Source: Clostridium massiliamazoniense
GTDB lineage: Bacteria > Bacillota > Clostridia > Clostridiales > Clostridiaceae
Assembly: GCF_001403635.1 (NCBI RefSeq)
Contig: NZ_LN879467.1
Coordinates: 62,001-126,000 of the forward strand
Length of the DNA: 64,000 bases
Direction: 5' to 3'
Below are positions 1 to 64,000 of the stretch, piece by piece (within the stretch, counting starts at the first letter, position 1; the number at the start of each line of letters is the position of its first letter). A model generated the notes under the pieces. The model was given only the letters and a program-made list of their open reading frames with translations, ran no database searches and was not told the DNA's origin. The translations under genes were made by a program, and so were the position numbers.

Positions 1-602
1 CAATAAGTGCTTATACAATATTATTACCATTCTACTATGAAGAAGTTAGAGGTATATCTCCAGGGGTGAGTGGATTACTTATGATGGTATTCCCTATAAT
101 GATTTCAATAGTAGCACCTTTAAGTGGAAATTTAGCAGAATTTATTAGAAGAGATAAATTACCTGTTATAGGGCTATTATTATGTGCTATAGGATTCTTT
201 TTATTAAGCACTATTTCAGTACATACTCATATATATTTAATACTTATTTATTTAGCAATAGCAGGAGTTGGAAATGGTTTAACACAAGCACCAATGAATA
301 CAATTGTTATGTCATCAGTTAAACCAAATAAATTAGGTATTGCAGGAAGTGTTAATGGATTAGTTAGAAACTTAGGTATGATATGTGGTATAACATTTGG
401 AACATCTCTTCTATATGAATTGATGAGTCATAAATTAGGCTATACAGTAAAAGGATTTATTCCAGGAAAAGGAGCTGTATTCGTAAGTTCAATGAATATT
501 GTAAATTTCTTATCAGCAATACTTTGTGTTATAGCTATGTGTACAGCTATAAGTATTATGCTTAAAATAAATAAAGAGAAAAAAGCAGAAGTAAGTAAAT
601 AA
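1..602 (+). CDS. MFS drug exporter, DHA2/EmrB-QacA type (C-terminal part)
   Basis: The reading frame is open from base 3, so this is the 3' end of a gene that starts before the window; the GTG at 66 is internal. About 200 residues remain, with four to five hydrophobic helices. The stretch NTIVMSSVKPNKLGIAGS followed by NGLVRNLGMICGITFG is typical of the second half of 14-helix EmrB/QacA-like proton-driven multidrug exporters. It ends in a short charged tail (KINKEKKAEVSK). Substrate cannot be told. A strong terminator follows directly. Confidence 0.85.
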   Translation, partial: ISAYTILLPFYYEEVRGISPGVSGLLMMVFPIMISIVAPLSGNLAEFIRRDKLPVIGLLLCAIGFFLLSTISVHTHIYLILIYLAIAGVGNGLTQAPMNTIVMSSVKPNKLGIAGSVNGLVRNLGMICGITFGTSLLYELMSHKLGYTVKGFIPGKGAVFVSSMNIVNFLSAILCVIAMCTAISIMLKINKEKKAEVSK

Positions 603-616
603 ATTTATTTATTTAT

Positions 617-664
617 AAGTTATGTCATTTAATAATGTTGAATTAAGTGACATAACTTTTTTTT
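617..664 (+). terminator. Rho-independent terminator after MFS gene
   Basis: Perfect 11-bp stem AAGTTATGTCA / TGACATAACTT (617-627 with 648-658) followed by a run of eight T. Confidence 0.9.
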
Positions 665-831
665 ATGTAAATAATTTAAAAAATATCTTATGATTGTATA
701 AATTGATAAAAGAGCTATAATACCATTTTAGAAGAAATATGTTAATATTTTCTTATGGCGATATTGTTTAACTATGTTAAAAAATGAGAGGTGAGTGGGA
801 TTAATATATATAAATATTTAGGAGGACAAAA

Positions 832-2403
832 ATGAAAAGTAAACTTTCGAAAATGTATGAAATGTTAAATGAAATAAAACTTAGAATAGTCTTTCAAAGT
901 ATTTTAATAGGTATTGCAGCAGGAGTTCTTATATCAATATATAGGGTGGTGTTAGATCATGTAATGAAGCATACCTATGAAATATATAGGTTTTTAGGGG
1001 AAAATAAATTTTATATAATTTTTGGAATATTAGTTTTAATGCTAATGAGTTACATTGTAGGTAGTTTTGTAAAAGATGAATCAATGATAAGTGGTAGTGG
1101 AATTCCTCAAATAGAAGGTATACTTACAGGGCATTTTAAGGAACCATCACCAGTAAAGGTTTTAATTTATAAGTTTGTTGGTGGTGTTATAGCCATAGGA
1201 TCTGGATTGTCATTAGGAATAGAAGGACCATCAATTCAACTCGGAGCTACAGTAGCAGATTTATATGGTGGAATAACAAAAAGGTTAAAGATAGAAAAAA
1301 GATTTTTAATTTCAAGTGGTGCCGGTGCAGGTCTTGCAGCAGCTTTTAATGCTCCATTTGCTGGAGTAATGTTTGTTTTGGAGGAAGTACATAAAAAATT
1401 TACTCCTATTTTATTTGTTTCTGCAATAGCTGCATCTGTATCATCAGATATGGTAACTTGGGCATTTTTTGGACAACAACCAATATTATTTGGACGTATA
1501 TTAAAACCTATGCCTGCAAGGGATTATCCATATCTTATAGTTTTAGGAATTATAATGGGGTTTGCAGGAGTTATATACAATATAACATTAGTTAAAACAA
1601 TGGGACTATATAGTAAACTAAAAATATCAGTAAAATATAGAATGATGATACCTTTTGTTTGTGCTATGTTCTTTGGAATATGTTTTCCCCAAGTTTTAGG
1701 GGGAGGATGTTCTTTAATAAATAGCATATTAGTTACAGGAATGGCATTAAAAATTGCTATAGTTCTTTTAATAGCTAAGTTTGCATTTTCAATGATTAGT
1801 TTCTGTTCATCTACACCAGGAGGAATATTATTTCCTTTATTAACTTTAGGCTCATTAATAGGTGTTATTTTTGGAAATATATCAATAAGATATTGTGGGG
1901 TAGACCCTGTTTATATGATTAATTTTGTTTTATTTGCTATGGCAGCAATGTTTGCATCAATAGTAAGAGCTCCAATTACAGGATTAATTTTAGTTTGTGA
2001 AATGAGTGGATCATTTACAGAATTTGGAGCTATAGCTTTAGTATGTGGAATAGCATATTTAACAGCTGAATTATTAAAAAATGAACCTATTTATGAATCA
2101 TTATTTAATATGAGATATCATAATCAAACTAGAATTCCAAATGAAAGTAGCAAAGATTTAATAATTTCTTATATAGTAGAAATGGGTTCATCAATAGTTG
2201 GAAAGAAACTGAAGGAAATAAACTTAGTAGAACATGCTTTAGTAGTATCAATAGAGAGAGAGGGAGAAAGTTTAATACCTAATGGTGATGATATTATTAT
2301 GGCTGGAGATACAATTAATGTAATGGTTAGTGAGAAGAAGGAAATAAAATTAAGAGAAAGACTTGAAAAGATTTGTGTTTGTGAAGAAGAATGTTTAAAA
2401 TAA
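832..2403 (+). CDS. ClC-family H+/Cl- exchange transporter with C-terminal TrkA-C (RCK-C) domain
   Basis: Integral membrane protein of 523 residues that should exchange chloride for protons. The selectivity motifs are all visible: GSGIP at 88-92, GIEGP at 129-133 with the gating glutamate E131, GGILFP at 330-335, and a tyrosine in PIYESLF near 421 matching the central anion-coordinating Tyr. LEEVHKKF (183-190) matches the segment carrying the internal proton glutamate of E. coli ClC-ec1 (E203), so an antiporter is more likely than a channel. Residues about 440-515 form a TrkA-C type regulatory domain. An AGGAGG ribosome site lies 6 bases before the ATG. The canonical GSGIP argues against the fluoride-specific CLCF subfamily. 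Confidence 0.92.
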   Translation: MKSKLSKMYEMLNEIKLRIVFQSILIGIAAGVLISIYRVVLDHVMKHTYEIYRFLGENKFYIIFGILVLMLMSYIVGSFVKDESMISGSGIPQIEGILTGHFKEPSPVKVLIYKFVGGVIAIGSGLSLGIEGPSIQLGATVADLYGGITKRLKIEKRFLISSGAGAGLAAAFNAPFAGVMFVLEEVHKKFTPILFVSAIAASVSSDMVTWAFFGQQPILFGRILKPMPARDYPYLIVLGIIMGFAGVIYNITLVKTMGLYSKLKISVKYRMMIPFVCAMFFGICFPQVLGGGCSLINSILVTGMALKIAIVLLIAKFAFSMISFCSSTPGGILFPLLTLGSLIGVIFGNISIRYCGVDPVYMINFVLFAMAAMFASIVRAPITGLILVCEMSGSFTEFGAIALVCGIAYLTAELLKNEPIYESLFNMRYHNQTRIPNESSKDLIISYIVEMGSSIVGKKLKEINLVEHALVVSIEREGESLIPNGDDIIMAGDTINVMVSEKKEIKLRERLEKICVCEEECLK

Positions 2404-2478
2404 TAGTATTAATGTAGTAAAGAGGGAGAATTTTGGGTATAATAAGATTAAAATTAGCACTAGAAAAGGAGCATTTTT

Positions 2479-2766
2479 ATGGCAAGTATAGATGAAATAA
2501 AAGCAGGAATTAACAATTTACCTAATGTTAAAGATATAGATTCATTAATAGCAGAAGGAAAATGTGAGTCACATGATACAATAGCAGAGGCTATAACAAC
2601 TTATTTAAATGACCTAGGAGAATATATCCATCATGATGAGGATGAAGAACATAGTCCTTTAGAAATTATCAACCAAAGCGGTATTGTTAATGTATTAAAA
2701 GAAAAGGGATATGATGTAGTATTAGAAGAAAATGATGGAGATTATTCAATAGGTGTAGATTGGTAA
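2479..2766 (+). CDS. small acidic protein of unknown function
   Basis: A 95-residue soluble protein, very acidic (HHDEDEEH near 51-58; EENDGDYSIGVDW at the end), without membrane segments or signal peptide. AAAAGGAG lies 7 bases before the ATG. It follows the ClC gene by 75 bases, and a short AT-rich stretch between them (GTATAAT at 2436-2442) may hold its own promoter. I do not recognise a family. A terminator shared with the convergent YibE/F gene follows. Confidence 0.75.
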   Translation: MASIDEIKAGINNLPNVKDIDSLIAEGKCESHDTIAEAITTYLNDLGEYIHHDEDEEHSPLEIINQSGIVNVLKEKGYDVVLEENDGDYSIGVDW

Positions 2767-2806
2767 TATAACAAATGGTGAACCTATATAGCTAGATAAA
2801 AGGCAG

Positions 2807-2842
2807 AGAGGATGTATCTGTAATTTGATACATCCTCTTTTA
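2807..2842. terminator. bidirectional terminator between convergent genes
   Basis: Stem AGAGGATGTATC / GATACATCCTCT (2807-2818 with 2827-2838), T-run on the plus side; it sits between the ends of two convergent genes. The GATGTATC stem recurs at 18711, 38671 and 51295. Confidence 0.85.
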
Positions 2843-4003
2843 TTAATTATTTAAAATTTCTCTATCACTTTTTACTTTTTTTACTTTTATGTATAAATAG
2901 CTAGCAATTACAGCTGTAATAGGTATTGTTAAAAGCATTCCAATACTTCCAGCAAGGGATTGTAAAAGCTCTGTTGAAATAATTTCTTTGGAAATTATTT
3001 CGGAAAAATTTCCACCATACATTAAAAGTAATAAGATAGTTGTTAAAGAAGAACCTATATAAGCTAAAATAAGTGTATTAGTCATGGTTCCCATTATATC
3101 TTTTCCAATAGTAAGTCCAGATGTAAGAGATTTTTTAAAGGTAACATCCTTTACTTCCTTACAAAATTCAAATAAGGAAGAAGCAATAGAAATAGCAACG
3201 TCCATAGTGGCACCTAATGCTCCTAATATAATAGCTGCAAAGGTAAGTGCTTTTAAATCAAATGAAGGTAAGTTCATAGCAGCACTTGTATTCAAAAGTA
3301 GAATACTATCTTGGCTAGAAAGTCCTGTTAAATTAAGTACCTTATTCATTAATAATGTTATTAATGAAACTACAAGTACACCACCTATACATCCTATTGC
3401 AGCAGCAAGAGATTTTTTAGTATATCCACTTACAAGTGGTAAGGTAGTAATTATTATAAAAATTGCTGTTAAAATAGATGTAATATAAATATTGTATCCA
3501 GCAAAAATAGATGGAATAAATAACATAAAGATAGAACCACAAGTTATTGTTAAAGAAATAATAGTTTTTAGTCCATTAATTTTACCTAAAACTAATAGAC
3601 CTATAAAAAATAAAGCTATTAAAAAAAATAATCCATTAATTCGATAGTGATCCCCTAAAAAGATACTATCTTCAGTCTTGTGAACTACGAATTTATCTCC
3701 AACATTTATTGTATTTTCCTCATATCCAGGAATACCCCCAGATAGTTGAGAGGCAACGACTTCTTGTCCTTTTAAATCTTTATTGAGTATTTTTACACTT
3801 ACGCTAGTAGAAGTCATGCCTTCACTAGTTTTTTCTGTATCTATTATTCTAGTTACTTTACCAACATAATTTGTATAATTATCAGTTCTTAACATGGATT
3901 TTCCGTTGTTTAAAAAAAAGTAACCAGCAAATATTATAATTGTAGAACTTATAATAAGTATTAAGTTTAGTATATTGGTCGTTTTTTTATTTATATTTAA
4001 AAT
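2843..4003 (-). CDS. YibE/F family membrane protein (probable AUU start)
   Basis: Polytopic membrane protein. After an extracytoplasmic N-terminal segment there are about seven hydrophobic helices in the YibE/F pattern, including GALGATMDVAISIASSLFE and TNTLILAYIGSSL. Function in the cell is not established. The first ATG in frame (3895) would delete the N-terminal membrane anchor: 36 in-frame codons upstream encode KKTTNILNLILIISSTIIIF followed by AGYFF, a normal signal anchor, and hold no ATG, GTG or TTG. A GGGGG ribosome site (4011-4015) is spaced 7 bases from an ATT codon at 4003-4001, so I place the start there, giving 386 residues. A frameshift in nearby A/T runs is the alternative, but no ATG lies upstream in the other frames either. 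Confidence 0.8.
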   Translation of the reverse strand: MLNINKKTTNILNLILIISSTIIIFAGYFFLNNGKSMLRTDNYTNYVGKVTRIIDTEKTSEGMTSTSVSVKILNKDLKGQEVVASQLSGGIPGYEENTINVGDKFVVHKTEDSIFLGDHYRINGLFFLIALFFIGLLVLGKINGLKTIISLTITCGSIFMLFIPSIFAGYNIYITSILTAIFIIITTLPLVSGYTKKSLAAAIGCIGGVLVVSLITLLMNKVLNLTGLSSQDSILLLNTSAAMNLPSFDLKALTFAAIILGALGATMDVAISIASSLFEFCKEVKDVTFKKSLTSGLTIGKDIMGTMTNTLILAYIGSSLTTILLLLMYGGNFSEIISKEIISTELLQSLAGSIGMLLTIPITAVIASYLYIKVKKVKSDREILNN

Positions 4004-4184
4004 ACTAATTCCCCCTTTATTTAAATTTCACTAAATTAAGTATAATAAATAGTTATTAGATATTTATTAACAAAGAAAAAAAAATAATAAATTTTACTTT
4101 AAGAATAAACTTTATTAAACCACCTAGAAATAGTATAATTAACAAGACAAGATGAAATTTACTTAATTTAGGAGTGATATTCAA

Positions 4185-5363
4185 ATGATAAATGATATAC
4201 TTAATAGAATTGAAAGTGAAAATGGAGAATTAGAATTATTATATAGTAGACATGATGAAAGTAGTTATGGATATGTTGACTTTTCATTGAAAACTATAGA
4301 TCATAGTGATGTAGTTTTAAGGGTAAAAGAAGAGGAAATGAATATATTAAAGTTTTTATTAATATATAGAATTGTGAGTAATTCAGATGAAAATCTCTTC
4401 GAAAAAATGTCTAAATTACTTGTTTTAGAAAATGATAATATTGTAAATCTATTATATATCTTAAAGAAAAATCAAATTGATTTAGATAAGAGTATAGAAG
4501 ATATACTTAAGTATAGAAGACATGATTTAGTAAGTAATTTATTAAATTCCTTAAATAATGTTATAGAACAAATAGATACATATAGTTTAATTAATATTAC
4601 AGTTGAAGAATTAGACTCTTTATGCAAAGAAGAATTTTATATAGAAAAATTTAAAAAAGCTAGATATAAAGTTTTTTCATATATGGCTGAAGAGTTAATT
4701 GAGTCAAGAGAAGATGGATTAACTAAAGAGGAAAGAGCTTTAGTTAAGTCAACAATTTTATCTTTAGCACTAAGAAAAAAAGAAAATCTGTATTATATAA
4801 CCAAAGAAATAATTAGGGAAATGACAAGTGATATAAAAGATAAAATAGAATTAAATAGTGAGAGAATACTTGAAGGAGTAAAGGAACATAAGAGTTATAG
4901 AGGATATGAACTAATTAGTAATTATGATTCAGATACTTTAATCTTAGAAGAAAATAGTGATTTTTATAGAAAAGTAGATATATTATTATTTATTATTCCA
5001 TTTTTATATTGTGAAGTTAAGGAAGAGGAAGAAGAAATAGAATATTTAGAACTAAATGAGAATGAAGAAGAACATCAAGAAGATGGAAATCAAATAAATG
5101 AAGAAATTATTGTCAATGAACTAAGAAAATTTAGAAAAATAATTCCATCTGCAAAACAAATGACTGAACGATATTATAATCGTAGAAAAGATATTATAGA
5201 TGAGCAGTTTAAAAGAATATTAGAACTTTTTAATAATGTTGATTTAGAAAGAGCTATAAAGGTTGATTTTATTCCTATAGAGGAAGTTAGAGACTATTTA
5301 ATAGAAGAAGGATATCTATTAGAAGAGCATAGAGAGGAAAATAAAACAACAATAAGCTGGTAG
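4185..5363 (+). CDS. uncharacterised cytosolic protein, 392 aa
   Basis: No recognised domain. The protein is alpha-helical in appearance and has no membrane segment. A highly acidic linker (about residues 275-305, EVKEEEEEIEYLELNENEEE and onward) separates the N-terminal part from a basic helical C-terminal part (SAKQMTERYYNRRKDIIDEQ, about 325-344). The start has a moderate ribosome site (TTTAGGAGTG, 4168-4177). A TATAAT at 4136 could be its -10. The next gene, a small membrane protein, begins 26 bases after its stop, so the two are probably co-transcribed. Confidence 0.75.
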   Translation: MINDILNRIESENGELELLYSRHDESSYGYVDFSLKTIDHSDVVLRVKEEEMNILKFLLIYRIVSNSDENLFEKMSKLLVLENDNIVNLLYILKKNQIDLDKSIEDILKYRRHDLVSNLLNSLNNVIEQIDTYSLINITVEELDSLCKEEFYIEKFKKARYKVFSYMAEELIESREDGLTKEERALVKSTILSLALRKKENLYYITKEIIREMTSDIKDKIELNSERILEGVKEHKSYRGYELISNYDSDTLILEENSDFYRKVDILLFIIPFLYCEVKEEEEEIEYLELNENEEEHQEDGNQINEEIIVNELRKFRKIIPSAKQMTERYYNRRKDIIDEQFKRILELFNNVDLERAIKVDFIPIEEVRDYLIEEGYLLEEHREENKTTISW

Positions 5364-5389
5364 CAAAGAATTAAAATAAGGTGGTAATA

Positions 5390-5584
5390 ATGAAATTTGT
5401 TAAGTGGAAAAGTATAAAAATATTGGCATTGATAGCAACAGGAATTTTATTTATTATTCCTTATACTAATAAAAGTTTTTCAAATAATTTTACATTGGTG
5501 TTAAGTGGAGTAGCATTGACAATTTACATAATCGCAGCAGTTTTTGAAGAAAGAAAAAAACAGGGCATTGGTAAATTGGTATAA
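5390..5584 (+). CDS. small two-helix membrane protein
   Basis: Sixty-four residues with two hydrophobic segments (ILALIATGILFIIPYT and LVLSGVALTIYIIAAVF) and charged ends. The frame opens at 5381, but the AAGGTGG at 5378-5384 fits the ATG at 5390 and not an earlier start. It follows the 392-residue gene closely. Copy A of the dispersed repeat begins 13 bases after its stop. No family recognised. Confidence 0.65.
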   Translation: MKFVKWKSIKILALIATGILFIIPYTNKSFSNNFTLVLSGVALTIYIIAAVFEERKKQGIGKLV

Positions 5585-5597
5585 CATACTTATAAAT

Positions 5598-5743
5598 AAA
5601 CTGAGACTTAATTCAGATAGAGTAGTAACTAAATCTGAATTTTAATGAAAGTTATTTATGGACATGTGCCTGTTTAACTTCAGATATAGAATGGAGTTAA
5701 ACAGATACTAGTCATAGAAGAGTTAAGCTAGTTAAGAAATTTT
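5598..5743 (+). repeat. dispersed structured repeat, copy A
   Basis: Begins AAACTGAGACTTAATTCAG; first hairpin arms ATTCAGATAGAGT / CTAAATCTGAAT, then GAAAGTTATTTA, an inner perfect stem CTGTTTAACT / AGTTAAACAG, and ACTAGTCATAG. Same family as copies at 6715, 9177, 24560, 29743, 41498, 51848, 52981 and 54043. With copy B in the same orientation it brackets the gene at 5830-6702. Confidence 0.75.
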
Positions 5744-5829
5744 AATACATCTCCGTTTTTAATGGAAAAAAGAATATTTTATTATTAAAGGTAAATAATA
5801 TAAATATATATTTTTGGGAGATGAATTAA

Positions 5830-6702
5830 ATGAAAAGAAGAATATTTCAAATATTATATCTAAAAGAGGATACTTTAAGTGATTTAGACTTACTTTATGG
5901 ATGTCATCATAGAGTTATGCAAGAATATATGAAAAGGTTTAAACTATTAGATAAATTATATATAAATGAATTTATAAATTTAGATTCAAAGGATTTGGAA
6001 GAAGAATTTATTTTAGAGCGGATACCAATACTAGAAAGATTAGTTCCTTTTAGCATACTTAAGATATTAACATCAAGAGGATCTATTAAATATTTGTATA
6101 ATGATGAAGACATAAATTTAATAAAATTATATTTAGAAGTTTGTATTGAAGGGTATAATGAGATTTATGATGATATAGAATTGCTTAAATTTTGTAAGAA
6201 TATAATAAAAATACTTCCTAATGTTTCAGATAGTAAATATGTAATAGAGGATTATGGAATTGCTATGATGTTTAAAGATTTCATATTAAGTTATTACAAA
6301 GATTATAGAGTTAATATAAATCCTATGATAAATGTAATTATTTTAGAAATAATAAGATTTTATATAGGGAAAATTCATGGAGTAATTATTGTAGATGAAC
6401 TACTAGAAGTATACAAGAAGATTATTGTATATTGTGAAATTCAAGTATATGGATATATAGTCGGTCAAATAAGAGCTGGTTTCACAATAGAATTAATAAA
6501 TGATTTAGTTAAGTATTATAATAATAGAGATATTTTAGCAAATAGACCTTACTTAAGATTTATATTCTTTTATATTAAAGAAGCAAAGGTTGGAGAGGGC
6601 ATAAGAAGGAATATAGGAAGTGATGAATTAATTAAAGTGGAAGAAAGATTACTAAATGCTTATGAAAATAGATTAAAACAATTAGTAAATAGTGTAAAGT
6701 AA
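5830..6702 (+). CDS. uncharacterised protein, 290 aa, bracketed by direct repeats
   Basis: Helical, soluble protein without a recognised domain; composition is rich in Ile, Tyr, Leu and Lys. The ribosome site TTGGGAGATG lies 8 bases before the ATG. The gene stands alone: dispersed repeat A ends 87 bases upstream and repeat B starts 12 bases after the stop, both in the same orientation as the gene. No sign of signal peptide or membrane span. The bracket by direct repeats suggests it could have been acquired or moved as a unit. Confidence 0.7.
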   Translation: MKRRIFQILYLKEDTLSDLDLLYGCHHRVMQEYMKRFKLLDKLYINEFINLDSKDLEEEFILERIPILERLVPFSILKILTSRGSIKYLYNDEDINLIKLYLEVCIEGYNEIYDDIELLKFCKNIIKILPNVSDSKYVIEDYGIAMMFKDFILSYYKDYRVNINPMINVIILEIIRFYIGKIHGVIIVDELLEVYKKIIVYCEIQVYGYIVGQIRAGFTIELINDLVKYYNNRDILANRPYLRFIFFYIKEAKVGEGIRRNIGSDELIKVEERLLNAYENRLKQLVNSVK

Positions 6703-6714
6703 TAATTTTTATAT

Positions 6715-6850
6715 AAACTTAGACTTAATTCAGGTGGAATTTTGACTCCATCTGAATACTTAGTCAAAGTTATTTATAAGCGAGAGGATGTTTATCTCCT
6801 ATTTATAGAAGATAGGAATATATTATAGCTTCTAGCTATTAGATAAATTT
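6715..6850 (+). repeat. dispersed structured repeat, copy B
   Basis: Begins AAACTTAGACTTAATTCAGG, hairpin ATTCAGGTGGAATT / GACTCCATCTGAAT, then CTTAGTCAAAGTTATTTATA, GAGGATGTTTATCTCC, and closes with CTAGCTATTAGATAAATTT. GTTATTTA near the 5' side can pair with TAGATAA at the 3' side. It starts 12 bases after the stop of the upstream gene. Confidence 0.8.
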
Positions 6851-6906
6851 AAAAACTTTAAGAATATAATCAAAAGTTATCAAGTGTGGATGCAATATAA
6901 AGAATA

Positions 6907-7881
6907 TTATTTATATATAGAATTTAATTTTGAATATATATCATTTGAAATTTTTGCTATGATTTCACAAGCAGCATTAGAGTTATCTTTTAAAATAACT
7001 TCTTTTTTTTCTCCATTAGTAATAGGAGTATCACCTATATTTTTAGTTAATATAACTAATATATAATTAATGTTATCGCCATAAATTATACCAGCATCAT
7101 GATAATAACCAAAGTTTGTTCCTATTTTATGAGCTACTTTATCATAAGGTAAATATTTATCTAATCTATCATGAAAAATAGTATTCTTTAAATGTTTTAT
7201 AATATCTTCGTAAATTGGGTTATTATCAGGATTATCATAAAGTCTTTTTAATAGTACACCAACTTGATTAGCTGTTAAAGTTCCATTTGCAGCTGCTTTC
7301 CCAGTTATTTTTTCATAATAAGGTCCTGCATATCCTCCAATTTTTCCGAGCATTCTAGCAGCAATGTTATCAGAATGAGTCATAGATAATTCAATAGCTT
7401 TTTCAACTGTAATAGGATTTATTTTTTTTTGATTTTGTAATATCCCAGTACCTTCTTCATAATCGGTATTAGGATTATAGCTTATAAGTTTATCTTTACT
7501 TAGTTTACCTTCATGGATTAAATCAGCAATGCTCATTACATTACCTAATTTACGAACACTAGCCCCTTTAAAATATTTTTCATCATTTAAGGAGTAGGTT
7601 GTACCAGTTTGTAGATTTTCATAATAAACAGCTATATTATTTCCATAATTACCTATGTTATCAGAAATAGAATTTTTTACAGCTTCAATTTCCATTTCTT
7701 TTAATTGTTCTGGAGTAAGTTTAATTTCCTTTTCCTCTTCTTTTACGTCAGTAGTAGTTGCTTCAGTTGGATTAGATGGCTTCTTTTTTTTACTAAATGT
7801 TTGTTGATTAGCAATTGTAGCTAAAATACCTAAAATCACTAAGGTAGATAAGGTTATTATAATTACATTTTTATTTTTCAT
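6907..7881 (-). CDS. membrane-anchored class A beta-lactamase-like serine hydrolase
   Basis: A signal anchor (about residues 5-24) is followed by a charged linker and a penicillin-recognising fold. The active-site S108-V-R-K111 and S170-D-N172 are present. The usual KTG triad is K252-I-G-T (AHKIGTNFG). No EPELN-type element carrying the deacylating glutamate of true class A beta-lactamases is visible; that region reads GKAAANGTLTANQ. It may therefore be a wall-related or non-hydrolytic relative rather than a resistance enzyme. The frame opens at a TTG at 7893, but GGGGG sits 5 bases before the ATG at 7881, which I take as the start (324 aa). Confidence 0.85.
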   Translation of the reverse strand: MKNKNVIIITLSTLVILGILATIANQQTFSKKKKPSNPTEATTTDVKEEEKEIKLTPEQLKEMEIEAVKNSISDNIGNYGNNIAVYYENLQTGTTYSLNDEKYFKGASVRKLGNVMSIADLIHEGKLSKDKLISYNPNTDYEEGTGILQNQKKINPITVEKAIELSMTHSDNIAARMLGKIGGYAGPYYEKITGKAAANGTLTANQVGVLLKRLYDNPDNNPIYEDIIKHLKNTIFHDRLDKYLPYDKVAHKIGTNFGYYHDAGIIYGDNINYILVILTKNIGDTPITNGEKKEVILKDNSNAACEIIAKISNDIYSKLNSIYK

Positions 7882-8196
7882 TTTGTCCCCCAAATAATTA
7901 ATATCAATGCATTTAATATTTTAAATTTAATTATATTTAGTAAATATAAACTTGGTTTTAATTGAAAGTAAATAAAAGGTAACTTGGTCTTTATCAAGCA
8001 ATAGCCTTATATTATTCAATATATATTTGTAAAATATAGTTAATTTTATACTATATGTTTATTTTTTAAAATCTATAAAAAGCACTAGAGAAGACTATTT
8101 TATTTGGTAATTTTTATTTTTTATTAAAAGTATTAGCTATGTAGTGTAATAGAAACTTATGAGCTACTAGTTAATTGATAAAATTGTAAGGAAAAT
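7882..8196. other. intergenic region, no clear gene
   Basis: 315 bases between divergent genes. Very AT-rich, presumably holding the promoter of the beta-lactamase-like gene near its left end. A stretch near 8135-8180 (ACTAGTTAATTGATAAAA) faintly resembles the 3' end of the dispersed repeat, too weakly to call. No ORF with a ribosome site was found. Confidence 0.4.
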
Positions 8197-8225
8197 TTGA
8201 AATTTGTAGAATTTAATAATATAAT
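8197..8225 (+). promoter_or_regulatory. sigma-A type promoter
   Basis: TTGAAA (8197-8202), 17-base spacer, perfect TATAAT (8220-8225); lies 37 bases upstream of the small gene at 8262. Confidence 0.75.
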
Positions 8226-8261
8226 AAGTAATAATATATTTATGAATTGGAGGATTTCTTT

Positions 8262-8453
8262 ATGGCTACTAAAAAAGAAATTATGGATTCTATTATAACT
8301 TGGGATGTTATAACAAATGATGAAAATGGTAATCCTATAGAGTGTGTAGAAGTAACATTTCCAGATAGAATTATAGATGTTAATATGGATACAAGAGAAG
8401 TTAATATTGGTTTAATAGTGAAAAAAATATTAGAAGATGATTTATATAAATAA
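8262..8453 (+). CDS. small protein of unknown function, 63 aa
   Basis: Soluble, acidic small protein (MATKKEIMDSIITWDVITND...). The frame opens at a TTG at 8247, but GGAGG at 8249-8253 is spaced 8 bases from the ATG at 8262, so the start is there. It has its own near-consensus promoter upstream and a strong terminator 7 bases downstream, so it is a monocistronic, probably well-expressed gene. No family recognised. Confidence 0.75.
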   Translation: MATKKEIMDSIITWDVITNDENGNPIECVEVTFPDRIIDVNMDTREVNIGLIVKKILEDDLYK

Positions 8454-8460
8454 TAGATAA

Positions 8461-8507
8461 AGGCGTAGAATCTAAACTTTTAGGATTAGATTTTACGTCT
8501 ATTTTTA
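8461..8507 (+). terminator. Rho-independent terminator
   Basis: Stem AGGCGTAGAATCTAA / TTAGATTTTACGTCT (8461-8475 with 8486-8500) with G-T pairs, followed by ATTTTT. Confidence 0.85.
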
Positions 8508-8542
8508 AATAGAATAACTAAAGAGGACAAGGAGGTCTTATT

Positions 8543-9079
8543 ATGATAAAAAGAAAGTGGCTTAATAGGGATGAAGTGAAAACAATTTTAGAAAAAGAAG
8601 TAATTATAAAATATAGAAATGATGAATTTTTCACTGGCTATGTTTCAATATTAGATTTAAAAAAAGTAGAAAAAACTACTATAGTTAATATATGTGGAAA
8701 AGATAGATGTGTATTGAAGGATGGACATAAATGGGTTCAATGGTTACCTAAAGGGGAAAAGTATTCTGTTATAGCCATATATGATGAAAATAAATATTTA
8801 ACAGAATGGTATGTTGATATATTAAAAAATCAGGGTACAGAGGAAAATGGAATGCCCTATTATGATGATTTATTTTTAGATGTTGTTATATTTAGGGATG
8901 GTTCTATGATTTTATTAGATGAGGATGAGCTTTTAGAAGCTTTGAATAACAAGGAAATTACGAGAGAAGAATATGATTTAGCCTATGAGGAAGGGAAAAA
9001 GATTTTAAATAGGTTTAGAGATAATATAGACAAAGAAGTAAAATATACGGAAGAAATGGTGAGTTATATTGAAAAGTAA
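8543..9079 (+). CDS. DUF402 (FomD/Ntdp-like) phosphatase family protein
   Basis: The 178 residues match the DUF402 family, whose characterised members (Ntdp of Staphylococcus, FomD) hydrolyse nucleoside di/triphosphates or CDP-type intermediates with divalent metal. The diagnostic block is visible: WYVDIL, then YYDDLFLDVVIFRDG (about 111-125), LLDEDELLEAL and ITREEYDLAYEEG. The acidic residues in this block are the family's metal ligands. GGAGG lies 7 bases before the ATG. It is a single gene with terminators on both sides; physiological substrate unknown. Confidence 0.85.
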   Translation: MIKRKWLNRDEVKTILEKEVIIKYRNDEFFTGYVSILDLKKVEKTTIVNICGKDRCVLKDGHKWVQWLPKGEKYSVIAIYDENKYLTEWYVDILKNQGTEENGMPYYDDLFLDVVIFRDGSMILLDEDELLEALNNKEITREEYDLAYEEGKKILNRFRDNIDKEVKYTEEMVSYIEK

Positions 9080-9103
9080 ATAATATAGTGAATTATAATT
9101 GAT

Positions 9104-9141
9104 GGGTTATATCTTGTTGTATTGATATAATCTATTTTTTT
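9104..9141 (+). terminator. probable terminator after DUF402 gene
   Basis: GGGTTATATC / GATATAATCT (9104-9113 with 9124-9133) followed by ATTTTTTT. Confidence 0.65.
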
Positions 9142-9176
9142 GTCATTAAAGATTTTAATAGGAGGGGGATAAAGGG

Positions 9177-9282
9177 AGATTTAATTCAGGGGGAGTTTTG
9201 ACTTTGATTAAACTTTAGTGAAATATCTCTAAGTTATAGAAGATTAAATTATTACAAATTGCTAAGTGATCGAATAAATTTA
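9177..9282 (+). repeat. dispersed structured repeat, copy C (degenerate)
   Basis: Shares TTAATTCAGGGGGAGTTTTGACT, AACTTTAGTGAAATATC, AAGTTATAGAAG, TATTACA and GCTAAGTGATCGAATAAATT with the family order seen in copies B and D, but lacks the GAGGATGTTTATCTCC arm and its first hairpin is partly decayed. Confidence 0.6.
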
Positions 9283-9354
9283 TCCTTAATTAAAGAGTGT
9301 TTTTTGTTAATATAAAGAAAAACATAAAAAAATTAAAAAATATATACTATTAAT

Positions 9355-9369
9355 TACCAATATTTGGTA
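9355..9369. promoter_or_regulatory. possible operator upstream of ParB-domain gene
   Basis: Perfect inverted repeat TACCAA-TAT-TTGGTA immediately upstream of a TATATAAT-rich stretch and 45 bases before the ATG at 9414. Could bind the ParB-domain protein itself or another repressor. Confidence 0.35.
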
Positions 9370-9413
9370 TTATATATAATATAAAGAATATAATATTAGT
9401 TAGGGGTTTTATT

Positions 9414-10847
9414 ATGGGGTATAAGTTTATTAATGTTGATATAGAAAAGCTAATAATAAATAAGGAAAATCCAAGATACCAATGGGTAGAATGTGAATAT
9501 GATGCTATAAAAAATATAATATTAAGGCAACAAGAAAAACTTTTAAATCTTATAGAAGATATAGCAGAAAATGGAGTTAACCCTTCAGAATTGATTATAG
9601 TTGTAGAAGAAGGAGAAAATTATATTGTTTTAGAAGGAAATAGACGTGTTACTGCCATTAAATTAATAAATGATTTAGATTTATATGCAGATATAGATAG
9701 TAAATTTGCAAATAAACTTTCTGTAATATTAAGTAAGAATTCAACTAGGGAGATAAAAGGAATTAATGCTATTTTATTTGATAGTCGATTAGAAGCAAAT
9801 AGATGGATTAAAATAAGACATACTGGAGACAATTCTGGAGTTGGAGTTCTTAAATGGAGTAAAGAACGAAAGGAAAATTTCATTAATGAAAATAGTAAAA
9901 TAAATAGAATATATGGAATATTAGATTATGTAAGGGAATCTAAGTATTATGATGAAAATTTGAAAATGCAGTTAGATGATGTAAAAGTAAGTCAGCTATC
10001 AAGATTATTAGATGATCCTCATGTTAGAGAGACTATAGGTTTAAGGCTTAAAAATAAAAAGTTTTATAGAATAGTTCCTGAAAAAGAATTATCTAAAGGA
10101 TTAAGTAAAATACTTTATGATATTTTAAATGGGGTATTTAAAGGAAGAAGTATTTCAACTAAAGAAAATAGATTAACCTATATAGAAGGTTTTTTAGGAA
10201 ATCAATTACCTTCTTATAATAATGGAGAGGGGGAAGTTAGTTCCTTAACTATTACTGATGCAAAGGAAGATAACTGTATAGAACGGGATACTGAGCAAAT
10301 GACATTAAAAGATTTTAATATTATAGATGGAATAGCAAAAGAGGAAAAAATGGAAAAGTTAAGAAGTCAAATAAAAAATAAAGATATAGTTTTAACTACA
10401 TCAAAAAGTAATAGAAATAAAAGAAGATATCTTATACCAAGTGATTTCAATATAAGAATAGTAGATAAGTCAATAGATTCCTTATATAAAGAGCTTAAAA
10501 CATTGGATATAAAGAGATATTCTAATTCAGTGGAAGTTTTATTTAGAATGTTTTTAGAAAAAATAGTACTGAATTATGTTGAAAAAAATAATTTAGACTT
10601 AAAAAGAGAAGAGGGAGAGTTAGATTTAATAGAAAATTTAAAAAGTATAATATTAGATTTAAAACATAAAGAAAAGTTAACTTTAGAGGATGAGGCTTTT
10701 TTAGAAGAATTATTAAAGAGTAAAAAAGGAATATTTAAATTTAATACTTTTAAAGAGTATATTTTAAATAAGGATCTTTTTATAGATATAGTTCAATTAA
10801 AAGAAAGTTGGGATTTAGTAGAGTGTGTTATTAAGGAACTACTTTAA
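9414..10847 (+). CDS. ParB/Srx-fold N-terminal domain protein, orphan
   Basis: Residues about 5-110 form a ParB-type N-terminal domain: INKENPR near 15-21, then an alternation ending in LEGNRRVTAIKLI (73-85), where GxRR is the conserved nucleotide-binding motif of ParB/Srx proteins. In this superfamily the fold can be a CTP-dependent clamp or a nuclease-like enzyme. The remaining 350 residues are helical and lack a recognisable HTH. No ParA neighbours it and the gene is alone between two terminators, so chromosome partition is unlikely; stand-alone members often sit in accessory DNA. ATG is preceded by a weak AGGGG site. Confidence 0.75.
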   Translation: MGYKFINVDIEKLIINKENPRYQWVECEYDAIKNIILRQQEKLLNLIEDIAENGVNPSELIIVVEEGENYIVLEGNRRVTAIKLINDLDLYADIDSKFANKLSVILSKNSTREIKGINAILFDSRLEANRWIKIRHTGDNSGVGVLKWSKERKENFINENSKINRIYGILDYVRESKYYDENLKMQLDDVKVSQLSRLLDDPHVRETIGLRLKNKKFYRIVPEKELSKGLSKILYDILNGVFKGRSISTKENRLTYIEGFLGNQLPSYNNGEGEVSSLTITDAKEDNCIERDTEQMTLKDFNIIDGIAKEEKMEKLRSQIKNKDIVLTTSKSNRNKRRYLIPSDFNIRIVDKSIDSLYKELKTLDIKRYSNSVEVLFRMFLEKIVLNYVEKNNLDLKREEGELDLIENLKSIILDLKHKEKLTLEDEAFLEELLKSKKGIFKFNTFKEYILNKDLFIDIVQLKESWDLVECVIKELL

Positions 10848-10876
10848 ATGATAACATTTAAATTTTATTTAAAAAC

Positions 10877-10895
10877 CACATAATGCATTTATGTG
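10877..10895. other. hairpin CACATAA-TGCAT-TTATGTG in intergenic region
   Basis: Perfect 7-bp inverted repeat 30 bases after the ParB-domain gene, upstream of the true terminator at 10937. The whole 10848-11147 interval holds this, the terminator and otherwise featureless AT-rich sequence. Confidence 0.4.
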
Positions 10896-10936
10896 TAGTA
10901 CGAAATATATTAAGAGTGGAATATAAAGATAAATAA

Positions 10937-10986
10937 GACTGTCTCAAAAGTGGAATTAAATTCTACATTTGAGTACAGTCTTTTCT
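10937..10986 (+). terminator. terminator with nested hairpin (GTGGAATT family)
   Basis: Outer stem GACTGT / ACAGTC, middle CTCAAA / TTTGAG and inner GTGGAATT / AATTCTAC, then TTTTCTT. Same plan as the hairpins at 23063, 29867 and 44664. Confidence 0.75.
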
Positions 10987-11147
10987 TCATATTTAAATGA
11001 TATAATATCAAATTGTATTATGATATAGTTCCTTTCTCTGTTAGTGTCTAGTAAGGAATGTTGAAGTACTATAGATATAATAAATACTATTTATATACTT
11101 CTTGTATACGTTTTAACATGGGGTAATTTTGAAATTAGAATTTATTA

Positions 11148-11507
11148 TTATAAGAAAAATCCAAAAAGAAAAACGATAAATCCTAAAATACGAACTAATA
11201 TGGTGGATTTTTGTACACCTAAATATTTAAATGTTTCAGGAGTAGAAAAAGGAAATATAACAATCATTATTCCAAAAAATATAAAAGTGATAGAAAGAAT
11301 TTTTTCTCCTAAAGCTTTACTTGGAATAGAGATTAAAGCACATAAAAATGTTAATATGCAAACCAATATAATAACTCCTATAAATAATTTAGAGTATTTT
11401 TCAGTATAGTCAGTGAATTTTATATATTTATCCTTACAGTATTCATTACAGTAATCTTTATCATAAGTTAAGATTTTGTTGCAGTATGGACATTTATTTT
11501 CTTTCAT
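11148..11507 (-). CDS. zinc-ribbon membrane protein, 119 aa
   Basis: The N-terminus carries a four-cysteine zinc ribbon, CPYC (6-9) and CNEYC (20-24), followed by a short basic region and three hydrophobic helices (about 44-62, 70-85, 104-119). The order, a cytosolic zinc knuckle and then a membrane domain, is common in small Firmicutes membrane proteins of unknown role. The start has AAAGAGG 6 bases upstream. Transcribed toward the ParB-domain gene; no partner gene. Confidence 0.75.
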   Translation of the reverse strand: MKENKCPYCNKILTYDKDYCNEYCKDKYIKFTDYTEKYSKLFIGVIILVCILTFLCALISIPSKALGEKILSITFIFFGIMIVIFPFSTPETFKYLGVQKSTILVRILGFIVFLFGFFL

Positions 11508-11743
11508 AAAAACCTCTTTTAAAACTTATTTGTATAATTTTACTTATAAGTAAATTTTATCATATAAAATAATAAATTAAATAGATAAATAAAATATTTA
11601 AAAGATTATTAATTATTAAATTTATGTGTAAAAATTAAAGTTATTTATAAAAGATTAACATATTAAGAAATATAAGTAATATTATATGGTATTATAGTAT
11701 TAAATTTAATATAAGGGTTGAGGAGCGAGGATATTTGTAGGAT

Positions 11744-12895
11744 ATGAAAAAAGAGAAGGAATTTATTATAATTAGATATTTAATGCTAATTTTTATAGCT
11801 ATGGAAATTTTATTTAAAAGCTCAACTGTCAGTGCTATTTCAATTATATTTATTGCTTTCTTTGTGGTAAATAATCAATTGCGACTTTTTTATTTAAGTG
11901 AAAAACAGAGTCTTTTTTCTATAATTTTAGAAATTGGAATAGCTAGTTACATTAGCATATTTTTTTGTGGAACTATTGTTTTATATTTATTACCAGTAGT
12001 AATAGATTGGTTCGTTGTATTAGAATCTAGGAATTCAATAATCCTTTTAATTTTAGCTTTTATTTTTAATACTTTAATTTCTTTTAAAGAGGGTTTTTCT
12101 AGTATATTAAATAATAGTGCCTTTCTTTCTTTAATAGTTATGATTATGTTATATTTACATAAGGAAAATGAAAGGAAGTTAAGTGCCCAATTTCTTTATG
12201 ATAAATTAAGAGTAACAGAGAGGGAGCTTAGAATAGCCAATAGGAATTTGGAGAATTATGCAAGTTCTATAGAGGAGTTAGCTATTTTAAAAGAGAGAAA
12301 TAGAATTTCCAGGGAAATTCATGATAATGTAGGACATGCACTCTCTACTACAATGATACAATTAAGTGCTATTGAAAGGATAGCTAACAAAGAAAAAAGT
12401 GCTATTGAAAATATTGCTTGTAATCTAAGAGAATTTGTAAAAGATAGTCTTGATGATGTAAGAAAAGCTATAAAAGAATTAAAGCCAGATAAATATAATG
12501 AAGTTGAAGTTATATTCAAGATAGAGGAGCTTTTAAAGAATTTTGAAAAGATGACAGATATAAAAATTATATATAGAATATCAAAAAATAGATGGTTATT
12601 AAATTATAAACTAAGCAATGTTATTTATAGAATAATACAAGAAGCTTTAAGCAATTCTTTAAAGCATGGAAAGGCTACAGAGATAAGAGTTATTATGAAT
12701 TTTTCAGATGAAGGATTGGTGCTTTTAATTGAAGATAACGGATTGGGTTGTGATGAGGTTATTTATAATGGAGTAGGATTAAAAGGCATAGAGGAAAGAG
12801 TGAGAGAAATAAATGGAGAATTAGAAATTTCTACTTCAAAGGGAAGTGGCTTTAAAATAAAATTATCCATTAATCGTAATTATGAATGTAATTAA
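11744..12895 (+). CDS. DesK/NarX-type sensor histidine kinase (HisKA_3)
   Basis: Five to six N-terminal membrane helices (residues 8-138) without a large external loop, then a coiled linker and a HisKA_3 dimerisation domain with the phospho-acceptor in REIHDNVGH (H193). The ATPase domain has the N box EALSNSLKHG (N304), the G1 box DNG (331-333) and G2 GVGLKGI (343-349). Membrane-embedded sensing with little extracellular part fits detection of membrane stress or lipophilic compounds. The response regulator gene follows 12 bases after the stop, and an ABC exporter follows that, as in bacteriocin/antimicrobial response loci. Confidence 0.93.
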   Translation: MKKEKEFIIIRYLMLIFIAMEILFKSSTVSAISIIFIAFFVVNNQLRLFYLSEKQSLFSIILEIGIASYISIFFCGTIVLYLLPVVIDWFVVLESRNSIILLILAFIFNTLISFKEGFSSILNNSAFLSLIVMIMLYLHKENERKLSAQFLYDKLRVTERELRIANRNLENYASSIEELAILKERNRISREIHDNVGHALSTTMIQLSAIERIANKEKSAIENIACNLREFVKDSLDDVRKAIKELKPDKYNEVEVIFKIEELLKNFEKMTDIKIIYRISKNRWLLNYKLSNVIYRIIQEALSNSLKHGKATEIRVIMNFSDEGLVLLIEDNGLGCDEVIYNGVGLKGIEERVREINGELEISTSKGSGFKIKLSINRNYECN

Positions 12896-12907
12896 GGGGA
12901 GATTTTT

Positions 12908-13537
12908 TTGAAATTATTAATTGTTGATGATGAAAAATTAATTAGAGAGGGACTTAAAATAATACTTTCAACCTATGATGATATTGAAGTTGTAGGTCTT
13001 GCATCTAATGGATACGAAGCTTTAGAGTTTTGTAAAGACAATGAGGTTGATGTTGTACTTATGGATGTCAGGATGGATAAATGTAATGGAGTTCAAGGGA
13101 CTAAGTTGTTAAAGGAGTATTTTCATGACATAAGGGTTTTAATTTTGACAACCTTTGAGGACAATGAGTATATTCATGAGGCATTAGGTTATGGTGCATC
13201 TGGGTACTTACTTAAAGATAGTTCCCATGATCTTATATATAACGGAATAAAAAGTGCATATAGTGGAAATATTGTTGTTAATCCTAAGATAGCTAGTAAG
13301 ATGTTAGAAGGGATTAATAAAAGGAATTTTGATGAAAATAGTTTTTTGTTACAGGAAAGAGAAGTTAGAATAATTGAGGAAATTGCAAAGGGTTATAGTA
13401 ATAAAGAAATAGCAGAGAAATTATATTTATCAGAAGGGACAATAAAAAATAATATAACCAATATATTATCTAAATTACAACTTAGGGATAGAACACAAAT
13501 AGCAATATTTGCTTTTAAAAATGGAATAGTGACTTAA
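12908..13537 (+). CDS. NarL/LuxR-type response regulator
   Basis: Receiver domain with acidic pocket D7-D8, phospho-acceptor D53 (LMDVRM) and the switch residues in ILTTF, followed by a GerE/LuxR helix-turn-helix (residues about 145-205; KGYSNKEIAEKLYLSEGTIK). Start is a TTG with an AGGGGAG site 7 bases upstream. Partner of the kinase encoded just upstream. A perfect 18-bp palindrome begins two bases after its stop codon, before the ABC operon, and is the natural candidate for its binding site. Confidence 0.93.
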   Translation: MKLLIVDDEKLIREGLKIILSTYDDIEVVGLASNGYEALEFCKDNEVDVVLMDVRMDKCNGVQGTKLLKEYFHDIRVLILTTFEDNEYIHEALGYGASGYLLKDSSHDLIYNGIKSAYSGNIVVNPKIASKMLEGINKRNFDENSFLLQEREVRIIEEIAKGYSNKEIAEKLYLSEGTIKNNITNILSKLQLRDRTQIAIFAFKNGIVT

Positions 13538-13538
13538 A

Positions 13539-13556
13539 AAGTGACTTAAGTCACTT
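13539..13556. promoter_or_regulatory. 18-bp perfect palindrome, candidate response-regulator operator
   Basis: AAGTGACTTAAGTCACTT between the response regulator and the ABC operon, with no T-run after it, so it is not a terminator. An extra half-like TTACTTTAAG follows at 13564-13573. Confidence 0.6.
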
Positions 13557-13635
13557 CAGGTAATTACTTTAAGTTATAGAATACCTTCAAAGCTTAGATT
13601 AAGATAGGATTATAAGCTTTTGGAGGTGTTTTTTT

Positions 13636-14574
13636 ATGGCAATAATTAAAATTAAAAATGTAACAAAAAGATTTAAGGATAAAATAGTTTTAGATAATAT
13701 TTCTTTTGAAGTGGAGGAAGGAGAGATATTTGGATTTATAGGTCCTAATGGTGCTGGAAAATCTACACTTATAAATATAATAAGCACCATACTAGAAAAA
13801 GAAAAGGGAAAAATAACTGTAGATGGGTATGATATTGATAAGGATTCTATAAAAGCTAAATCGGTAATTGGTATTGTACCACAGGAAGTAGCTTTAATAG
13901 AAGAGTTAAATGCCTATGATAATTTAGAGTTTTTTGGAGCACTTTATGGACTTAAAGGCAGAGTTTTAAAGGAAAGAGTAAATGAAGCCTTAGAAATTGT
14001 AGGACTTTCAGAAAGAAAAAAAGAAAAGGTAAAGAAATTTTCAGGTGGTATGAAAAGAAGGCTTAATATTGCAGCTGCTATTATGCATAATCCTAAGATT
14101 TTAATTATGGATGAGCCTACTGTAGGAATAGATCCCCAATCAAGAAATTATATATTTGATTTTATAAAAAAAGTAAATAAAGAAAAGAAAGTAACTATCT
14201 TATATACATCTCATTATATGGAGGAGATAGAAGAGCTTTGTAGCAAAATATTTATTATGGATTTGGGCAAAGAAGTTGCTTCTGGTACAAAGGAAGAAAT
14301 AAAGGGACTATTAATGAAAAGTAAGAGGATAAAGCTTAAGGTACAAAATATAAAAGTTGAAAGTTTAATGAGCTTAAATAAAATTTCTACAATAAAAAAT
14401 ATTGAAAATATAAATAACCAATTAATATTAACAGTTAGTAAGGAGTTTGTTTTAGGAAAACTTATAGAGGTTTTAGAAAAAAATAATGAAGTTATAGAGC
14501 AAATTTCCTATGAGGAAGTTAAATTAGAAGATGTATTTTTAAATTTAACAGGGAACTCTTTAAGAGATAAGTAA
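13636..14574 (+). CDS. ABC exporter ATPase (DrrA/CcmA-like)
   Basis: Walker A GPNGAGKST (36-44), Q loop VPQE (81-84), signature SGGMKRRL (136-143), Walker B ILIMDEP (155-161) and H-loop in YTSHYMEE. The extra C-terminal domain of about 90 residues is typical of DrrA-type drug-export ATPases. GGAGG lies 9 bases before the ATG. It is the first gene of an operon with two ABC-2 permeases (14589 and 15640), so it should power a heteromeric efflux pump, probably induced by the upstream two-component system. Confidence 0.93.
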   Translation: MAIIKIKNVTKRFKDKIVLDNISFEVEEGEIFGFIGPNGAGKSTLINIISTILEKEKGKITVDGYDIDKDSIKAKSVIGIVPQEVALIEELNAYDNLEFFGALYGLKGRVLKERVNEALEIVGLSERKKEKVKKFSGGMKRRLNIAAAIMHNPKILIMDEPTVGIDPQSRNYIFDFIKKVNKEKKVTILYTSHYMEEIEELCSKIFIMDLGKEVASGTKEEIKGLLMKSKRIKLKVQNIKVESLMSLNKISTIKNIENINNQLILTVSKEFVLGKLIEVLEKNNEVIEQISYEEVKLEDVFLNLTGNSLRDK

Positions 14575-14588
14575 GGGGGAAATGTTAA

Positions 14589-15668
14589 TTGTTTATTTAT
14601 TTAAAAACACAATTTAAGCGATATATTAGTAATTTTCAGCTTAATATTTTATATATAGTTATAGTACCTATAGTTCTTTGGGGAATAGCATATATTTTTC
14701 ATGGATTTATGGAAAAACAACCTGTAAAGGTTAAAGAAATTAAATATAAAATAGAGGATAATGACAATAGTGATTATTCAAAAAAATTAGTAGCCTTTTT
14801 AAAAAATGATGATTTAAAAAATATTTTTATTGAAGACAATAATCCAACTATTAATATAACAATAAAAAAAGGATATGGAAAAGTCATAGAAGAATTAAAA
14901 AATGAGGAAGTTAAGTTAGAAATTAAAGAAAATATAGGAGCTAAGGGAGACGGGGCAAAAGCAAAGAAAATAATAGATAATTATCATAATATGATTTATG
15001 AAAATTCTATAAAAACTAATGGGCTTAATCATATAAAAGATAAAACAATAAGCAGGAATAATTATAAGAATATAAAAGGAAATAATCCTGCTAATTTAGT
15101 TAGCTTATTATGTTCTATAATAATATATTCTTTTGTAAACTTATTTTCAAATAAAAAGATTCAATCTATTTTAGAGAGAGTAGAAGGTACTCCCAATAAA
15201 AGAACAAAAATATTAGCCTATGATTATGTATTTTATACTTTATATGCCTTGATGTGTATTTTATTATATTGCTTTATTTTTAGAATTATAAATGTAGCAT
15301 TTACTGGATCAGTTCTAAATATTATAATTTCTTCAGCTATAGGAGCTAGTTTTGTGGGAGCTATAATACTGTTTTTAATTGATATTGTTCCGAAGAATAT
15401 TAGAATACCTTTTATTTATTTTATTTTTATGGCACCTTTATTTTTTGGAGGAATATTTATGGAAAAAATAGATTGGTTAAGTTCACTTTCTTTAACTGAA
15501 TATATAGGGAAAATATTTATTGATATTGATAAATATGATAATTTTTCAAATTCAGTAACTTATATAAGTATTATATTAGGATTAGCTTTGTTATTTTATG
15601 GAATAACATTTATTTATAAGTGGAGAAAGGAGAATAAAAATGAAAATACTATTATTAACTTGGATTAA
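14589..15668 (+). CDS. ABC-2 type permease subunit
   Basis: One N-terminal membrane helix, a large external domain (about residues 37-165) and five C-terminal helices: the ABC-2 (DrrB/YhgE-like) layout. Starts at TTG, preceded by AAGGGGGA about 10 bases upstream; an ATG 7 bases before is out of frame and meets a stop. The gene overlaps the next permease by 29 bases, showing translational coupling. Both permeases share the EGTPNK/GTPNKN motif after the second helix, which marks them as paralogues forming a heterodimer. Confidence 0.85.
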   Translation: MFIYLKTQFKRYISNFQLNILYIVIVPIVLWGIAYIFHGFMEKQPVKVKEIKYKIEDNDNSDYSKKLVAFLKNDDLKNIFIEDNNPTINITIKKGYGKVIEELKNEEVKLEIKENIGAKGDGAKAKKIIDNYHNMIYENSIKTNGLNHIKDKTISRNNYKNIKGNNPANLVSLLCSIIIYSFVNLFSNKKIQSILERVEGTPNKRTKILAYDYVFYTLYALMCILLYCFIFRIINVAFTGSVLNIIISSAIGASFVGAIILFLIDIVPKNIRIPFIYFIFMAPLFFGGIFMEKIDWLSSLSLTEYIGKIFIDIDKYDNFSNSVTYISIILGLALLFYGITFIYKWRKENKNENTIINLD

Positions 15669-16701
15669 TATAAAGAGGTATTTAAAAAACTTAGGGGTAA
15701 TAGGTATGTTGTTTATTATTCCAGTAATTTTAGTAACAGCTATGTCCTTGATTAATCAAAAACAATTAAATGGAGAAAGTATTGAGAAAGAAGCTTTATA
15801 TATAATTGATAATGACAAAAGTGAAAAGAGCAAAGAATTAATAGATGACTTTAAAGGATATAATGTAATTGTAGAGGATGAAAAAGCTATAATAAAAAAG
15901 GTTGAGAATAGTGAGATAGATTTTGCTTATAAAATAGAAAAGGGATTTGAAGAAGCATTAAATGAGAAGAAGAGTCCTAATATAGATCAATTAATAGGTA
16001 ATGAAGATGGCAATTTTAAGGTAAGTTCAATAATAAATAATTTCATAAATAAAAATATAGGCTTAAAGGAAGTTAATCCAATAGAAACAGTAGGACTTAT
16101 AATAAATGAAGAGGCAGATAAGTTTATAACTGTTATAAATATTATGATGATATGTTATTTTATTATATTATCAAATACCAATATAGTTATGGATTTTCTT
16201 AAACTACGAGAAAATAAAATTTTGAAAAGGGTTATTGGAACGCCAAATAAGAATTATGAAATAATAGGTTCAATGTTTTTAGCTATATTTATTTTACAAT
16301 TTATATCATCTTGTTTAATATTATTTATTATAAGTGCTATTTTAAAATTAGATGTTTTGATAATGTCAAATATATTTTTAGTTTTAATTTTAAATAATTT
16401 ATTTTCTACATCAGTAGCAATTGTAGGAACTAGATGGTTAAAAGAAAAAGGAGCTGTAGAAATTATAGTGTTATATGGATTAGTTAGTTTTATATTAGGA
16501 ATTATACCAGTTGTAGCTAATATGATTGGTATAGAGATTTCTGTAGTTATAAATAAAATAGCTATGATAAGTCCTTTTTATTGGTTTGGTAATATATTAA
16601 ATAGTAAGGATATAATATTAAGCTCTTTAATAGTTATAATAATAACTATTTGCTTTTTCACAGCTGGTAGTTTTAAATTAAGAGATTTTATAAAAGAATA
16701 A
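15640..16701 (+). CDS. ABC-2 type permease subunit, paralogue of preceding gene
   Basis: Same layout as the previous protein: N-terminal helix (about 10-33), external domain with IDNDKSEKSKELIDDF, and a C-terminal block of five to six helices beginning near residue 165. The motif RVIGTPNKNYE corresponds to RVEGTPNKRTK of the upstream permease. AAAGGAG lies 6 bases before the ATG, inside the preceding gene. Last gene of the operon; a terminator follows. Confidence 0.87.
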   Translation: MKILLLTWINIKRYLKNLGVIGMLFIIPVILVTAMSLINQKQLNGESIEKEALYIIDNDKSEKSKELIDDFKGYNVIVEDEKAIIKKVENSEIDFAYKIEKGFEEALNEKKSPNIDQLIGNEDGNFKVSSIINNFINKNIGLKEVNPIETVGLIINEEADKFITVINIMMICYFIILSNTNIVMDFLKLRENKILKRVIGTPNKNYEIIGSMFLAIFILQFISSCLILFIISAILKLDVLIMSNIFLVLILNNLFSTSVAIVGTRWLKEKGAVEIIVLYGLVSFILGIIPVVANMIGIEISVVINKIAMISPFYWFGNILNSKDIILSSLIVIIITICFFTAGSFKLRDFIKE

Positions 16702-16706
16702 GATGT

Positions 16707-16757
16707 AAAAAGAATGCATTGAAATTTCAAGGAAAATTTTTTATGCGTTCTTTTTAT
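16707..16757 (+). terminator. terminator of ABC exporter operon
   Basis: AAAAGAATGCAT / ATGCGTTCTTTT arms (16708-16719 with 16743-16754) with T-rich 3' side. Confidence 0.75.
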
Positions 16758-16866
16758 TTTATATTTAAAATAAATTGTAAATTTTGGTTAAAATTTTTAA
16801 TAGAATAAAGGTTTTTTTATATGCAATAAAGAATTTAATATTAAAAAGATTCGAAGGGGTATTCTT

Positions 16867-17337
16867 ATGGGCTATAAAATTGATGAAGTTAGTAGAGAAC
16901 TAGGAGTTAGTGAAAAATCTATATTTAAAAGAATAAAAGATAAAGATTTTAAAAAATATATCTATATTAGTGATGGAACTGTTTATATAAAAGATGAAGG
17001 TATTAAGTACATTTTAGATAATGCCTCTAAAGAGGAAATGTATATAGAAAATATAACAAGAATTAAGGAAATAGAAGATATTAAAAATAATGAAATAATA
17101 TACTTACACAAAGAAATAGAAATATTGAAGTTAGAAAAAGAACATGCTGAATCAATGTTAAATTTAAAAAATGAACTGTTAATAAAAAAGGATATGGAAA
17201 TAAATAAATTAAAGGAAAAATTAATTGAAATGAAGGGTTTAGAAGAGCGTTACAATAAATTATATGGAAGGATGAGTGAACTCTTAAAGGATAAAAGCAA
17301 GGAAAAGAAAAAGAGAACTAAAAGAGGTTTTTTCTAA
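16867..17337 (+). CDS. HTH plus coiled-coil protein (DUF536/plasmid-accessory-like)
   Basis: Residues 1-50 look like a MerR-like helix-turn-helix (IDEVSRELGVSEKSIFKRIK), followed by a long charged coiled coil (about 62-140) and a basic C-terminal tail ending KKKRTKRGFF. This HTH-coil-basic tail plan is seen in DUF536-type proteins of Firmicutes plasmids, where a replication or partition accessory role is suspected. Stands alone here. The gene at 48263 has a related coil plus basic/aromatic tail but no HTH. Confidence 0.65.
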   Translation: MGYKIDEVSRELGVSEKSIFKRIKDKDFKKYIYISDGTVYIKDEGIKYILDNASKEEMYIENITRIKEIEDIKNNEIIYLHKEIEILKLEKEHAESMLNLKNELLIKKDMEINKLKEKLIEMKGLEERYNKLYGRMSELLKDKSKEKKKRTKRGFF

Positions 17338-17378
17338 TAAATTTATTGAATTTTGATGAAACTTTAGGCTATAGAATA

Positions 17379-17403
17379 TATTGTTAATCTACAATTAACA
17401 ATA
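17379..17403. promoter_or_regulatory. perfect 10-bp inverted repeat upstream of degV-type gene
   Basis: TATTGTTAAT-CTACA-ATTAACAATA, 97 bases before the DegV start. No T-run follows, so an operator is as likely as a weak terminator. Confidence 0.4.
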
Positions 17404-17500
17404 AGTTTAATTAATGGAATATAATACTATGGTAGAATTAGGTTAGGTGGCAATAATGCATTAGATAATTATTTAGATAAAATTTTGAGGGGGACTAAAA

Positions 17501-18343
17501 ATGGGGAATATTGTTATTATTACAGACAGTGCTTGTGATTTAGAGATTGATTATATAAAGGAAAATAATATAATTTTATTACCATTAACCGTAGAGATAA
17601 ATGGGGTTAGCTACAAAGATATTATAGATCTAAAGCCAGAAAAATTTTATGATTTAATAGATAATAAAAATGCTCTTCCTAAGACATCTAATCTAGAACT
17701 TTGTGATTTCCAATCTGTATTTAAGAGGGAATTAGATTTAGGAAATGAAATACTTTATATAGGCTTATCATCAAATTTAAGTAATACATATTCATATGCT
17801 GAAAAAGCTACTGATGGTTTAAATGTTAAAAAAATATGTTTAGTTGATTCGAAAACAGCAGCCTTTGGGCAAGGATTATTAGTAAAGGAAGCTGTGAAAT
17901 TAGTTAATGAGGGACTTTCACTTAGAGATATTAGAGATCATTTAGAAGTTTTAAAGGATAAATTAGATTATTCAGTAATGATAAATGATATAGAAATATT
18001 GGAGAGAAGTGGGAAAATATCTGGTATAAAAGCCCTTGCAGGAGAGGCATTAAATATAAAACCAATTATAACTATTGATGATGGTAAAGTTAATATATTA
18101 AAGAAGGTTAAAGGAACTAAATCTGCTATGAGATTTCTTCTTAAAAGATTAAATGCCTTTGAAGTTAATGAAGAATATCCAATTATAATATGTTATGGTT
18201 CAGACTTTGAATTAAAGGAAATGATGGAAAATAGACTAAGGGAGTTTAATTTTGATTGCAAAATAGAAAGTATGCAAATAGGTGCAACTATAGGTTCACA
18301 TACTGGAAAATCAGGAGTAGGAATTTTATTTGTAAGGAAGTAA
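17501..18343 (+). CDS. DegV family fatty-acid-binding protein
   Basis: A 280-residue DegV/FakB-type protein. The N-terminus IVIITDSACDLE, the segment LPKTSNLELCDFQSVF and the C-terminal GATIGSHTGKSGVGILF are conserved landmarks of the family. Members bind a fatty acid; FakB proteins present it to the kinase FakA for phosphorylation, but no fakA is nearby. Ribosome site GAGGGGG 9 bases before ATG. Single gene with a terminator. Confidence 0.93.
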   Translation: MGNIVIITDSACDLEIDYIKENNIILLPLTVEINGVSYKDIIDLKPEKFYDLIDNKNALPKTSNLELCDFQSVFKRELDLGNEILYIGLSSNLSNTYSYAEKATDGLNVKKICLVDSKTAAFGQGLLVKEAVKLVNEGLSLRDIRDHLEVLKDKLDYSVMINDIEILERSGKISGIKALAGEALNIKPIITIDDGKVNILKKVKGTKSAMRFLLKRLNAFEVNEEYPIIICYGSDFELKEMMENRLREFNFDCKIESMQIGATIGSHTGKSGVGILFVRK

Positions 18344-18355
18344 GTCAAATAATTA

Positions 18356-18415
18356 GGGCTATATCAAAGACTAAATTGTTATTTAGTTATGCTTTGGTGT
18401 GGTCTTTTATTTTTG
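18356..18415 (+). terminator. terminator after DegV gene
   Basis: Apical hairpin ACTAAAT-TGTT-ATTTAGT (18370-18387) on a longer imperfect stem (ATCAAAG / CTTTGGT and GGCTAT / GTGGTC), then TTTTATTTTT. Confidence 0.75.
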
Positions 18416-18476
18416 TATATGTAAATGCAAATCTAAAATTAAGAAAAAATTAAGATATTAATAAATTAAATATTAA

Positions 18477-18695
18477 GATTTTAAAGTTAATATAAAGAAC
18501 ATATCTAAAGAGAGAATAACTTTAAAAGAAGAGGAACTATTAGAAAGATTTAAACGAGGAGATGAATCTAGGACTACACAGGGAAGTGGCTTAGGTCTTA
18601 ACATAGTAAAGTCTATTATGGAATTGCAAGGTGGTAAGGTTGAAATAAACATTGAAGATTTATTATTTTCCATTAAGCTTTATTTTATTATATAG
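18477..18695 (+). pseudogene. histidine kinase C-terminal remnant
   Basis: Only the end of an ATPase domain remains: KNISKERITLKEEELLERF, then KRGDESRTTQGSGLGLNIVK (F and G2 boxes) and SIMELQGGKVEI. The frame is closed by a TAA just upstream at 18474 and has no start, H box, N box or membrane part. It is the 3' relic of an OmpR-partner type sensor kinase lost by deletion. A normal terminator still follows. Confidence 0.85.
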
Positions 18696-18710
18696 TAATT
18701 TTAAATATAG

Positions 18711-18748
18711 GAGAGATGTATCTATAATTCTGATACATCTTCTTTTTT
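18711..18748 (+). terminator. terminator (GATGTATC hairpin family)
   Basis: GAGAGATGTATC / GATACATCTTC (18711-18722 with 18732-18742) followed by seven T. Confidence 0.85.
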
Positions 18749-18883
18749 AGTTGGCATGATAAAAGTAATATTTACTTTTTAAATTATGCAACAATTTATA
18801 GGTAAAATTAATTTAAAGAATAAGGAAAAATGGAAAAAGTACTAATTCTATATTTTAATATTACAAAGCTTGAGAAAATTTTA

Positions 18884-18913
18884 TTGAAAAGGTATACATA
18901 TATTACATATTAT
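18884..18913 (+). promoter_or_regulatory. putative promoter of cystine/cysteine operon
   Basis: TTGAAA (18884-18889), 18-base spacer, TATTAT (18908-18913), 48 bases upstream of the start at 18962. No T-box or SAM riboswitch was seen in the leader. Confidence 0.45.
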
Positions 18914-18961
18914 GTTATAATTGGAATTGAATAAAATAAAATGTAGAAATAGGGGGATTTT

Positions 18962-20368
18962 ATGGACAATGTATTTTTTAAGGAGTTTCTAATGATTAGT
19001 GAACTCAAAACAATTTTATTCTTAGGTATATTGGTATTATTATTTACTGTAATGAACAAGTTTCAAAAGAAAAAAGTCGATTTTTCTAAGAGAATGCTTA
19101 TTGGTACGGGGATTGGATTAATATTAGGTGTACTAATTCAAATTGCATCTGGATTTGCCAGTGATCCAATGAAAATTACATTTGTTAGTGAAACAACTAA
19201 ATGGTACAGCTTAATAGGTAATGGATTTATTGACTTAATTAAAATGCTTGTAGTTCCTTTAGTAATGGTGTCTATTGTTCATGTTATTATAAACATGAAA
19301 GAAGGTAGTAATATAGGTAAACTTACTAGAAATTCTATTATTGTAACCATGGTAATGGTTGTTATTGCAGTTATTGTTGGTCTTACTGTTGGTATATTAT
19401 TTAATGTTGGTAGTGGTATGAATGTTTCAGGTGGAACTTCTGAAATTAAAGAAGTAAAAACAGTTGTTGATACATTAAGAGGGTTATTACCAGCTAATCC
19501 TACTGAAGCTATGGTAAATGTTAATATTATAGCTTTAGTAATTTTTTCTGTATTCTTTGGACTTGGAGCTAATAGAATGAAGAAAAAATACTATGAGGTT
19601 GTAAAACCTTTCTTTGATATGGTTAATGCTCTACATAAAATTATTATGAGCGTAGCTATGACTATTATAAAGTATATGCCTTATGCTGTTATTCCTTTAT
19701 TAGCTAATACAATAGCACAAAGAGGTATTTCTAGCATTTTAGATGTTGGTATATTTATAATTGCTTTATATACATCTGTAGTAATAATGTTTGTTATTCA
19801 GTTGATAGCTATATCTTTATTTGGCTATAATCCGATAATATACTTAAAGAAAGGAATTTCTGTAATGGTTTTAGCATTTACATCTCGTTCAAGTGTTGGC
19901 TGTTTACCAGTTACTATTGAGACTTTAGTAGATAAAATGGGTGTTAATGATGGAACAGCTAGTTTTGTTGCTGGTTTTGGTACAACAGCTGGTATGCAAG
20001 GATGTGCTGGTATATTCCCTGCTTTATTATTAGTATTTGTTGCTAATGTAACGGGGATGCAAATCGATTTGACTTTCATAGGAATGGCTGTTATAGTTGT
20101 GACATTAGGTTCACTTGGTATTGCAGGAATTCCAGGAACAGCTACTATGGCTGCATCAGTTGCCTTATCAGGGGTTGGCATGGCTTCTTCTTTTCCTTTA
20201 GTTAGTCCAATACTTGCTATTGATCCAATAATAGATATGGGCAGAACATTAATCAATGTTACTGGTGCTTTAACTAATGCTATGATAGTTGATAAAACAT
20301 TAGGAGAAGTTGATATGGAATACTTTAGAAATATGAATCCTAAGAAGCAATTAGAAACTCAAGAATAG
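18962..20368 (+). CDS. DAACS symporter, probable cystine transporter (TcyP-like)
   Basis: Integral membrane protein of 468 residues, family of dicarboxylate/amino-acid:cation symporters. It has the hairpin-loop serine-rich segment LAFTSRSSVGCLPVTIETL and the signature AGFGTTAGMQGCAGIFPALL, with an extended N-terminal helix before the core as in TcyP. The helices TFIGMAVIVVTLGSLGIAGI and GTATMAASVALSGVG complete the second hairpin. Because the next two genes encode a disulfide reductase and a cysteine desulfidase, L-cystine is the most likely substrate. GGGGG lies 5 bases before the ATG. First gene of a three-gene operon. Confidence 0.87.
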   Translation: MDNVFFKEFLMISELKTILFLGILVLLFTVMNKFQKKKVDFSKRMLIGTGIGLILGVLIQIASGFASDPMKITFVSETTKWYSLIGNGFIDLIKMLVVPLVMVSIVHVIINMKEGSNIGKLTRNSIIVTMVMVVIAVIVGLTVGILFNVGSGMNVSGGTSEIKEVKTVVDTLRGLLPANPTEAMVNVNIIALVIFSVFFGLGANRMKKKYYEVVKPFFDMVNALHKIIMSVAMTIIKYMPYAVIPLLANTIAQRGISSILDVGIFIIALYTSVVIMFVIQLIAISLFGYNPIIYLKKGISVMVLAFTSRSSVGCLPVTIETLVDKMGVNDGTASFVAGFGTTAGMQGCAGIFPALLLVFVANVTGMQIDLTFIGMAVIVVTLGSLGIAGIPGTATMAASVALSGVGMASSFPLVSPILAIDPIIDMGRTLINVTGALTNAMIVDKTLGEVDMEYFRNMNPKKQLETQE

Positions 20369-20400
20369 AGGTATTTTAGACAATTAGAGGGGAATTTTTT

Positions 20401-21675
20401 ATGCTAAATAGAGAAAAAGAATATATAAAGATATTAAGTGAAGAACTGATTCCAGTTATGGGATGCACAGAACCTATAGCTATAGCTTATGCAGCAGCAA
20501 AGGCTAGAGAAGTACTAGGAAAAGAGCCAGAGAAGATGCTTGTACAATGCAGTGGAAATATAGTAAAAAATGTTAAAAGTGTTACTATTCCTAACTCAGG
20601 TAATTTAGTTGGCATAGAAGTGGCTGCTATTTTAGGAGTAACTGGTGGTGATGCATCAAAGGAACTTGAAGTAATAAATGAAGTTACTGAAAAAGCAGTT
20701 GAAAGAGCTCATAAACTTATTAAAATAAAGGATTACTGTAAAGTTGAATTATTAAAAAGTGATGTTCTACTGCATATCATAATTACAGTATTTAATGGTA
20801 ATGATAGAGTTACTGTAGAGATAAAATATAGTCATAATAACATTTATAAAATAATTAAGAATAATGACATATTATTTGAAAATATTGAAGAAGAAGGTAA
20901 ATATCTTGGGATTTTATCTGATAGAAGTGTTTTAAATGTAGCAGATATAAAAGAATTTGCAGATAACATAGAAATAGAAAAAATTAAACCATTGCTTGAA
21001 AAGCAAGTTAGCTATAATATGGCAATTGCTAATGAAGGGTTAACAGGTAAATATGGACTTGGGATTGGTAAGATTCTGTTAGAAAATTATCCAGATAATA
21101 TTGTTACAAGATTAAAAGCTTATACAGCTTCAGGTTCTGAAGCACGTATGAGTGGATGTACTCTTCCTGTTGTTACAAACTCTGGAAGTGGAAATCAAGG
21201 TATGGCATGTTCTATACCAGTAATTGTATACGGTAGAGAAAAAGGATTTAGTGAAGAAAAAATTTATAGAGCTTTAGTTTTTTCAGATTTAATAACTATT
21301 CATCAAAAAACGTTCATTGGTAGATTATCAGCATTCTGTGGTGCAATAAGTGCTTCTTGTGCTAGTGGTGCAGCTATAACTTATTTAGAAGGTGGTTCTC
21401 TCATACAAATAAAGAATACTATTATAAATACCTTAGCTAATATATCAGGGGTGGTATGTGATGGAGCTAAAGCATCATGTGCATCTAAAATAACCTCAGG
21501 GTTAGATGCTGCAATAATGGCTCATCACTTAGCTATGAATGATAGAGTATATGAGAATGGTTGTGGATTAGTTAAAGAAGATGTTGAGGATACTATTACA
21601 ACTATAGGTAGACTTGGTAAAATTGGAATGAGAGAGACCGATATTGAAATTCTTAATATGATGTTAGGTAATTAA
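20401..21675 (+). CDS. L-cysteine desulfidase, CyuA/UPF0597 family
   Basis: Cytosolic Fe-S dehydratase-type enzyme converting L-cysteine to pyruvate, ammonia and sulfide. The family hallmark ELIPVMGCTEPIAIAYA carries C22; further conserved cysteines are in SGCTLPVVTNSGSGNQGMAC, AFCGAISASCASGA and VVCDGAKASCASK, enough for a [4Fe-4S] cluster. Length (424 aa) is normal. Starts 33 bases after the symporter stop with AGAGGGGA upstream. Its position between a cystine permease and a disulfide reductase makes cysteine a better substrate guess than serine. Confidence 0.9.
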   Translation: MLNREKEYIKILSEELIPVMGCTEPIAIAYAAAKAREVLGKEPEKMLVQCSGNIVKNVKSVTIPNSGNLVGIEVAAILGVTGGDASKELEVINEVTEKAVERAHKLIKIKDYCKVELLKSDVLLHIIITVFNGNDRVTVEIKYSHNNIYKIIKNNDILFENIEEEGKYLGILSDRSVLNVADIKEFADNIEIEKIKPLLEKQVSYNMAIANEGLTGKYGLGIGKILLENYPDNIVTRLKAYTASGSEARMSGCTLPVVTNSGSGNQGMACSIPVIVYGREKGFSEEKIYRALVFSDLITIHQKTFIGRLSAFCGAISASCASGAAITYLEGGSLIQIKNTIINTLANISGVVCDGAKASCASKITSGLDAAIMAHHLAMNDRVYENGCGLVKEDVEDTITTIGRLGKIGMRETDIEILNMMLGN

Positions 21676-21696
21676 ATATAAATGGAGGATGAAAAA

Positions 21697-23028
21697 ATGC
21701 GTGTAGTAATAATTGGAGGTACTGCTGCAGGAATGACTGCTGCAGCTAAGTTAAGAAGAGTTGATACTGAGGCAGAAATAATTGTTTATGAAAAGAGAGA
21801 TTATGCATCTTTTGGTGCCTGTGGTCTGCCTTATTTCGTAGGAAACTTTTTTGAAAGTACTAATAATATGATAGCTAGGACTAAAGAACAAATTATAGCT
21901 TCTGGTATAGAATTATTAGCTCAACATGAAGTTGTTAATATTGATGTAAATGAAAAAAAAGTGATAGTTAAAAATCTTTTAACTGGTGAAGAATTTAGTG
22001 ATAACTATGATAAGTTAATGATAGCTACTGGAGCGACTCCAATGATTCCACCAATTAAGAATGTAGAACTTGAAAATGTATTTACTCTTCATAGTATGGA
22101 AGATGGAATAGCTCTAAAAAAAGCAATGGAAAATCCAGAATTAAAAAATGTTGTAATCATAGGAGCTGGTTTTATAGGATTAGAACTTGTTGAAGCAGCC
22201 AAGCAATATGGTAAAGAAGTACATGTTTTCCAAAGAGGAGATAGAATCCTTGATGTGGCATTTGATAAGGAAATAACAGACATTCTTGAAGAAGAACTTT
22301 CAAATCATAATGTAAATTTATCTATGAATTCAACAGTTACAGAATTTAAGGGAAATGAAAAAGTTGAAGGTGTTGTAGTAGGAGATAAAACTTTTGATGC
22401 TCATATAGTTGTACTAGCTACTGGTGTTAGACCTAATACTGGGTTCATTGCTAATACAGGAATTGAAATGAGTAAAAATGGAGCTATTATAATAGATAAT
22501 AAAGGAGAAACTTCTATTAAAGATATTTATGCAGCAGGAGACTGTGCTATAGTTCCTCATATGTTACAAGAAAATAGTTATATTCCATTAGCTACAAATG
22601 CCAATAAACTTGGTAGAATTGTTGGTGAAAATCTTGGAGGTTTAAATTCAGTATATCAATCTGCTTTAGGTTCAAGTTGTATCAAAGTATTAGATATGGA
22701 AGCAGGACGCACTGGTTTAAGTGAAGAAGATGCAAAAAAACTTGGAATAAACTATAGTACTAAATTTATATCAGATATGAACCAAACAGATTACTATCCA
22801 GGTCAAGAAAAAATTTATGTAAAAGTTATTTATGCTAAGGACAGTAAGGTTTTATTAGGAGGGCAAGTTGTTGGTAAGAAAGATGCAGTACAACGAACAA
22901 ATGTCCTTGCAACAGCTATTTATAATAAAATGACAACTGCAGAACTTGGAATGTTAGATCTTTGTTATGCACCTCCTTTTGCTAGAACATGGGATGTGTT
23001 AAATGTAGTAGGTAATGTTTCTAAATAA
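21697..23028 (+). CDS. CoA-disulfide-reductase-type flavoprotein
   Basis: FAD/NAD(P)H two-domain reductase, 443 residues. N-terminal FAD motif VVIIGGTAAGMTAA, redox-active C42 in SFGACGLPYFVG (single cysteine, as in CoA disulfide reductase), NAD motif VVIIGAGFIGLELVEAA, ATG motif IVVLATGVRPNTGF and FAD-binding IYAAGDCA. The C-terminal dimer domain ends with the family YAPPFARTWDVLNVVGN. In this operon it probably reduces cystine or a mixed CoA disulfide so that the desulfidase receives cysteine. The frame opens at 21682, but GGAGG at 21684-21688 places the start at the ATG at 21697. Confidence 0.9.
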   Translation: MRVVIIGGTAAGMTAAAKLRRVDTEAEIIVYEKRDYASFGACGLPYFVGNFFESTNNMIARTKEQIIASGIELLAQHEVVNIDVNEKKVIVKNLLTGEEFSDNYDKLMIATGATPMIPPIKNVELENVFTLHSMEDGIALKKAMENPELKNVVIIGAGFIGLELVEAAKQYGKEVHVFQRGDRILDVAFDKEITDILEEELSNHNVNLSMNSTVTEFKGNEKVEGVVVGDKTFDAHIVVLATGVRPNTGFIANTGIEMSKNGAIIIDNKGETSIKDIYAAGDCAIVPHMLQENSYIPLATNANKLGRIVGENLGGLNSVYQSALGSSCIKVLDMEAGRTGLSEEDAKKLGINYSTKFISDMNQTDYYPGQEKIYVKVIYAKDSKVLLGGQVVGKKDAVQRTNVLATAIYNKMTTAELGMLDLCYAPPFARTWDVLNVVGNVSK

Positions 23029-23062
23029 AATAATTAAGTAAATTACTTTATTTATTAATGAT

Positions 23063-23122
23063 AAAGGTGATTGTATCAAGGTGGAATTAGGTTCCAAACT
23101 TGATGACAATCACCTTTTTTGC
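23063..23122 (+). terminator. terminator of cystine operon (nested hairpin, GTGGAATT family)
   Basis: AAAGGTGATTGT / ACAATCACCTTT outer stem, ATCAAG / CTTGAT, inner TGGAA / TTCCA, then a T-run. Confidence 0.9.
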
Positions 23123-23213
23123 TTTTAAAGAAATTTTTATAAATTTTATTTAAAATATAGTTATATAAAAAGTAAAATTTATAATATGAATTTAACCATA
23201 AATATTGTAAAAA

Positions 23214-24414
23214 TTATTTCTCAGCAAAAATAACATTGTTTTCCTTTATCATATTTGCATAGCTATTTTTATATTTTTTCATAAGATTGTATTCTTTTTC
23301 AGTAATAAACTTGTCATTTCCAGCTTCATAATCGGCAATTGCTTTATTAGCATTTATGGTTCTAAACCCCTTACCTGTAGACATTGGATTAATATCTATA
23401 TAGGTTGGAATATAAGAAACTGTCTTTATAGCATCTGAGGAAAATGGATTTGCTTTGTCTATTCTTAAATCCACATTAAGTATTATTCCTGTATCAGAAA
23501 ATTCTTTATTTTGGTTTCCGGTAAAGTTACCAAGCGCATAAGCTACAACACCTTTTTTTTCTTTTCCATCTTTGGTTACAATCATTTCCTCAATAGGCTG
23601 GACTACATGGGGATGATTTCCTATTATCAAAGAAGAGTTTGTGTTTTCAAAAATCCATTTAGCAAGCTCTTTTTGTTCATTACTAGGCTCTTTTTGATAT
23701 TCATTACCCCAGTGTAAAAGTGTAACCATAAATTCAGCTCCACCTTCCTCTAATTTTTTACAATCTTTAAGTATTTGTTCCTTAGCTATTAAGTTTACAG
23801 CATATTCTTTTCCTTTTGGAATAATATTCCCATTAGTTCCATAGGTGTAACTTACAAATCCTACATTGGCACCTTTTATATTTTTTATATAGGGCTTATC
23901 TCTATCTTCTTGAGATTGAGAGGTTCCTATATAATCTAAGTCATAATCTTTTAAATAATCAATAGTCTTATTTAATCCATTGATTCCTCTATCTAGGGAG
24001 TGATTGTTATTTGTACTAACTAAATCAACTCCAAGAGTATTTTTCATGGCATATCCAAGTTGTTCAGGAGTATTAAACATAGGATATCCAGTATACTTGG
24101 AATTAGCTCCAGCAAATACTGTTTCTAAATTTGCAATGGTGAAATCAGCATTGTTTATATAGGGTGCTATATCTTCAAACATTGGGTGAAAATCAAAACC
24201 ATCTATAGTTTTCATAGAATTAAAAACTGTATTATGAACAAGCATATCACCAATAGCATTTATAGAAAGATCTACATATTCATTTTTCTTTTCTTCAACT
24301 TCTATGGTGGAGGTATTTTTTTTTACTTATGTCTTTTTCTAAGTTATTTGTAGAGCAACCTACAAGAGTAAAAGAATATAAAAGTAGTAAGAGTAATAAT
24401 TTTTTTTCTATCAT
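23214..24414 (-). pseudogene. CapA-family lipoprotein, frameshifted at an A9 run
   Basis: Two frames together encode a complete CapA/PgsA-type metallophosphatase-fold lipoprotein. The 5' frame from ATG 24414 (GGAG 9 bases upstream) gives a lipoprotein signal peptide, LLLLYSFTLVGC, with C20 of the lipobox, and continues to a run of nine A (plus-strand T 24316-24324). Losing one base there joins it to VEEKKNEYVDLSINAIGDML, the conserved start of the catalytic domain, and on to NLETVFAG, STNNNHSLDRG, LLHWGNEYQKEPS and IIGNHPHVVQP. The downstream ATG at 24245 is internal to the domain. Family members act on poly-gamma-glutamate or wall polymers. Either a real frameshift, slippage variation or an assembly error. 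Confidence 0.85.
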
Positions 24415-24559
24415 TAGCAAAGCTCCTTGATTATTTTTTATTATATTTACTTGAAATTAGATTTGAGATTTTTTCTTAAGGTAGTTAAAGTAGCTTTCAT
24501 AAGTTATATAAGATATTATTACATATAATGATTTTATTTACAATAATAGGTAAGTTTAC

Positions 24560-24684
24560 ATTTATCTGATAACTAATATCTGTAATACTTAGGTCTATTA
24601 TAAGCTGGAGATAAACAGATATTCTTCATTAGATAACAATCATTAAAATTCAGCCAAAGTTAAAAATTCATTTGAATTAAGTTT
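24560..24684 (-). repeat. dispersed structured repeat, copy D
   Basis: On the minus strand: AAACTTAATTCAAATGAA, hairpin partner CTTTGGCTGAAT, GTTATCTAATGAAG, an AATATCTGT / ACAGATATT stem enclosing GTTTATCTCCAGCTTATA, and TTAGTTATCAGATAAA. The flanking 24415-24887 otherwise shows only AT-rich intergenic sequence. Confidence 0.75.
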
Positions 24685-24887
24685 AGAGTTATGTATATTT
24701 ATAAATAGTGATAATAAGTAGTTGTTGAAAGTTAAATGCTTTTGATTCAATATTAAATTTAATTTTTATAATAGTTAATAAAAAATGAATATTATAAATA
24801 ATGCATAATAATTAATAAATTATGTATAAATATTAAGAAGGATATAGTATAATAAAGTTATAAATTTTATGAGGAGGGGTTTGTAAA

Positions 24888-25097
24888 ATGAAAGTCAAGT
24901 TATCATATTTTAGAAATTCAGGTAAAAAATTTGGAGAAGGTGAATATAACACTGAAGAAACAAAAATGACTAGTATAGTAAATGAGGTAAGGGGATTAAA
25001 AATAAATAACACATTACCAGGAATAAAAGAATTAGATGTTATAGTGTTAGTAGAAGCTAAAGTAGAGAATGAATTAAAATCACATTTAGTTATATAG
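24888..25097 (+). CDS. small protein of unknown function, 69 aa
   Basis: Soluble small protein (MKVKLSYFRNSGKKFGEGEY...), alternating hydrophobic pattern suggesting a beta-rich fold, no cysteines, no membrane span. Strong GAGGAGGGG site 8 bases before the ATG. Monocistronic with a terminator 45 bases downstream. Family not recognised. Confidence 0.7.
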   Translation: MKVKLSYFRNSGKKFGEGEYNTEETKMTSIVNEVRGLKINNTLPGIKELDVIVLVEAKVENELKSHLVI

Positions 25098-25142
25098 GAA
25101 TAATATTTAAGTTTAGACTCTATAGTTTAAATTTTATTGCAT

Positions 25143-25203
25143 AAGAACCATATCAATAGAAAATTTAATGATTTTCTTAAGAAAGGTATGGTTCTTTTTT
25201 TAT
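25143..25203 (+). terminator. Rho-independent terminator
   Basis: AAGAACCATATC / GGTATGGTTCTT (25143-25154 with 25185-25196), T-run. Confidence 0.88.
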
Positions 25204-25291
25204 TTAATCCCTATTGATATAATTATGTTAGTAAAACATATTTTTACTAAAGTTTAATCAAAGGAGGAAGAGCAAAGCTCTTAAGGTTACT

Positions 25292-25399
25292 ATGGGATTT
25301 TCAACTATTATTTTAATAATTTTAGCAATAGTAATTATAGTATCAACTATATCTAATGCATATTTAAAGAAGAAAGAGAAGGATAATAAGGAAAAATAA
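25292..25399 (+). CDS. 35-aa single-pass membrane peptide, SD bridged by a hairpin
   Basis: MGFSTIILIILAIVIIVSTI then SNAYLKKKEKDNKEK: one hydrophobic helix and a basic tail, the pattern of small membrane regulators or bitopic peptides. A perfect AAGGAGG (25261-25267) is separated from the ATG by 24 bases, but 15 of them form the hairpin AAGAGC-AAA-GCTCTT (25268-25282), leaving 9 bases of effective spacing. Followed 80 bases later by the DUF2500 gene. Confidence 0.6.
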   Translation: MGFSTIILIILAIVIIVSTISNAYLKKKEKDNKEK

Positions 25400-25479
25400 T
25401 TTTTTTCTTTATTAATGTAAAATAGTGTATCAAAACCAATTTTTTTTAATATACTTATAGTAAAAAAGGGGTAACGGCT

Positions 25480-25821
25480 ATGAAACTTTTACTTTTTTTA
25501 GCTGGGAATAACTTTTCAGCTGTAAGTGTTATATTTACTATTATATTTTTAATAGTTATTTGTTTTGTTATGATAGAGTTTATGTTAGCTGTGACTAGAT
25601 GGAGCTATAATAATAAACAACCCATAAAAACAGTATTTGCTATAGCAAAAATAAAAAGAAAAGATTCCGTTAATGGTACTTATTTTATAACCTTCAAGCT
25701 AGATGATGGTAATAGCATAGAATATCAAGTTAATTTTAGGGAATATACCATGATTGATGAAGAAACAAGAGGATTGTTAGATTATAAAGGAAGTAGATTC
25801 GTTCGGTTTAGAATGATGTAA
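25480..25821 (+). CDS. DUF2500 family membrane protein
   Basis: One N-terminal membrane helix (about 15-38), then a soluble domain with the DUF2500 pattern: WSYNNKQPIKTVFAIAKIKR, TYFITFKLDDGNSIEYQV, then a GLLDYKGSRFVRF ending. These proteins (YhhM of E. coli) have no established function. Length is normal for the family. AAAGGGG precedes the ATG by 7 bases. Confidence 0.8.
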   Translation: MKLLLFLAGNNFSAVSVIFTIIFLIVICFVMIEFMLAVTRWSYNNKQPIKTVFAIAKIKRKDSVNGTYFITFKLDDGNSIEYQVNFREYTMIDEETRGLLDYKGSRFVRFRMM

Positions 25822-25898
25822 AGTACGAAGTATATGGAAAAAATAAAATAAAATGATATATTTATATATAAATACAAATAGTGGAAGGTGGGGGAGAA

Positions 25899-27497
25899 AT
25901 GAATTCTTCAAAAGGGATTATAATTTTAACTTTTACAAATATATGTTCTAAGGTACTGTCTCTTATATACATACCCTTATTAACTTTAACTATAGGTGAT
26001 TTTGGGTATGGGATTTATGCATCGGCCTATAATGTTTATGTATTTATATATATGATAACTATAGCAGGGGTTTCTACAGCTATACCTAAATTAATGGCAG
26101 AGTATAGTGCAACAGGGCATGAGCGAGACGCATCAGCTTCTTTTAAAATAGGAAGAAATATATCATTGCTTATGGGGATAACGATGACTATATTGTTATT
26201 TTTGTTTGCAGTTCCAGCTTCAAAATTTGTTAATAGTAGCAAATCATATTTAGCAATATTAGTTCTTTGTCCTAGTATATTTTTCACAGCACTTATAAGT
26301 GCATATAGAGCCTATTTTCAAGGAAGAACAAAGTTAAATGCTATAGGAATTTCTCAATTATTAGAACAGGTTTTAAATGTAATATTTAGTGTTATGTTTT
26401 CTTATTTGCTTATGGGTTTTGGAATTGAATATGGTGTAGCAGGGGGAGCTTTAGGAACTACCATAGGAGCTTTGGGAGCTTTGGTATACTTGAAATTTGC
26501 TTATAGAAAAGAAATTAGAACTAAAAGAAAGACTAAAAAAAGAAAGAATTCAAACAATTATATCTTTAAATATATAGTTAGATATTCAGTACCTTTAATA
26601 TTATCAACGGCATTTATTTATGCAGGAAATAATTTAGTTGATATTAACTTAATAACAAGTGGGTTAATGAAAAGTGGTCTTGACCATAAGGCTGCAACTA
26701 TAATGTATGGACATTTTAATAAATATATGCAAATAATAAATACACCAATGATAATAATAACATCTCTATCCATATATATTTTACCACTTATATCTAAAGA
26801 AAATGCTTCTAAAAATAAGAATCTACTTAAAAATTCAATAAGTAGATTAATAAATTTAGGATTTTTAATAGCTTTACCAGCAGCAGTTGGAATGTCAATT
26901 TTAAGTGAAGAAATTTTCACTGCTATTTTTGGACCCAATAGAATAGGGGCAGCACCTATTATGAAATATGGCTCATCAGTATTTGTATTTTTATCAGTAT
27001 ACTATTTAACTAATACTATGATGAATAGCTTAGGGAAAGTAAAAGAAGGTGTTTTTACATCATTTATAGGGGTAATAATAAAAATTATATGTGATTTTAT
27101 TTTTATACCAATAGGTATATTTAATATTTATGGAGCTGTAATAGGCTTACTTTTAGCTAATTTAACTATGGTTATAATGAATATGAAGATTATAGAAAAG
27201 CATATAAAGAGTAATGGAATATTAAGAAAAGCTTGGATTAAGCCTGCTATAGGAGCAATTATAATGGGAGTAGTAGTTATTGGCTCAAAGTTGTTAATTT
27301 TAGGGACATTAAAATCTATACTTGGAGTATATATAGGTAACCTTCTTGCAATGGTTATAATAATATATCTAGGTGCTTTGGTTTATATAAATATAATGTT
27401 ATGTATTGATGGCATAGATAAAGAGTTGTTAGATAAAGTACCAAAGAAAATAAGTATCTTATTTGGAATTAAAAATAAAGTAATTCAAAATATATAG
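25899..27497 (+). CDS. MOP-superfamily polysaccharide/lipid flippase (SpoVB/MurJ-like)
   Basis: Fourteen hydrophobic helices over 532 residues. The N-terminus KGIIILTFTNICSKVLSLIY, LTIGDFGYGIYASAYNVYVF and VSTAIPKLMAEYSA, and the basic loop at about 200-220 (RTKRKTKKRKNSNN), are typical of SpoVB/YtgP-type exporters of lipid-linked wall precursors in Firmicutes. The frame opens at GTG 25881, but GGTGGGGG fits the ATG at 25899. Single gene; whether it acts in vegetative wall synthesis or sporulation cannot be told. Confidence 0.88.
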   Translation: MNSSKGIIILTFTNICSKVLSLIYIPLLTLTIGDFGYGIYASAYNVYVFIYMITIAGVSTAIPKLMAEYSATGHERDASASFKIGRNISLLMGITMTILLFLFAVPASKFVNSSKSYLAILVLCPSIFFTALISAYRAYFQGRTKLNAIGISQLLEQVLNVIFSVMFSYLLMGFGIEYGVAGGALGTTIGALGALVYLKFAYRKEIRTKRKTKKRKNSNNYIFKYIVRYSVPLILSTAFIYAGNNLVDINLITSGLMKSGLDHKAATIMYGHFNKYMQIINTPMIIITSLSIYILPLISKENASKNKNLLKNSISRLINLGFLIALPAAVGMSILSEEIFTAIFGPNRIGAAPIMKYGSSVFVFLSVYYLTNTMMNSLGKVKEGVFTSFIGVIIKIICDFIFIPIGIFNIYGAVIGLLLANLTMVIMNMKIIEKHIKSNGILRKAWIKPAIGAIIMGVVVIGSKLLILGTLKSILGVYIGNLLAMVIIIYLGALVYINIMLCIDGIDKELLDKVPKKISILFGIKNKVIQNI

Positions 27498-27516
27498 CAA
27501 TAGATTAATTAAGTAT

Positions 27517-27566
27517 AATCCCAGTTGGAAAATAGTCAATGAGAATTTCAAACTGGGATATTTTTA
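27517..27566 (+). terminator. terminator after flippase gene
   Basis: ATCCCAGTT / AACTGGGAT (27518-27526 with 27551-27559) followed by ATTTTT. Confidence 0.85.
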
Positions 27567-27684
27567 GTTTAACTAGAAAAGACTCAGTAAGTAAAAACTT
27601 ATAATTTATAATAATTATATTGAAATATAGAGTTAGAGAATTTTTGTAATTAATTATGTTTTTTGATAATATTTAATTATAAAC

Positions 27685-27768
27685 TTCCATTTAATTTAGA
27701 TAGTGTTAAAACTATATATAAAATTTAATGGAAATTATAAGATGAAAATTTATTTTATGTATAAATAA
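27685..27768 (+). promoter_or_regulatory. possible attenuator-type leader of the TetM-like gene
   Basis: A long imperfect hairpin (TTCCATT...AATGGAA with inner ATAGT / ACTAT, 27685-27733) is followed by an 8-codon ORF at 27742-27768 (MKIYFMYK) that ends just before the ribosome site of the GTPase gene. Ribosomal-protection genes such as tetM carry leader-peptide attenuators; here the resemblance is only in layout. Confidence 0.35.
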
Positions 27769-27783
27769 AAGAGGAGATTAATT

Positions 27784-29739
27784 ATGAATATAACAGTTGG
27801 AGTATTTGCCCATGTAGATGCTGGAAAAACTACTTTTTCAGAGCAATTACTTTATCATGGAGATGCAATAAGAAATCCAGGGAGAGTTGATCATAAGAAT
27901 TCTTATTTAGATAATCATTATATAGAGAAAGATAGAGGAATAACTGTATTTTCTGATATTGGGATTTTTAATTATAACAATAAAAAATATTATTTAATAG
28001 ATACACCAGGACATATAGATTTTTCGCCAGAAATGGAGAGAGCTATTTCTGTATTGGATTATGCAATTTTAATAATAAGTTCTGTAGAAGGAATTCAAGG
28101 ACATAGTGAAACAATTTGGGAAATATTAAGAAAAAATAAAATTCCAACATGTATTTTTGTAAATAAGATGGATAGAGAGGGAAGCGACTTTGAAAAGATA
28201 ATAGAGGAAATTAAATTAAAGTTAAGTGAAAATATAATATGCTTAAGCAATGAATTTAACTTAGAAAAATGGAATGATTCTAATATTGAAGAGTTAGCTC
28301 AATGTGATGAGGACTTGTTAGTTACCTATTTGGAGGAAGGATATTCTAAAGATTTATGGAATAAAAGTTTAATAAAATTATTTAAAAAAGAAAAGATATT
28401 TCCTATTTTTTCAGGAGCAGCTTTATTGGATAAGGGAATTAAAGAATTTTTAGATATATTCTCTGAAATAACAGAAAGTAATTATAATGAAAAAAGTAAT
28501 TTTACAGGGAAAGTATTTAAAATAAAATATGATGAAAAGGGGGAAAGATTAACATTCATAAAAGTATTAACAGGAGAGATAAAGCCAAAAGATATAATTA
28601 GCTATAGTCAGGGCGATAGCTTCATAGAAGAAAAAATAAACTCAATAAGACTTTATAATGGAAATAAATTTGATGTCCTAGAAAAATCTGTGGCAGGTGA
28701 TATTGTAGCTGTTTTAGGAATTAGTAGTTTAGAGGCTGGAGATGGAATTGGCATTGAAAGTAATAAGGAATATAAAATGGTTCCAACTTTAAAGTCAAAA
28801 GTTATTTTTAATGATAAAATAAATCCAAGAGAAATTTTAAAATATTTTAAAATTTTAGAATCAGAGGATAAGAGTTTAGGTGTAACTTGGAATGAGGAAG
28901 CAAAAGAAATAAACATTAGTATAATGGGAGCCGTTCAATTAGAAGTTCTTAAAGAGATATTAAAAGAGAGATTTAAGGTAGACATAATTTTTGGTACCCC
29001 AACTATTTTATATAAAGAAACTGCTTTAGGAGAAACTATGGGCTGTGGACATTTTGAGCCTTTAGGTCATTATGCAGAGGTAATAATGAAAATAAAAGAA
29101 GGGGAAAGAGGTAGAGGAATTAAATTTATAAATAAGTGTCATGCAGATCATTTGACTGTAGGACATCAAAACCTAATAAAAACACATATATATGAATGTG
29201 AACATAATGGTATTTTAACAGGGGCTCCAGTAACAGATTTAGAAATAACTTTATTAACAGGTAGAGCGCATAATAAGCATACAAGTGGAGGGGATTTTAG
29301 GGAAGCAACAAAAAGAGCTTTAAGACAAGGGTTGGAAAATATGGACAATAAACTTTTAGAACCTTTTTATAAGTTTAAAATTGATGTTAATATGAATTTG
29401 ATGGGAAGAGTGATTTCAGATATCCAGAAAATGAAAGGTGAATTTTTAGAACCAAAAAACAATGGAGAGAGAGTTACCATTGAGGGAAGAGGACCTGTAG
29501 CCACATTTATGAATTATGCATTAGAATTTCAATCATTTACAAAAGGAAAAGGAGCTTTAAGCTTAGTTTTTGATGGATATGATTTTTGTCATAATGAAGA
29601 GGAGATTATAGATAATATTGCTTATAATAAAGATGCTGATATTAATTATACATCAACATCAATATTTTGTTCTAAAGGACAAGCTTATTTAGTAGAGGGA
29701 AAAAATGCAATGAAGGAAATGCATTGTTTAAAAAAATAA
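27784..29739 (+). CDS. TetM-like translation-factor GTPase (ribosomal protection family)
   Basis: EF-G-like GTPase of 651 residues, the size of TetM/TetO/TetB(P). G1 AHVDAGKT (9-16), switch I RGIT (51-54), DTPGH (73-77), NKMD (127-130), SGAA (about 211-214); domain IV carries CGHFEPLGHYAEVIMKIKEG and HTSGGDFREATKRALRQGL. Acts on the ribosome. The sequence departs from known Tet proteins (for example FSEQLLYHGDAIRNPGRVDH at the start), so tetracycline resistance is possible but not shown; NCBI-style name would be translation factor GTPase family protein. GAGGAG lies 7 bases before ATG. Copy I of the dispersed repeat begins 3 bases after the stop. Confidence 0.9.
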   Translation: MNITVGVFAHVDAGKTTFSEQLLYHGDAIRNPGRVDHKNSYLDNHYIEKDRGITVFSDIGIFNYNNKKYYLIDTPGHIDFSPEMERAISVLDYAILIISSVEGIQGHSETIWEILRKNKIPTCIFVNKMDREGSDFEKIIEEIKLKLSENIICLSNEFNLEKWNDSNIEELAQCDEDLLVTYLEEGYSKDLWNKSLIKLFKKEKIFPIFSGAALLDKGIKEFLDIFSEITESNYNEKSNFTGKVFKIKYDEKGERLTFIKVLTGEIKPKDIISYSQGDSFIEEKINSIRLYNGNKFDVLEKSVAGDIVAVLGISSLEAGDGIGIESNKEYKMVPTLKSKVIFNDKINPREILKYFKILESEDKSLGVTWNEEAKEINISIMGAVQLEVLKEILKERFKVDIIFGTPTILYKETALGETMGCGHFEPLGHYAEVIMKIKEGERGRGIKFINKCHADHLTVGHQNLIKTHIYECEHNGILTGAPVTDLEITLLTGRAHNKHTSGGDFREATKRALRQGLENMDNKLLEPFYKFKIDVNMNLMGRVISDIQKMKGEFLEPKNNGERVTIEGRGPVATFMNYALEFQSFTKGKGALSLVFDGYDFCHNEEEIIDNIAYNKDADINYTSTSIFCSKGQAYLVEGKNAMKEMHCLKK

Positions 29740-29742
29740 GTT

Positions 29743-29862
29743 ATTTAATTGAGTAAAGTTAAAGTTTTATCTAGATTTTAGAAATAATTATATAAGAATA
29801 GGTGTCTAGTTCTTTTCAGAGTATAGAAAATTAGAGGAGCACAAATTCTAGTTAGCATAAAA
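29743..29862 (+). repeat. dispersed structured repeat, copy I (degenerate)
   Basis: TTTAATTGAG, ATCTAGATTTTAG, then GGTGTCTAGTT, AGTATAGAAAATTAGAGGAG, CACAAATTCTAGTTAGCAT aligns in order with copies A and G over its whole length, though many positions differ. Immediately follows the TetM-like gene. Confidence 0.5.
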
Positions 29863-29866
29863 ATAG

Positions 29867-29906
29867 AGTATTTCAAGATGGAATTACATTTTGAAATACT
29901 TTTTTG
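29867..29906 (+). terminator. terminator (GGAATTA hairpin family)
   Basis: AGTATTTCAA / TTGAAATACT (29867-29876 with 29891-29900), loop containing GATGGAATTACAT, then TTTTT. Confidence 0.88.
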
Positions 29907-30089
29907 CTTTTAGAGTAAATAATAAAACATTCTAGTAAGAACATATTGGAACTTTCTTTACTTTAAAAGTAGTTTTAATTAAAAAATTTATTTTTATATT
30001 AATATTATCTTAAATAAAATACTCGTAAATGAGTCTAATTACATAAAAATAAATACTATTATTATATTAATTTTAAAGGAGATGATATA

Positions 30090-31028
30090 TTGGTAGATAT
30101 ATGTTTATTAGGAACTGGCGGTGGAATGCCTATGCCTTATAGAGATTTATCTTCACTTTTAATAAATTTTAAAGGCCGAAAAATTCTTGTAGATTGTGGT
30201 GAAGGAACTCAAGTAGCTATGAGAAAAATAGGTTGGGGATTTAAATCTTTAGATATTATACTTATAACACATTGCCATGGTGATCATATAATTGGTTTGC
30301 CAGGTTTATTATCTACTATAGGAAATAGTGGAAGAGAGAAACCTATAATTATAATTGGTCCTGTAGGAATTAAAGATGTTATAAATGGATTAAGAGTTGC
30401 ATGTCCATATTTGCCTTACGAATTAATAGTATTAGAAAATCCTTCAACTATAAATTTAAAATTAGGTAAGGAAAATATTGATTTAGTTGATTCACTTAAT
30501 TATGATATTTCAATTAATACCTTAGAATTGGAACATTCTGCCCAATGCTTAGGATATAGCTTCTATTTTAAGAGATTAAGAAAATTTAATGTTGAAAAGG
30601 CCATTGCTAATAATGTTCCTAAGGAACTTTGGAGTAAACTTCAAAAAGAAGAAAAAGTAGTTATAGATAATAAAATTTATGATTCTAATTTAGTTTTAGG
30701 AGATGAAAGAAGGGGAATTAAGTTAAGTTTTATTACTGATAGTAGACCTTTAAATAGTATTCCTGATTTTATAAGTGAAAGTGATTTATTTATTTGTGAA
30801 GGTACCTATGGAGATGATGGGGATATAGATAAAGCTATAAAGAATAAACATATGACATTTAGTGAAGCAGCAACTCTCGCAAAAAAAGGTACTGTAAAGG
30901 AGTTATTATTGACACATTTTAGTCCAGCAATGCTAAATCCCGATGAATTTTTAGAAAATGCAAATAATATATTTGAAAATACACTTTTAGGAGTAGATCG
31001 AATCATTAAAACTTTAAATTATTCCTAA
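30090..31028 (+). CDS. rnz: ribonuclease Z
   Basis: Metallo-beta-lactamase-fold endonuclease that trims tRNA 3' trailers. Phosphodiesterase motif [10 protein letters not shown] (H61, H63, D65, H66), the N-terminal [23 protein letters not shown] (35-41), [10 protein letters not shown] (His ligand), ITDSRP (Asp ligand) and LLTHFSP (last His) are in the right order; the arm [19 protein letters not shown] matches the exosite insertion of RNase Z. 312 residues is the usual length. Starts at TTG with AAAGGAGA 8 bases upstream. Confidence 0.93.
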
Positions 31029-31114
31029 AATAACATTGTATTATGTACATAAAAATAGTATATTTAGTAATATGTGAATTTTTTTATTAAAATTTAATTA
31101 AAGGACTGATAATT

Positions 31115-31645
31115 GTGAGTAAAAATAGTAACAATAAAAGTAATTTAAAAACAGGTAGACCTATTATAAAACTTAAGTTTAATAATACTGAAAAAATTAT
31201 GATTACTATTTCTATAGCTGTGACACTTTTAATGTGGGCATATGTATTGCTTAATGTAAAACAAATGCCAATGACAATACCTACTCACTTTACTATGAGT
31301 GGAAAACCAAATTCTTGGGGAAGTAGGAATACAATATTTATAATGCCCATTATATGTTCTGTTGTAATTGGACTATTAATATCTATAAGTAGATTTCCTA
31401 GGTTTTTTAATTATCCCATAAAAATAACTGAAAAGAATGCAGAGAAGCAATATAGAAATTCAGGGCAATTAATGTTAGCGTTAGCTATAGAACTTCCTTT
31501 AGTATTTTTATATATAGAATATAAAATTGTACAAAGTGCTTTAGGACTATCTTTAGGCCTTGGAAATTATTTCTTTACTATATTTATAGTTATAATATTT
31601 GGAACTATAATATTTTTTACAAGAAGAATGAGAAAATTAGGATAA
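31115..31645 (+). CDS. DUF1648 domain membrane protein
   Basis: Four predicted helices (about 27-49, 75-93, 115-130, 148-170). The loop after the first helix, QMPMTIPTHFTMSGKPNSWG, is the DUF1648 signature. Members include SdpI-like immunity proteins, but the SdpI C-terminal domain is absent and no toxin gene is near. Starts at GTG with AAAGGA upstream. Confidence 0.82.
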   Translation: MSKNSNNKSNLKTGRPIIKLKFNNTEKIMITISIAVTLLMWAYVLLNVKQMPMTIPTHFTMSGKPNSWGSRNTIFIMPIICSVVIGLLISISRFPRFFNYPIKITEKNAEKQYRNSGQLMLALAIELPLVFLYIEYKIVQSALGLSLGLGNYFFTIFIVIIFGTIIFFTRRMRKLG

Positions 31646-31710
31646 TAATTATCTTTAATTTAATAAATTATATTAAGTATTTAAAATGCGTAATAATTGG
31701 AGGATTAGGT

Positions 31711-32388
31711 ATGAATAAAGAAAATACAAAAGAAGAAGTGCTAAAAGCATTTAACTTTAGATGTGCATGCAAAGAATTTGATCCAGAAAAGAAAATATCA
31801 AAGGAAGATTTTGATTTTATATTAGAAACAGGTAGACTTTCTCCAAGCTCATTAGGATTAGAACCATGGAGATTTGTAGTTCTACAAAATAAGGAATTAA
31901 GAGAAAAATTAAAGCCTATATCATGGGGAGCTCAAGGGCAACTTCCAACTGCTAGTCATTATGTTATATTACTTGCTAGAAATAAAGAAGAGATGACTTA
32001 TAATTCAGAATATATAGATAAAATGATGAAAGTTACCCATAAAATACCTCAAGATATAGCTGAACTTAGAAGAAATAGAATAGAAGATTACCAAAAAAAT
32101 GATGCGAAAATGTTTGATACAGACAGAGGTGTATTTGATTGGGCATGTAAACAAGTATACATAGCTATGGGAAATATGATGACATCTGCAGCAATGATAG
32201 GAATAGATTTATGTCCAATAGAAGGATATAATAGAGATGAAGCAGAAAAAATACTTGAAGATGCTGGTATTTTAGATAAGAGCAAATTTGGTATAGCTTG
32301 TATGGTGGCATTTGGATATAGATTAAACGAGCCAAAAAGAGCAAAAACGAGACAATCTATTGAAGAAATTATTCAGTGGGTTAATTAA
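31711..32388 (+). CDS. nitroreductase family NAD(P)H-dependent FMN oxidoreductase
   Basis: 225 residues. FMN-binding N-terminal FRCACKEFDPEKKISKEDF and ETGRLSPSSLGLEPWRFVVL, then the NfsB-like AYMAMGNMM-type region QVYIAMGNMMTSAAMIGIDL with CPIEGYN, and C-terminal GYRLNEPKRAKTRQS. These are flavin enzymes that reduce quinones, nitro compounds or flavins. GGAGG lies 8 bases before ATG. Single gene closed by a strong terminator. Confidence 0.92.
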   Translation: MNKENTKEEVLKAFNFRCACKEFDPEKKISKEDFDFILETGRLSPSSLGLEPWRFVVLQNKELREKLKPISWGAQGQLPTASHYVILLARNKEEMTYNSEYIDKMMKVTHKIPQDIAELRRNRIEDYQKNDAKMFDTDRGVFDWACKQVYIAMGNMMTSAAMIGIDLCPIEGYNRDEAEKILEDAGILDKSKFGIACMVAFGYRLNEPKRAKTRQSIEEIIQWVN

Positions 32389-32450
32389 TAAAATGTAATA
32401 ATAATTTATTTTAGTAGAATTTCTTAAATTACTAAAATAAAAAAATGTAT

Positions 32451-32502
32451 AAATAAGAGTAAGATTTATTATTAAATATTTAAATCTTACTCTTATTTTT
32501 AT
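32451..32502 (+). terminator. Rho-independent terminator
   Basis: AAATAAGAGTAAGATTTA / TAAATCTTACTCTTATTT perfect stem (32451-32468 with 32481-32498), T-run. Confidence 0.93.
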
Positions 32503-32677
32503 AAAAAATTTAGTTATATAATAGTAGAATATATATATATATAAGGTGAAGAAGAATAAAGAAAATGGAAAATAATTTTAATATATGGGTATTGATGGGT
32601 AATTAGTAAATATACTTATTTGCAAAAAAAGTGTATTATTAATGTGGATTAATTAACAAAGGATGGAGTAGATTTAT

Positions 32678-35089
32678 ATGAACAAAGGTAAAATCTTAGG
32701 TATATTATTAATAGCAGGAGCTTCAATTTTTACAGTTAGAGGTGGAGCTCAACTAAATATTAATAAAACCAAAATTAATAATAATGTATTATTAGTTAAA
32801 AATAATACAACTAATTTAAAAAAGACCTCTAATTCTACTTTAACAAAGGAAGAAGTAAATAGTTTAAAGAATAAAACTATAGAAGTTCACGGAATGAAAT
32901 TTACAGGGTTGAAGGCAGTTAAAATTGCACCTGATATGTCAACAGGTGAATTTGTAGCTATACCAGGTTTTGATCCAAATGGATTTGCCTCTTCAGTAAA
33001 CCAAGAATTATATAATTATGAATTAAATCCAGCTAATGATCAAGCTGCAATGAATGAAGCAACTCAATTACATGGTGGAGATCCAACAGATACTTGTGTT
33101 TATTTTCAATCTTCAGCTTTAAGAGCTATAGGTGAAGATGTTCCTTATTATATAGGATATACAACACATTTAGAAAATTGGTTAGCTAATAATGGGTGGA
33201 CAAGACATACAAACTTTCAATTCATACAAAGAGGGGATATTTGTTTTGCAGGAACATATCATACATTCTTATTTATGGGATGGGAAGACAAAGCTAAAGG
33301 AATAGCTTATGTAATGGGTAATGAAAGCTTCACAGAACCTTATTATAGAAACAGAAATCTTAATGGACAAAGTCCTGTAACATATGGAAATAATTCTTAT
33401 TACCAAGCAACATGCTATTGGACTTATGGACAAGGATATACAGGACCAGTAACAGGAAACAATCCAGTTCACCAAGGAGGATATAATGCAATAGGAACTG
33501 CCACAGCAACATCATCATTAAACATACAAGCAGGACCTAACACTTGGAGTAATGTAATAGGAAATGTTCCTAATGGTGTTACAGTACCAGTTATATCAGA
33601 AGATGGAGCTTGGTATAAAGTTTATTATAATGGAGTTACTGGCTGGATAGATGGAAACTATACTGATGGATTAGATGAAAGCTTAGGAAAAGGAGCAGCA
33701 CCAACAGATATGCCACAAGGTGATAATTTAACAGTAACTTCACCAATAGGATTATGGTTAACAAATGGACCAAGTGCTGAAAGTGGAAATATAGTATTAT
33801 TACCAAATGGAACTCCAGTAAAAGCTTTAGCATTTCAAAATGGATGGTACAAAGTAAATTATGAAGGAACTATTGGTTGGTTAGATGCACAATATACTAG
33901 TGCTAATGGTAAAAACATATTACCTAACACTTCTGTTCCAAAACAACCTCAGTCAAGAACATTTACTCAACATGAAGTCAATGGAACGGTAACAGTTGAC
34001 TGTGATGGATTATGGATAAATGAAAATCCTTTTGTAAATGATGGAAATATAATAATAGTGCCACATGGAACAAAGTTACAAGCTACAGCTGAAAGTAATA
34101 ACGGTTGGTATAAAGTAACTTATAAAGGACATACTGGATGGATAGGTGGTTCACCTTACAGTTCATTTAAACCATCTTCAGAAAAAAGCTATACAGTAAC
34201 AAAAACATTTACAAATGGAGATTATGTAACAACAACAACTTCAGATCTTTGTATGAATAAAAAACCATTTCCAAATGATGGGGTAATAACAGTACTACCA
34301 AAAGGAACTACAGTTAAAGTTGTTGCTGAAAGTAACAATGGTTGGTATAAGGTTCAATATAAAGGGCAAACTGGATGGATAGGTGGACCTTATACTAATG
34401 GTGTTAAGGAACTTCAAACACAACCTAAAGGAAATCAAATAAATCAAAAAGTAATAGGTAAAGTTGAAGTAACAGCAGATGGACTATGTTTAAATGAACA
34501 TCCAGCACCAAATGATGGAATCATAACAGTACTAAGACATGGAACAGTAGTGCCTTATGTAGCAGTTTCAAGTAATGGTTGGTATAAAGTTATATACAAT
34601 GGCAAAGAAGGATGGATAGGTGGTTCACCTTATTCAAAAATAGTAAATGATAATAAGGGAAATAATGATAATCAATCTTCAAATAATGTAATAGGAACAA
34701 CAACAATAACTTCACCAATAGGCTTATGGGAGTTAAATTCACCATCAATGGCTGGTGGACATCTACAAGTTATCCCTTATGGAACAAAAGTAAATGTTTA
34801 TGGAGAAAATAATGGATGGTATGAAGTAAGTTATAAGGGACAAAAAGGATGGTCTTATGCTAAATATACAAGTGGTTTAAATAATGCCAATACATCGTCA
34901 CAAAAGGCAACAGTAATTTCACCAGTTGGATTATGGTTAAATAGCACTCCTTCAGTAGGAAATGGAATAGAAGTAATGCCATATAGAGCAACTATGACTA
35001 TATTAGCTCAAGAAGGAAATTGGACAAAAGTTAATTATAATGGAACAATAGGATGGTGTTATAATAAATATATAACTATAAATAATTAA
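32678..35089 (+). CDS. secreted papain-fold-like wall enzyme with seven SH3b domains
   Basis: Signal peptide (residues 1-24), a linker, then a catalytic-looking domain at about 75-265 with C140 in GGDPTDTCVYFQSSALRAIG, H195 in TYHTFLFMGWED and a polar GNES (214-217): the Cys-His order of NlpC/P60/CHAP-type peptidases. Seven bacterial SH3 repeats follow (about 272-800), each with GLW/CLN...P and a closing W-Y-K-V...G-x-T-G-W. SH3b domains bind peptidoglycan. No LPXTG or membrane anchor at the C-terminus. The likely role is wall remodelling or lysis; the peptidase assignment is from motif order only. Confidence 0.82.
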   Translation: MNKGKILGILLIAGASIFTVRGGAQLNINKTKINNNVLLVKNNTTNLKKTSNSTLTKEEVNSLKNKTIEVHGMKFTGLKAVKIAPDMSTGEFVAIPGFDPNGFASSVNQELYNYELNPANDQAAMNEATQLHGGDPTDTCVYFQSSALRAIGEDVPYYIGYTTHLENWLANNGWTRHTNFQFIQRGDICFAGTYHTFLFMGWEDKAKGIAYVMGNESFTEPYYRNRNLNGQSPVTYGNNSYYQATCYWTYGQGYTGPVTGNNPVHQGGYNAIGTATATSSLNIQAGPNTWSNVIGNVPNGVTVPVISEDGAWYKVYYNGVTGWIDGNYTDGLDESLGKGAAPTDMPQGDNLTVTSPIGLWLTNGPSAESGNIVLLPNGTPVKALAFQNGWYKVNYEGTIGWLDAQYTSANGKNILPNTSVPKQPQSRTFTQHEVNGTVTVDCDGLWINENPFVNDGNIIIVPHGTKLQATAESNNGWYKVTYKGHTGWIGGSPYSSFKPSSEKSYTVTKTFTNGDYVTTTTSDLCMNKKPFPNDGVITVLPKGTTVKVVAESNNGWYKVQYKGQTGWIGGPYTNGVKELQTQPKGNQINQKVIGKVEVTADGLCLNEHPAPNDGIITVLRHGTVVPYVAVSSNGWYKVIYNGKEGWIGGSPYSKIVNDNKGNNDNQSSNNVIGTTTITSPIGLWELNSPSMAGGHLQVIPYGTKVNVYGENNGWYEVSYKGQKGWSYAKYTSGLNNANTSSQKATVISPVGLWLNSTPSVGNGIEVMPYRATMTILAQEGNWTKVNYNGTIGWCYNKYITINN

Positions 35090-35130
35090 TTTTTAAAGAA
35101 TTAAGCAATCAAGGATTAATCACAATATTG

Positions 35131-35198
35131 ATATGCTCTCTTTATAGTATGCAGTTAAAGTAATAAAACTGTGTCTATGAAAGGGAGCATATTTTTTA
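35131..35198 (+). terminator. terminator after SH3b gene
   Basis: ATATGCTCTCTTTATAG / CTATGAAAGGGAGCATAT (35131-35147 with 35175-35192) then TTTTTT. Confidence 0.88.
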
Positions 35199-35283
35199 TT
35201 GAGTTTATAAATATAGTTATTGCCTATTCAATAAAAAATAATTTACCTTTATAAAATTTTTATTAAAAAATATTTTGTAAAGG

Positions 35284-35312
35284 TTTACTTAGAGATTAAG
35301 TTTTGTTATAAT
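35284..35312 (+). promoter_or_regulatory. sigma-A type promoter of chitinase gene
   Basis: TTTACT (35284-35289), 17-base spacer, TATAAT (35307-35312), 39 bases before the ATG. Confidence 0.65.
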
Positions 35313-35350
35313 TCATTTATGGTAATTATTTACAATTTGGAGGGGTATTA

Positions 35351-37246
35351 ATGAAGTTTAAAAAAATTATAGCAATGACTGTATTTTTATCTAGTGTTGG
35401 TCTTATAACACCAGCTTACGCGGAAGAAGTTAACATAAAAACAGAGAATAGTATTGAAGCTATATCAGTAAGTAAATCTGAATCAAAATTTGGTGTTGGT
35501 CAAGGAATTCTTTGGCCAGAGCAAGTAAATGCACCTTTTGTAGATATGGTAGCATGGGTAAATAAACCAGATTACAATAATAATGGTGTTGCAGATTTAG
35601 AGCGTATTTCTATGGATACAGGTGTTAAATTTTTTAATTTAGGATTTATAAATTCAACGGGAAAAGGTGTTGTTGACGGTAAAATAGACTGGGGATGGGG
35701 TGGTTACACCGTATTGAGTGAAGCTAATGGAAAAAATGACAGTCAATATTTAGGAATAAAACAATCAATAAAAGAATTAAGAAATTTAGGTGGAGATGTT
35801 ACTATTTCCTTTGGAGGACTTAATGGTGTTCCTTTTTGGTCAGCTACTCAAGATGTAGATGTTCTTTATAATACTTATTTAGATATAGTTGAAGGATATG
35901 GATTAACTAGATTAGATTTAGATATTGAAGGTGGGGCTCAAAACAAGGAAAATAACAGGGCAAATGCAAAGGTAATAAAAAAATTACAAGAAAAGACAGG
36001 AGTTAAGGTTGTATTAACTTTACCAGTTTTACCAAGTGGGTTAACAGATGTTCAATTAAATGTATTAGAAGTATACTTAAGTGAAGGTGTTGATGTTGAA
36101 GTAGTAAATTTAATGACAATGTGTTATGGAAGTGGAACTCTTTTACCGGGTGAAAACTATGGTACTGGATCTTTAAGAGCAGTAGACAGTACAATGGAAC
36201 AATTAAAAACTTCTTACAAAAAATTTGCTAATAAAACATTAACTACGGAACAAGCTTATGCTCTTCTTGGAACTACTCCATCTATAGGCTATGAAGGTGC
36301 TGGACATCCAATTTTCACTAAAGAATGGTCAAAATTAATAGTTGATCATGCTAAGGAAAAAAATCTTGCAATGACTTCCTTCTGGTCTATGAATAGAGAT
36401 GCACAATTAACTCCTAATGAAGGTGTTAATAGTCAGTATGAATTTACTAATATATTTAAAGAATTTGGTGGCACTCCAACAGATACAGATAGAAAACCTG
36501 TTATAATAGGTGCAGAAAATATAACTATAAATAAGGGAGATAAATTTAATCCAATGACTGGCGTAAGTGCTAATGATAAGGAAGATGGAGATTTAACTAG
36601 TAAGATAAAAGTTTTAGGAGAGGTAGATATAAATAAAGAGGGAGAATACAAATTAACTTATTCAGTTGCTGATAGTTTTGGAAATATATCAACTGTTACT
36701 AGAGTTGTAAGTGTTATAGATCTTAGTAATGGTGAAAAATTTGATTTTAATTTTGAAGTAACCCAAGATTGGGGTAGTGGTGGTAGCTATAAAATGACTT
36801 TAAAAAATAACACAGGAAAAGATATAACTGGAGGTTGGAAAGTAGAACTTGAATTTGATAAAAAGCTAAATAGCTATTGGAACGGTGGATTTAGTGCTAA
36901 TGGTAATATATATACCTTTACTAATTCTAGTTGGAATACAGAATGGAAAGCTGGAGAAACAATAACAATTGAGGGAGCTTGTCAAGGTGGAATAGGAGGT
37001 AGTAAACCTACTAAAATAAAAGTAAATGGCTCACCTATAATTAATAATGGTGATTCTATAGAGAAATCAGAAACTTCTGACAATAGTAATAGAGATAATA
37101 CTTTAACTAATTGGAAATCTAACGTAAGTTACAAAAAAGGTGATGTAGTTAAATTTAATGAAAAAACATACCAATGTATTCAAGGGCATACATCTCTAAA
37201 TGGTTGGGAACCTACAGCAGCTCTTTCATTATGGAAAGTTAAATAG
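35351..37246 (+). CDS. secreted GH18 chitinase with Ig-like, CBM2 and CBM5/12 modules
   Basis: Signal peptide 1-24 (cleavage after AYA). GH18 barrel about 45-375, with SFGG (153-156) and the catalytic LDLDIEGG (D189, D191, proton donor E193) and MTMCYG. An Ig-like/DUF5011 module (about 383-455, VSANDKEDGDLTSKIKV), a CBM2-type module (about 462-565, GGWKVELEFDKKLNSYWNGG) and a C-terminal CBM5/12 chitin-binding module (about 588-631, WKSNVSYKKGDVVKFNEKTY) follow. Secreted degradation of chitin-like polymers. Domain set resembles the chitinases of C. paraputrificum. GGAGGGG 6 bases before ATG. Confidence 0.93.
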   Translation: MKFKKIIAMTVFLSSVGLITPAYAEEVNIKTENSIEAISVSKSESKFGVGQGILWPEQVNAPFVDMVAWVNKPDYNNNGVADLERISMDTGVKFFNLGFINSTGKGVVDGKIDWGWGGYTVLSEANGKNDSQYLGIKQSIKELRNLGGDVTISFGGLNGVPFWSATQDVDVLYNTYLDIVEGYGLTRLDLDIEGGAQNKENNRANAKVIKKLQEKTGVKVVLTLPVLPSGLTDVQLNVLEVYLSEGVDVEVVNLMTMCYGSGTLLPGENYGTGSLRAVDSTMEQLKTSYKKFANKTLTTEQAYALLGTTPSIGYEGAGHPIFTKEWSKLIVDHAKEKNLAMTSFWSMNRDAQLTPNEGVNSQYEFTNIFKEFGGTPTDTDRKPVIIGAENITINKGDKFNPMTGVSANDKEDGDLTSKIKVLGEVDINKEGEYKLTYSVADSFGNISTVTRVVSVIDLSNGEKFDFNFEVTQDWGSGGSYKMTLKNNTGKDITGGWKVELEFDKKLNSYWNGGFSANGNIYTFTNSSWNTEWKAGETITIEGACQGGIGGSKPTKIKVNGSPIINNGDSIEKSETSDNSNRDNTLTNWKSNVSYKKGDVVKFNEKTYQCIQGHTSLNGWEPTAALSLWKVK

Positions 37247-37260
37247 TAAGTATAATAATA

Positions 37261-37311
37261 AAGGGACTACCTAGAAGAATATTAATTTTCTTCTAGGATA
37301 GTCCCTTTTTA
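37261..37311 (+). terminator. terminator after chitinase gene
   Basis: AAGGGACTACCTAGAAGAA / TTCTTCTAGGATAGTCCCTT long stem, then TTT. Confidence 0.93.
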
Positions 37312-37410
37312 AATATACTGTATAAAGTAAAACTTTACTATTAATCTTTTATTTAAATGTAAATAGTATTATAATTGTTAGGAATGTTAACTTAATGGGA
37401 GGGAAAAGGT

Positions 37411-37839
37411 ATGACATGGTTTTTTTATGCTATATTAGCTGCAATTTCTGCAAGCTTTGTAACTATATTTTCTAAATTAGGAATAAATAATTTAAGCCCA
37501 TCTTTAGCTGCAACTGTAAAAGCTATAATAATGGCTGTATTTTTAATAGGAGTTTCTGTAGTTAGAGGAGACTTTGTAAATTTCACTACAGAAATAATAA
37601 ACTATAAGAAGGACTTTTTATTTTTAATATTAACAGGGGTTTGTGGAGCTTTATCATGGCTTTTTATGAATATTGCATTAAAGTATGGGAAAGTTACGCA
37701 AGTTGCCCCAATAGATAAATTATCTGTAGTTATTACAGTTATTGTATCAATATTAATATTTAAGGAGTCCATATCTATAAAAGGAATGTTTGGTGTTATA
37801 CTTATAGCAGTAGGGTCAATTTTAGTAGCACTATATTAA
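37411..37839 (+). CDS. single-domain EamA/DMT transporter
   Basis: 142 residues and five hydrophobic helices forming one EamA unit: FSKLGINNLSPSLAATVKAI and LSWLFMNIALKYGKVTQVAP are the conserved parts. Proteins with a single EamA unit work as dimers; substrate unknown. AGGGA upstream of the ATG. The next gene begins 17 bases later and is likely co-transcribed. Confidence 0.88.
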   Translation: MTWFFYAILAAISASFVTIFSKLGINNLSPSLAATVKAIIMAVFLIGVSVVRGDFVNFTTEIINYKKDFLFLILTGVCGALSWLFMNIALKYGKVTQVAPIDKLSVVITVIVSILIFKESISIKGMFGVILIAVGSILVALY

Positions 37840-37856
37840 TTTAACAGGAGGGCTCA

Positions 37857-38665
37857 ATGATTGAATTATTTAAGTTCACAATAATATCAACAGTAGGTAT
37901 TGTAGGTTCTTTTATAGTATTAGGTTTTCTATTAGGCATAATAGAACAACAAACAGAAAGAAATTTATACTTTAAGTTTGGAAATAAAGCTATTATAATT
38001 ACTGGAATTTTAGGGACAACCATACATGAAATAGGTCATTATATAATGTGTAAATTATTTTTTCATAAGGTTACAGATATAAAACTTTTTTCTTTGAGAA
38101 TAGAAGGAAATGAATTAGGACATGTTTCTCATTCATATAATAAAAAAATATCTATCAAAGAATCGGAAACTTTTTTATAGGAATTGGTCCATTAATCTTT
38201 GGAACTTTTGTAATGATATTATTTTTTAAAATATTATTGCCGGAAAGTTTTCATAATACAATTTCTAATTTTAACTTAGAAAGTTATATGAATTTATCTA
38301 AAAATTTTAACTTAGTAAATTTTCTAATAGATTTATTAAAAGATGCTATGTTATTATTATTATCCATATTTAAATTATCTAATATTATTTCATTAAAATT
38401 TTGGATATTTTTATTTATTGCAATATCAATAAGTACTCATATGTCACTTAGTAGAGCAGATTTGAAAAATTCTTTTGATGGAATAGTATTTATATTTATA
38501 ATTAACTTTATAGTAAGCTTTATTGTTACTGTTTTTAATATCAATATAGCCACTTTAACTTCAGTGATTTTGTTATATAATATATTAATTTTTGTATTTT
38601 TACTTTTTGCTATTATATTTTCAATTATCGGTTTTATAATTTCTTTTATAATAAAAGTTATATAA
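37857..38665 (+). pseudogene. HExxH membrane protein (M50-like), frameshifted at T6
   Basis: The first frame (37857-38180) encodes two membrane helices with a zinc-protease motif TTIHEIGHYIMCKLFF, the HExxH being inside a hydrophobic segment as in intramembrane M50-like peptidases, and ends after ESETFL. Adding one T to the run of six at 38171-38176 continues directly into FIGIGPLIFGTFVMILFFKI and four more helices in the second frame up to 38665. The restored product is about 270 residues. AGGAGGG precedes the ATG. Either inactive gene, assembly error or slippage. Confidence 0.78.
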
Positions 38666-38704
38666 AAAAGGGATGTATCTATAATTTGATACATCCCTTT
38701 TTTA
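38664..38704. terminator. bidirectional terminator (GATGTATC hairpin family)
   Basis: AAAAAAGGGATGTATC / GATACATCCCTTTTTT; A-tract and T-tract on both sides serve both convergent genes. Confidence 0.93.
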
Positions 38705-38716
38705 AGTTATTAAGAC

Positions 38717-41047
38717 CTATTTATCAAATAATAAATTTAATACTTTCTCACCAGCTTTTCTATTCTTACCTTTGTAAGGGAAACAATGTATATGAATAGC
38801 TGGATTAAAGTTAAGTTCAATTATTCCATAGTTATCTTCAGTGGCAGGTTCTGATATGTCTTGTAACATAATATCTATTCCTGTTATTTTAGCATTTAAA
38901 GCTTTTGCAGCATTAATTGCTATATCTTTATAGCTTTGATGCATTTCATCAGTGAAATCTAAACTATCTCCACCAGTACTTATATTTGAATTTTCTCTTA
39001 AATAAACTGTTTCATCCTTTTTAGGAACATAATCAAAATCTAAACCTTGATTTTTTAAGAATAAAGCTTCTAAGTCTCCAAGTTTAATTTTTTCTAATGG
39101 TTTTACATAACCTTTTCCTCTTAAAGGATCTTGATTTTTTATTTCAACTAATTGTCTTATATTAGAAGTTCCATCTCCTGTTACATTAGCTGGAACTCTA
39201 TGAAGTATCCCAACTACTTCATAATCAACAACTAAAAATCTATATTCTTTACCAGGTATAAATTCTTCTATAAGAATTGATTTATCTTCGCTAAAAGCAA
39301 TATCAATAGCCTTAGAGAAATCATCTAAAGAATATTTGTTCTTAAATATTGATATTCCTAAACCAAAGTTTGTTGTTTTAGGTTTGATAACTATTGGTTT
39401 ATCTTTATATAATTCAAAATCACCTAATGCCTCTTCTTTATTAATATAGTGATTTCCTTTTGGAACTCTTACATTATTTCTTTTTAGAACGGTTTTAGTT
39501 ACCTCTTTATTTTCCATAACTAATGCTGTAATATAACTATCTACAGAAGTTTTAGTTGCTTGTTTTACATATTCTTTTTTTCCATTGAAAGATAATTCTA
39601 TAAAGTTTTCAACTCTATCTAAAATATCAAATGATATTCCTCTTTTAATAGCATCTCTTACTAAAATTTGTGTTGATAATTCTAAATCCTCAAAACCTCT
39701 TAGTGAAAATGGTCTAGATTTTGAAAGTTCAAGAGATTCCTTCGCTACTTCAAGATGAAAACCTATAAAGCTATTACTTTTTATTTCTCTTTTTATTTTA
39801 TTAGCTGTTAAGTTTTCAGGGTTTAAAATCATTTCCTTAGCTTCTTCAAAAATAAGTTTATAATCCTCTGTTAAGATATTTAATGATTTTAATAGTTCTT
39901 CAACTTCATTTAATAAATTAATAGCTTTGTTTTTGAATTCACTATTTTTATTGTTTATACCTTCGTTAAAATCTTTTATTTCTTGTTTTTGCATGTCACT
40001 TATTTCTTGTAATTTCTTATTAAAATCATCTTTTGAAATTCCAGAATTATTTTTAAATGCCATATATATAATGAAGCCATGAAGTAGTTTTAAAGTTTTA
40101 AGTGAAACACCAAATTCAGTTAAAGGATTTAAGTCTAAAAATCTAAATTCTAGATATTCTATACCATTATTTATTAATGAATCTAAATCTTGATTGTCTT
40201 TAGGATTTTTAAGTCTTATATGACTGTAATATTCCTTTTCATTATATAAGACTCCATCAGCAATTATTTTTCTTAAATCTGATACATATTCTTCAAGTGA
40301 ATTATAGGAAACAAAGAAATCTTCTTTATTTTTATATCCACAACGACTAGTTCTTAAAGAGTTTATATGCTTAAAATAAACACTATTATCTTCAAATTTT
40401 TCAGCTGAGTTTACGCACTTTTCTATATAAGTGTTATGGAATACTGGGCTAGCCCCTGTTAAGTAATTTAAAATCCATTCGTATTCAAAGAAGTTTCTAG
40501 ATAAATTTAAATATAAATTATTTTTAAAATCTTTAAGAGAATCATATTCTTTGGATTCTTCAAATAATAATTTTATAAAATCATCTTTAAATGAAAAATT
40601 AAAATGTATCCCTGAAAGTAATTGTCTTTTTTTACTGTATTTTGTGACAAGGTATTTTCTATAAGTTTCAGCCTCTGTACCATTAAAATCAGCTATAGGG
40701 ATTAAATTTTCTTCTGGAACTATTGGAGGATTACTTTGTGGCCATAGAACTTCATCTTTAAGTTCTATAGAAACTATATCATTTAATGCTCCCATAAACT
40801 CATAAACTTCATTAATACTATCACATGTTGGAGTAACCATTTCTACTTGGCTTTCTGAAAAATCTGTTTTTATATAAGGATTATTCCACTTATCTCCAAA
40901 CTTCTTAGGATGTTTTGTTAGAGCTAATGTTCCATCTAAATTTACTCTTAAATTTTCTTTTTCTAACCCAAAGTTACATTTACTTAAATAATGGGTTAAA
41001 TTTTTATTGTTTATTATTTCAATTAAATTTTCTCTATATTTTTGCAT
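38717..41047 (-). CDS. gshAB: bifunctional glutamate-cysteine ligase/glutathione synthetase
   Basis: 776 residues, the length of GshAB (GshF). The N-terminal 450 residues form the GshA-type ligase (FGLEKENLRVNLDGTLALTK, FSESQVEMVTPTCDSINEVY, GIHFNFSF), joining Glu and Cys; the C-terminal 290 residues are an ATP-grasp synthetase adding Gly (IVIKPKTTNFGLGISIFKNK, ILIEEFIPGKEYRFLVVDYE, ITGIDIMLQDI, IIELNFNPAIHIHCFP). The enzyme makes glutathione in the cytosol from one polypeptide. ATG preceded by GGAGATG. The gene is alone, transcribed on the minus strand, with a strong shared terminator. Confidence 0.96.
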   Translation of the reverse strand: MQKYRENLIEIINNKNLTHYLSKCNFGLEKENLRVNLDGTLALTKHPKKFGDKWNNPYIKTDFSESQVEMVTPTCDSINEVYEFMGALNDIVSIELKDEVLWPQSNPPIVPEENLIPIADFNGTEAETYRKYLVTKYSKKRQLLSGIHFNFSFKDDFIKLLFEESKEYDSLKDFKNNLYLNLSRNFFEYEWILNYLTGASPVFHNTYIEKCVNSAEKFEDNSVYFKHINSLRTSRCGYKNKEDFFVSYNSLEEYVSDLRKIIADGVLYNEKEYYSHIRLKNPKDNQDLDSLINNGIEYLEFRFLDLNPLTEFGVSLKTLKLLHGFIIYMAFKNNSGISKDDFNKKLQEISDMQKQEIKDFNEGINNKNSEFKNKAINLLNEVEELLKSLNILTEDYKLIFEEAKEMILNPENLTANKIKREIKSNSFIGFHLEVAKESLELSKSRPFSLRGFEDLELSTQILVRDAIKRGISFDILDRVENFIELSFNGKKEYVKQATKTSVDSYITALVMENKEVTKTVLKRNNVRVPKGNHYINKEEALGDFELYKDKPIVIKPKTTNFGLGISIFKNKYSLDDFSKAIDIAFSEDKSILIEEFIPGKEYRFLVVDYEVVGILHRVPANVTGDGTSNIRQLVEIKNQDPLRGKGYVKPLEKIKLGDLEALFLKNQGLDFDYVPKKDETVYLRENSNISTGGDSLDFTDEMHQSYKDIAINAAKALNAKITGIDIMLQDISEPATEDNYGIIELNFNPAIHIHCFPYKGKNRKAGEKVLNLLFDK

Positions 41048-41331
41048 TTAGCACATCTCCATATTCTTTCGTAAATTGTATTATCAAATCAATAATTAAA
41101 ATCATTACAACTTTCATAATAAAATATAGATGTAATTTTAAAGTACATTTATATTAGTTTTTTCTACATATGTAAAATATATAATAAGTTTTATACCCTG
41201 TCAATATTGAAGTTATAGCTATTAAGTGCATATATATATGTTTAATTTTAAATAACTGTTCAATGGTGTTAAAAATCATATAAATAGATAAATTTCTATA
41301 TAAATAGACTAAGTTATCTTAAAATTTACTT

Positions 41332-41472
41332 TTAATTTTTAGGTGAAGTAATAAAGGTTTCAATATATTTTATATTTAATATATTAAATATAATTACATA
41401 AGCTGTAAAAATTATGAAAATTGAGAAGAAAAAAAAGTAAATTAATTTTATTATAGTTTTAGATTCCTTCAA
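41332..41472 (-). CDS. possible 46-aa membrane peptide
   Basis: Starts at TTG with AAAAGGGGA 8 bases upstream; encodes MKESKTIIKLIYFFFFSIFI then IFTAYVIIFNILNIKYIETF and a short polar end. A long hydrophobic helix with basic N-terminus. Lies upstream of gshAB on the same strand, about 285 bases away. No family recognised, and AT-rich DNA easily gives such ORFs. Confidence 0.4.
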   Translation of the reverse strand: MKESKTIIKLIYFFFFSIFIIFTAYVIIFNILNIKYIETFITSPKN

Positions 41473-41497
41473 ATTAAAACATCCCCTTTTGAAATGA

Positions 41498-41629
41498 TTA
41501 ATCTTAATTCAGGTGGAGTTTTAACTCCATCTGAATGCTTAGTCGTAGTTATCTAAAAGCGCGAGGATGTTTATTTCCTACTTATGTTAGGGGGATTACA
41601 GCCTCAAGCTATGAGATAGAATAAGTTTT
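41498..41629 (+). repeat. dispersed structured repeat, copy E
   Basis: Cleanest first hairpin, ATTCAGGTGGAGTT-TT-AACTCCATCTGAAT, then GCTTAGTCGTAGTTATCTAA, GCGAGGATGTTTATTTCC and GCTATGAGATAGAATAAG. It precedes the serine hydrolase gene by 88 bases. Confidence 0.82.
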
Positions 41630-41717
41630 AACATAATTTATGCTATATATACATAAATTGTATATATTGATTATATGTACTAGTTTTATAGGGGATTTTT
41701 ATAAGAGGGGGAGTTAT

Positions 41718-42728
41718 ATGATAACTAAAATAGAAAAAGCTATGGGTAAATTTAAAAATTTTAATGGGGTTGTTAAAATATGTTATGATGATAAACCAAT
41801 ATTTGAAAAGGCTTATGGCTATTCAGATAAGGAAAATAAAATAAAAAATACAGTAGATACAAAATTTTTAACTTGTTCTATTACTAAAATATTTACAGCA
41901 TTATCAATAATGAAACTTTATGAAGAGGAGCTTTTAGATATTGAAGATCCAGCTGTAAGATATTTAAATGATATAAATATTAATTGTATTGTTAAAATAA
42001 AAGATTTATTAGCTCATAAATCAGGAATTAATGATTTCATTATGTGTAGAAATGAAATTGATTTATATAAAGATTTATATCCAAAAGAATTATTAGAATT
42101 TATATTAAAAAAAGAAGGGCGTTTTTATCCTGGTGAAAACACTTTATATAGTAATACTGGATATTTAATTTTGACTTTAATCATAGAAAAAGTAACAGGA
42201 AGATTTTATGAAGATTATATAAAAGAAAATTTCTTTACTCCACTTGAAATGAATCAAAGTTCATTTTATGGTGATAATAATGATATGGCAATAGGTTATA
42301 TTAATAAAAGAAAAGTTGCTTTATTTTCTTCTACAGTCTTTTATGGCTCAGGAAATATAATTTCTACAGTAAATGACTTATGGAAATTTATGAGTGCTGT
42401 AAAAAGTTATAAAATCGTTAGTAGAGAAACTTTAGAATTAATGACTGAAGTTCATGGATATACGGGACTTTATAAGTATGGTTATGGTTTTTTATTAAAT
42501 GATAATTTTAGAGAAAAGTCTATAGGACATAGCGGAACTTATCCAGTAGGATATAGCACTATAATAAATAGTTATGAAAATAGTAAAATAACAATTATAG
42601 TTCTCTCTAATGATATAAAACCAATTAAATTATTTATACCTGGTGTTGCCAATGCTTCCTTTATTGAAGGAACTATAATGGAAGAAATAACAGGAATGAA
42701 ACTAAATAAAATTTTTAAATGTATGTAG
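41718..42728 (+). CDS. class C beta-lactamase-fold serine hydrolase
   Basis: 336 residues of the beta-lactamase/esterase (PF00144) family. Active-site S54-x-x-K57 (SITK), Y144-S-N146 (LYSNTGYL) and HSG in IGHSGTYPVGYS near 295. No signal peptide. The family covers D,D-peptidases, esterases and unknowns, and in clostridia is usually an esterase-like housekeeping enzyme. The frame extends back to 41640, but GAGGGGG 6 bases before the ATG at 41718 fixes the start. Confidence 0.88.
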   Translation: MITKIEKAMGKFKNFNGVVKICYDDKPIFEKAYGYSDKENKIKNTVDTKFLTCSITKIFTALSIMKLYEEELLDIEDPAVRYLNDININCIVKIKDLLAHKSGINDFIMCRNEIDLYKDLYPKELLEFILKKEGRFYPGENTLYSNTGYLILTLIIEKVTGRFYEDYIKENFFTPLEMNQSSFYGDNNDMAIGYINKRKVALFSSTVFYGSGNIISTVNDLWKFMSAVKSYKIVSRETLELMTEVHGYTGLYKYGYGFLLNDNFREKSIGHSGTYPVGYSTIINSYENSKITIIVLSNDIKPIKLFIPGVANASFIEGTIMEEITGMKLNKIFKCM

Positions 42729-42906
42729 ATTAAAAATTTTATAAAAATTAATTTATTTATTTTATTAAAAGTATATTTCAAAACTCTATGATTATAAAAT
42801 TCTAAAATATTAAAATTAATGAATATAGTTCTATTGTTATAAAATTAAAATTGAATTAAAATAATAGTATATAGAAAAATAACTCTTATAAATGGAAGTG
42901 GTACAA

Positions 42907-43623
42907 GTGGATTCAGAAGAAAGAAAAGAATTAGATATAGGGGATATAACATTAAATTATTATGAACGTGGAAGTGGAAAAACTTTAATTTTTATTCACG
43001 GAAATGGACTTAGTAGCAAGGTTTTTAAAAAAATGTATATGTATTTTTCAAGATTTTATAGAGTTATAGCTATTGATACAAGAGGGCATGGCCTTAGTAA
43101 GTCAGGTAATATACCATATACAGTAAATTTACTTTCTGAAGATTTCATAAAATTTTGCAATATAAAAAATATAAAAAAAACATCTATCATAGGATATAGT
43201 GATGGTGGTAATATTGCATTAATGATAGCTAAAAAAGAGCCGACAATGATTGATAAACTAGTAGTTATTTCAGGCAATTATAAAGCTGAAGGAGTAAAAT
43301 TATGGTTTAAAACTTATGTATTAACATCAAAAATACCATTAATATTACTAAAAAGATTTTCTGAAAAAGCAAGGATTAAATTGTGGAGACTTAATTTAAT
43401 GATAAGAGATATAGGAATAAAAGATGAAGATTTAGCTTCTATAAATACTCCAACTTTAGTTATGTGTGCTGAATTTGATGTTATTTCTAAGAAACATACT
43501 GAAACTATACATAATTATATAAAAGGATCTATAATAAAACTTGTAGAACATTCAACGCATTTCAATATAGTATCTAAGGAAAATTCTCTTAAAATAATAG
43601 ATAAATTCTTAAAAGTGAATTAA
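42907..43623 (+). CDS. alpha/beta hydrolase, tandem paralogue 1
   Basis: Nucleophile S98 in GYSDGG, oxyanion HGNG (31-34), acid in CAEFDVIS and His in EHSTHFNIV: a complete alpha/beta hydrolase triad. The nearest ATG is 42892, but starting at GTG 42907 makes the N-terminus align residue for residue with the paralogue at 43824, and GGAAG sits 8 bases before it. About half of residues are shared with the paralogue (for example YYE, FIHGNG, AIDTRG/AIDSRG). Substrate unknown. Confidence 0.82.
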   Translation: MDSEERKELDIGDITLNYYERGSGKTLIFIHGNGLSSKVFKKMYMYFSRFYRVIAIDTRGHGLSKSGNIPYTVNLLSEDFIKFCNIKNIKKTSIIGYSDGGNIALMIAKKEPTMIDKLVVISGNYKAEGVKLWFKTYVLTSKIPLILLKRFSEKARIKLWRLNLMIRDIGIKDEDLASINTPTLVMCAEFDVISKKHTETIHNYIKGSIIKLVEHSTHFNIVSKENSLKIIDKFLKVN

Positions 43624-43747
43624 TGTAAATATGATGTTTTAAGTACAATATAATATGATATAATATAAATATAACAAATCTACATTAGATAAATAATCTA
43701 TATGGAGATTTGTTTTGTTTTGTAAAATATTATTAGTTAATAAATAT

Positions 43748-43790
43748 AAATAACTGTATTGAAACTGTATAAGCTTTAATACAGTTATTT
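43748..43790 (+). terminator. terminator-like hairpin
   Basis: AAATAACTGTATT / AATACAGTTATTT, following another imperfect hairpin (AACAAATCT / AGATTTGTT, 43674-43717, then TTTGTTTTG) that may end the first hydrolase transcript. Confidence 0.6.
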
Positions 43791-43823
43791 AATGATTGAA
43801 TTTAATAGAAAAGAAGTGAATAT

Positions 43824-44573
43824 ATGAAATTAGAGGGAAAAAAACAATTAGAAGTTGACGATATTATATTAAATTATTATGAAAAAGGAGAAGGAGATAC
43901 TATAATATTTATTCATGGAAATGGAATGAGTAGTAAGATTTTTTCTAAGATGTACTTTCATTTTTCTAAAAAGTATAATGTAATTGCCATTGATAGTAGG
44001 GGACAAGGGTTAAGTTCAGCAGGAAAAAAGCGTTATAGTTTATCATTATTTGCAGAGGATATAATTAAATTTTGTAGTATAAAAAAAATTAAAAAAGCAA
44101 TTGTTATAGGTTATAGTGATGGTGCTAATATAGCTCTTTTAATAGCAAAAAAAGCTCCAAAGCTAATAAAAAAAATGGTTGTGATTTCTGGGAATTTTGC
44201 TGTAAATGGAATACATACCTGGTTTATACTATTGATTAAAATATACAAAAAAATATTATTAAGTCTAAAAAAATATTATAGAAAATCAGAAAAGAAAATA
44301 TGGCTTTTAGATTTAATGTTAAAAGATATTGGTATTGAAGAAAATGACTTAAGAAATATTAATATTCCAACATTAATTTTATGTGCTGATCTTGATGTTG
44401 TTTATGATTTTCATACAATTACAATTCACAAAAATATAAAAGGATCTTTTTTAAGAAAAATACGAAATTGTACTCATGCAAACATAGTAAATAAAAAAAA
44501 TTCTTTAAAAGAAATTGATAAATTTCTTTTAAAGGATACAATAAAGGAAAATATGAGTGCTATTTCAGCCTAA
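43824..44573 (+). CDS. alpha/beta hydrolase, tandem paralogue 2
   Basis: Same fold and motifs as its upstream neighbour: HGNGMSSK, AIDSRGQGLS, S98 in GYSDGA, CADLDVVYDFHT with the acid, and final His in NCTHANI. A C-terminal extension of about ten residues is extra. AAAGAAGTG upstream of ATG. The two copies are separated by two hairpins, so each may have its own transcript. A recent tandem duplication followed by divergence is likely. Confidence 0.85.
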   Translation: MKLEGKKQLEVDDIILNYYEKGEGDTIIFIHGNGMSSKIFSKMYFHFSKKYNVIAIDSRGQGLSSAGKKRYSLSLFAEDIIKFCSIKKIKKAIVIGYSDGANIALLIAKKAPKLIKKMVVISGNFAVNGIHTWFILLIKIYKKILLSLKKYYRKSEKKIWLLDLMLKDIGIEENDLRNINIPTLILCADLDVVYDFHTITIHKNIKGSFLRKIRNCTHANIVNKKNSLKEIDKFLLKDTIKENMSAISA

Positions 44574-44663
44574 GTGAGAAATAAAAAAAGAATTTTAGAA
44601 AGGTTTGTTATGTTTTTGGTATATTCTAATAAATAGATTATTTAAGGTTAAGTACTAAATAAG

Positions 44664-44718
44664 TAATTGGACTGCTTCAAAAATAGGAATAAACTTCTCT
44701 TTGATTGCAATCCAATTA
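44664..44718. terminator. terminator-like nested hairpin between convergent genes
   Basis: AATTGGACTGC / GCAATCCAATT outer stem with TTCAAA / TTTGAT inside; member of the nested-hairpin family but without a long T-run. Confidence 0.55.
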
Positions 44719-44724
44719 TTTGAT

Positions 44725-45546
44725 TTAATAGTCTAAATTAAATAATTTATTAGAAATATCATTTATGTTTTCACCAGTTACTACTTTAATAGCCTCTTCA
44801 AAATTATTCTTTTTCAATGAGTCTAATATGGAACCTATAACTTCATATCCATAATTTCTTATTAAGTAACTTACAAATATTACACTTTGATTATAAAATA
44901 AATCAGGATTATCATTAAATATATCATTGATATCAGATAACTTAACTGTTGTTTCTAATGTTTCTGGTATATATCCATTTCTAGAAGAGATTCCGACATA
45001 TTCAGCAATCCCTTCATTAAACCATAAAGGTATAGTTTTAGGAAATAACTTATTTTCTTTTAATTTGCTATTAATTAAGAAGTGAGTATATTCATGAGAA
45101 ACTAATTCTGTAAATTTTTCATTTTTATCAAGATTACTAATATCTGATACAGCTGTACTATTTAATATTGTTATAACATTATTATGGAAATAAACATAGC
45201 CTAAGCTTTCGGAATACTGCTTATTAAATTTAGATAGTAATCTTATTTGTGGTTTACGAATATCCGTAATTTTTAACATTTTCATAGGGATAGAACATTT
45301 GTTCTCTAATATATAAATTACTTCATCTATATCAGACTTACTTTCCATACAATCATATAAAAATAAATATTCAGATACTTTAATTTCTGAAAGATCTGAA
45401 TAAAAATCACCATTAAACACCTCTATAACTTTAGAAAGGCTTAATATTGATAATTTAGTATTAAAATTACTAAAAATAAATAATAAGCAAGCTCCAAATA
45501 TAAATATTTTAAATAATGATGATTTACTTCTTTTTAAAAATTTCAT
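44725..45546 (-). CDS. membrane-anchored gluzincin metallopeptidase (peptidase MA-like)
   Basis: N-terminal membrane helix (about 11-30), then an external domain with SHEYTHFLI (HExxH, residues about 151-155) and, 23 residues on, WFNEGIAEYVG supplying the third zinc ligand Glu: the peptidase MA/thermolysin-like layout. Upstream part is specific. The frame opens two codons earlier, but AGGAG is one base from that ATG and 8 from the ATG at 45546, so I use the latter (273 aa). Extracellular protein or peptide substrate unknown. Confidence 0.85.
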   Translation of the reverse strand: MKFLKRSKSSLFKIFIFGACLLFIFSNFNTKLSILSLSKVIEVFNGDFYSDLSEIKVSEYLFLYDCMESKSDIDEVIYILENKCSIPMKMLKITDIRKPQIRLLSKFNKQYSESLGYVYFHNNVITILNSTAVSDISNLDKNEKFTELVSHEYTHFLINSKLKENKLFPKTIPLWFNEGIAEYVGISSRNGYIPETLETTVKLSDINDIFNDNPDLFYNQSVIFVSYLIRNYGYEVIGSILDSLKKNNFEEAIKVVTGENINDISNKLFNLDY

Positions 45547-45630
45547 TAACATACTCCTATTTTTTATTTTAATAGCAATAACTTCTGTTTATAATTATTA
45601 TCTAAATAAAGTAAATATATTCATTAAATA

Positions 45631-45819
45631 TTAATTTATATCATTTCCCATTACTTTTAATAACTCGGTAAATTCTTTTTTTATATTTCTTGCTATTGTT
45701 TGAGCGCTAGGACTACTTGGATTTGAATTAACTTCAAAAAAGTTTCCAGTTTGAATTATATCTAATTCGCTTAATATATAAGTAATGCTTTCATCATACT
45801 TTTTCATGTAATTACTCAT
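45631..45819 (-). CDS. small protein of unknown function, 62 aa
   Basis: Polar helical protein (MSNYMKKYDESITYILSELD...). AGGAGGTG is 6 bases before ATG 45819, which decides against the earlier in-frame GTG at 45828. It lies 85 bases upstream of the metallopeptidase on the same strand and may share its transcript. Divergent from the amidase gene at 45974. Confidence 0.6.
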   Translation of the reverse strand: MSNYMKKYDESITYILSELDIIQTGNFFEVNSNPSSPSAQTIARNIKKEFTELLKVMGNDIN

Positions 45820-45973
45820 TAAAACCACCTCCTAGAGTAATATCATAATTACTTAAATATATGATTTATGAAGGAGAAATATAAGTTAAAGATTAAATTT
45901 ACTGTATAAATTATTTGTTATAAAAGAATACTTAATAAGGAATGCTATTTATAAAAAGAAAAGAGGAGAACTT

Positions 45974-46708
45974 ATGAAGAAAAAAAAATATATTTTTCTA
46001 TACATATTTCTTTCATTAATTATTGGATTTTCTTTTGTAACAATTAATGCAAAGACTTCTACAGCTGAAGAGGTTAAAAAATTCAAAGTATGTATAGACC
46101 CTGGACATCAGAAAAAGGGAATCAATATTACAGAACCTAATGCTCCAGGAAGCTCAATAAAAAAACCAAAGGTTTCGTCTGGAACTAGAGGTGTTGCTAC
46201 AAAAAAATGGGAATATGAAGTAAACCTAGATTGTGCAAAAATATTAGAAGAATTATTAGATAAAGAAAGTTATGATGTAATTTTGACTAGAAACACCAAT
46301 GAAGTAAGTATAAGTAATATTGAAAGAGCTAACTTAGCAAATGATTGTTCATCCGACCTTGTAATTAAAATTCATTGTGATAGTATAGGAAATTCTTCTA
46401 AAACAGGGGCTTCAATATTAATACCAGCTAAGAATAATAAAAATACAGCTGCCATATATGAAGATAGTTATAGATTTGCTAGGGAACTAGAGACGGAGTT
46501 AAAAGGAAATGGTATAAAAGTAAATGGTGTTTTTGAAAGAAATGATATGACTGGGTTTAATTGGTCTAAAGTTCCAGTTGTTACTTTTGAAATGGGATTT
46601 ATGAGTAATCCTAATGAGGATTATATGCTAAATAATAATGCCTATCAAAAAAAATTGATGGAATGCGTAAAAAGAGCTATAGATTCTTATAAATTAATTG
46701 AAAATTAA
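45974..46708 (+). CDS. secreted N-acetylmuramoyl-L-alanine amidase (Amidase_3)
   Basis: Signal peptide (residues 1-27), then an Amidase_3 zinc hydrolase that cuts MurNAc from L-Ala in peptidoglycan: CIDPGHQKKG (H45), KWEYEVNLDCAKILEELL (Glu ligand), VIKIHCDS (His ligand near 137) and VVTFEMGFMSNPNEDYML (catalytic Glu). The single-domain, small form (244 aa) with an N-terminal signal is like CwlD-type cortex/wall amidases. GAGGAG 8 bases before ATG. Confidence 0.92.
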   Translation: MKKKKYIFLYIFLSLIIGFSFVTINAKTSTAEEVKKFKVCIDPGHQKKGINITEPNAPGSSIKKPKVSSGTRGVATKKWEYEVNLDCAKILEELLDKESYDVILTRNTNEVSISNIERANLANDCSSDLVIKIHCDSIGNSSKTGASILIPAKNNKNTAAIYEDSYRFARELETELKGNGIKVNGVFERNDMTGFNWSKVPVVTFEMGFMSNPNEDYMLNNNAYQKKLMECVKRAIDSYKLIEN

Positions 46709-46796
46709 ATTTAAATATTTTATATTTTTTATTCAAATAAAGATAATGTAATGGTAAAATATAGGTGGTGATTATTATAATTTAGGGGTTGGAAAT

Positions 46797-48161
46797 TTGG
46801 AAAAGAAGTTTATAAAACTAAGAAAATTTCTTTTGATTTTATTGTGTATTTTAGCTTTCTTTACAATTTTCAAAATATTTAAGGGAAAAAGTTTTTTTGA
46901 TACAATTGTGGAGTATCAAAATGATATATATTCTGAAAATTCTCCTATAGAAAGTTTAGATTATAAAAGTTATTTTGCAAAGTATGAAGAACATATACCC
47001 GTAAAATATGATGAAATAGCAAAGGTAAACTCTAATGAATACATTGTTAAAAATAAAGAAAATATATACAAATATAACACTAAAGAAGAAAAAGAAGATC
47101 ATATAACTACTTTAATAGACAAAAATAAAGATGTTTTTGAAATTATTGCTAATGATAAGTGGTTAATATGGGGAGAAAGTGAAACTTGGGAAAATGAAGA
47201 AAAAATATTTTATAAATGGGATATTTTCTTCAAAGATTTAAATAAAGAATCCACAGATATAAAAAAAATAGATAGTGGTGAATTTAACAGATTTAAATCT
47301 GAACAGAGAAATTTTAATTCATTGATTCCTGATAGTTTTTGTATAGAAAATGATAAGTTTCTTTATAGAAAAATAATTAGATCAGAACATAAAAATAATA
47401 ACATAATAAGTGATTTAGTTACTAGTGAATTAGTACTATATGATTTAAATAGCAATAAATTAAGTACTATATATGGATTAGGGGATGTAAGTATTGAATT
47501 AATTAGCAACCCTAAAATTAGTGATAATATTATTGCATTCGAAAAAAGAACTTTACCAGATGGAAAAGGGATTTTTAAAAGAACAGAAATCTATACTTAT
47601 AATATATTAAATGGTGAAGTTAAAAAAATAATAGAAAGTAAAAATGTGATTTCTTTTGATTTAAATAAAAAAAATCTTATAGTTCTTTCTGGAAACTCAG
47701 ATTTAAGCATATATATATGCAATCTTAAAGATAATAAAAAAATTAATCTCCTTTATAAAGGAAGCAAAGCTGAAAAATATATATGTGATAAAAATGAACT
47801 TTCTGAAATTTATTCTATTGAGTTTGTAGATGATAATAATATAATTATTAATTATAGACCTATAGAAAATAAATTAGGAATTTTAGTGTATAACTTAAGC
47901 AACAAAAGATTTTATAGTTTAGAAGAAGATATTAATGATTATATAGAGGATAATAAATATGATAATCCTTTAATTAATGTAAATGTATTTCAAGATGAAA
48001 TTAGAATTCAAATAGGTAATTATATAAAAAAAATTACTGAAAATAAAAATGAAAATATTGTAACATTTCTACCTGTAAATAATGAAGAAATTAATCCAAC
48101 TATGGATAATTTGGATAATAATATTATTTATTATAAGTATTTAATTTATAAATTAAAATAA
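46797..48161 (+). CDS. membrane-anchored, beta-propeller-like protein of unknown function
   Basis: N-terminal membrane helix (about 8-27) and a 420-residue external part rich in short beta-type repeats (NDKWLIWGESETW, NIIAFEKRTLPDGKG, ISFDLNKKNLIVLSG), suggestive of a TolB/WD-like propeller. No catalytic motif seen. Starts at TTG with AGGGG 10 bases upstream. Follows the amidase by 88 bases on the same strand. Similar layout to the protein at 56827. Confidence 0.65.
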   Translation: MEKKFIKLRKFLLILLCILAFFTIFKIFKGKSFFDTIVEYQNDIYSENSPIESLDYKSYFAKYEEHIPVKYDEIAKVNSNEYIVKNKENIYKYNTKEEKEDHITTLIDKNKDVFEIIANDKWLIWGESETWENEEKIFYKWDIFFKDLNKESTDIKKIDSGEFNRFKSEQRNFNSLIPDSFCIENDKFLYRKIIRSEHKNNNIISDLVTSELVLYDLNSNKLSTIYGLGDVSIELISNPKISDNIIAFEKRTLPDGKGIFKRTEIYTYNILNGEVKKIIESKNVISFDLNKKNLIVLSGNSDLSIYICNLKDNKKINLLYKGSKAEKYICDKNELSEIYSIEFVDDNNIIINYRPIENKLGILVYNLSNKRFYSLEEDINDYIEDNKYDNPLINVNVFQDEIRIQIGNYIKKITENKNENIVTFLPVNNEEINPTMDNLDNNIIYYKYLIYKLK

Positions 48162-48262
48162 TTTATAATAAAATTACCTTTTTTTTACATTTTTGAAGGT
48201 TTTTTTATTCTTTTGTAGAATATATAATTAAGAACTTTTAGAATAGAAAGAGGGGAATTTTT

Positions 48263-48745
48263 ATGGAAATGGATATACAAGAAATAACTTTATATAAAAA
48301 TCTTAAAAGAAGATTAAAAGAAAATGAATCGTTTAATAGATTTGAAATGGAACCAGTTGAGGAAAGTAAGGAATTAGCCTTAATAGAAGAGGAAAGAGAA
48401 GGAGTAATAGAAATTGATATAAGTGATGTTAGTTGCGAAATTGATGATTCATATTCTAATATAATAGATATTGAGTGCCATAATTATAATGAAGAGGAGT
48501 ATGAACAAACCATATTAGAGTTAAAAAATGAAATATTACTCCTTAAAAATGAACTCAACGAATCTAATGGTGAGATAAATAGATTAAAATCCATATTAAC
48601 AAGAGAGCAACAACTACATTTTAATGATGAAACTGAAATTAATAAACTAACAGCAACAGAAAAGTTACTATTAAATAAAAGAGAGGAATTATATAGAAGA
48701 AGTAATTTAAGGAAAAAAAATTGGTTTAAGCAAGTTTTAGGATAA
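48263..48745 (+). CDS. acidic coiled-coil protein with basic aromatic tail
   Basis: 160 residues: acidic N-terminal half (EEEREGVIEIDISDVSCEID), coiled coil at about 88-120 (TILELKNEILLLKNELNESN) and a basic end LRKKNWFKQVLG. The coil and tail resemble the DUF536-like protein at 16867 without its HTH. Lies 570 bases upstream of the ParA operon on the same strand but has its own terminator. GAGGGG 8 bases before ATG. Function unknown. Confidence 0.65.
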   Translation: MEMDIQEITLYKNLKRRLKENESFNRFEMEPVEESKELALIEEEREGVIEIDISDVSCEIDDSYSNIIDIECHNYNEEEYEQTILELKNEILLLKNELNESNGEINRLKSILTREQQLHFNDETEINKLTATEKLLLNKREELYRRSNLRKKNWFKQVLG

Positions 48746-48810
48746 TATAAAAGAGCTATATTATAGAGCTATGGTTTACTTAGCTTTATAATGCAGCTCT
48801 TTTATTATTT
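48745..48810. terminator. bidirectional terminator hairpin
   Basis: AATATAAAAGAGCT ... AGCTCTTTTATT long imperfect stem, T-run on plus and A-run on minus; lies between the coiled-coil gene and the small minus-strand ORF. Confidence 0.75.
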
Positions 48811-48812
48811 TA

Positions 48813-48923
48813 TTAATTTAAGACTAATTTAACAAAAAATAAGTATATTATAGAAAGTATTGCTAATATAGACAAGACACTAACAGATGCACTTAAAATT
48901 TGTTTTTTATTATCTTTTTTCAT
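48813..48923 (-). CDS. 36-aa single-pass membrane peptide
   Basis: ATG with AAAAGGAA 5 bases upstream; MKKDNKKQILSASVSVLSIL then AILSIIYLFFVKLVLN: basic start and one hydrophobic helix. Ends against the bidirectional terminator. No family recognised. Confidence 0.55.
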   Translation of the reverse strand: MKKDNKKQILSASVSVLSILAILSIIYLFFVKLVLN

Positions 48924-49313
48924 AAGTTCCTTTTCCTTTTTATTATTTATAACAATTATTATTACAAGACATAATTAATTTATTCTAATATTAAATCAAT
49001 TTCAATAGATTTAAAGGAAACTTAATATTATGTTCACTTAATTAAAAAACTATATATATTTAAGTTAATTATTCTCAAACTAATAAGAAAAATATAGTAT
49101 AAATTAGAAAGAATATACTTAAAATGTTAATACTATCTAATATTATTTCATTAATTATCTGGTAAAAGTATAAAATAAGTAAAAATTTATTTGAATTCGG
49201 TTAAAATTTAGTATAAAATAAGGTTAAGATACAGTTTAAAATTATGATAAATTTGTTTAAATATAGATTAATAATTCAATAATAAATAGATTAGAGGAGG
49301 ATTAACTTAGTTT
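48924..49313. other. 390-base AT-rich intergenic region upstream of ParA operon
   Basis: No ORF with a ribosome site. Contains the ribosome site of the next operon (GAGGAGG, 49293-49299) and presumably its promoter and any partition (parS-like) site; I found no clear tandem or inverted repeat of parS type. Confidence 0.4.
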
Positions 49314-49595
49314 ATGGAAAAGAAAGATTTGCGACTTTATTACAAAAATCAATTAGAACTTGGTTATGCTTTAAGAGATTTTATAGATGCATATTTTCAA
49401 AATAAGGTTTTGGATAAAGAATTAGAAGATAAAATTAATGATGTTATAGAAGCTAATAAAGATAAATTTTATAAGGGTAACGACATAGCTCAAAAACCTA
49501 AGCAAATACTAGGAAAAACGAGATTAAATGTTCTTTATGGAATTTTAAGCAAAAAAGGGGGAGAGCTTAATGAAGAAGATAGCAATATTAAATAA
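49314..49595 (+). CDS. small helical protein heading ParA operon
   Basis: 93 residues, helical (LRLYYKNQLELGYALRDFID..., KPKQILGKTRLNVLYGIL). No DNA-binding motif that I can name. GAGGAGG lies 14 bases before the ATG, which is long, but no better start exists. Its end overlaps the ParA start by 26 bases, so it is translationally coupled to the partition ATPase and probably functions with it. Confidence 0.7.
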   Translation: MEKKDLRLYYKNQLELGYALRDFIDAYFQNKVLDKELEDKINDVIEANKDKFYKGNDIAQKPKQILGKTRLNVLYGILSKKGGELNEEDSNIK

Positions 49596-50325
49596 CAAAG
49601 GCGGTGTTGGGAAAAGTACAGTTGCTGTTCAACTTTCCCATGGACTATCAAAGTTAGGGTTTAAAGTTATTTTATTAGATTTAGATGGTCAAAATGATTC
49701 AAGTCTATTTTTAGGAATAAGTGAAGATAAGTATAAAAAAACTTTCTTTGATTTAATGGATAAAAGATCTGAAGTATCTGTAAGAGATTGTATAATTGAA
49801 GCAAGAGAAAACTTAGATTTACTTCCTAATTCACATATAGAAGAAATAAATGCAGAATTTTATAGAGAATCTAGAATTGATTTAATTTTAAATGAAAAAC
49901 TTAAAGATTTAGAAGAGATGGATTATGATTTTATTATAATAGACTGCGGACCTCAAAGAACAAAGGTAAATGATGCTGTACTTTGTTATGTTGATAATAT
50001 AATAATGCCAGTTCAAGTTGAAGCTGCTGCTGTAAGAGCTTGTGGTAGCATTTATGAGTATTTAGCTGATTTAAGATTATCACCAGATAAAATATCATTA
50101 ATAATCCCAAATATGTTTGATCAAAGAACAAAAGATGCAAAGGAAAATTTAAATTTTCTTTATGAATTCTTTAGTGATATGGACGATATAGTTACTAATC
50201 CTATTAATAGAAGAATAAAAATTACAGAGGCTGGAAAAATGGGTAAAACTGTTTTTGAATATGATGAAGAAGCTGCCTCACAATTTTTTGATGTTCTTGA
50301 AAGGCTGGTGAAGAAAATTGGCTAA
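49570..50325 (+). CDS. parA: ParA-family partition ATPase
   Basis: Deviant Walker A KGGVGKST (10-17), switch LLDLDGQND (A' box, about 34-42) and Walker B IIIDCGPQ (about 119-126), 251 residues: a stand-alone class Ib-type ParA/MinD-fold ATPase without an N-terminal HTH. AAAGGGGGA precedes the ATG. Operon with an upstream 93-residue protein and a downstream RHH protein, as in plasmid or integrative-element partition loci. Typical chromosomal soj-spo0J neighbours are absent. Confidence 0.9.
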   Translation: MKKIAILNNKGGVGKSTVAVQLSHGLSKLGFKVILLDLDGQNDSSLFLGISEDKYKKTFFDLMDKRSEVSVRDCIIEARENLDLLPNSHIEEINAEFYRESRIDLILNEKLKDLEEMDYDFIIIDCGPQRTKVNDAVLCYVDNIIMPVQVEAAAVRACGSIYEYLADLRLSPDKISLIIPNMFDQRTKDAKENLNFLYEFFSDMDDIVTNPINRRIKITEAGKMGKTVFEYDEEAASQFFDVLERLVKKIG

Positions 50326-50839
50326 AAAGAAGGAAAATTCCTTAAATCATAATTTTGAAGCGTTAAAAGCTCAGATGCAAGCTAAACGTAAGTTAGCAGA
50401 AAATAGATTTGAAACTAGCAAAAGTGAAGATACAGATGAAAAAAAAGAAGAGTTTAAAACAAATATTACAGAATTACCTTCTATAGTAGAAGAGAATAGA
50501 GATAATTTTAATGAGAAGTTTGAAGAAGAATATGTAACACTTAATATAGTTGATGAGGATAATAATATTCAGCATGATAGAAATGAAAAGGAATCAAATA
50601 AAGAACAGCAAGTTGAATATGTAGCTAAAAAAACAGGTGTTGTTTCTGATATAAACATTAATAAAATAGTTATAAAAAAGGTAGAAAAACCTGAAATGCC
50701 TAAGAGAATAACTTACTATTTAAGACCAGAGACTATAAAGAAAATAGATAAATTTTCTAAAGCCTCTGGGATGGGAAAATCAGAATTTGTACAAAAAATA
50801 TTAGATGAAGTACTTAATAATTTAGAAATTGAAAAGTAA
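50318..50839 (+). CDS. ribbon-helix-helix DNA-binding partner of ParA
   Basis: Overlaps parA by 8 bases and starts at TTG. A disordered, charged N-terminal 120 residues precede a C-terminal RHH domain: RITYYLRPETIKKIDKFSKA, then GMGKSEFVQKILDEVL. Small RHH proteins next to ParA (ParG, omega) bind centromere-like repeats and stimulate the ATPase through the flexible N-terminus; that is the likely role. Followed by a terminator. Confidence 0.82.
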   Translation: MAKKKENSLNHNFEALKAQMQAKRKLAENRFETSKSEDTDEKKEEFKTNITELPSIVEENRDNFNEKFEEEYVTLNIVDEDNNIQHDRNEKESNKEQQVEYVAKKTGVVSDININKIVIKKVEKPEMPKRITYYLRPETIKKIDKFSKASGMGKSEFVQKILDEVLNNLEIEK

Positions 50840-50854
50840 TTATTTAATTACCTG

Positions 50855-50888
50855 TAAGGGGTTGTTCGCACCAATCCCTTATTTTTTT
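50855..50888 (+). terminator. terminator of ParA operon
   Basis: TAAGGGGTTG-TTCGCA-CCAATCCCTTA followed by seven T; overlaps the end of the convergent gene. Confidence 0.93.
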
Positions 50889-51220
50889 GTTACTATTAAT
50901 TGGATTTCTTCTATAATATTATTAGGTACTTTTATAATATATTTTCCTGAAGTCCGTAATTTATACTTGTTTATAATATGAAATTTTAATTTATAATCAA
51001 TTAATTCTCCTTTAGCTATATTAATAAAGAAATTATCATCTTTTTCATGATTTAAAAGGTCTATGGTTCCGTAGATATAAGATATATTATTATCTCTATG
51101 AACATTCATTTCTAAGTCATAATCATTTATTATTTCTTCATAATCAATATATAAATTACTCATATTAAAGTTATTATATATTTCTTTAAATGAAATATTA
51201 GTATTTATAAAATTATTCAA
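50879..51220 (-). CDS. uncharacterised protein, 113 aa
   Basis: Soluble protein with beta-rich C-terminal half (LRTSGKYIIKVPNNIIEEIQ). Starts at TTG, 7 bases after a strong TAGGAGG site. Convergent to the ParA operon, whose terminator it overlaps. No family recognised. Confidence 0.65.
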   Translation of the reverse strand: MNNFINTNISFKEIYNNFNMSNLYIDYEEIINDYDLEMNVHRDNNISYIYGTIDLLNHEKDDNFFINIAKGELIDYKLKFHIINKYKLRTSGKYIIKVPNNIIEEIQLIVTKK

Positions 51221-51294
51221 GTTTTCCTCCTAAAATTAATTGCTACATTAAAATATATTCATAACTTATAAAAAAAATAATTCTTTACAATAAT

Positions 51295-51328
51295 TAGGGA
51301 TATATCTATAACTTTGATATATCCCCTT
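51295..51328. repeat. GATGTATC-family hairpin without T-run
   Basis: AGGGATATATC-TATAACTTT-GATATATCCCCTT; same loop and stem pattern as the terminators at 2807, 18711 and 38664, but only weakly U-rich flanks, so it may be a degenerate terminator. Confidence 0.55.
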
Positions 51329-51416
51329 GAGTAATATATGCCCCAAATAATACTTAAGAAATAGTTATTTCTATGAATTTAATATAGTCTGTGGCTTATT
51401 TAATATCTTTTAAAAT

Positions 51417-51740
51417 TTAAGAAATGTTAGATTTTTTTAAATAATAATATATTAATATAGATGCTATTATAGAAATTAAAAATAGTGTTAATAATAAAAA
51501 TACTGAAAATATTATCCCTTTATCCCCATAATGGTTTATATAAATCGGACACGACATGGATACTATTCCTATAAATAAGTAGTATAAAGCAAAAATATCC
51601 GCCATTAATTTTTTGTTTTTGATTTTGCATATATTACTTTCATCTAAAGTACATATTAGGTTTAATTGTTTCTTTATTCCTATTTGATATGAAACAATTA
51701 TAAACACTAAGGCTATTGCTCCAAATATTATATAATGCAT
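51417..51740 (-). CDS. DUF3784-like three-helix membrane protein
   Basis: 107 residues: helices at about 3-20, 48-65 and 75-98. The pattern of an N-terminal helix, a short soluble loop with NLICTLDESN and KKLMADIFALYYLFIGIV fits DUF3784-type small membrane proteins of Firmicutes. Function unknown. AAGGATGTG upstream of ATG. Single gene downstream (on the minus strand) of the recombinase and copy F. Confidence 0.65.
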   Translation of the reverse strand: MHYIIFGAIALVFIIVSYQIGIKKQLNLICTLDESNICKIKNKKLMADIFALYYLFIGIVSMSCPIYINHYGDKGIIFSVFLLLTLFLISIIASILIYYYLKKSNIS

Positions 51741-51847
51741 AACAACACATCCTTTAATAACCTTATACTATATAATATTATAAAACTCTAATTATGTACT
51801 ATAAAATTAAATAATTATCTTCTTTAATTTTATAAATTTTTAAAACT

Positions 51848-51951
51848 CTTAAATTATCTAGAAACGTGAGACTGATAATAGCCTCACGCTTCTAGAGAAC
51901 GCCCATTAAGCATTCAGATGAAATCAAAATTCTCACCTGAATTAAGTTCTA
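51848..51951 (-). repeat. dispersed structured repeat, copy F
   Basis: Minus strand: AGAACTTAATTCAGGTGAG, hairpin partner TTTCATCTGAAT, GCTTAATGGGCGTTCTCTAGA, a strong arm GCGTGAGGC / GTCTCACGT, and TTTCTAGATAA. Begins 15 bases after the recombinase stop codon, on the same strand. The variable arm differs fully from other copies. Confidence 0.75.
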
Positions 51952-51966
51952 CGTTTGTGTAGTCAT

Positions 51967-52959
51967 TTAAAAATTTAAAGGATTTAACTCCACAGCTTTT
52001 TCTAATTCTTTATTATTAACATGAGTATATACTTGAGTTGTAGAAATTGATTTATGACCTAAGGTAGTTTGAATAGTTCTTATATCTACTCCAGCCTTAA
52101 GCATTAATGTGGCAGAAGTGTGTCTAAGCTTATGAGTAGTGTAGTGTTTATTGAATTTTGAATTTTCTAAAGCGTTACTTACTAATTGTTCTACAGTCCT
52201 TTTACTTATTCTCTGTTTCCTTTCACTTAAGAATAAAGCATCCTCATGTCCTGGTTTAACTATTAAATCATCTCTAAATCTAATTTCTTTATACTTTAAT
52301 AAAGCTTCCATTACAGCTTTATTAAAGTAAACAATTCTTTCTTTATTTCCTTTCCCTATTACAGTTATAGTATTATTATTTAAATTAGATATATTAAGAG
52401 AACATAATTCAGAGAGCCTCATTCCTGTATTAAGAAAAATAGTTAATATACACCAATCTCTGATCCAATTCCTACTATTAACAGAATTAAGTAAAGTTCT
52501 ACATTCTTCTTCTGTTAAATAAACAGGTAGTCTTTCTTCTAATTTTGGATTTTCTAAATCTTGTCCTATATCTACAGCTATTGTTTTAGCTATTTTATAT
52601 GAATATGTCAAAAAACCTTTTATACTTGCTATTTTTCTAGATCTTGTTTTAGCATTGCAGCCTCTTTCCTCCTGTAAAAAATTCAAGAATTCAAAAATAT
52701 CCTCAAGTTCTATTTGTGATATAAATTCTTTTTTTAAATCTGAAATTTTAACAGTTAATATATTAACTTCTTCATCTTCATTATCATATTCATAATCATC
52801 ATAATAAACTCTTAAAAATTTTAATAATAAAGATAAATCAGATTCGTAAGCTCTAACTGTGCTTTCAGAGGCCCCTTTAATTGCTTTTAAATAAGAAAGA
52901 TAACTATTTAAAAATTTAGGTATATTATTATTCTCTTTAACTTTCTTTTTCTTTATCAT
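51967..52959 (-). CDS. tyrosine recombinase/integrase (XerC/D-like)
   Basis: 330 residues. N-terminal SAM-like core-binding domain (about 14-125) and catalytic domain with R181 (NTGMRLSELCSL), K204 (GKGNKER), H276-x-x-R279 (THKLRHTSATLML), H302 (LGHKSISTTQ) and nucleophile Y311 (VYTHVNN): all six catalytic positions are intact. Such enzymes resolve chromosome dimers or move integrative elements and cassettes. It is enclosed by direct copies G (upstream) and F (downstream) of the dispersed repeat, and lies near a ParA operon; a dedicated function in a mobile segment is more likely than being the housekeeping XerC. Confidence 0.93.
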   Translation of the reverse strand: MIKKKKVKENNNIPKFLNSYLSYLKAIKGASESTVRAYESDLSLLLKFLRVYYDDYEYDNEDEEVNILTVKISDLKKEFISQIELEDIFEFLNFLQEERGCNAKTRSRKIASIKGFLTYSYKIAKTIAVDIGQDLENPKLEERLPVYLTEEECRTLLNSVNSRNWIRDWCILTIFLNTGMRLSELCSLNISNLNNNTITVIGKGNKERIVYFNKAVMEALLKYKEIRFRDDLIVKPGHEDALFLSERKQRISKRTVEQLVSNALENSKFNKHYTTHKLRHTSATLMLKAGVDIRTIQTTLGHKSISTTQVYTHVNNKELEKAVELNPLNF

Positions 52960-52980
52960 AATATCTCCAATTTATTTATA

Positions 52981-53104
52981 TTTTATCTGATGACTAGTGT
53001 TGTAATATTCCAATCTATAAACTAGAGACAAATAGACACAGGCATCTAGATAACTTTCACTAAATTTCAGATAGAGTTAAAAATCTATCTGAATTAAGTC
53101 TTAT
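52981..53104 (-). repeat. dispersed structured repeat, copy G
   Basis: Minus strand: AAGACTTAATTCAGATAGA, hairpin partner TCTATCTGAAAT, AGTGAAAGTTATCTAGATGC, TTGTCTCTAGTTTATAG, ATTACAACACTAGTCATCAG and ATAAA. The GATAGA / TCTATC arms replace the GGTGGA / TCCATC arms of copy E, a compensatory change. Confidence 0.8.
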
Positions 53105-53251
53105 TTTATATATTCTTATTATAACAAAATATAAAATAATTACCTTAAATTAAAGAAAATTTTATCTAACTTTAAATTTTTTTCATAATTAGAAAATACA
53201 AGAAAAACAGAAGTGTTTCTATAGAATACTTCTGTTTAATAAATTAATTAT

Positions 53252-53686
53252 TTATTTATTGTGTTTATGACCGTTACCAGCACCTGTTTGCTTTTTGATT
53301 TCATGAAGATTTAAACTTCTATCATTTTCATGTACAACAGAGTGGATATGAGCACTTTTATTTAAATTTTTATTATCTTGTTCTTTTACGTCTTTAGTTG
53401 TTGGTACTTTGCTAGAATGTTTATAACCATTACCAGCACCTGTTTGTTTTTTAATTTCATGAAGATTTAAATTTCTATCATTTTCATGTACTACAGAGTG
53501 AATATGATCGCTTTTATTTAAATTTTTACTGTCTTGTACTTTAGTTTTAGTTTTTGCTACATTCTCAGAATGTTTGTGGCCGTTACCAGCGCCTGTTTGT
53601 TTTTTAATTTCATGAAGATTTAAACTTCTTTCATTTTCGTGTACTACAGATTTTATTTTTTCGCTTTTGTGTGTTTTTTTATTCAT
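53252..53686 (-). CDS. His-rich protein with three tandem 51-residue repeats
   Basis: 144 residues made almost wholly of three repeats (cores at about 13-39, 64-90 and 116-142). Each core reads SVVHENxRxLNLHEIKKQ followed by TGAGNGHKH; linkers contain NLNKSxHIH. Histidines recur at fixed positions, as in metal-binding or coat-type proteins, and the repeated motif ends would also suit a multi-copy peptide precursor, though no processing enzyme is nearby. No signal peptide. DNA repeats differ by mostly silent changes. AAAGGAG 9 bases before ATG. Lies between repeat copies H and G on the same strand. Confidence 0.75.
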   Translation of the reverse strand: MNKKTHKSEKIKSVVHENERSLNLHEIKKQTGAGNGHKHSENVAKTKTKVQDSKNLNKSDHIHSVVHENDRNLNLHEIKKQTGAGNGYKHSSKVPTTKDVKEQDNKNLNKSAHIHSVVHENDRSLNLHEIKKQTGAGNGHKHNK

Positions 53687-54042
53687 ATTAATTCAACTCC
53701 TTTATTTGATAATATAAAATAACATAAATATATACAATCTATAACTGTTGATACAATTTAGAGTAATATAATAAAAAATTGCTAATAATAAAATATATAT
53801 TGTCTTTATATAATTAACCGATATTTTATTTACAATATTACAAATTAATTTACATATTTTAAAGATATTTATCCTATAAAAGGGTATTATTTATAATATT
53901 TATATATTTTTAGGGATTTTATATTATTTAGAATAAAAAAAACATTTAATTTCTGATTTTTTTTAGAATAAAGTCCCAAATTTATATAAAAGTATAATTT
54001 TATCAAAAATAATTAATTTTTATATAATATAATAAATATTTT
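53687..54042. other. AT-rich intergenic region, no gene seen
   Basis: 356 bases, almost only A and T, upstream of the His-rich repeat gene on the minus strand; likely holds its promoter. No ORF or strong hairpin noted. Confidence 0.4.
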
Positions 54043-54152
54043 TTTATCTGATGACTATTCTCTATAATACTTAAGTCCTATATACATTGAAGATAAACAA
54101 CTACACTTCCTTAGATGCTTTCCACTAATTAAAATTCCTCTTAATTTTGTAT
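54043..54152 (-). repeat. dispersed structured repeat, copy H (5' hairpin decayed)
   Basis: Minus strand: GTTGTTTATCTTCAATGTAT, GGACTTAAGTATTATAGAGA, ATAGTCATCAGATAAA match copies D and G closely at the 3' side; the first hairpin is reduced to ATTAAGAGGAATTTTAATTAG. Confidence 0.7.
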
Positions 54153-54257
54153 AGTAATTTGTACTTTTTATATTTTGTTATAAAAGTTAGATTTAGTATT
54201 ATTAAAAAAATAGAAAAGTAATTTACATGTATAATATTACAAAAATACTTCTAATAA

Positions 54258-55316
54258 TTTGATATTATTACCAAAATATTAAATTTATATAATGCTATAG
54301 ATAATAATATTACCAATAATTATGATAATGAATCAAAGAATGTAACACTTAAAACTAATGGAAGTAGTAATTCTGAAGTAGAAGAAATTACGAATAATAA
54401 TAACAATTCTGATAATATAAAAGAAACTACAGGAACAAACAGTAAAAAAACTACTTCAGAATCTACAAGAGCTGTAAATACAACAAAATCCATTGGTTAT
54501 AGTTATGGAACTAGCAGTGAGTTAGCTAATATAAGTGGAAATTATCTTTTATCTAATTTCACTAAAGGAAGCAATACAAATTGTGCACAATATATAAGTG
54601 GTGTAACTATAAATTCAAACGGGGTAGTTTTGGATAATGATATAAATGGCAATAATATATATTCAAGTTCAGATAGAATGAAAGTTTATCCAACTACTGC
54701 AAGTGAATTTAAAATTCTATTTGGAGTGACACCAAAATCTCTTGGATTAGAGGGGAATAACTTTAATGTTGATACTATAGGAAATGTGTTTATCTATCAA
54801 TTGCCAAATAAGAATATAGTATTTTCCTTTGAAAATATTGCTGGTTTTGCAATTAATAATTCTAATGCAATAAAGCCTTCTAATATTAGTAATTGGTATG
54901 GAATATATACAATTAAAAATAAGGTGGGACAAATTAATGGATTTAATTCATATGGAATAAAATCTATTAACTTAACTGGTAAAAAGGTAGTAATCGGAGC
55001 TAATGAATTTAAATATGGAACTACTGTGATTCAAAATCCACAATACTATATTTTAAAAGTAAATCCTAATAGCCTAAATGGTAATGGAACATATTCAGGA
55101 ATAGAATTAACTAATGGGGAAGGATACTTCCTTGCTGTATTAGGAAAAAATGAAAAAATGACTAACTTCTTATATGATGGCCTTCCTCCATATATAGGAT
55201 GTACATCTGGAGCTTGGGCTGCTGATATAGCAATGCCAATAATATTAGCTCCTAATGGGACAATTCAAGTTATGAATAATAATGAAGAATTTTATTCAAC
55301 TATTAAAAATAGTTAA
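54258..55316 (+). pseudogene. secreted-type protein lacking its N-terminus and start
   Basis: The frame is open from 54258 (a TAA precedes at 54255) to 55316, but it contains no ATG before 54678 and no ribosome site with a start. It begins with a low-complexity Ser/Thr/Asn linker (NNNNNSDNIKETTGTNSKKT), as found after signal peptides of surface proteins, followed by a domain of about 260 residues (TNCAQYISGVTINSNGVVLD, YPTTASEFKILFGVTPKSLG, GLPPYIGCTSGAWAADIAMP) that I do not recognise. The TTG at 54630 would cut into it. The signal-peptide end seems deleted, with the repeat copy H lying just upstream. Confidence 0.65.
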
Positions 55317-55318
55317 AT

Positions 55319-55354
55319 TTAAAAACCAAGAATTTTTTAGTTTCTTGGTTTTTG
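55319..55354 (+). terminator. terminator after truncated secreted-protein gene
   Basis: AAAAACCAAGAA-TTTTTTAG-TTTCTTGGTTTTT with T-rich tail. Confidence 0.88.
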
Positions 55355-55562
55355 TTTATGAAAAATTAAAATAAAAAATCCTTCTATAAATAAATTATAT
55401 CAACACATAAATTTACTAGTCACAATAAGTTTTGGGTTGTTCTAAGTATGTAGTTTATCGGTAAGGATTTCATATTAATTATATAATTCTATATATAGAG
55501 CAAGAAAAATATTACAAACTATTTATTATTTTTAAATTATATATAATACGTAATACATTTTG

Positions 55563-55604
55563 TTGTATACAATATATATTACAAAAGTATACATGTTGTA
55601 TACT
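55563..55604. promoter_or_regulatory. two GTATAC dyads without an obvious target gene
   Basis: TTGTATACAA (55563-55572) and AGTATAC-ATGTT-GTATACT (55586-55604), both perfect inverted repeats on a GTATAC core. A Fur-like GATAATGAATCTCAATC follows at 55630-55646. The interval 55355-55872 is otherwise without a normal gene. Confidence 0.45.
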
Positions 55605-55685
55605 AAAAAAAGAAATATATAATAAATTGATAATGAATCTCAATCTAGTTTTTTGAATTCAACAAGGTTCAATTTTGGAGAGAAA

Positions 55686-55844
55686 ATGAATTTTAAAATC
55701 TGCAAAGATATAAAAATATAGAGCGAAATGATTTTAGGGTTTAATTTTAGTTGTAAATCGAATCACTGTTTTAGATGTAATCACTCGAGAAATAGAGTTG
55801 TTTTCATAGATAAATTCATGTATAGATGTTGTAAATTGATATGA
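55686..55844 (+). pseudogene. possible Cys-rich mini-gene interrupted by in-frame TAG
   Basis: A strong site TTGGAGAG lies 3 bases before an ATG. The frame runs MNFKICKDIKI, a TAG (55719-55721), then SEMILGFNFSCKSNHCFRCN, HSRNRVVFIDKFMYRCCKLI and a stop. Six cysteines and two histidines in 52 codons suggest a degraded zinc-binding peptide; it may equally be chance or part of an RNA. Downstream of the GTATAC dyads. Confidence 0.35.
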
Positions 55845-55872
55845 CTACTGCAAAATTATCAACTTAACATAT

Positions 55873-55906
55873 AACATTGCGTGAAATAATAGTTTCACGC
55901 AATGTT
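55873..55906 (-). terminator. terminator hairpin of minus-strand gene
   Basis: Perfect 14-bp stem AACATTGCGTGAAA / TTTCACGCAATGTT; the stop codon of the gene at 55895 lies inside one arm. T-run on the minus side is weak. Confidence 0.65.
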
Positions 55907-56293
55907 TATAGCTGAAAAAGCTAGTTGAGAAAGTCGATTTTTTCGAGAATTCTTAATAGTATTCATACTAGTGCGATTGAATACCCAAGAAAATTCTGCA
56001 TTATTATCTTTTAATAACCATTTTCTTAATATATATTTTTGAACCTCTTCAATATACTCAAAATTCACTATATCTAATTCTCCTGCCCTCATCATTTCTA
56101 TATTCTTACTTATCAATGATTCTACTTCACAATCATCAATTATTTCTAATATGGTACTTCCTATAATATTATATACTTTTTGTTCTAAATTACTTTCTTG
56201 CATTAACTCTCTGTATTTGTGATAAAATTTCTTAACATAAATAATATCATGTCTAAGTATTCCTTCTATTATTCTATGGTAGTTCCAATTCAC
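55895..56293 (-). CDS. uncharacterised protein, 132 aa
   Basis: Helical soluble protein (HDIIYVKKFYHKYRELMQES; SWVFNRTSMNTIKNSRKNRL near the end). Starts at GTG with a TAGGATGTG site. The stop codon is inside the terminator stem. Lies downstream of the GntR gene on the same strand, 137 bases away, so it may be read through from that operon. No family recognised. Confidence 0.65.
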   Translation of the reverse strand: MNWNYHRIIEGILRHDIIYVKKFYHKYRELMQESNLEQKVYNIIGSTILEIIDDCEVESLISKNIEMMRAGELDIVNFEYIEEVQKYILRKWLLKDNNAEFSWVFNRTSMNTIKNSRKNRLSQLAFSAINIA

Positions 56294-56430
56294 AATATCA
56301 CATCCTAGCTTAATATTTATTTTTCTAAGAAATTTTGTTAAGTTTTTACTTTTATAGTTTTATTATAACACCATTTATAATTATTCATCAAAAAGAGGTT
56401 TTACATTATATTAATGCAAAACCCATTTTA

Positions 56431-56787
56431 TTAATAATTTTCTTTTATTATATTTATAACATCATCCTTTGACATTTTTAATTCTTTCATAGAATTAATA
56501 AAGCTATCTATAGATTCTTTAAGAAGTTCTTCTTTTATTACGTTAATAATATTTTCATCTGTAGTTATTTTACTTGGAAAATTTCTAACTGTTTCTATCA
56601 ACTTCGATCCCTCCATCTCTCTATATGCTCTTTGTACAGTATTAGGATTAACCTTAAGCATTTCAGCTAGTTCTCTTCTTGAAGGAATAATATCACCTGG
56701 AAGTAATGTTCCTATAACTAAACTAACTTTAATATATCTTATTATTTGTATATAAATAGGTTCTTTATCATTAACCTTAAAATACAA
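56431..56787 (-). CDS. GntR family regulator, YtrA subfamily
   Basis: 118 residues: winged-helix domain (EPIYIQIIRYIKVSLVIGTL, LPGDIIPSRRELAEMLKVNP, NTVQRAYREMEGSKLIETVR) and a short two-helix C-terminal dimer part, the YtrA subfamily size. YtrA regulators repress neighbouring ABC transporter operons. TTG start with AAGGGAG upstream. It is the last of a four-gene cluster whose first gene is preceded by two copies of TGTATTA-N6-TAATACA, probably its operators. Confidence 0.9.
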   Translation of the reverse strand: MYFKVNDKEPIYIQIIRYIKVSLVIGTLLPGDIIPSRRELAEMLKVNPNTVQRAYREMEGSKLIETVRNFPSKITTDENIINVIKEELLKESIDSFINSMKELKMSKDDVINIIKENY

Positions 56788-56826
56788 CTCAACTCACTCC
56801 CTTCTATTCTTTTTGTAACCTTTCTA

Positions 56827-57873
56827 TTATTTAACTTCTAAATTAGCTCTAGAATTTCCACTCAATTCTAAATTCCCTTTATACAAAATGCTTTTATCCT
56901 TTGAATTTAATACTTCAATAATATAACTCCTTTTATTATCATCAGTATATTTTGAAATATTGTCAATTTTATAAATTTTATCATCTCTTATAGTTATATC
57001 AGGAATTTCACTCCAATATTGTTCAATAGCAGCATAACCACATTCTATTATTTCTCTGCTTTCTAAATTTATGGCTGAAATAGCTCTTGCTTTATTAGCA
57101 TCTTCAGAATTTAAAAAATAAAGATATCCCTCATTAAATCTTACACTTTGATCAAATTTTATAATGCTATTATATTTTCCAGTTTTGTAATCACACTTGA
57201 AAAGTTCATTACCATTACTCACGTACAAGTCATTTTTATCTGTCATAGCATAAATATTACTAGAATCATTTTTTATATTATAAGCCTTATAATTTTTCTT
57301 GTTAACATTCATCTCTAGTAAATTTGAATTATAATCTCCATGAATATTACTACAATTTAAAACCCCATATAAAATTCCATTGTCACTTTTTAAAAGCTCT
57401 ATTCCAACAAATTCAGATTTATTAGTTAAGTTACGCTCCTTTTCTTCTAAAGGAATAATAATTTCTTGAACCTTATTATCTATACCTTTATAAATATAAA
57501 TATTATTATTTTTTACTCTTGCAAATATCTTTTCTCCTTTATTTTCTATAACTTCACTTCTATTATAACCTTTCATTTTTTTATAGAATTCCTTATTTTT
57601 ATTAATTTCTTCCCTTGTAAGCAAAAATTCATCATCAACATCTGTTAAGTTACTTAAGGTAATTTCATCCTTATTTATTTTTATAGTATTTCCTTTGCCA
57701 ATGCTTTTTGAAACTACTCCCTCAATAGTATCAGTTAAAGCAGATCTGCTTCCAGAAATATCTGTTAATCTTAAATTGAGCTTATCTAAGCTTAATTCCT
57801 TATAAAAAACTCCTGTAATACTCAAAGCAGATACTCCTAGTAAAACACCTATAATAACCTTTTTATACTTCAT
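56827..57873 (-). CDS. membrane-anchored extracytoplasmic protein of ABC cluster
   Basis: 348 residues with an N-terminal membrane helix (about 5-24) and a beta-rich external part (GVLNCSNIHGDYNSNLLEMN, LYVSNGNELFKCDYKTGKYN, VRFNEGYLYFLNSEDANKAR), which looks propeller-like. No lipobox. Lies between the ABC permease and the GntR gene, 14 bases after the permease stop, so it belongs to the operon and may sense or bind the transported compound. GGGGTGGGG upstream of ATG. Confidence 0.7.
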   Translation of the reverse strand: MKYKKVIIGVLLGVSALSITGVFYKELSLDKLNLRLTDISGSRSALTDTIEGVVSKSIGKGNTIKINKDEITLSNLTDVDDEFLLTREEINKNKEFYKKMKGYNRSEVIENKGEKIFARVKNNNIYIYKGIDNKVQEIIIPLEEKERNLTNKSEFVGIELLKSDNGILYGVLNCSNIHGDYNSNLLEMNVNKKNYKAYNIKNDSSNIYAMTDKNDLYVSNGNELFKCDYKTGKYNSIIKFDQSVRFNEGYLYFLNSEDANKARAISAINLESREIIECGYAAIEQYWSEIPDITIRDDKIYKIDNISKYTDDNKRSYIIEVLNSKDKSILYKGNLELSGNSRANLEVK

Positions 57874-57887
57874 TTTACCCCACCCCT

Positions 57888-58685
57888 TTATACATGAACC
57901 AAATTTTTAAATAAATAATTAGAAACTCCTATAGATAGTCCAATTACTACAATACAAAATATATTAATTAAAGTTAAATAATTATAAGAAAAAATAAAAT
58001 TCGATAAAACTAAAAGTAAAAATAACATTCCAAGCATTGTTAAAGCTAAAATTATAGCTATAGCAGTTCCTTTAATTACAGAACTTCTATTAAGCATAAT
58101 TAATAAAAAAATAAAAGAAATCATAGCTATCATGAATAATACCGACAAAATTAGTATCTCTGTATTAATAGAATAATCCATATTAAGCATATATTTAAAG
58201 AATCCATCTATTGAAGTTGTACTAATTCCCATAATATTATTTAAAATAAAACTCTCTAAAAATATAGTTCCAAAACACATACCAAATAATATAAATCCAA
58301 AGGTACATACTGCTAATACTTTGCTTAATATTATTTTTAATCTACTTACAGGTAAAGTCATCAATGTAAAAATAGTTTTCTTTCTTCCAAACCATTCCTT
58401 AAGCCATATATAAAAAGACATAACAGCTATTAAAGCAAGTACGACGAAAATAGAAACTACTAATCCATTCAATAAAAAATCATATATGAATATTGCATTA
58501 GCTTTATCTTTGTTGAAATCCATATTATAATTTGTTTTGTATAAATATAAACGGAAAGCTGAATATATTAACTTAGAAATAAGTAATCCTATAGTAGAAA
58601 TGAATATAGGTAAAAAGATTCCATTAACCTCATGAGAATATAAATCTAAAAAACTTCCCTTTTTTTTATTTACAGCTAACTTCAT
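57888..58685 (-). CDS. ABC-2 type permease of YtrA-regulated transporter
   Basis: 265 residues, six helices. A conserved loop, WLKEWFGRKKTIFTLMTLPV followed by SRLKIILSK, matches YtrC/YtrD-like ABC-2 permeases. Start overlaps the ATPase gene by 20 bases (coupled translation). Partner of the ATPase encoded just upstream; together they probably export a wall-active or membrane-active compound. Confidence 0.85.
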   Translation of the reverse strand: MKLAVNKKKGSFLDLYSHEVNGIFLPIFISTIGLLISKLIYSAFRLYLYKTNYNMDFNKDKANAIFIYDFLLNGLVVSIFVVLALIAVMSFYIWLKEWFGRKKTIFTLMTLPVSRLKIILSKVLAVCTFGFILFGMCFGTIFLESFILNNIMGISTTSIDGFFKYMLNMDYSINTEILILSVLFMIAMISFIFLLIMLNRSSVIKGTAIAIILALTMLGMLFLLLVLSNFIFSYNYLTLINIFCIVVIGLSIGVSNYLFKNLVHV

Positions 58686-59370
58686 TTTTATATACCTCCC
58701 TCATTTTTTCTACAATAGATAGACCTTCTTGCTCTTTTACATCTTCTACATCAAATTGGTATATTACTTTCCCTTCATTAAGTAATATAACCTCTTCTAC
58801 AATATTTTCTATTTCATTTACTTCATGAGTTGTAATTATTATAGTCATATTTTCATTTATATTTTCTATTATAGAATTTATAAATACTTCTCTTGTAAAC
58901 ATATCTATGCCAGAAAAAGGTTCATCTAATAATAAATACTTAGGTTCTCTAGCAAAGCCTAAAATTAATTTAACTTTTGCTATATTTCCCTTTGATAAAG
59001 TAGCTATTTTTTTATTTTTATCTATTTTAAAATTTTCTAGCATCTTATAGGCTTTATCCATATTCCAATTTTCATAAAACTTGTCCATAAAATTAAAACT
59101 CTCTTCAACAGTCATATAACCATAATAAGTCTCTATGTCTGCTATTAATGCTATATGCTCATAAACCTTATGATTAAGTTTTATTCCATCTATTAATATT
59201 TCTCCTTTATTCAATTTTATAAGCCCTGAAATTGCCTTAAGTGTTGTTGATTTACCAACACCATTAATCCCTAGTAACCCTATTATCTTTCCCTCTTCAA
59301 ATTTAAGGTTCACATTATCTAAAGCTATAACCTTTCCGTACTTTTTTACCACATTTTTTACTTCTATCAT
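58666..59370 (-). CDS. ABC transporter ATPase (YtrB-like)
   Basis: 234 residues. Walker A GINGVGKST (34-42), signature in a degenerate form LSKGNIAKVKL instead of LSGGQ, Walker B YLLLDEPFSGID and H-loop TTHEVNEIE. The SKGN signature is usual in YtrB/EcsA-type ATPases. First gene of the operon; AAAGGTGG precedes ATG by 5 bases. Both operator copies lie within 105 bases upstream. Confidence 0.92.
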   Translation of the reverse strand: MIEVKNVVKKYGKVIALDNVNLKFEEGKIIGLLGINGVGKSTTLKAISGLIKLNKGEILIDGIKLNHKVYEHIALIADIETYYGYMTVEESFNFMDKFYENWNMDKAYKMLENFKIDKNKKIATLSKGNIAKVKLILGFAREPKYLLLDEPFSGIDMFTREVFINSIIENINENMTIIITTHEVNEIENIVEEVILLNEGKVIYQFDVEDVKEQEGLSIVEKMREVYKNEVSCK

Positions 59371-59389
59371 TTCTTTCCACCTTCCTTAA

Positions 59390-59409
59390 TGTATTAATCC
59401 ACTAATACA
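59390..59409. promoter_or_regulatory. GntR/YtrA operator 1
   Basis: Perfect 7-6-7 inverted repeat TGTATTA-ATCCAC-TAATACA, 20 bases upstream of the ATPase start codon. Confidence 0.75.
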
Positions 59410-59453
59410 GTCATAACAAAAAAATACATTTTTTTAAAAAATTACTTTATGAA

Positions 59454-59473
59454 TGTATTATAACAGTAATACA
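59454..59473. promoter_or_regulatory. GntR/YtrA operator 2
   Basis: TGTATTA-TAACAG-TAATACA: identical arms and spacing to operator 1 with an unrelated centre, 64 bp away. The promoter presumably lies between or over them. Confidence 0.75.
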
Positions 59474-59558
59474 CCTAGAAGTAAATATATTTTTTGGGAT
59501 AAAATACAATAAAATTATTAAAATCTTATTGTATTTTACATTTGCAGTTTTATTATCT

Positions 59559-59936
59559 TTACTTTAATTGTGCTTTTTCATTTAGTTCTACAAGAAACCT
59601 ACTTATTTCAAAATATAATTCTAGTAATTGATTAAATTGCTTTTCTGAAAACTTTTTCCTCTTCATATATGTTTCTTCTATACCAAAACAAACACTTTCA
59701 AATATATTTATGTCATTTATTATTCTGCTTTTAAATGTATATAATTCCTTTGGAAAAGAAATATCTTTCATTAAGAATAATATATGCTTTAAATTTCTTA
59801 TGTTAAATAATAATAACTTTTTTGCATCTATTTTTTCTTGAATAATACTTGATATTTTTCTTAAAGTAATTTCTAGCAAATAGATATGATCATAAAACTC
59901 TTTGGCTTCATTATTTTCTTTACAAATATTTATCAT
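59559..59936 (-). CDS. uncharacterised helical protein, 125 aa
   Basis: Likely a four-helix bundle (YDHIYLLEITLRKISSIIQE, NIRNLKHILFLMKDISFPKE, NDINIFESVCFGIEETYMKR, QLLELYFEISRFLVELNEKA). Resembles the size and pattern of S23/four-helix-bundle proteins, but no motif settles it. AAAGGAG precedes ATG by 5 bases. Divergent from the FUSC gene. Confidence 0.6.
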   Translation of the reverse strand: MINICKENNEAKEFYDHIYLLEITLRKISSIIQEKIDAKKLLLFNIRNLKHILFLMKDISFPKELYTFKSRIINDINIFESVCFGIEETYMKRKKFSEKQFNQLLELYFEISRFLVELNEKAQLK

Positions 59937-60051
59937 AAAAACTCCTTTCCATAGCTTTATAAATTATATTGTAATTTTTATAAATTAATGAATAATTCTT
60001 TAATTATTTTATGTAAATTTTAAGAATTTATATATATTTTTTACTTTAATT

Positions 60052-60080
60052 TAGACTTTTTAACAATTAAATAGTATAAT
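60052..60080 (+). promoter_or_regulatory. sigma-A type promoter of FUSC gene
   Basis: TAGACT (60052-60057), 17-base spacer, TATAAT (60075-60080), 42 bases before the ATG. Confidence 0.6.
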
Positions 60081-60121
60081 TACTTAAAGAAATAATAAAA
60101 CTAAAGAAAAAGGAGTAAATA

Positions 60122-62065
60122 ATGAAAAAAGAACTTATTATAAGAAATACTATAATATTTCTTGTAACATGTTTATCAACAATAGCTTCAGGAACTTACT
60201 TAGGGAAAGAAAACCTAATGGTTGGTATTTTTGTTTTTATAATGTCTTTATTCATATTAAACAAAAATTTTACAGGAAGTCCTTTAAGAGTTGCATTTAA
60301 AGTAATTTCTTTAACACTTTTTATAGGTATATTCCCTTATTTAGCTAATTTAAATATGTATACAGGAATATTTATAAACTTTTTTGCTATATTTGTAATG
60401 CTATATTTGTTAGTATATAACTACAAAAAAACAATATACTTTCCATTTTTAATGGGATATACTTTATTTTTAAGTAGCCATGTATCTGAAAAAGGATTTC
60501 CTTTAAGAGTATTAGGTCTAGGTTTAGTTGGTATAGTTGCTTTTCTTATACAAATATTAATAAATAGAAAAAAGGCAGGAAAACTTTATATTAAGAATTT
60601 AAAAGGGATGATAGGATCTTTGGAAGAAATGCTAGATAGCATAATAACTGAAAAAGATTATTCTCAATCTTTAAAAAACTTCAATAATTATAGTAGTAGT
60701 TGGAATAATAATATATTTGAAAATAGGGATAATAGCTTTTACTTAAATGATAAAGAACATGTAGAGCTTAACCTAATATCATCTCTAGAAAAATTAGAAC
60801 ACCATCTTGAAAAAATAAAAATAGATGAAACTAAAATATACATACTAAGCAAATTTAAAAATATTGTTTCTAAATTTAAAGATTATGAAAAATCTGAAGA
60901 TAATTTTAATTCTATAAACAACGAAATATATAATCTTATTTCTGAAAGTAAAGAATTAAAACCTAATAGCTATTTGCTTTTTGAACTTATAGAATCATTA
61001 TATATAATAAATAGCTTACTTAAAGATCTAAATGAAATAGATTATAAAAAAGTAAAATTAAATCAAGAAGAAAGAAAAATAGAACTTAAGAACTTTAGAA
61101 AAATCTTAATAAATAATCTAAATAAACATTCAGTAAGATTTACTTTTGCTTTTAGAACAGCTTTTTTACTTTCTGTTACCTATTTCATAATTCAATACTT
61201 CCATATAAGAAATGGTGTTTGGATGTTGTACAGTATCTCAACTATTAGTCAACTATATGATGATAATGTTAAACTAAGAGCAATTCACAGAATAAAAGGA
61301 ACCATTATTGGAGCTCTTGCATTTTTCTTTTTATTTTCTGTATTTCCAGAACCAAGTGCAAGATTAGTAATAATTCTTATAGCTGTTTATATAACTCCAT
61401 TTATGAAAGCATATGATAAATCAATGATTTGTTTAACAATACTTATTTTAGGCCTTGCAGCAATGTCTTCACCAGACACACAAGTATTAACTATAGATAG
61501 AATACTTTATTCATTTATAGGGGCTATAATTGCTTATGTTGGAAGCAAAATAATATTCCATTACAATATAGAAAAAGAAACTAAAATACTTGTGGAAAAG
61601 TATTATAATTTAGGAGTGTCAGCTATAGATATAATTTTATCAGTTGCCTATGATGAAGATGCTAAAGCAAAATTTAAGAATTTAGTGTTGTTAGCTCCAA
61701 TTATAGAAAATAAGCTTTTATTAAGTAATACAATTTTAGATAATGAAAAGCTTAATGAATTCATAAAAGAGGAAAGAAATATAATTAATTCATTAAATTA
61801 TATAATAAATAAAGTTGAATATGGAGATTCTACGCTTCGAGAAAACAGAGTTGAGCGTCTTAATAATCTAAGTAATATGACTAAAGAATTAGAAAAACGT
61901 TGTTACAATTGTAATAACTGTACAAAAGATATAGTAATTGATTCTCTTAAACATCATTTTGAAGATATTGAAAAAATTAGTGAGAGACTTATTTATGTAA
62001 CTATTTGTGAAGTAATACTTTCTAACAAAACTTGCTTGGATATAAAAAATCAATTATTATTATAA
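60122..62065 (+). CDS. FUSC/aromatic acid exporter family membrane protein
   Basis: 647 residues in the YccS/ArAE plan: an N-terminal block of about six helices (8-148), a helical cytosolic region (155-330) and a second block with the conserved RFTFAFRTAFLLSVTYFIIQ, NGVWMLYSISTISQLYDDNV and HRIKGTIIGALAFFFL (about 340-465), then a C-terminal cytosolic helical domain with a CYNCNNC cysteine cluster near 600. Family members export aromatic acids or fusaric acid-like compounds. AAAGGAG 8 bases before ATG. The Cys cluster is not a usual family feature. Confidence 0.88.
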   Translation: MKKELIIRNTIIFLVTCLSTIASGTYLGKENLMVGIFVFIMSLFILNKNFTGSPLRVAFKVISLTLFIGIFPYLANLNMYTGIFINFFAIFVMLYLLVYNYKKTIYFPFLMGYTLFLSSHVSEKGFPLRVLGLGLVGIVAFLIQILINRKKAGKLYIKNLKGMIGSLEEMLDSIITEKDYSQSLKNFNNYSSSWNNNIFENRDNSFYLNDKEHVELNLISSLEKLEHHLEKIKIDETKIYILSKFKNIVSKFKDYEKSEDNFNSINNEIYNLISESKELKPNSYLLFELIESLYIINSLLKDLNEIDYKKVKLNQEERKIELKNFRKILINNLNKHSVRFTFAFRTAFLLSVTYFIIQYFHIRNGVWMLYSISTISQLYDDNVKLRAIHRIKGTIIGALAFFFLFSVFPEPSARLVIILIAVYITPFMKAYDKSMICLTILILGLAAMSSPDTQVLTIDRILYSFIGAIIAYVGSKIIFHYNIEKETKILVEKYYNLGVSAIDIILSVAYDEDAKAKFKNLVLLAPIIENKLLLSNTILDNEKLNEFIKEERNIINSLNYIINKVEYGDSTLRENRVERLNNLSNMTKELEKRCYNCNNCTKDIVIDSLKHHFEDIEKISERLIYVTICEVILSNKTCLDIKNQLLL

Positions 62066-62120
62066 CAAATTGATTCTCCCTGCATATAATAATATATATT
62101 AATATTTGGGAGAGTTTTTT

Positions 62121-62366
62121 ATGTCTAAAAAACATAGACGGCAAAAAAGTTGTTGTTGTTGTGACCCTTACTCTGTAGATCCTTGTGTGTTTAATACACT
62201 TCAACAAAGTCAGCAACAAAATCAACAAATACTTTTTATATTGTTACTATATGCTTTGTGTATAAATAATACATTCAATTCTAATATATTATGCAAGCAT
62301 GATAAACTAGAAAATTACTTGATCTGTAGCCATGAGTTATTGCTTAGAAATGCTATAAATAATTGA
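62121..62366 (+). CDS. small Cys- and Gln-rich protein, 81 aa
   Basis: MSKKHRRQKSCCCCDPYSVD, then a Gln-rich segment TLQQSQQQNQQILFILLLYA and a second part with three more cysteines. Basic start, CCCC block and Gln-rich hydrophobic centre remind of clostridial spore-coat or exosporium small proteins, but this is only by look. The frame opens at TTG 62106; GGGAGAG spaced 8 bases from ATG 62121 sets the start. Follows the FUSC gene by 55 bases; own terminator. Confidence 0.65.
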   Translation: MSKKHRRQKSCCCCDPYSVDPCVFNTLQQSQQQNQQILFILLLYALCINNTFNSNILCKHDKLENYLICSHELLLRNAINN

Positions 62367-62382
62367 TTTGTAATATATAAAT

Positions 62383-62422
62383 TAAGCTTAGAGCTATTTA
62401 AAAACTCTGAGCTTATTTTTAT
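62383..62422. terminator. bidirectional terminator
   Basis: TAAGCTTAGAG / CTCTGAGCTTA (62383-62393 with 62405-62415) followed by TTTTTATTT; overlaps the end of the convergent rhodanese gene. Confidence 0.88.
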
Positions 62423-62832
62423 TTAAAAGTTATATAATTGTATATCTTAGTTAAAATCCCTTCTCCATTATTCTCTTTATAAAAAAATCTCTTTATTCCT
62501 TTTTTCAATACAAAACATTCTATGTTCAGTGTTCTAGCATAAAAGTACATAGATGGACTTCTTAATCTTCCTCTTGAACATCCAAAGATTAATTCTTTCT
62601 TTTTATTTTCTGATAATTTAATAAGTTCTTCTTTTATAGATTTTCTTTTATGAAATAGTGCTTTAAAAATTATAAAAAAGGCTATTGGATAACATTTTTT
62701 TATTTTTTTGTGTTCATCTTCATTTATTATTTCTATATTATATTGAAACAAAGGCATCTCCTTAAATTCTTTTTTAGTCCTTACATCTATAGTTATCATA
62801 TTACTATCTATATCCTCTAAATCTATAAACAA
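62419..62832 (-). CDS. rhodanese-like domain protein (MnmH-like loop)
   Basis: 137 residues. N-terminal ITIDVRTKKEFKEMPL is the rhodanese start; the active-site loop FGCSRGRLRSPSMYFYARTL with C81-82 region resembles CxRGGMRS of the selenouridine synthase MnmH, and FVLKKGIKRFF matches the strand after it. The C-terminal P-loop domain of MnmH is absent, so it is a single rhodanese domain; sulfur or selenium transfer is a guess. Weak ribosome site. Confidence 0.72.
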   Translation of the reverse strand: MFIDLEDIDSNMITIDVRTKKEFKEMPLFQYNIEIINEDEHKKIKKCYPIAFFIIFKALFHKRKSIKEELIKLSENKKKELIFGCSRGRLRSPSMYFYARTLNIECFVLKKGIKRFFYKENNGEGILTKIYNYITFK

Positions 62833-63011
62833 ATAAGCACCTCACTTAGTTAAAATTTTTAACTATATATTATTTTATGTATTTCCTTATATTTTGTTTC
62901 AAAAATAATTAAATTTCTATAACTTTTTTATTAATCTTGTTTTTAATTAATTACTGCAATATAATAGTAATCATATATAAAAGACAAATACAATTAAGAG
63001 GTGATACATTA

Positions 63012-64000
63012 TTGAACTTAAAAGATTCTAAGATGAAATTCTATTTAATTATAAGTTCTTATATTTTAATACTAGGGTTTCTACTTTATAATTTTAAAAC
63101 AGTTTTTGGATTTTTTTCATCAGGATTATCAATAATAAGTCCTTTTATAGTTGCTTTTGGAATAGCATTTGTAATTAACTTATTAGTAAAATTTTTTGAA
63201 AAAAGAATTCTATTTTTTCTTAATAAAAGTAAAAATAATTTTATAAAGGGGACTACAAGACCTCTAGCAATAACCTTATCATGGCTAACAATAATAGGAA
63301 TTATTGCTGCACTTATAACCTTTGTTTTACCAGAACTTCTAAAAAGCGTTTCTACACTTGCACAATCTATTCCAGGTTATTATAAGCAAAGTGAAGACCT
63401 TTTAACTTCTTATCTAACATCTAAAGGTGGTTCAGAAGAAGTTCATAAACTACTACAAAGCATACTAACTATGTGGAAGGATCTTTTAAATGCATCGACA
63501 CAAATAATAGGTACATTAGTATCTCATGCTATAGAAATAACAATATCTATAACTACTAGTGTTATAGATATGGCAATTGCTTTAGTATTCTCTATTTATT
63601 TACTTGCAAATAAAGAAAAACTTTTACTACAAACAAAGAAAATACTATACGCTCTCTCACCAAGTACTAAAGTAGCAGATTCTATAATAGAAGTTGGTAG
63701 ACTTACTAATAGTACATTTGCTGCATTTATATCAGGTCAATGTATAGAAGCTGTCATAATTGGTACACTTTGTACTATAGGTATGTTTATATTTAGACTA
63801 CCATACGCTCTATTAATAGGTACTTTAGTTGGAGCAACAAGTATTATACCTATATTCGGTGCATTCTTAGGAACAATACCTTCTGTGTTTATAATATTCC
63901 TAATAAGTCCAATAAAGGCTTTTTGGTTTATTGTATTTATATTGGTTCTTCAACAAATAGAAGGTCATTTAATCTATCCAAGGGTTGTAGGTAACTCTGT
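63012..64000 (+). CDS. AI-2E family transporter/permease (3' end beyond window)
   Basis: Open frame from TTG 63012 (AAGAGGTGA 8 bases upstream) to the window end, 329 residues so far. Helices at about 12-30, 35-58 and 92-112, an extracellular/peripheral helical part, then AIALVFSIYLLANKEKLLLQ, SGQCIEAVIIGTLCTIGMFI, PYALLIGTLVGATSIIPIFG and QQIEGHLIYPRVVGNS: the PerM/YtvI/TqsA signature. Family members export autoinducer-2, ions or osmolytes; function here unknown. Confidence 0.92.
   Translation, partial: MNLKDSKMKFYLIISSYILILGFLLYNFKTVFGFFSSGLSIISPFIVAFGIAFVINLLVKFFEKRILFFLNKSKNNFIKGTTRPLAITLSWLTIIGIIAALITFVLPELLKSVSTLAQSIPGYYKQSEDLLTSYLTSKGGSEEVHKLLQSILTMWKDLLNASTQIIGTLVSHAIEITISITTSVIDMAIALVFSIYLLANKEKLLLQTKKILYALSPSTKVADSIIEVGRLTNSTFAAFISGQCIEAVIIGTLCTIGMFIFRLPYALLIGTLVGATSIIPIFGAFLGTIPSVFIIFLISPIKAFWFIVFILVLQQIEGHLIYPRVVGNS

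Follow-up and report, generated by a model that had tools for sequence, protein, structure and literature searches.

A dispersed family of folded intergenic repeats in 64 kb of Clostridium massiliamazoniense DNA

When a small folded repeat lies scattered between genes and its copies have diverged, is its structure kept by transposition or by work as an RNA of the host? This question, which also stands for the BOX and bcr repeats, is raised by a folded non-coding repeat of about 105–135 bases, present in nine copies in a 64,000-nucleotide stretch (the window) of the low-GC DNA of Clostridium massiliamazoniense. If the reading preferred below is right, this is an unnamed family, found roughly once every 7 kb, that combines dispersal with conservation of its fold, and its diverged copies form a natural set on which the question can be put. 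It would also show that such lineage-restricted families are missed by the usual RNA and repeat collections.

The original prediction described an intergenic repeat family, scattered over the window, whose copies carry shared motifs in a fixed order and lie at 5598 (A), 6715 (B), 9177 (C), 29743 (D), 41498 (E), 24560 (F), 52981 (G), 51848 (H) and 54043 (I). This was borne out. Leave-one-out nucleotide profiles recovered all nine copies (E 6.5e-27 to 0.004), the best site elsewhere in the window having an E of 1.5 with opposite-strand matches overlapping known copies excluded, and every copy lies between predicted genes, whereas 11% of all 125-bp stretches are free of coding sequence. Copies A to E are on the plus strand and F to I on the minus strand, with pairwise identities of 50–78%. 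The proposed covariance-model check was also run on the window: model R1, built from six copies, scored these at 132 to 77 bits and recovered H, which was outside the training set, at E=1.7e-6. With R1, C (E 0.047) and D (E 0.063) were marginal, and three antisense hits on other copies scored at least as well. With a nucleotide profile trained on seven copies, C and D never among them, C reached 22.8 bits (E 3e-6) and D 12.8 bits (E 0.004), and 12 shuffled windows reached at most 5.9 bits; a chance locus picked by its first-hairpin pattern scored 12.6 bits with the profile, about as high as D. Seven of the nine copies are strong, C is clear and D is probable. The features are listed below with the R1 score, the E value when the copy was left out of the profile (left-out E) and the z value of the folding energy (fold z).

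Copy A, 5596..5721, plus strand: left ATAAA kept, right end degenerate; R1 111.6 bits, left-out E 1.7e-14, fold z -3.8.
Copy B, 6713..6847, plus strand: ATAAA at both ends; R1 132.3 bits, left-out E 6.5e-27, fold z -5.3.
First hairpin (P1) of B, 6728-6738 paired with 6747-6757, plus strand: from folding of the strand and the consensus.
Right arm of B, 6770..6846, plus strand: its foot (P2) pairs 6770-6775 (TTATTT) with 6841-6846 (AGATAA), which overlaps the right ATAAA.
Copy C, 9169..9278, plus strand: ATAAA at both ends, internal deletion, ordinary folding energy; profile 22.8 bits (E 3e-6), R1 E 0.047.
Copy D, 29743..29861, plus strand: probable remnant, right ATAAA kept; profile 12.8 bits (E 0.004), R1 E 0.063.
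Copy E, 41492..41620, plus strand: R1 125.6 bits, left-out E 4.8e-22, fold z -5.0.
Copy F, 24561..24692, minus strand: right ATAAA, left ATAAC; R1 114.3 bits, left-out E 1.3e-15.
Copy H, 51853..51957, minus strand: a near-perfect 17-bp hairpin in place of the right arm; R1 49.0 bits (E 1.7e-6), left-out E 3.1e-10, fold z -8.1.
Copy G, 52982..53109, minus strand: ATAAA at both ends; R1 121.0 bits, left-out E 7.1e-22, fold z -3.4.
First hairpin (P1) of G, 53094-53084 paired with 53075-53065, minus strand: from folding and the consensus.
Right arm of G, 52983..53053, minus strand: its foot (P2) pairs 53053-53048 (TTATCT) with 52988-52983 (AGATAA).
Copy I, 54043..54158, minus strand: first hairpin partly deleted, right ATAAA kept; R1 76.9 bits, left-out E 1.6e-8, fold z +1.0.

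The ends of the copies were compared with random intergenic DNA. In four of the eight copies examined (A, B, C and G; not kept in D, E, F and H), the first motif is preceded at a distance of 10 bases by ATAAA, a frequency reached in none of 5000 random intergenic sets, and any 5-mer was equally frequent at that position in 2 of 5000. At the right end, ATAAA closes six of the nine copies (B, C, D, F, G and I; not A, E and H) and, judged by eye, conservation ceases beyond it; B, C and G carry it on both sides. These ATAAA boundaries point to mobility. Terminal inverted repeats were not found in the seven copies examined (score 29.5 versus a shuffle mean of 29.4, with 1517 of 3000 shuffles as high), and a classical MITE was rejected since they were absent. 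A promoter as the explanation of the left ATAAA was also rejected, since matches to a -35 box at promoter distance before it were at random level in seven copies (2–4 of 6 positions, random mean 2.6). As to its extent, the element is bounded further out than originally placed, at the ATAAA on each side.

Most copies share one fold, made up of the left hairpin P1 and an extended right arm. The six sequences of alignment A2 also supplied its structure, and against that structure 88.4% of cells over 31 base pairs were paired, versus 62.6% under neutral decay simulated along the copies' own tree (reached in 0 of 300 simulations). Both sides had changed in 11 of the 31 pairs, a value reached in 10 of 300 neutral simulations, and in 16 cells, reached in 1 of 300. 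When each simulation was refolded, none of 200 attained the RNAalifold energy at full divergence or at 0.7 divergence; at half divergence 10 of 200 did so, and 2 of 200 attained the paired cells. The covariation first noticed in P1 was confirmed, and it is stronger still in the right arm. At the arm foot, P2 (helix 2), TTATCT and AGATAA are paired in 91.7% of cells, in agreement with the predicted pairing of GTTATCTA with the 3' AGATAA; at the left end, 4 of 5 bases are able to pair, judged by eye only. The arm had been said to differ completely between copies, but its lower helices vary with compensation, and GTTTATCTCC, TTATA and ATTACA recur within it, H being without that part. A shape kept across copies so diverged looks like selection on the fold.

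Folding energy clearly beats that of shuffles in five of the nine copies (A, B, E, G and H) and not in C, D, F and I, the right arm being kept in F despite its ordinary energy. Folding is better on the sense than on the antisense strand, but same-composition shuffles give a nearly equal gap, except for H; sense-strand folding as proof of an RNA was rejected, since composition accounts for most of the gap. There are 17 G-U cells and 6 A-C cells in a structure that had been chosen with G-U allowed.

Known families and relatives were searched for. Rfam 15 at the gathering cut-off gave no match in the whole window, and permissive thresholds applied to copies E, G, H and I gave in turn three weak matches (E 0.73–3.6) and none, in support of the original prediction. 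Four first-hairpin or arm patterns found no stretch in viral contigs; another two, both for the arm, found 4 stretches and 1 stretch, at places where R1 gives no support. One first-hairpin pattern, which itself matches just two of the nine window copies, found two stretches in genome contigs, in a Daviesbacteria MAG and a Lokiarchaeota MAG. The latter scored 22.7 bits with R1 (E 0.022 and 0.035 in two runs), nearly all from the hairpin used for picking, and 12.6 bits with the profile, level with copy D; as a matter of judgement, both stretches were rejected as relatives and taken as chance. Protein look-ups gave no relative, and neither did distant blastn of copy E with its flanks against phages and plasmids. 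With blastn at E up to 10, copy B matched four plasmid records in pieces covering 14–26% of the query and copy G matched 24 phage records, the best 20 of the 24 covering at most 25%; tblastn against plasmids gave no Clostridium record among the matches listed. Taken together, the Rfam, pattern, phage, plasmid and viral searches yielded no convincing relative. A tRNA or tmRNA was rejected (0 found), as was an intrinsic terminator, with no G+C-rich hairpin plus T run in four scanned regions holding seven of the nine copies (C and D lay outside).

The surroundings of the copies were then compared. Four copies (A, B, F and I) had been placed 3–16 bases after a stop codon on the same strand, which holds roughly for B, 10 or 20 nt after a gene ending at 6702, and fails for A (5598), F (24560) and I (54043), which no convincing gene precedes. 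Same-strand genes also closely precede D, by 3 nt (gene end at 29739), and H, by 9 or 19 nt; the alternative values for B depend on which start is used. B sits between convergent genes, and in tandem gene settings all five copies (A, C, D, G and H) point with the genes (chance 1 in 32). Between G and H, and on the same strand as both, lies a Xer-like gene (51967-52959) that matches tyrosine recombinases (TIGR02224 at 233 bits, below the 335-bit cut-off, and PF00589); G ends 22 nt before its ATG and H starts about 9 nt after the gene. The flanking genes have no function in common, and a Pfam scan of 40 proteins of the window turned up no transposase.

With moderate confidence, the family is read as non-autonomous mobile repeats of about 105–135 bases, old and partly decayed, unnamed, and built like IS200/IS605 ends. 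We infer both mobility and function from a single 64-kb window. The element would have moved as a folded single strand. A trans-acting transposase, most probably a Y1 enzyme of the IS200/IS605 kind, would have held both hairpins and inserted the element 3' of ATAAA; TTATCT at the arm foot would pair with AGATAA(A) at the right end in the way that a guide sequence pairs with the cleavage site. Any copy that is transcribed would also fold within its mRNA and may change how stable that mRNA is or how it is expressed, either incidentally or through a use acquired later. Shared anatomy, intergenic positions on both strands beside genes of no common function, ATAAA ends, the lack of terminal inverted repeats, compensated hairpins and the truncated remnants C, D and I support this reading. 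Against it count the lack of a transposase among the 40 proteins scanned, a right arm whose length and internal conservation go well beyond those of a simple end hairpin, and the copies in which ATAAA is missing at the left or the right; ATAAA at both ends would also fit a 5-bp target duplication or TTTAT-linked bcr repeats. Even the closest pair of copies shares just 78% identity, which argues against recent movement.

The sense orientation of the five tandem-setting copies also counts against mobility, since a functional RNA would give the same. Such an RNA would be a small RNA or leader element that has multiplied and works in trans, or on the transcript next to it, through conserved internal motifs; this main rival is possible though clearly not probable. 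Pairing maintained over 22–50% divergence, the conserved unpaired motifs of the distal arm and the position of G just before an ATG all favour it, and bcr10 and bcr18 are described in PMC3446304 as structured RNAs that are predicted to be functional and are transcribed in 5' UTRs. On the other hand, C, D and I (and F, by energy) fold no better than shuffles, H is without the conserved distal motif, B lies between convergent genes, the neighbours share no function, neither terminator nor -35 box was found in the copies covered, and nine copies per 64 kb are dense for a regulator.

It is unlikely that the family is a bcr1-like repeat that moved in double-stranded form via TTTAT/ATAAA, by a mechanism resembling site-specific recombination or MITE movement and without IS200/IS605-type chemistry. 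This would explain the ATAAA on each side of B, C and G, and bcr movement is tied to repeated TTTAT motifs (PMC6542083), but terminal inverted repeats are absent, compensated single-strand pairing would require a separate reason, and the likeness to bcr1 is by description and not by sequence. Still less probable is a single-strand transposon end that became, or still is, a structured RNA: it would recognise its ATAAA target via its own arm foot, its long covarying arm with conserved inner motifs would be a ligand- or protein-binding RNA, and a mobile pair of hairpins would carry a module of regulatory RNA to sites across a single genome. That the copies are attC-like sites served by the Xer-like recombinase is very improbable despite its place between G and H on their strand, as there is no cassette array, seven other copies lie among unrelated genes on both strands, and attC core boxes were not seen by eye.

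The reading as non-autonomous mobile repeats was finally set beside known systems. Clop-1 of C. perfringens (93 nt) and Clot-1 of C. tetani (74 nt) are likewise clostridial intergenic stem-loop families; they are shorter, a comparison made by description only (PMC2267715). BOX, RUP and SPRITE of Streptococcus pneumoniae are also small interspersed repeats, folded if transcribed, and are thought to be old mobile elements that likely affect co-transcribed genes; their sequences differ from the present family, and BOX consists of modules with variable boxB numbers (PMC3049150). The bcr1–bcr18 repeats of the Bacillus cereus group share a length of 100–400 bp, an intergenic position and restriction to a lineage, some being MITE-like and some structured and transcribed (PMC6542083, PMC3446304). 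bcr1 is called restricted to the B. cereus group, and the bcr TTTAT motif is tied to movement (PMC6542083), while on the other strand it reads as ATAAA, the pentamer of the present family; the other host group and the lack of terminal inverted repeats set the present family apart, by description only. The IS200/IS605-type ends-only elements (PATE) resemble it in having no inverted repeats, a left pentanucleotide and a hairpin at each end (PMC7290912). In both, moreover, the right end is paired with the base of the right hairpin. Unlike PATE, the present family has a right arm that is some 75 nt long, is interrupted by several internal loops and contains conserved motifs, shows the same pentamer at the right end as at the left, and has no TnpA among the 40 window proteins.

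All nine copies of the dispersed intergenic repeat claimed from the sequence alone were refound with a leave-one-out profile (E 6.5e-27 to 0.004; best window site outside the copies, E 1.5), and the repeat is real.

5596-5721 (+): copy A
6713-6847 (+): copy B
9169-9278 (+): copy C
29743-29861 (+): copy D
41492-41620 (+): copy E
24561-24692 (-): copy F
52982-53109 (-): copy G
51853-51957 (-): copy H
54043-54158 (-): copy I

In a window search with a covariance model built from A, B, E, F, G and I, these six training copies scored 132-77 bits, and the copy at 51848 (H), outside the model, was found with E=1.7e-6. A nucleotide profile of seven copies gave 22.8 bits for the copy at 9177 (C) and 12.8 bits for that at 29743 (D), the background maximum being 5.9 bits across 12 shuffled windows. 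Since D is the weakest of the nine and a chance locus picked for its first hairpin reached 12.6 bits with the seven-copy profile, it is judged a probable family copy. Identity between pairs of copies was 50-78%.

The RNAalifold consensus of the six model copies contained 31 pairs, distributed as follows.

P1: 11 pairs
P2, right-arm foot: 6 pairs, TTATCT with AGATAA
P3/P4, right arm: 10 pairs
P5, right arm: 4 pairs

The covariation originally proposed was borne out, with 11 of the 31 pairs changed on both sides (six of them in P3/P4) and 88.4% of 173 cells paired, versus a mean of 62.6% under neutral decay. Column shuffles gave 81.5% paired and 6.1 double-changed pairs, the observed values being reached in 0 and 1 of 500, respectively, and a partner-sliding control gave at most 43.5% paired. 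Kinship was allowed for in the neutral-decay simulation, which started from a fully paired ancestor and followed the copies' own tree; at half divergence its mean was 75.6%, and the observed pairing was reached in 0 of 300 simulations at both full and half divergence. With every simulated alignment folded anew, an RNAalifold energy as low as the observed -9.5 arose in 0 of 200 runs at full divergence, 0 of 200 at 0.7 and 10 of 200 at half. Since pairing and energy go beyond the neutral-decay simulations, the structure was constrained during the divergence of the copies, or of active elements behind them; the fold is maintained by selection. Individually, A, B, E, G and H had better folding energies than shuffles (z -3.4 to -8.1), and C, D, F and I did not; a second folding comparison gave a similar picture. 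The distal arm motifs GTTTATCTCC, TTATA and ATTACA were retained in most copies; H has lost the distal arm motif part and carries a 17-bp hairpin in its place.

ATAAA stands ten bases upstream of the first motif ACTTAATTCAG in A, B, C and G, four of the eight copies with an alignable left side. Eight intergenic sites were drawn at random 5000 times; no draw had ATAAA at one offset in four sites, and two draws had any 5-mer so placed. On the right, B, F, G and I carry AGATAA plus a further A, which completes ATAAA, and ATAAA also closes C and D; it is absent from A, E and H, and present at both ends in B, C and G. No terminal inverted repeats were found inside these boundaries in the seven copies examined. 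The left ATAAA was also considered as a -10 box and rejected, the upstream -35 match being no better than chance in seven copies. Within this one window, the ATAAA boundaries and the remnant copies speak for past mobility, and we give about an even chance to a non-autonomous mobile repeat that moved as a folded single strand.

A functional RNA that multiplied across sites appears rather unlikely, again from one window. The sense strand was the better folder in most copies, a gap accounted for by composition except in H, and G-U cells outnumbered A-C cells (17 vs 6), a count biased by the fact that G-U pairs were permitted when the structure was picked. Of the "functional RNA or single-strand DNA fold" first suggested, the kept fold stands, and the strand evidence does not decide between the two forms. 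Copies A, C, D, G and H lie between same-direction genes and all five are oriented with them, which is only a hint, since chance would give this 1 time in 32. Divergent genes flank E, F and I, convergent genes flank B, and no common function was found among the neighbouring genes. A mobile repeat that spread by another route than a folded single strand is, on this one window, distinctly improbable.

The window has 25.4% G+C and, in the gene map made here, is 80.5% coding; its base composition and genes suggest a clostridial source, as first proposed. None of the nine copies (five on +, four on -; D taken from 29740) contains any coding base, against a background in which 11% of 125-bp stretches lack coding sequence altogether. 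Six copies lie in two clusters of three, 5596-9278 (3.7 kb) and 51853-54158 (2.3 kb). Several genes in the window were also recorded.

51967-52959 (-): Xer-like tyrosine recombinase gene exactly between copies G and H, which lie on the same strand as the gene; the protein falls short of the XerC and XerD cut-offs of NCBIfam and matches PDB chain 9i5v_14 (E=2e-28), whose label, ribosome-associated translation inhibitor RaiA, looks odd
53252-53686 (-): predicted 144-residue protein of three near-identical ~45-residue repeats (SVVHENxRxLNLHEIKKQTGAGNG), with sub-threshold Pfam matches only
24245-24416 (-): start of a CapA-like gene (PF09587), apparently in a different frame from the remainder, with a long A run between; F lies ~145 nt upstream of the likely start
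42892-44573 (+): two neighbouring predicted proteins with similar N-termini, apparently an alpha/beta hydrolase duplicated in tandem (function judged by eye)

A first-hairpin pattern, which fits only two of the nine copies, matched two stretches only, both in unrelated MAGs, among 84,980 species (one genome each). A species with a similar copy load and the same consensus should have appeared; a diverged form, or few copies, could escape. Searches for relatives among viral, phage and plasmid sequences returned either nothing or short matches attributed to chance.

Comparison with Rfam gave no convincing match, with none at gathering scores and nothing meaningful for four copies at permissive thresholds. 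No published description was found among the accessible papers listed (for the broadest listing, 20 of 4,051), most subscription papers being outside that scope, and the family is unnamed within the collections and literature searchable here. No transposase for the repeat was seen among the 40 proteins of the 64-kb window scanned with Pfam. In the accessible parts of PMC7290912, IS200/IS605 elements have no inverted repeats, a fixed left pentanucleotide, end hairpins and a foot sequence pairing with the end; the repeat resembles them in its inverted-repeat-free ends, left pentanucleotide, two end hairpins and end-pairing foot. As far as the available text of PMC6542083 and PMC3446304 describes them, the bcr repeats of a related phylum include TTTAT-linked mobile repeats alongside structured, transcribed ones. 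BOX repeats (PMC3049150), from the portions available, are of the same general kind as the repeat family described here, as are two clostridial families, Clop-1 and Clot-1 (PMC2267715).
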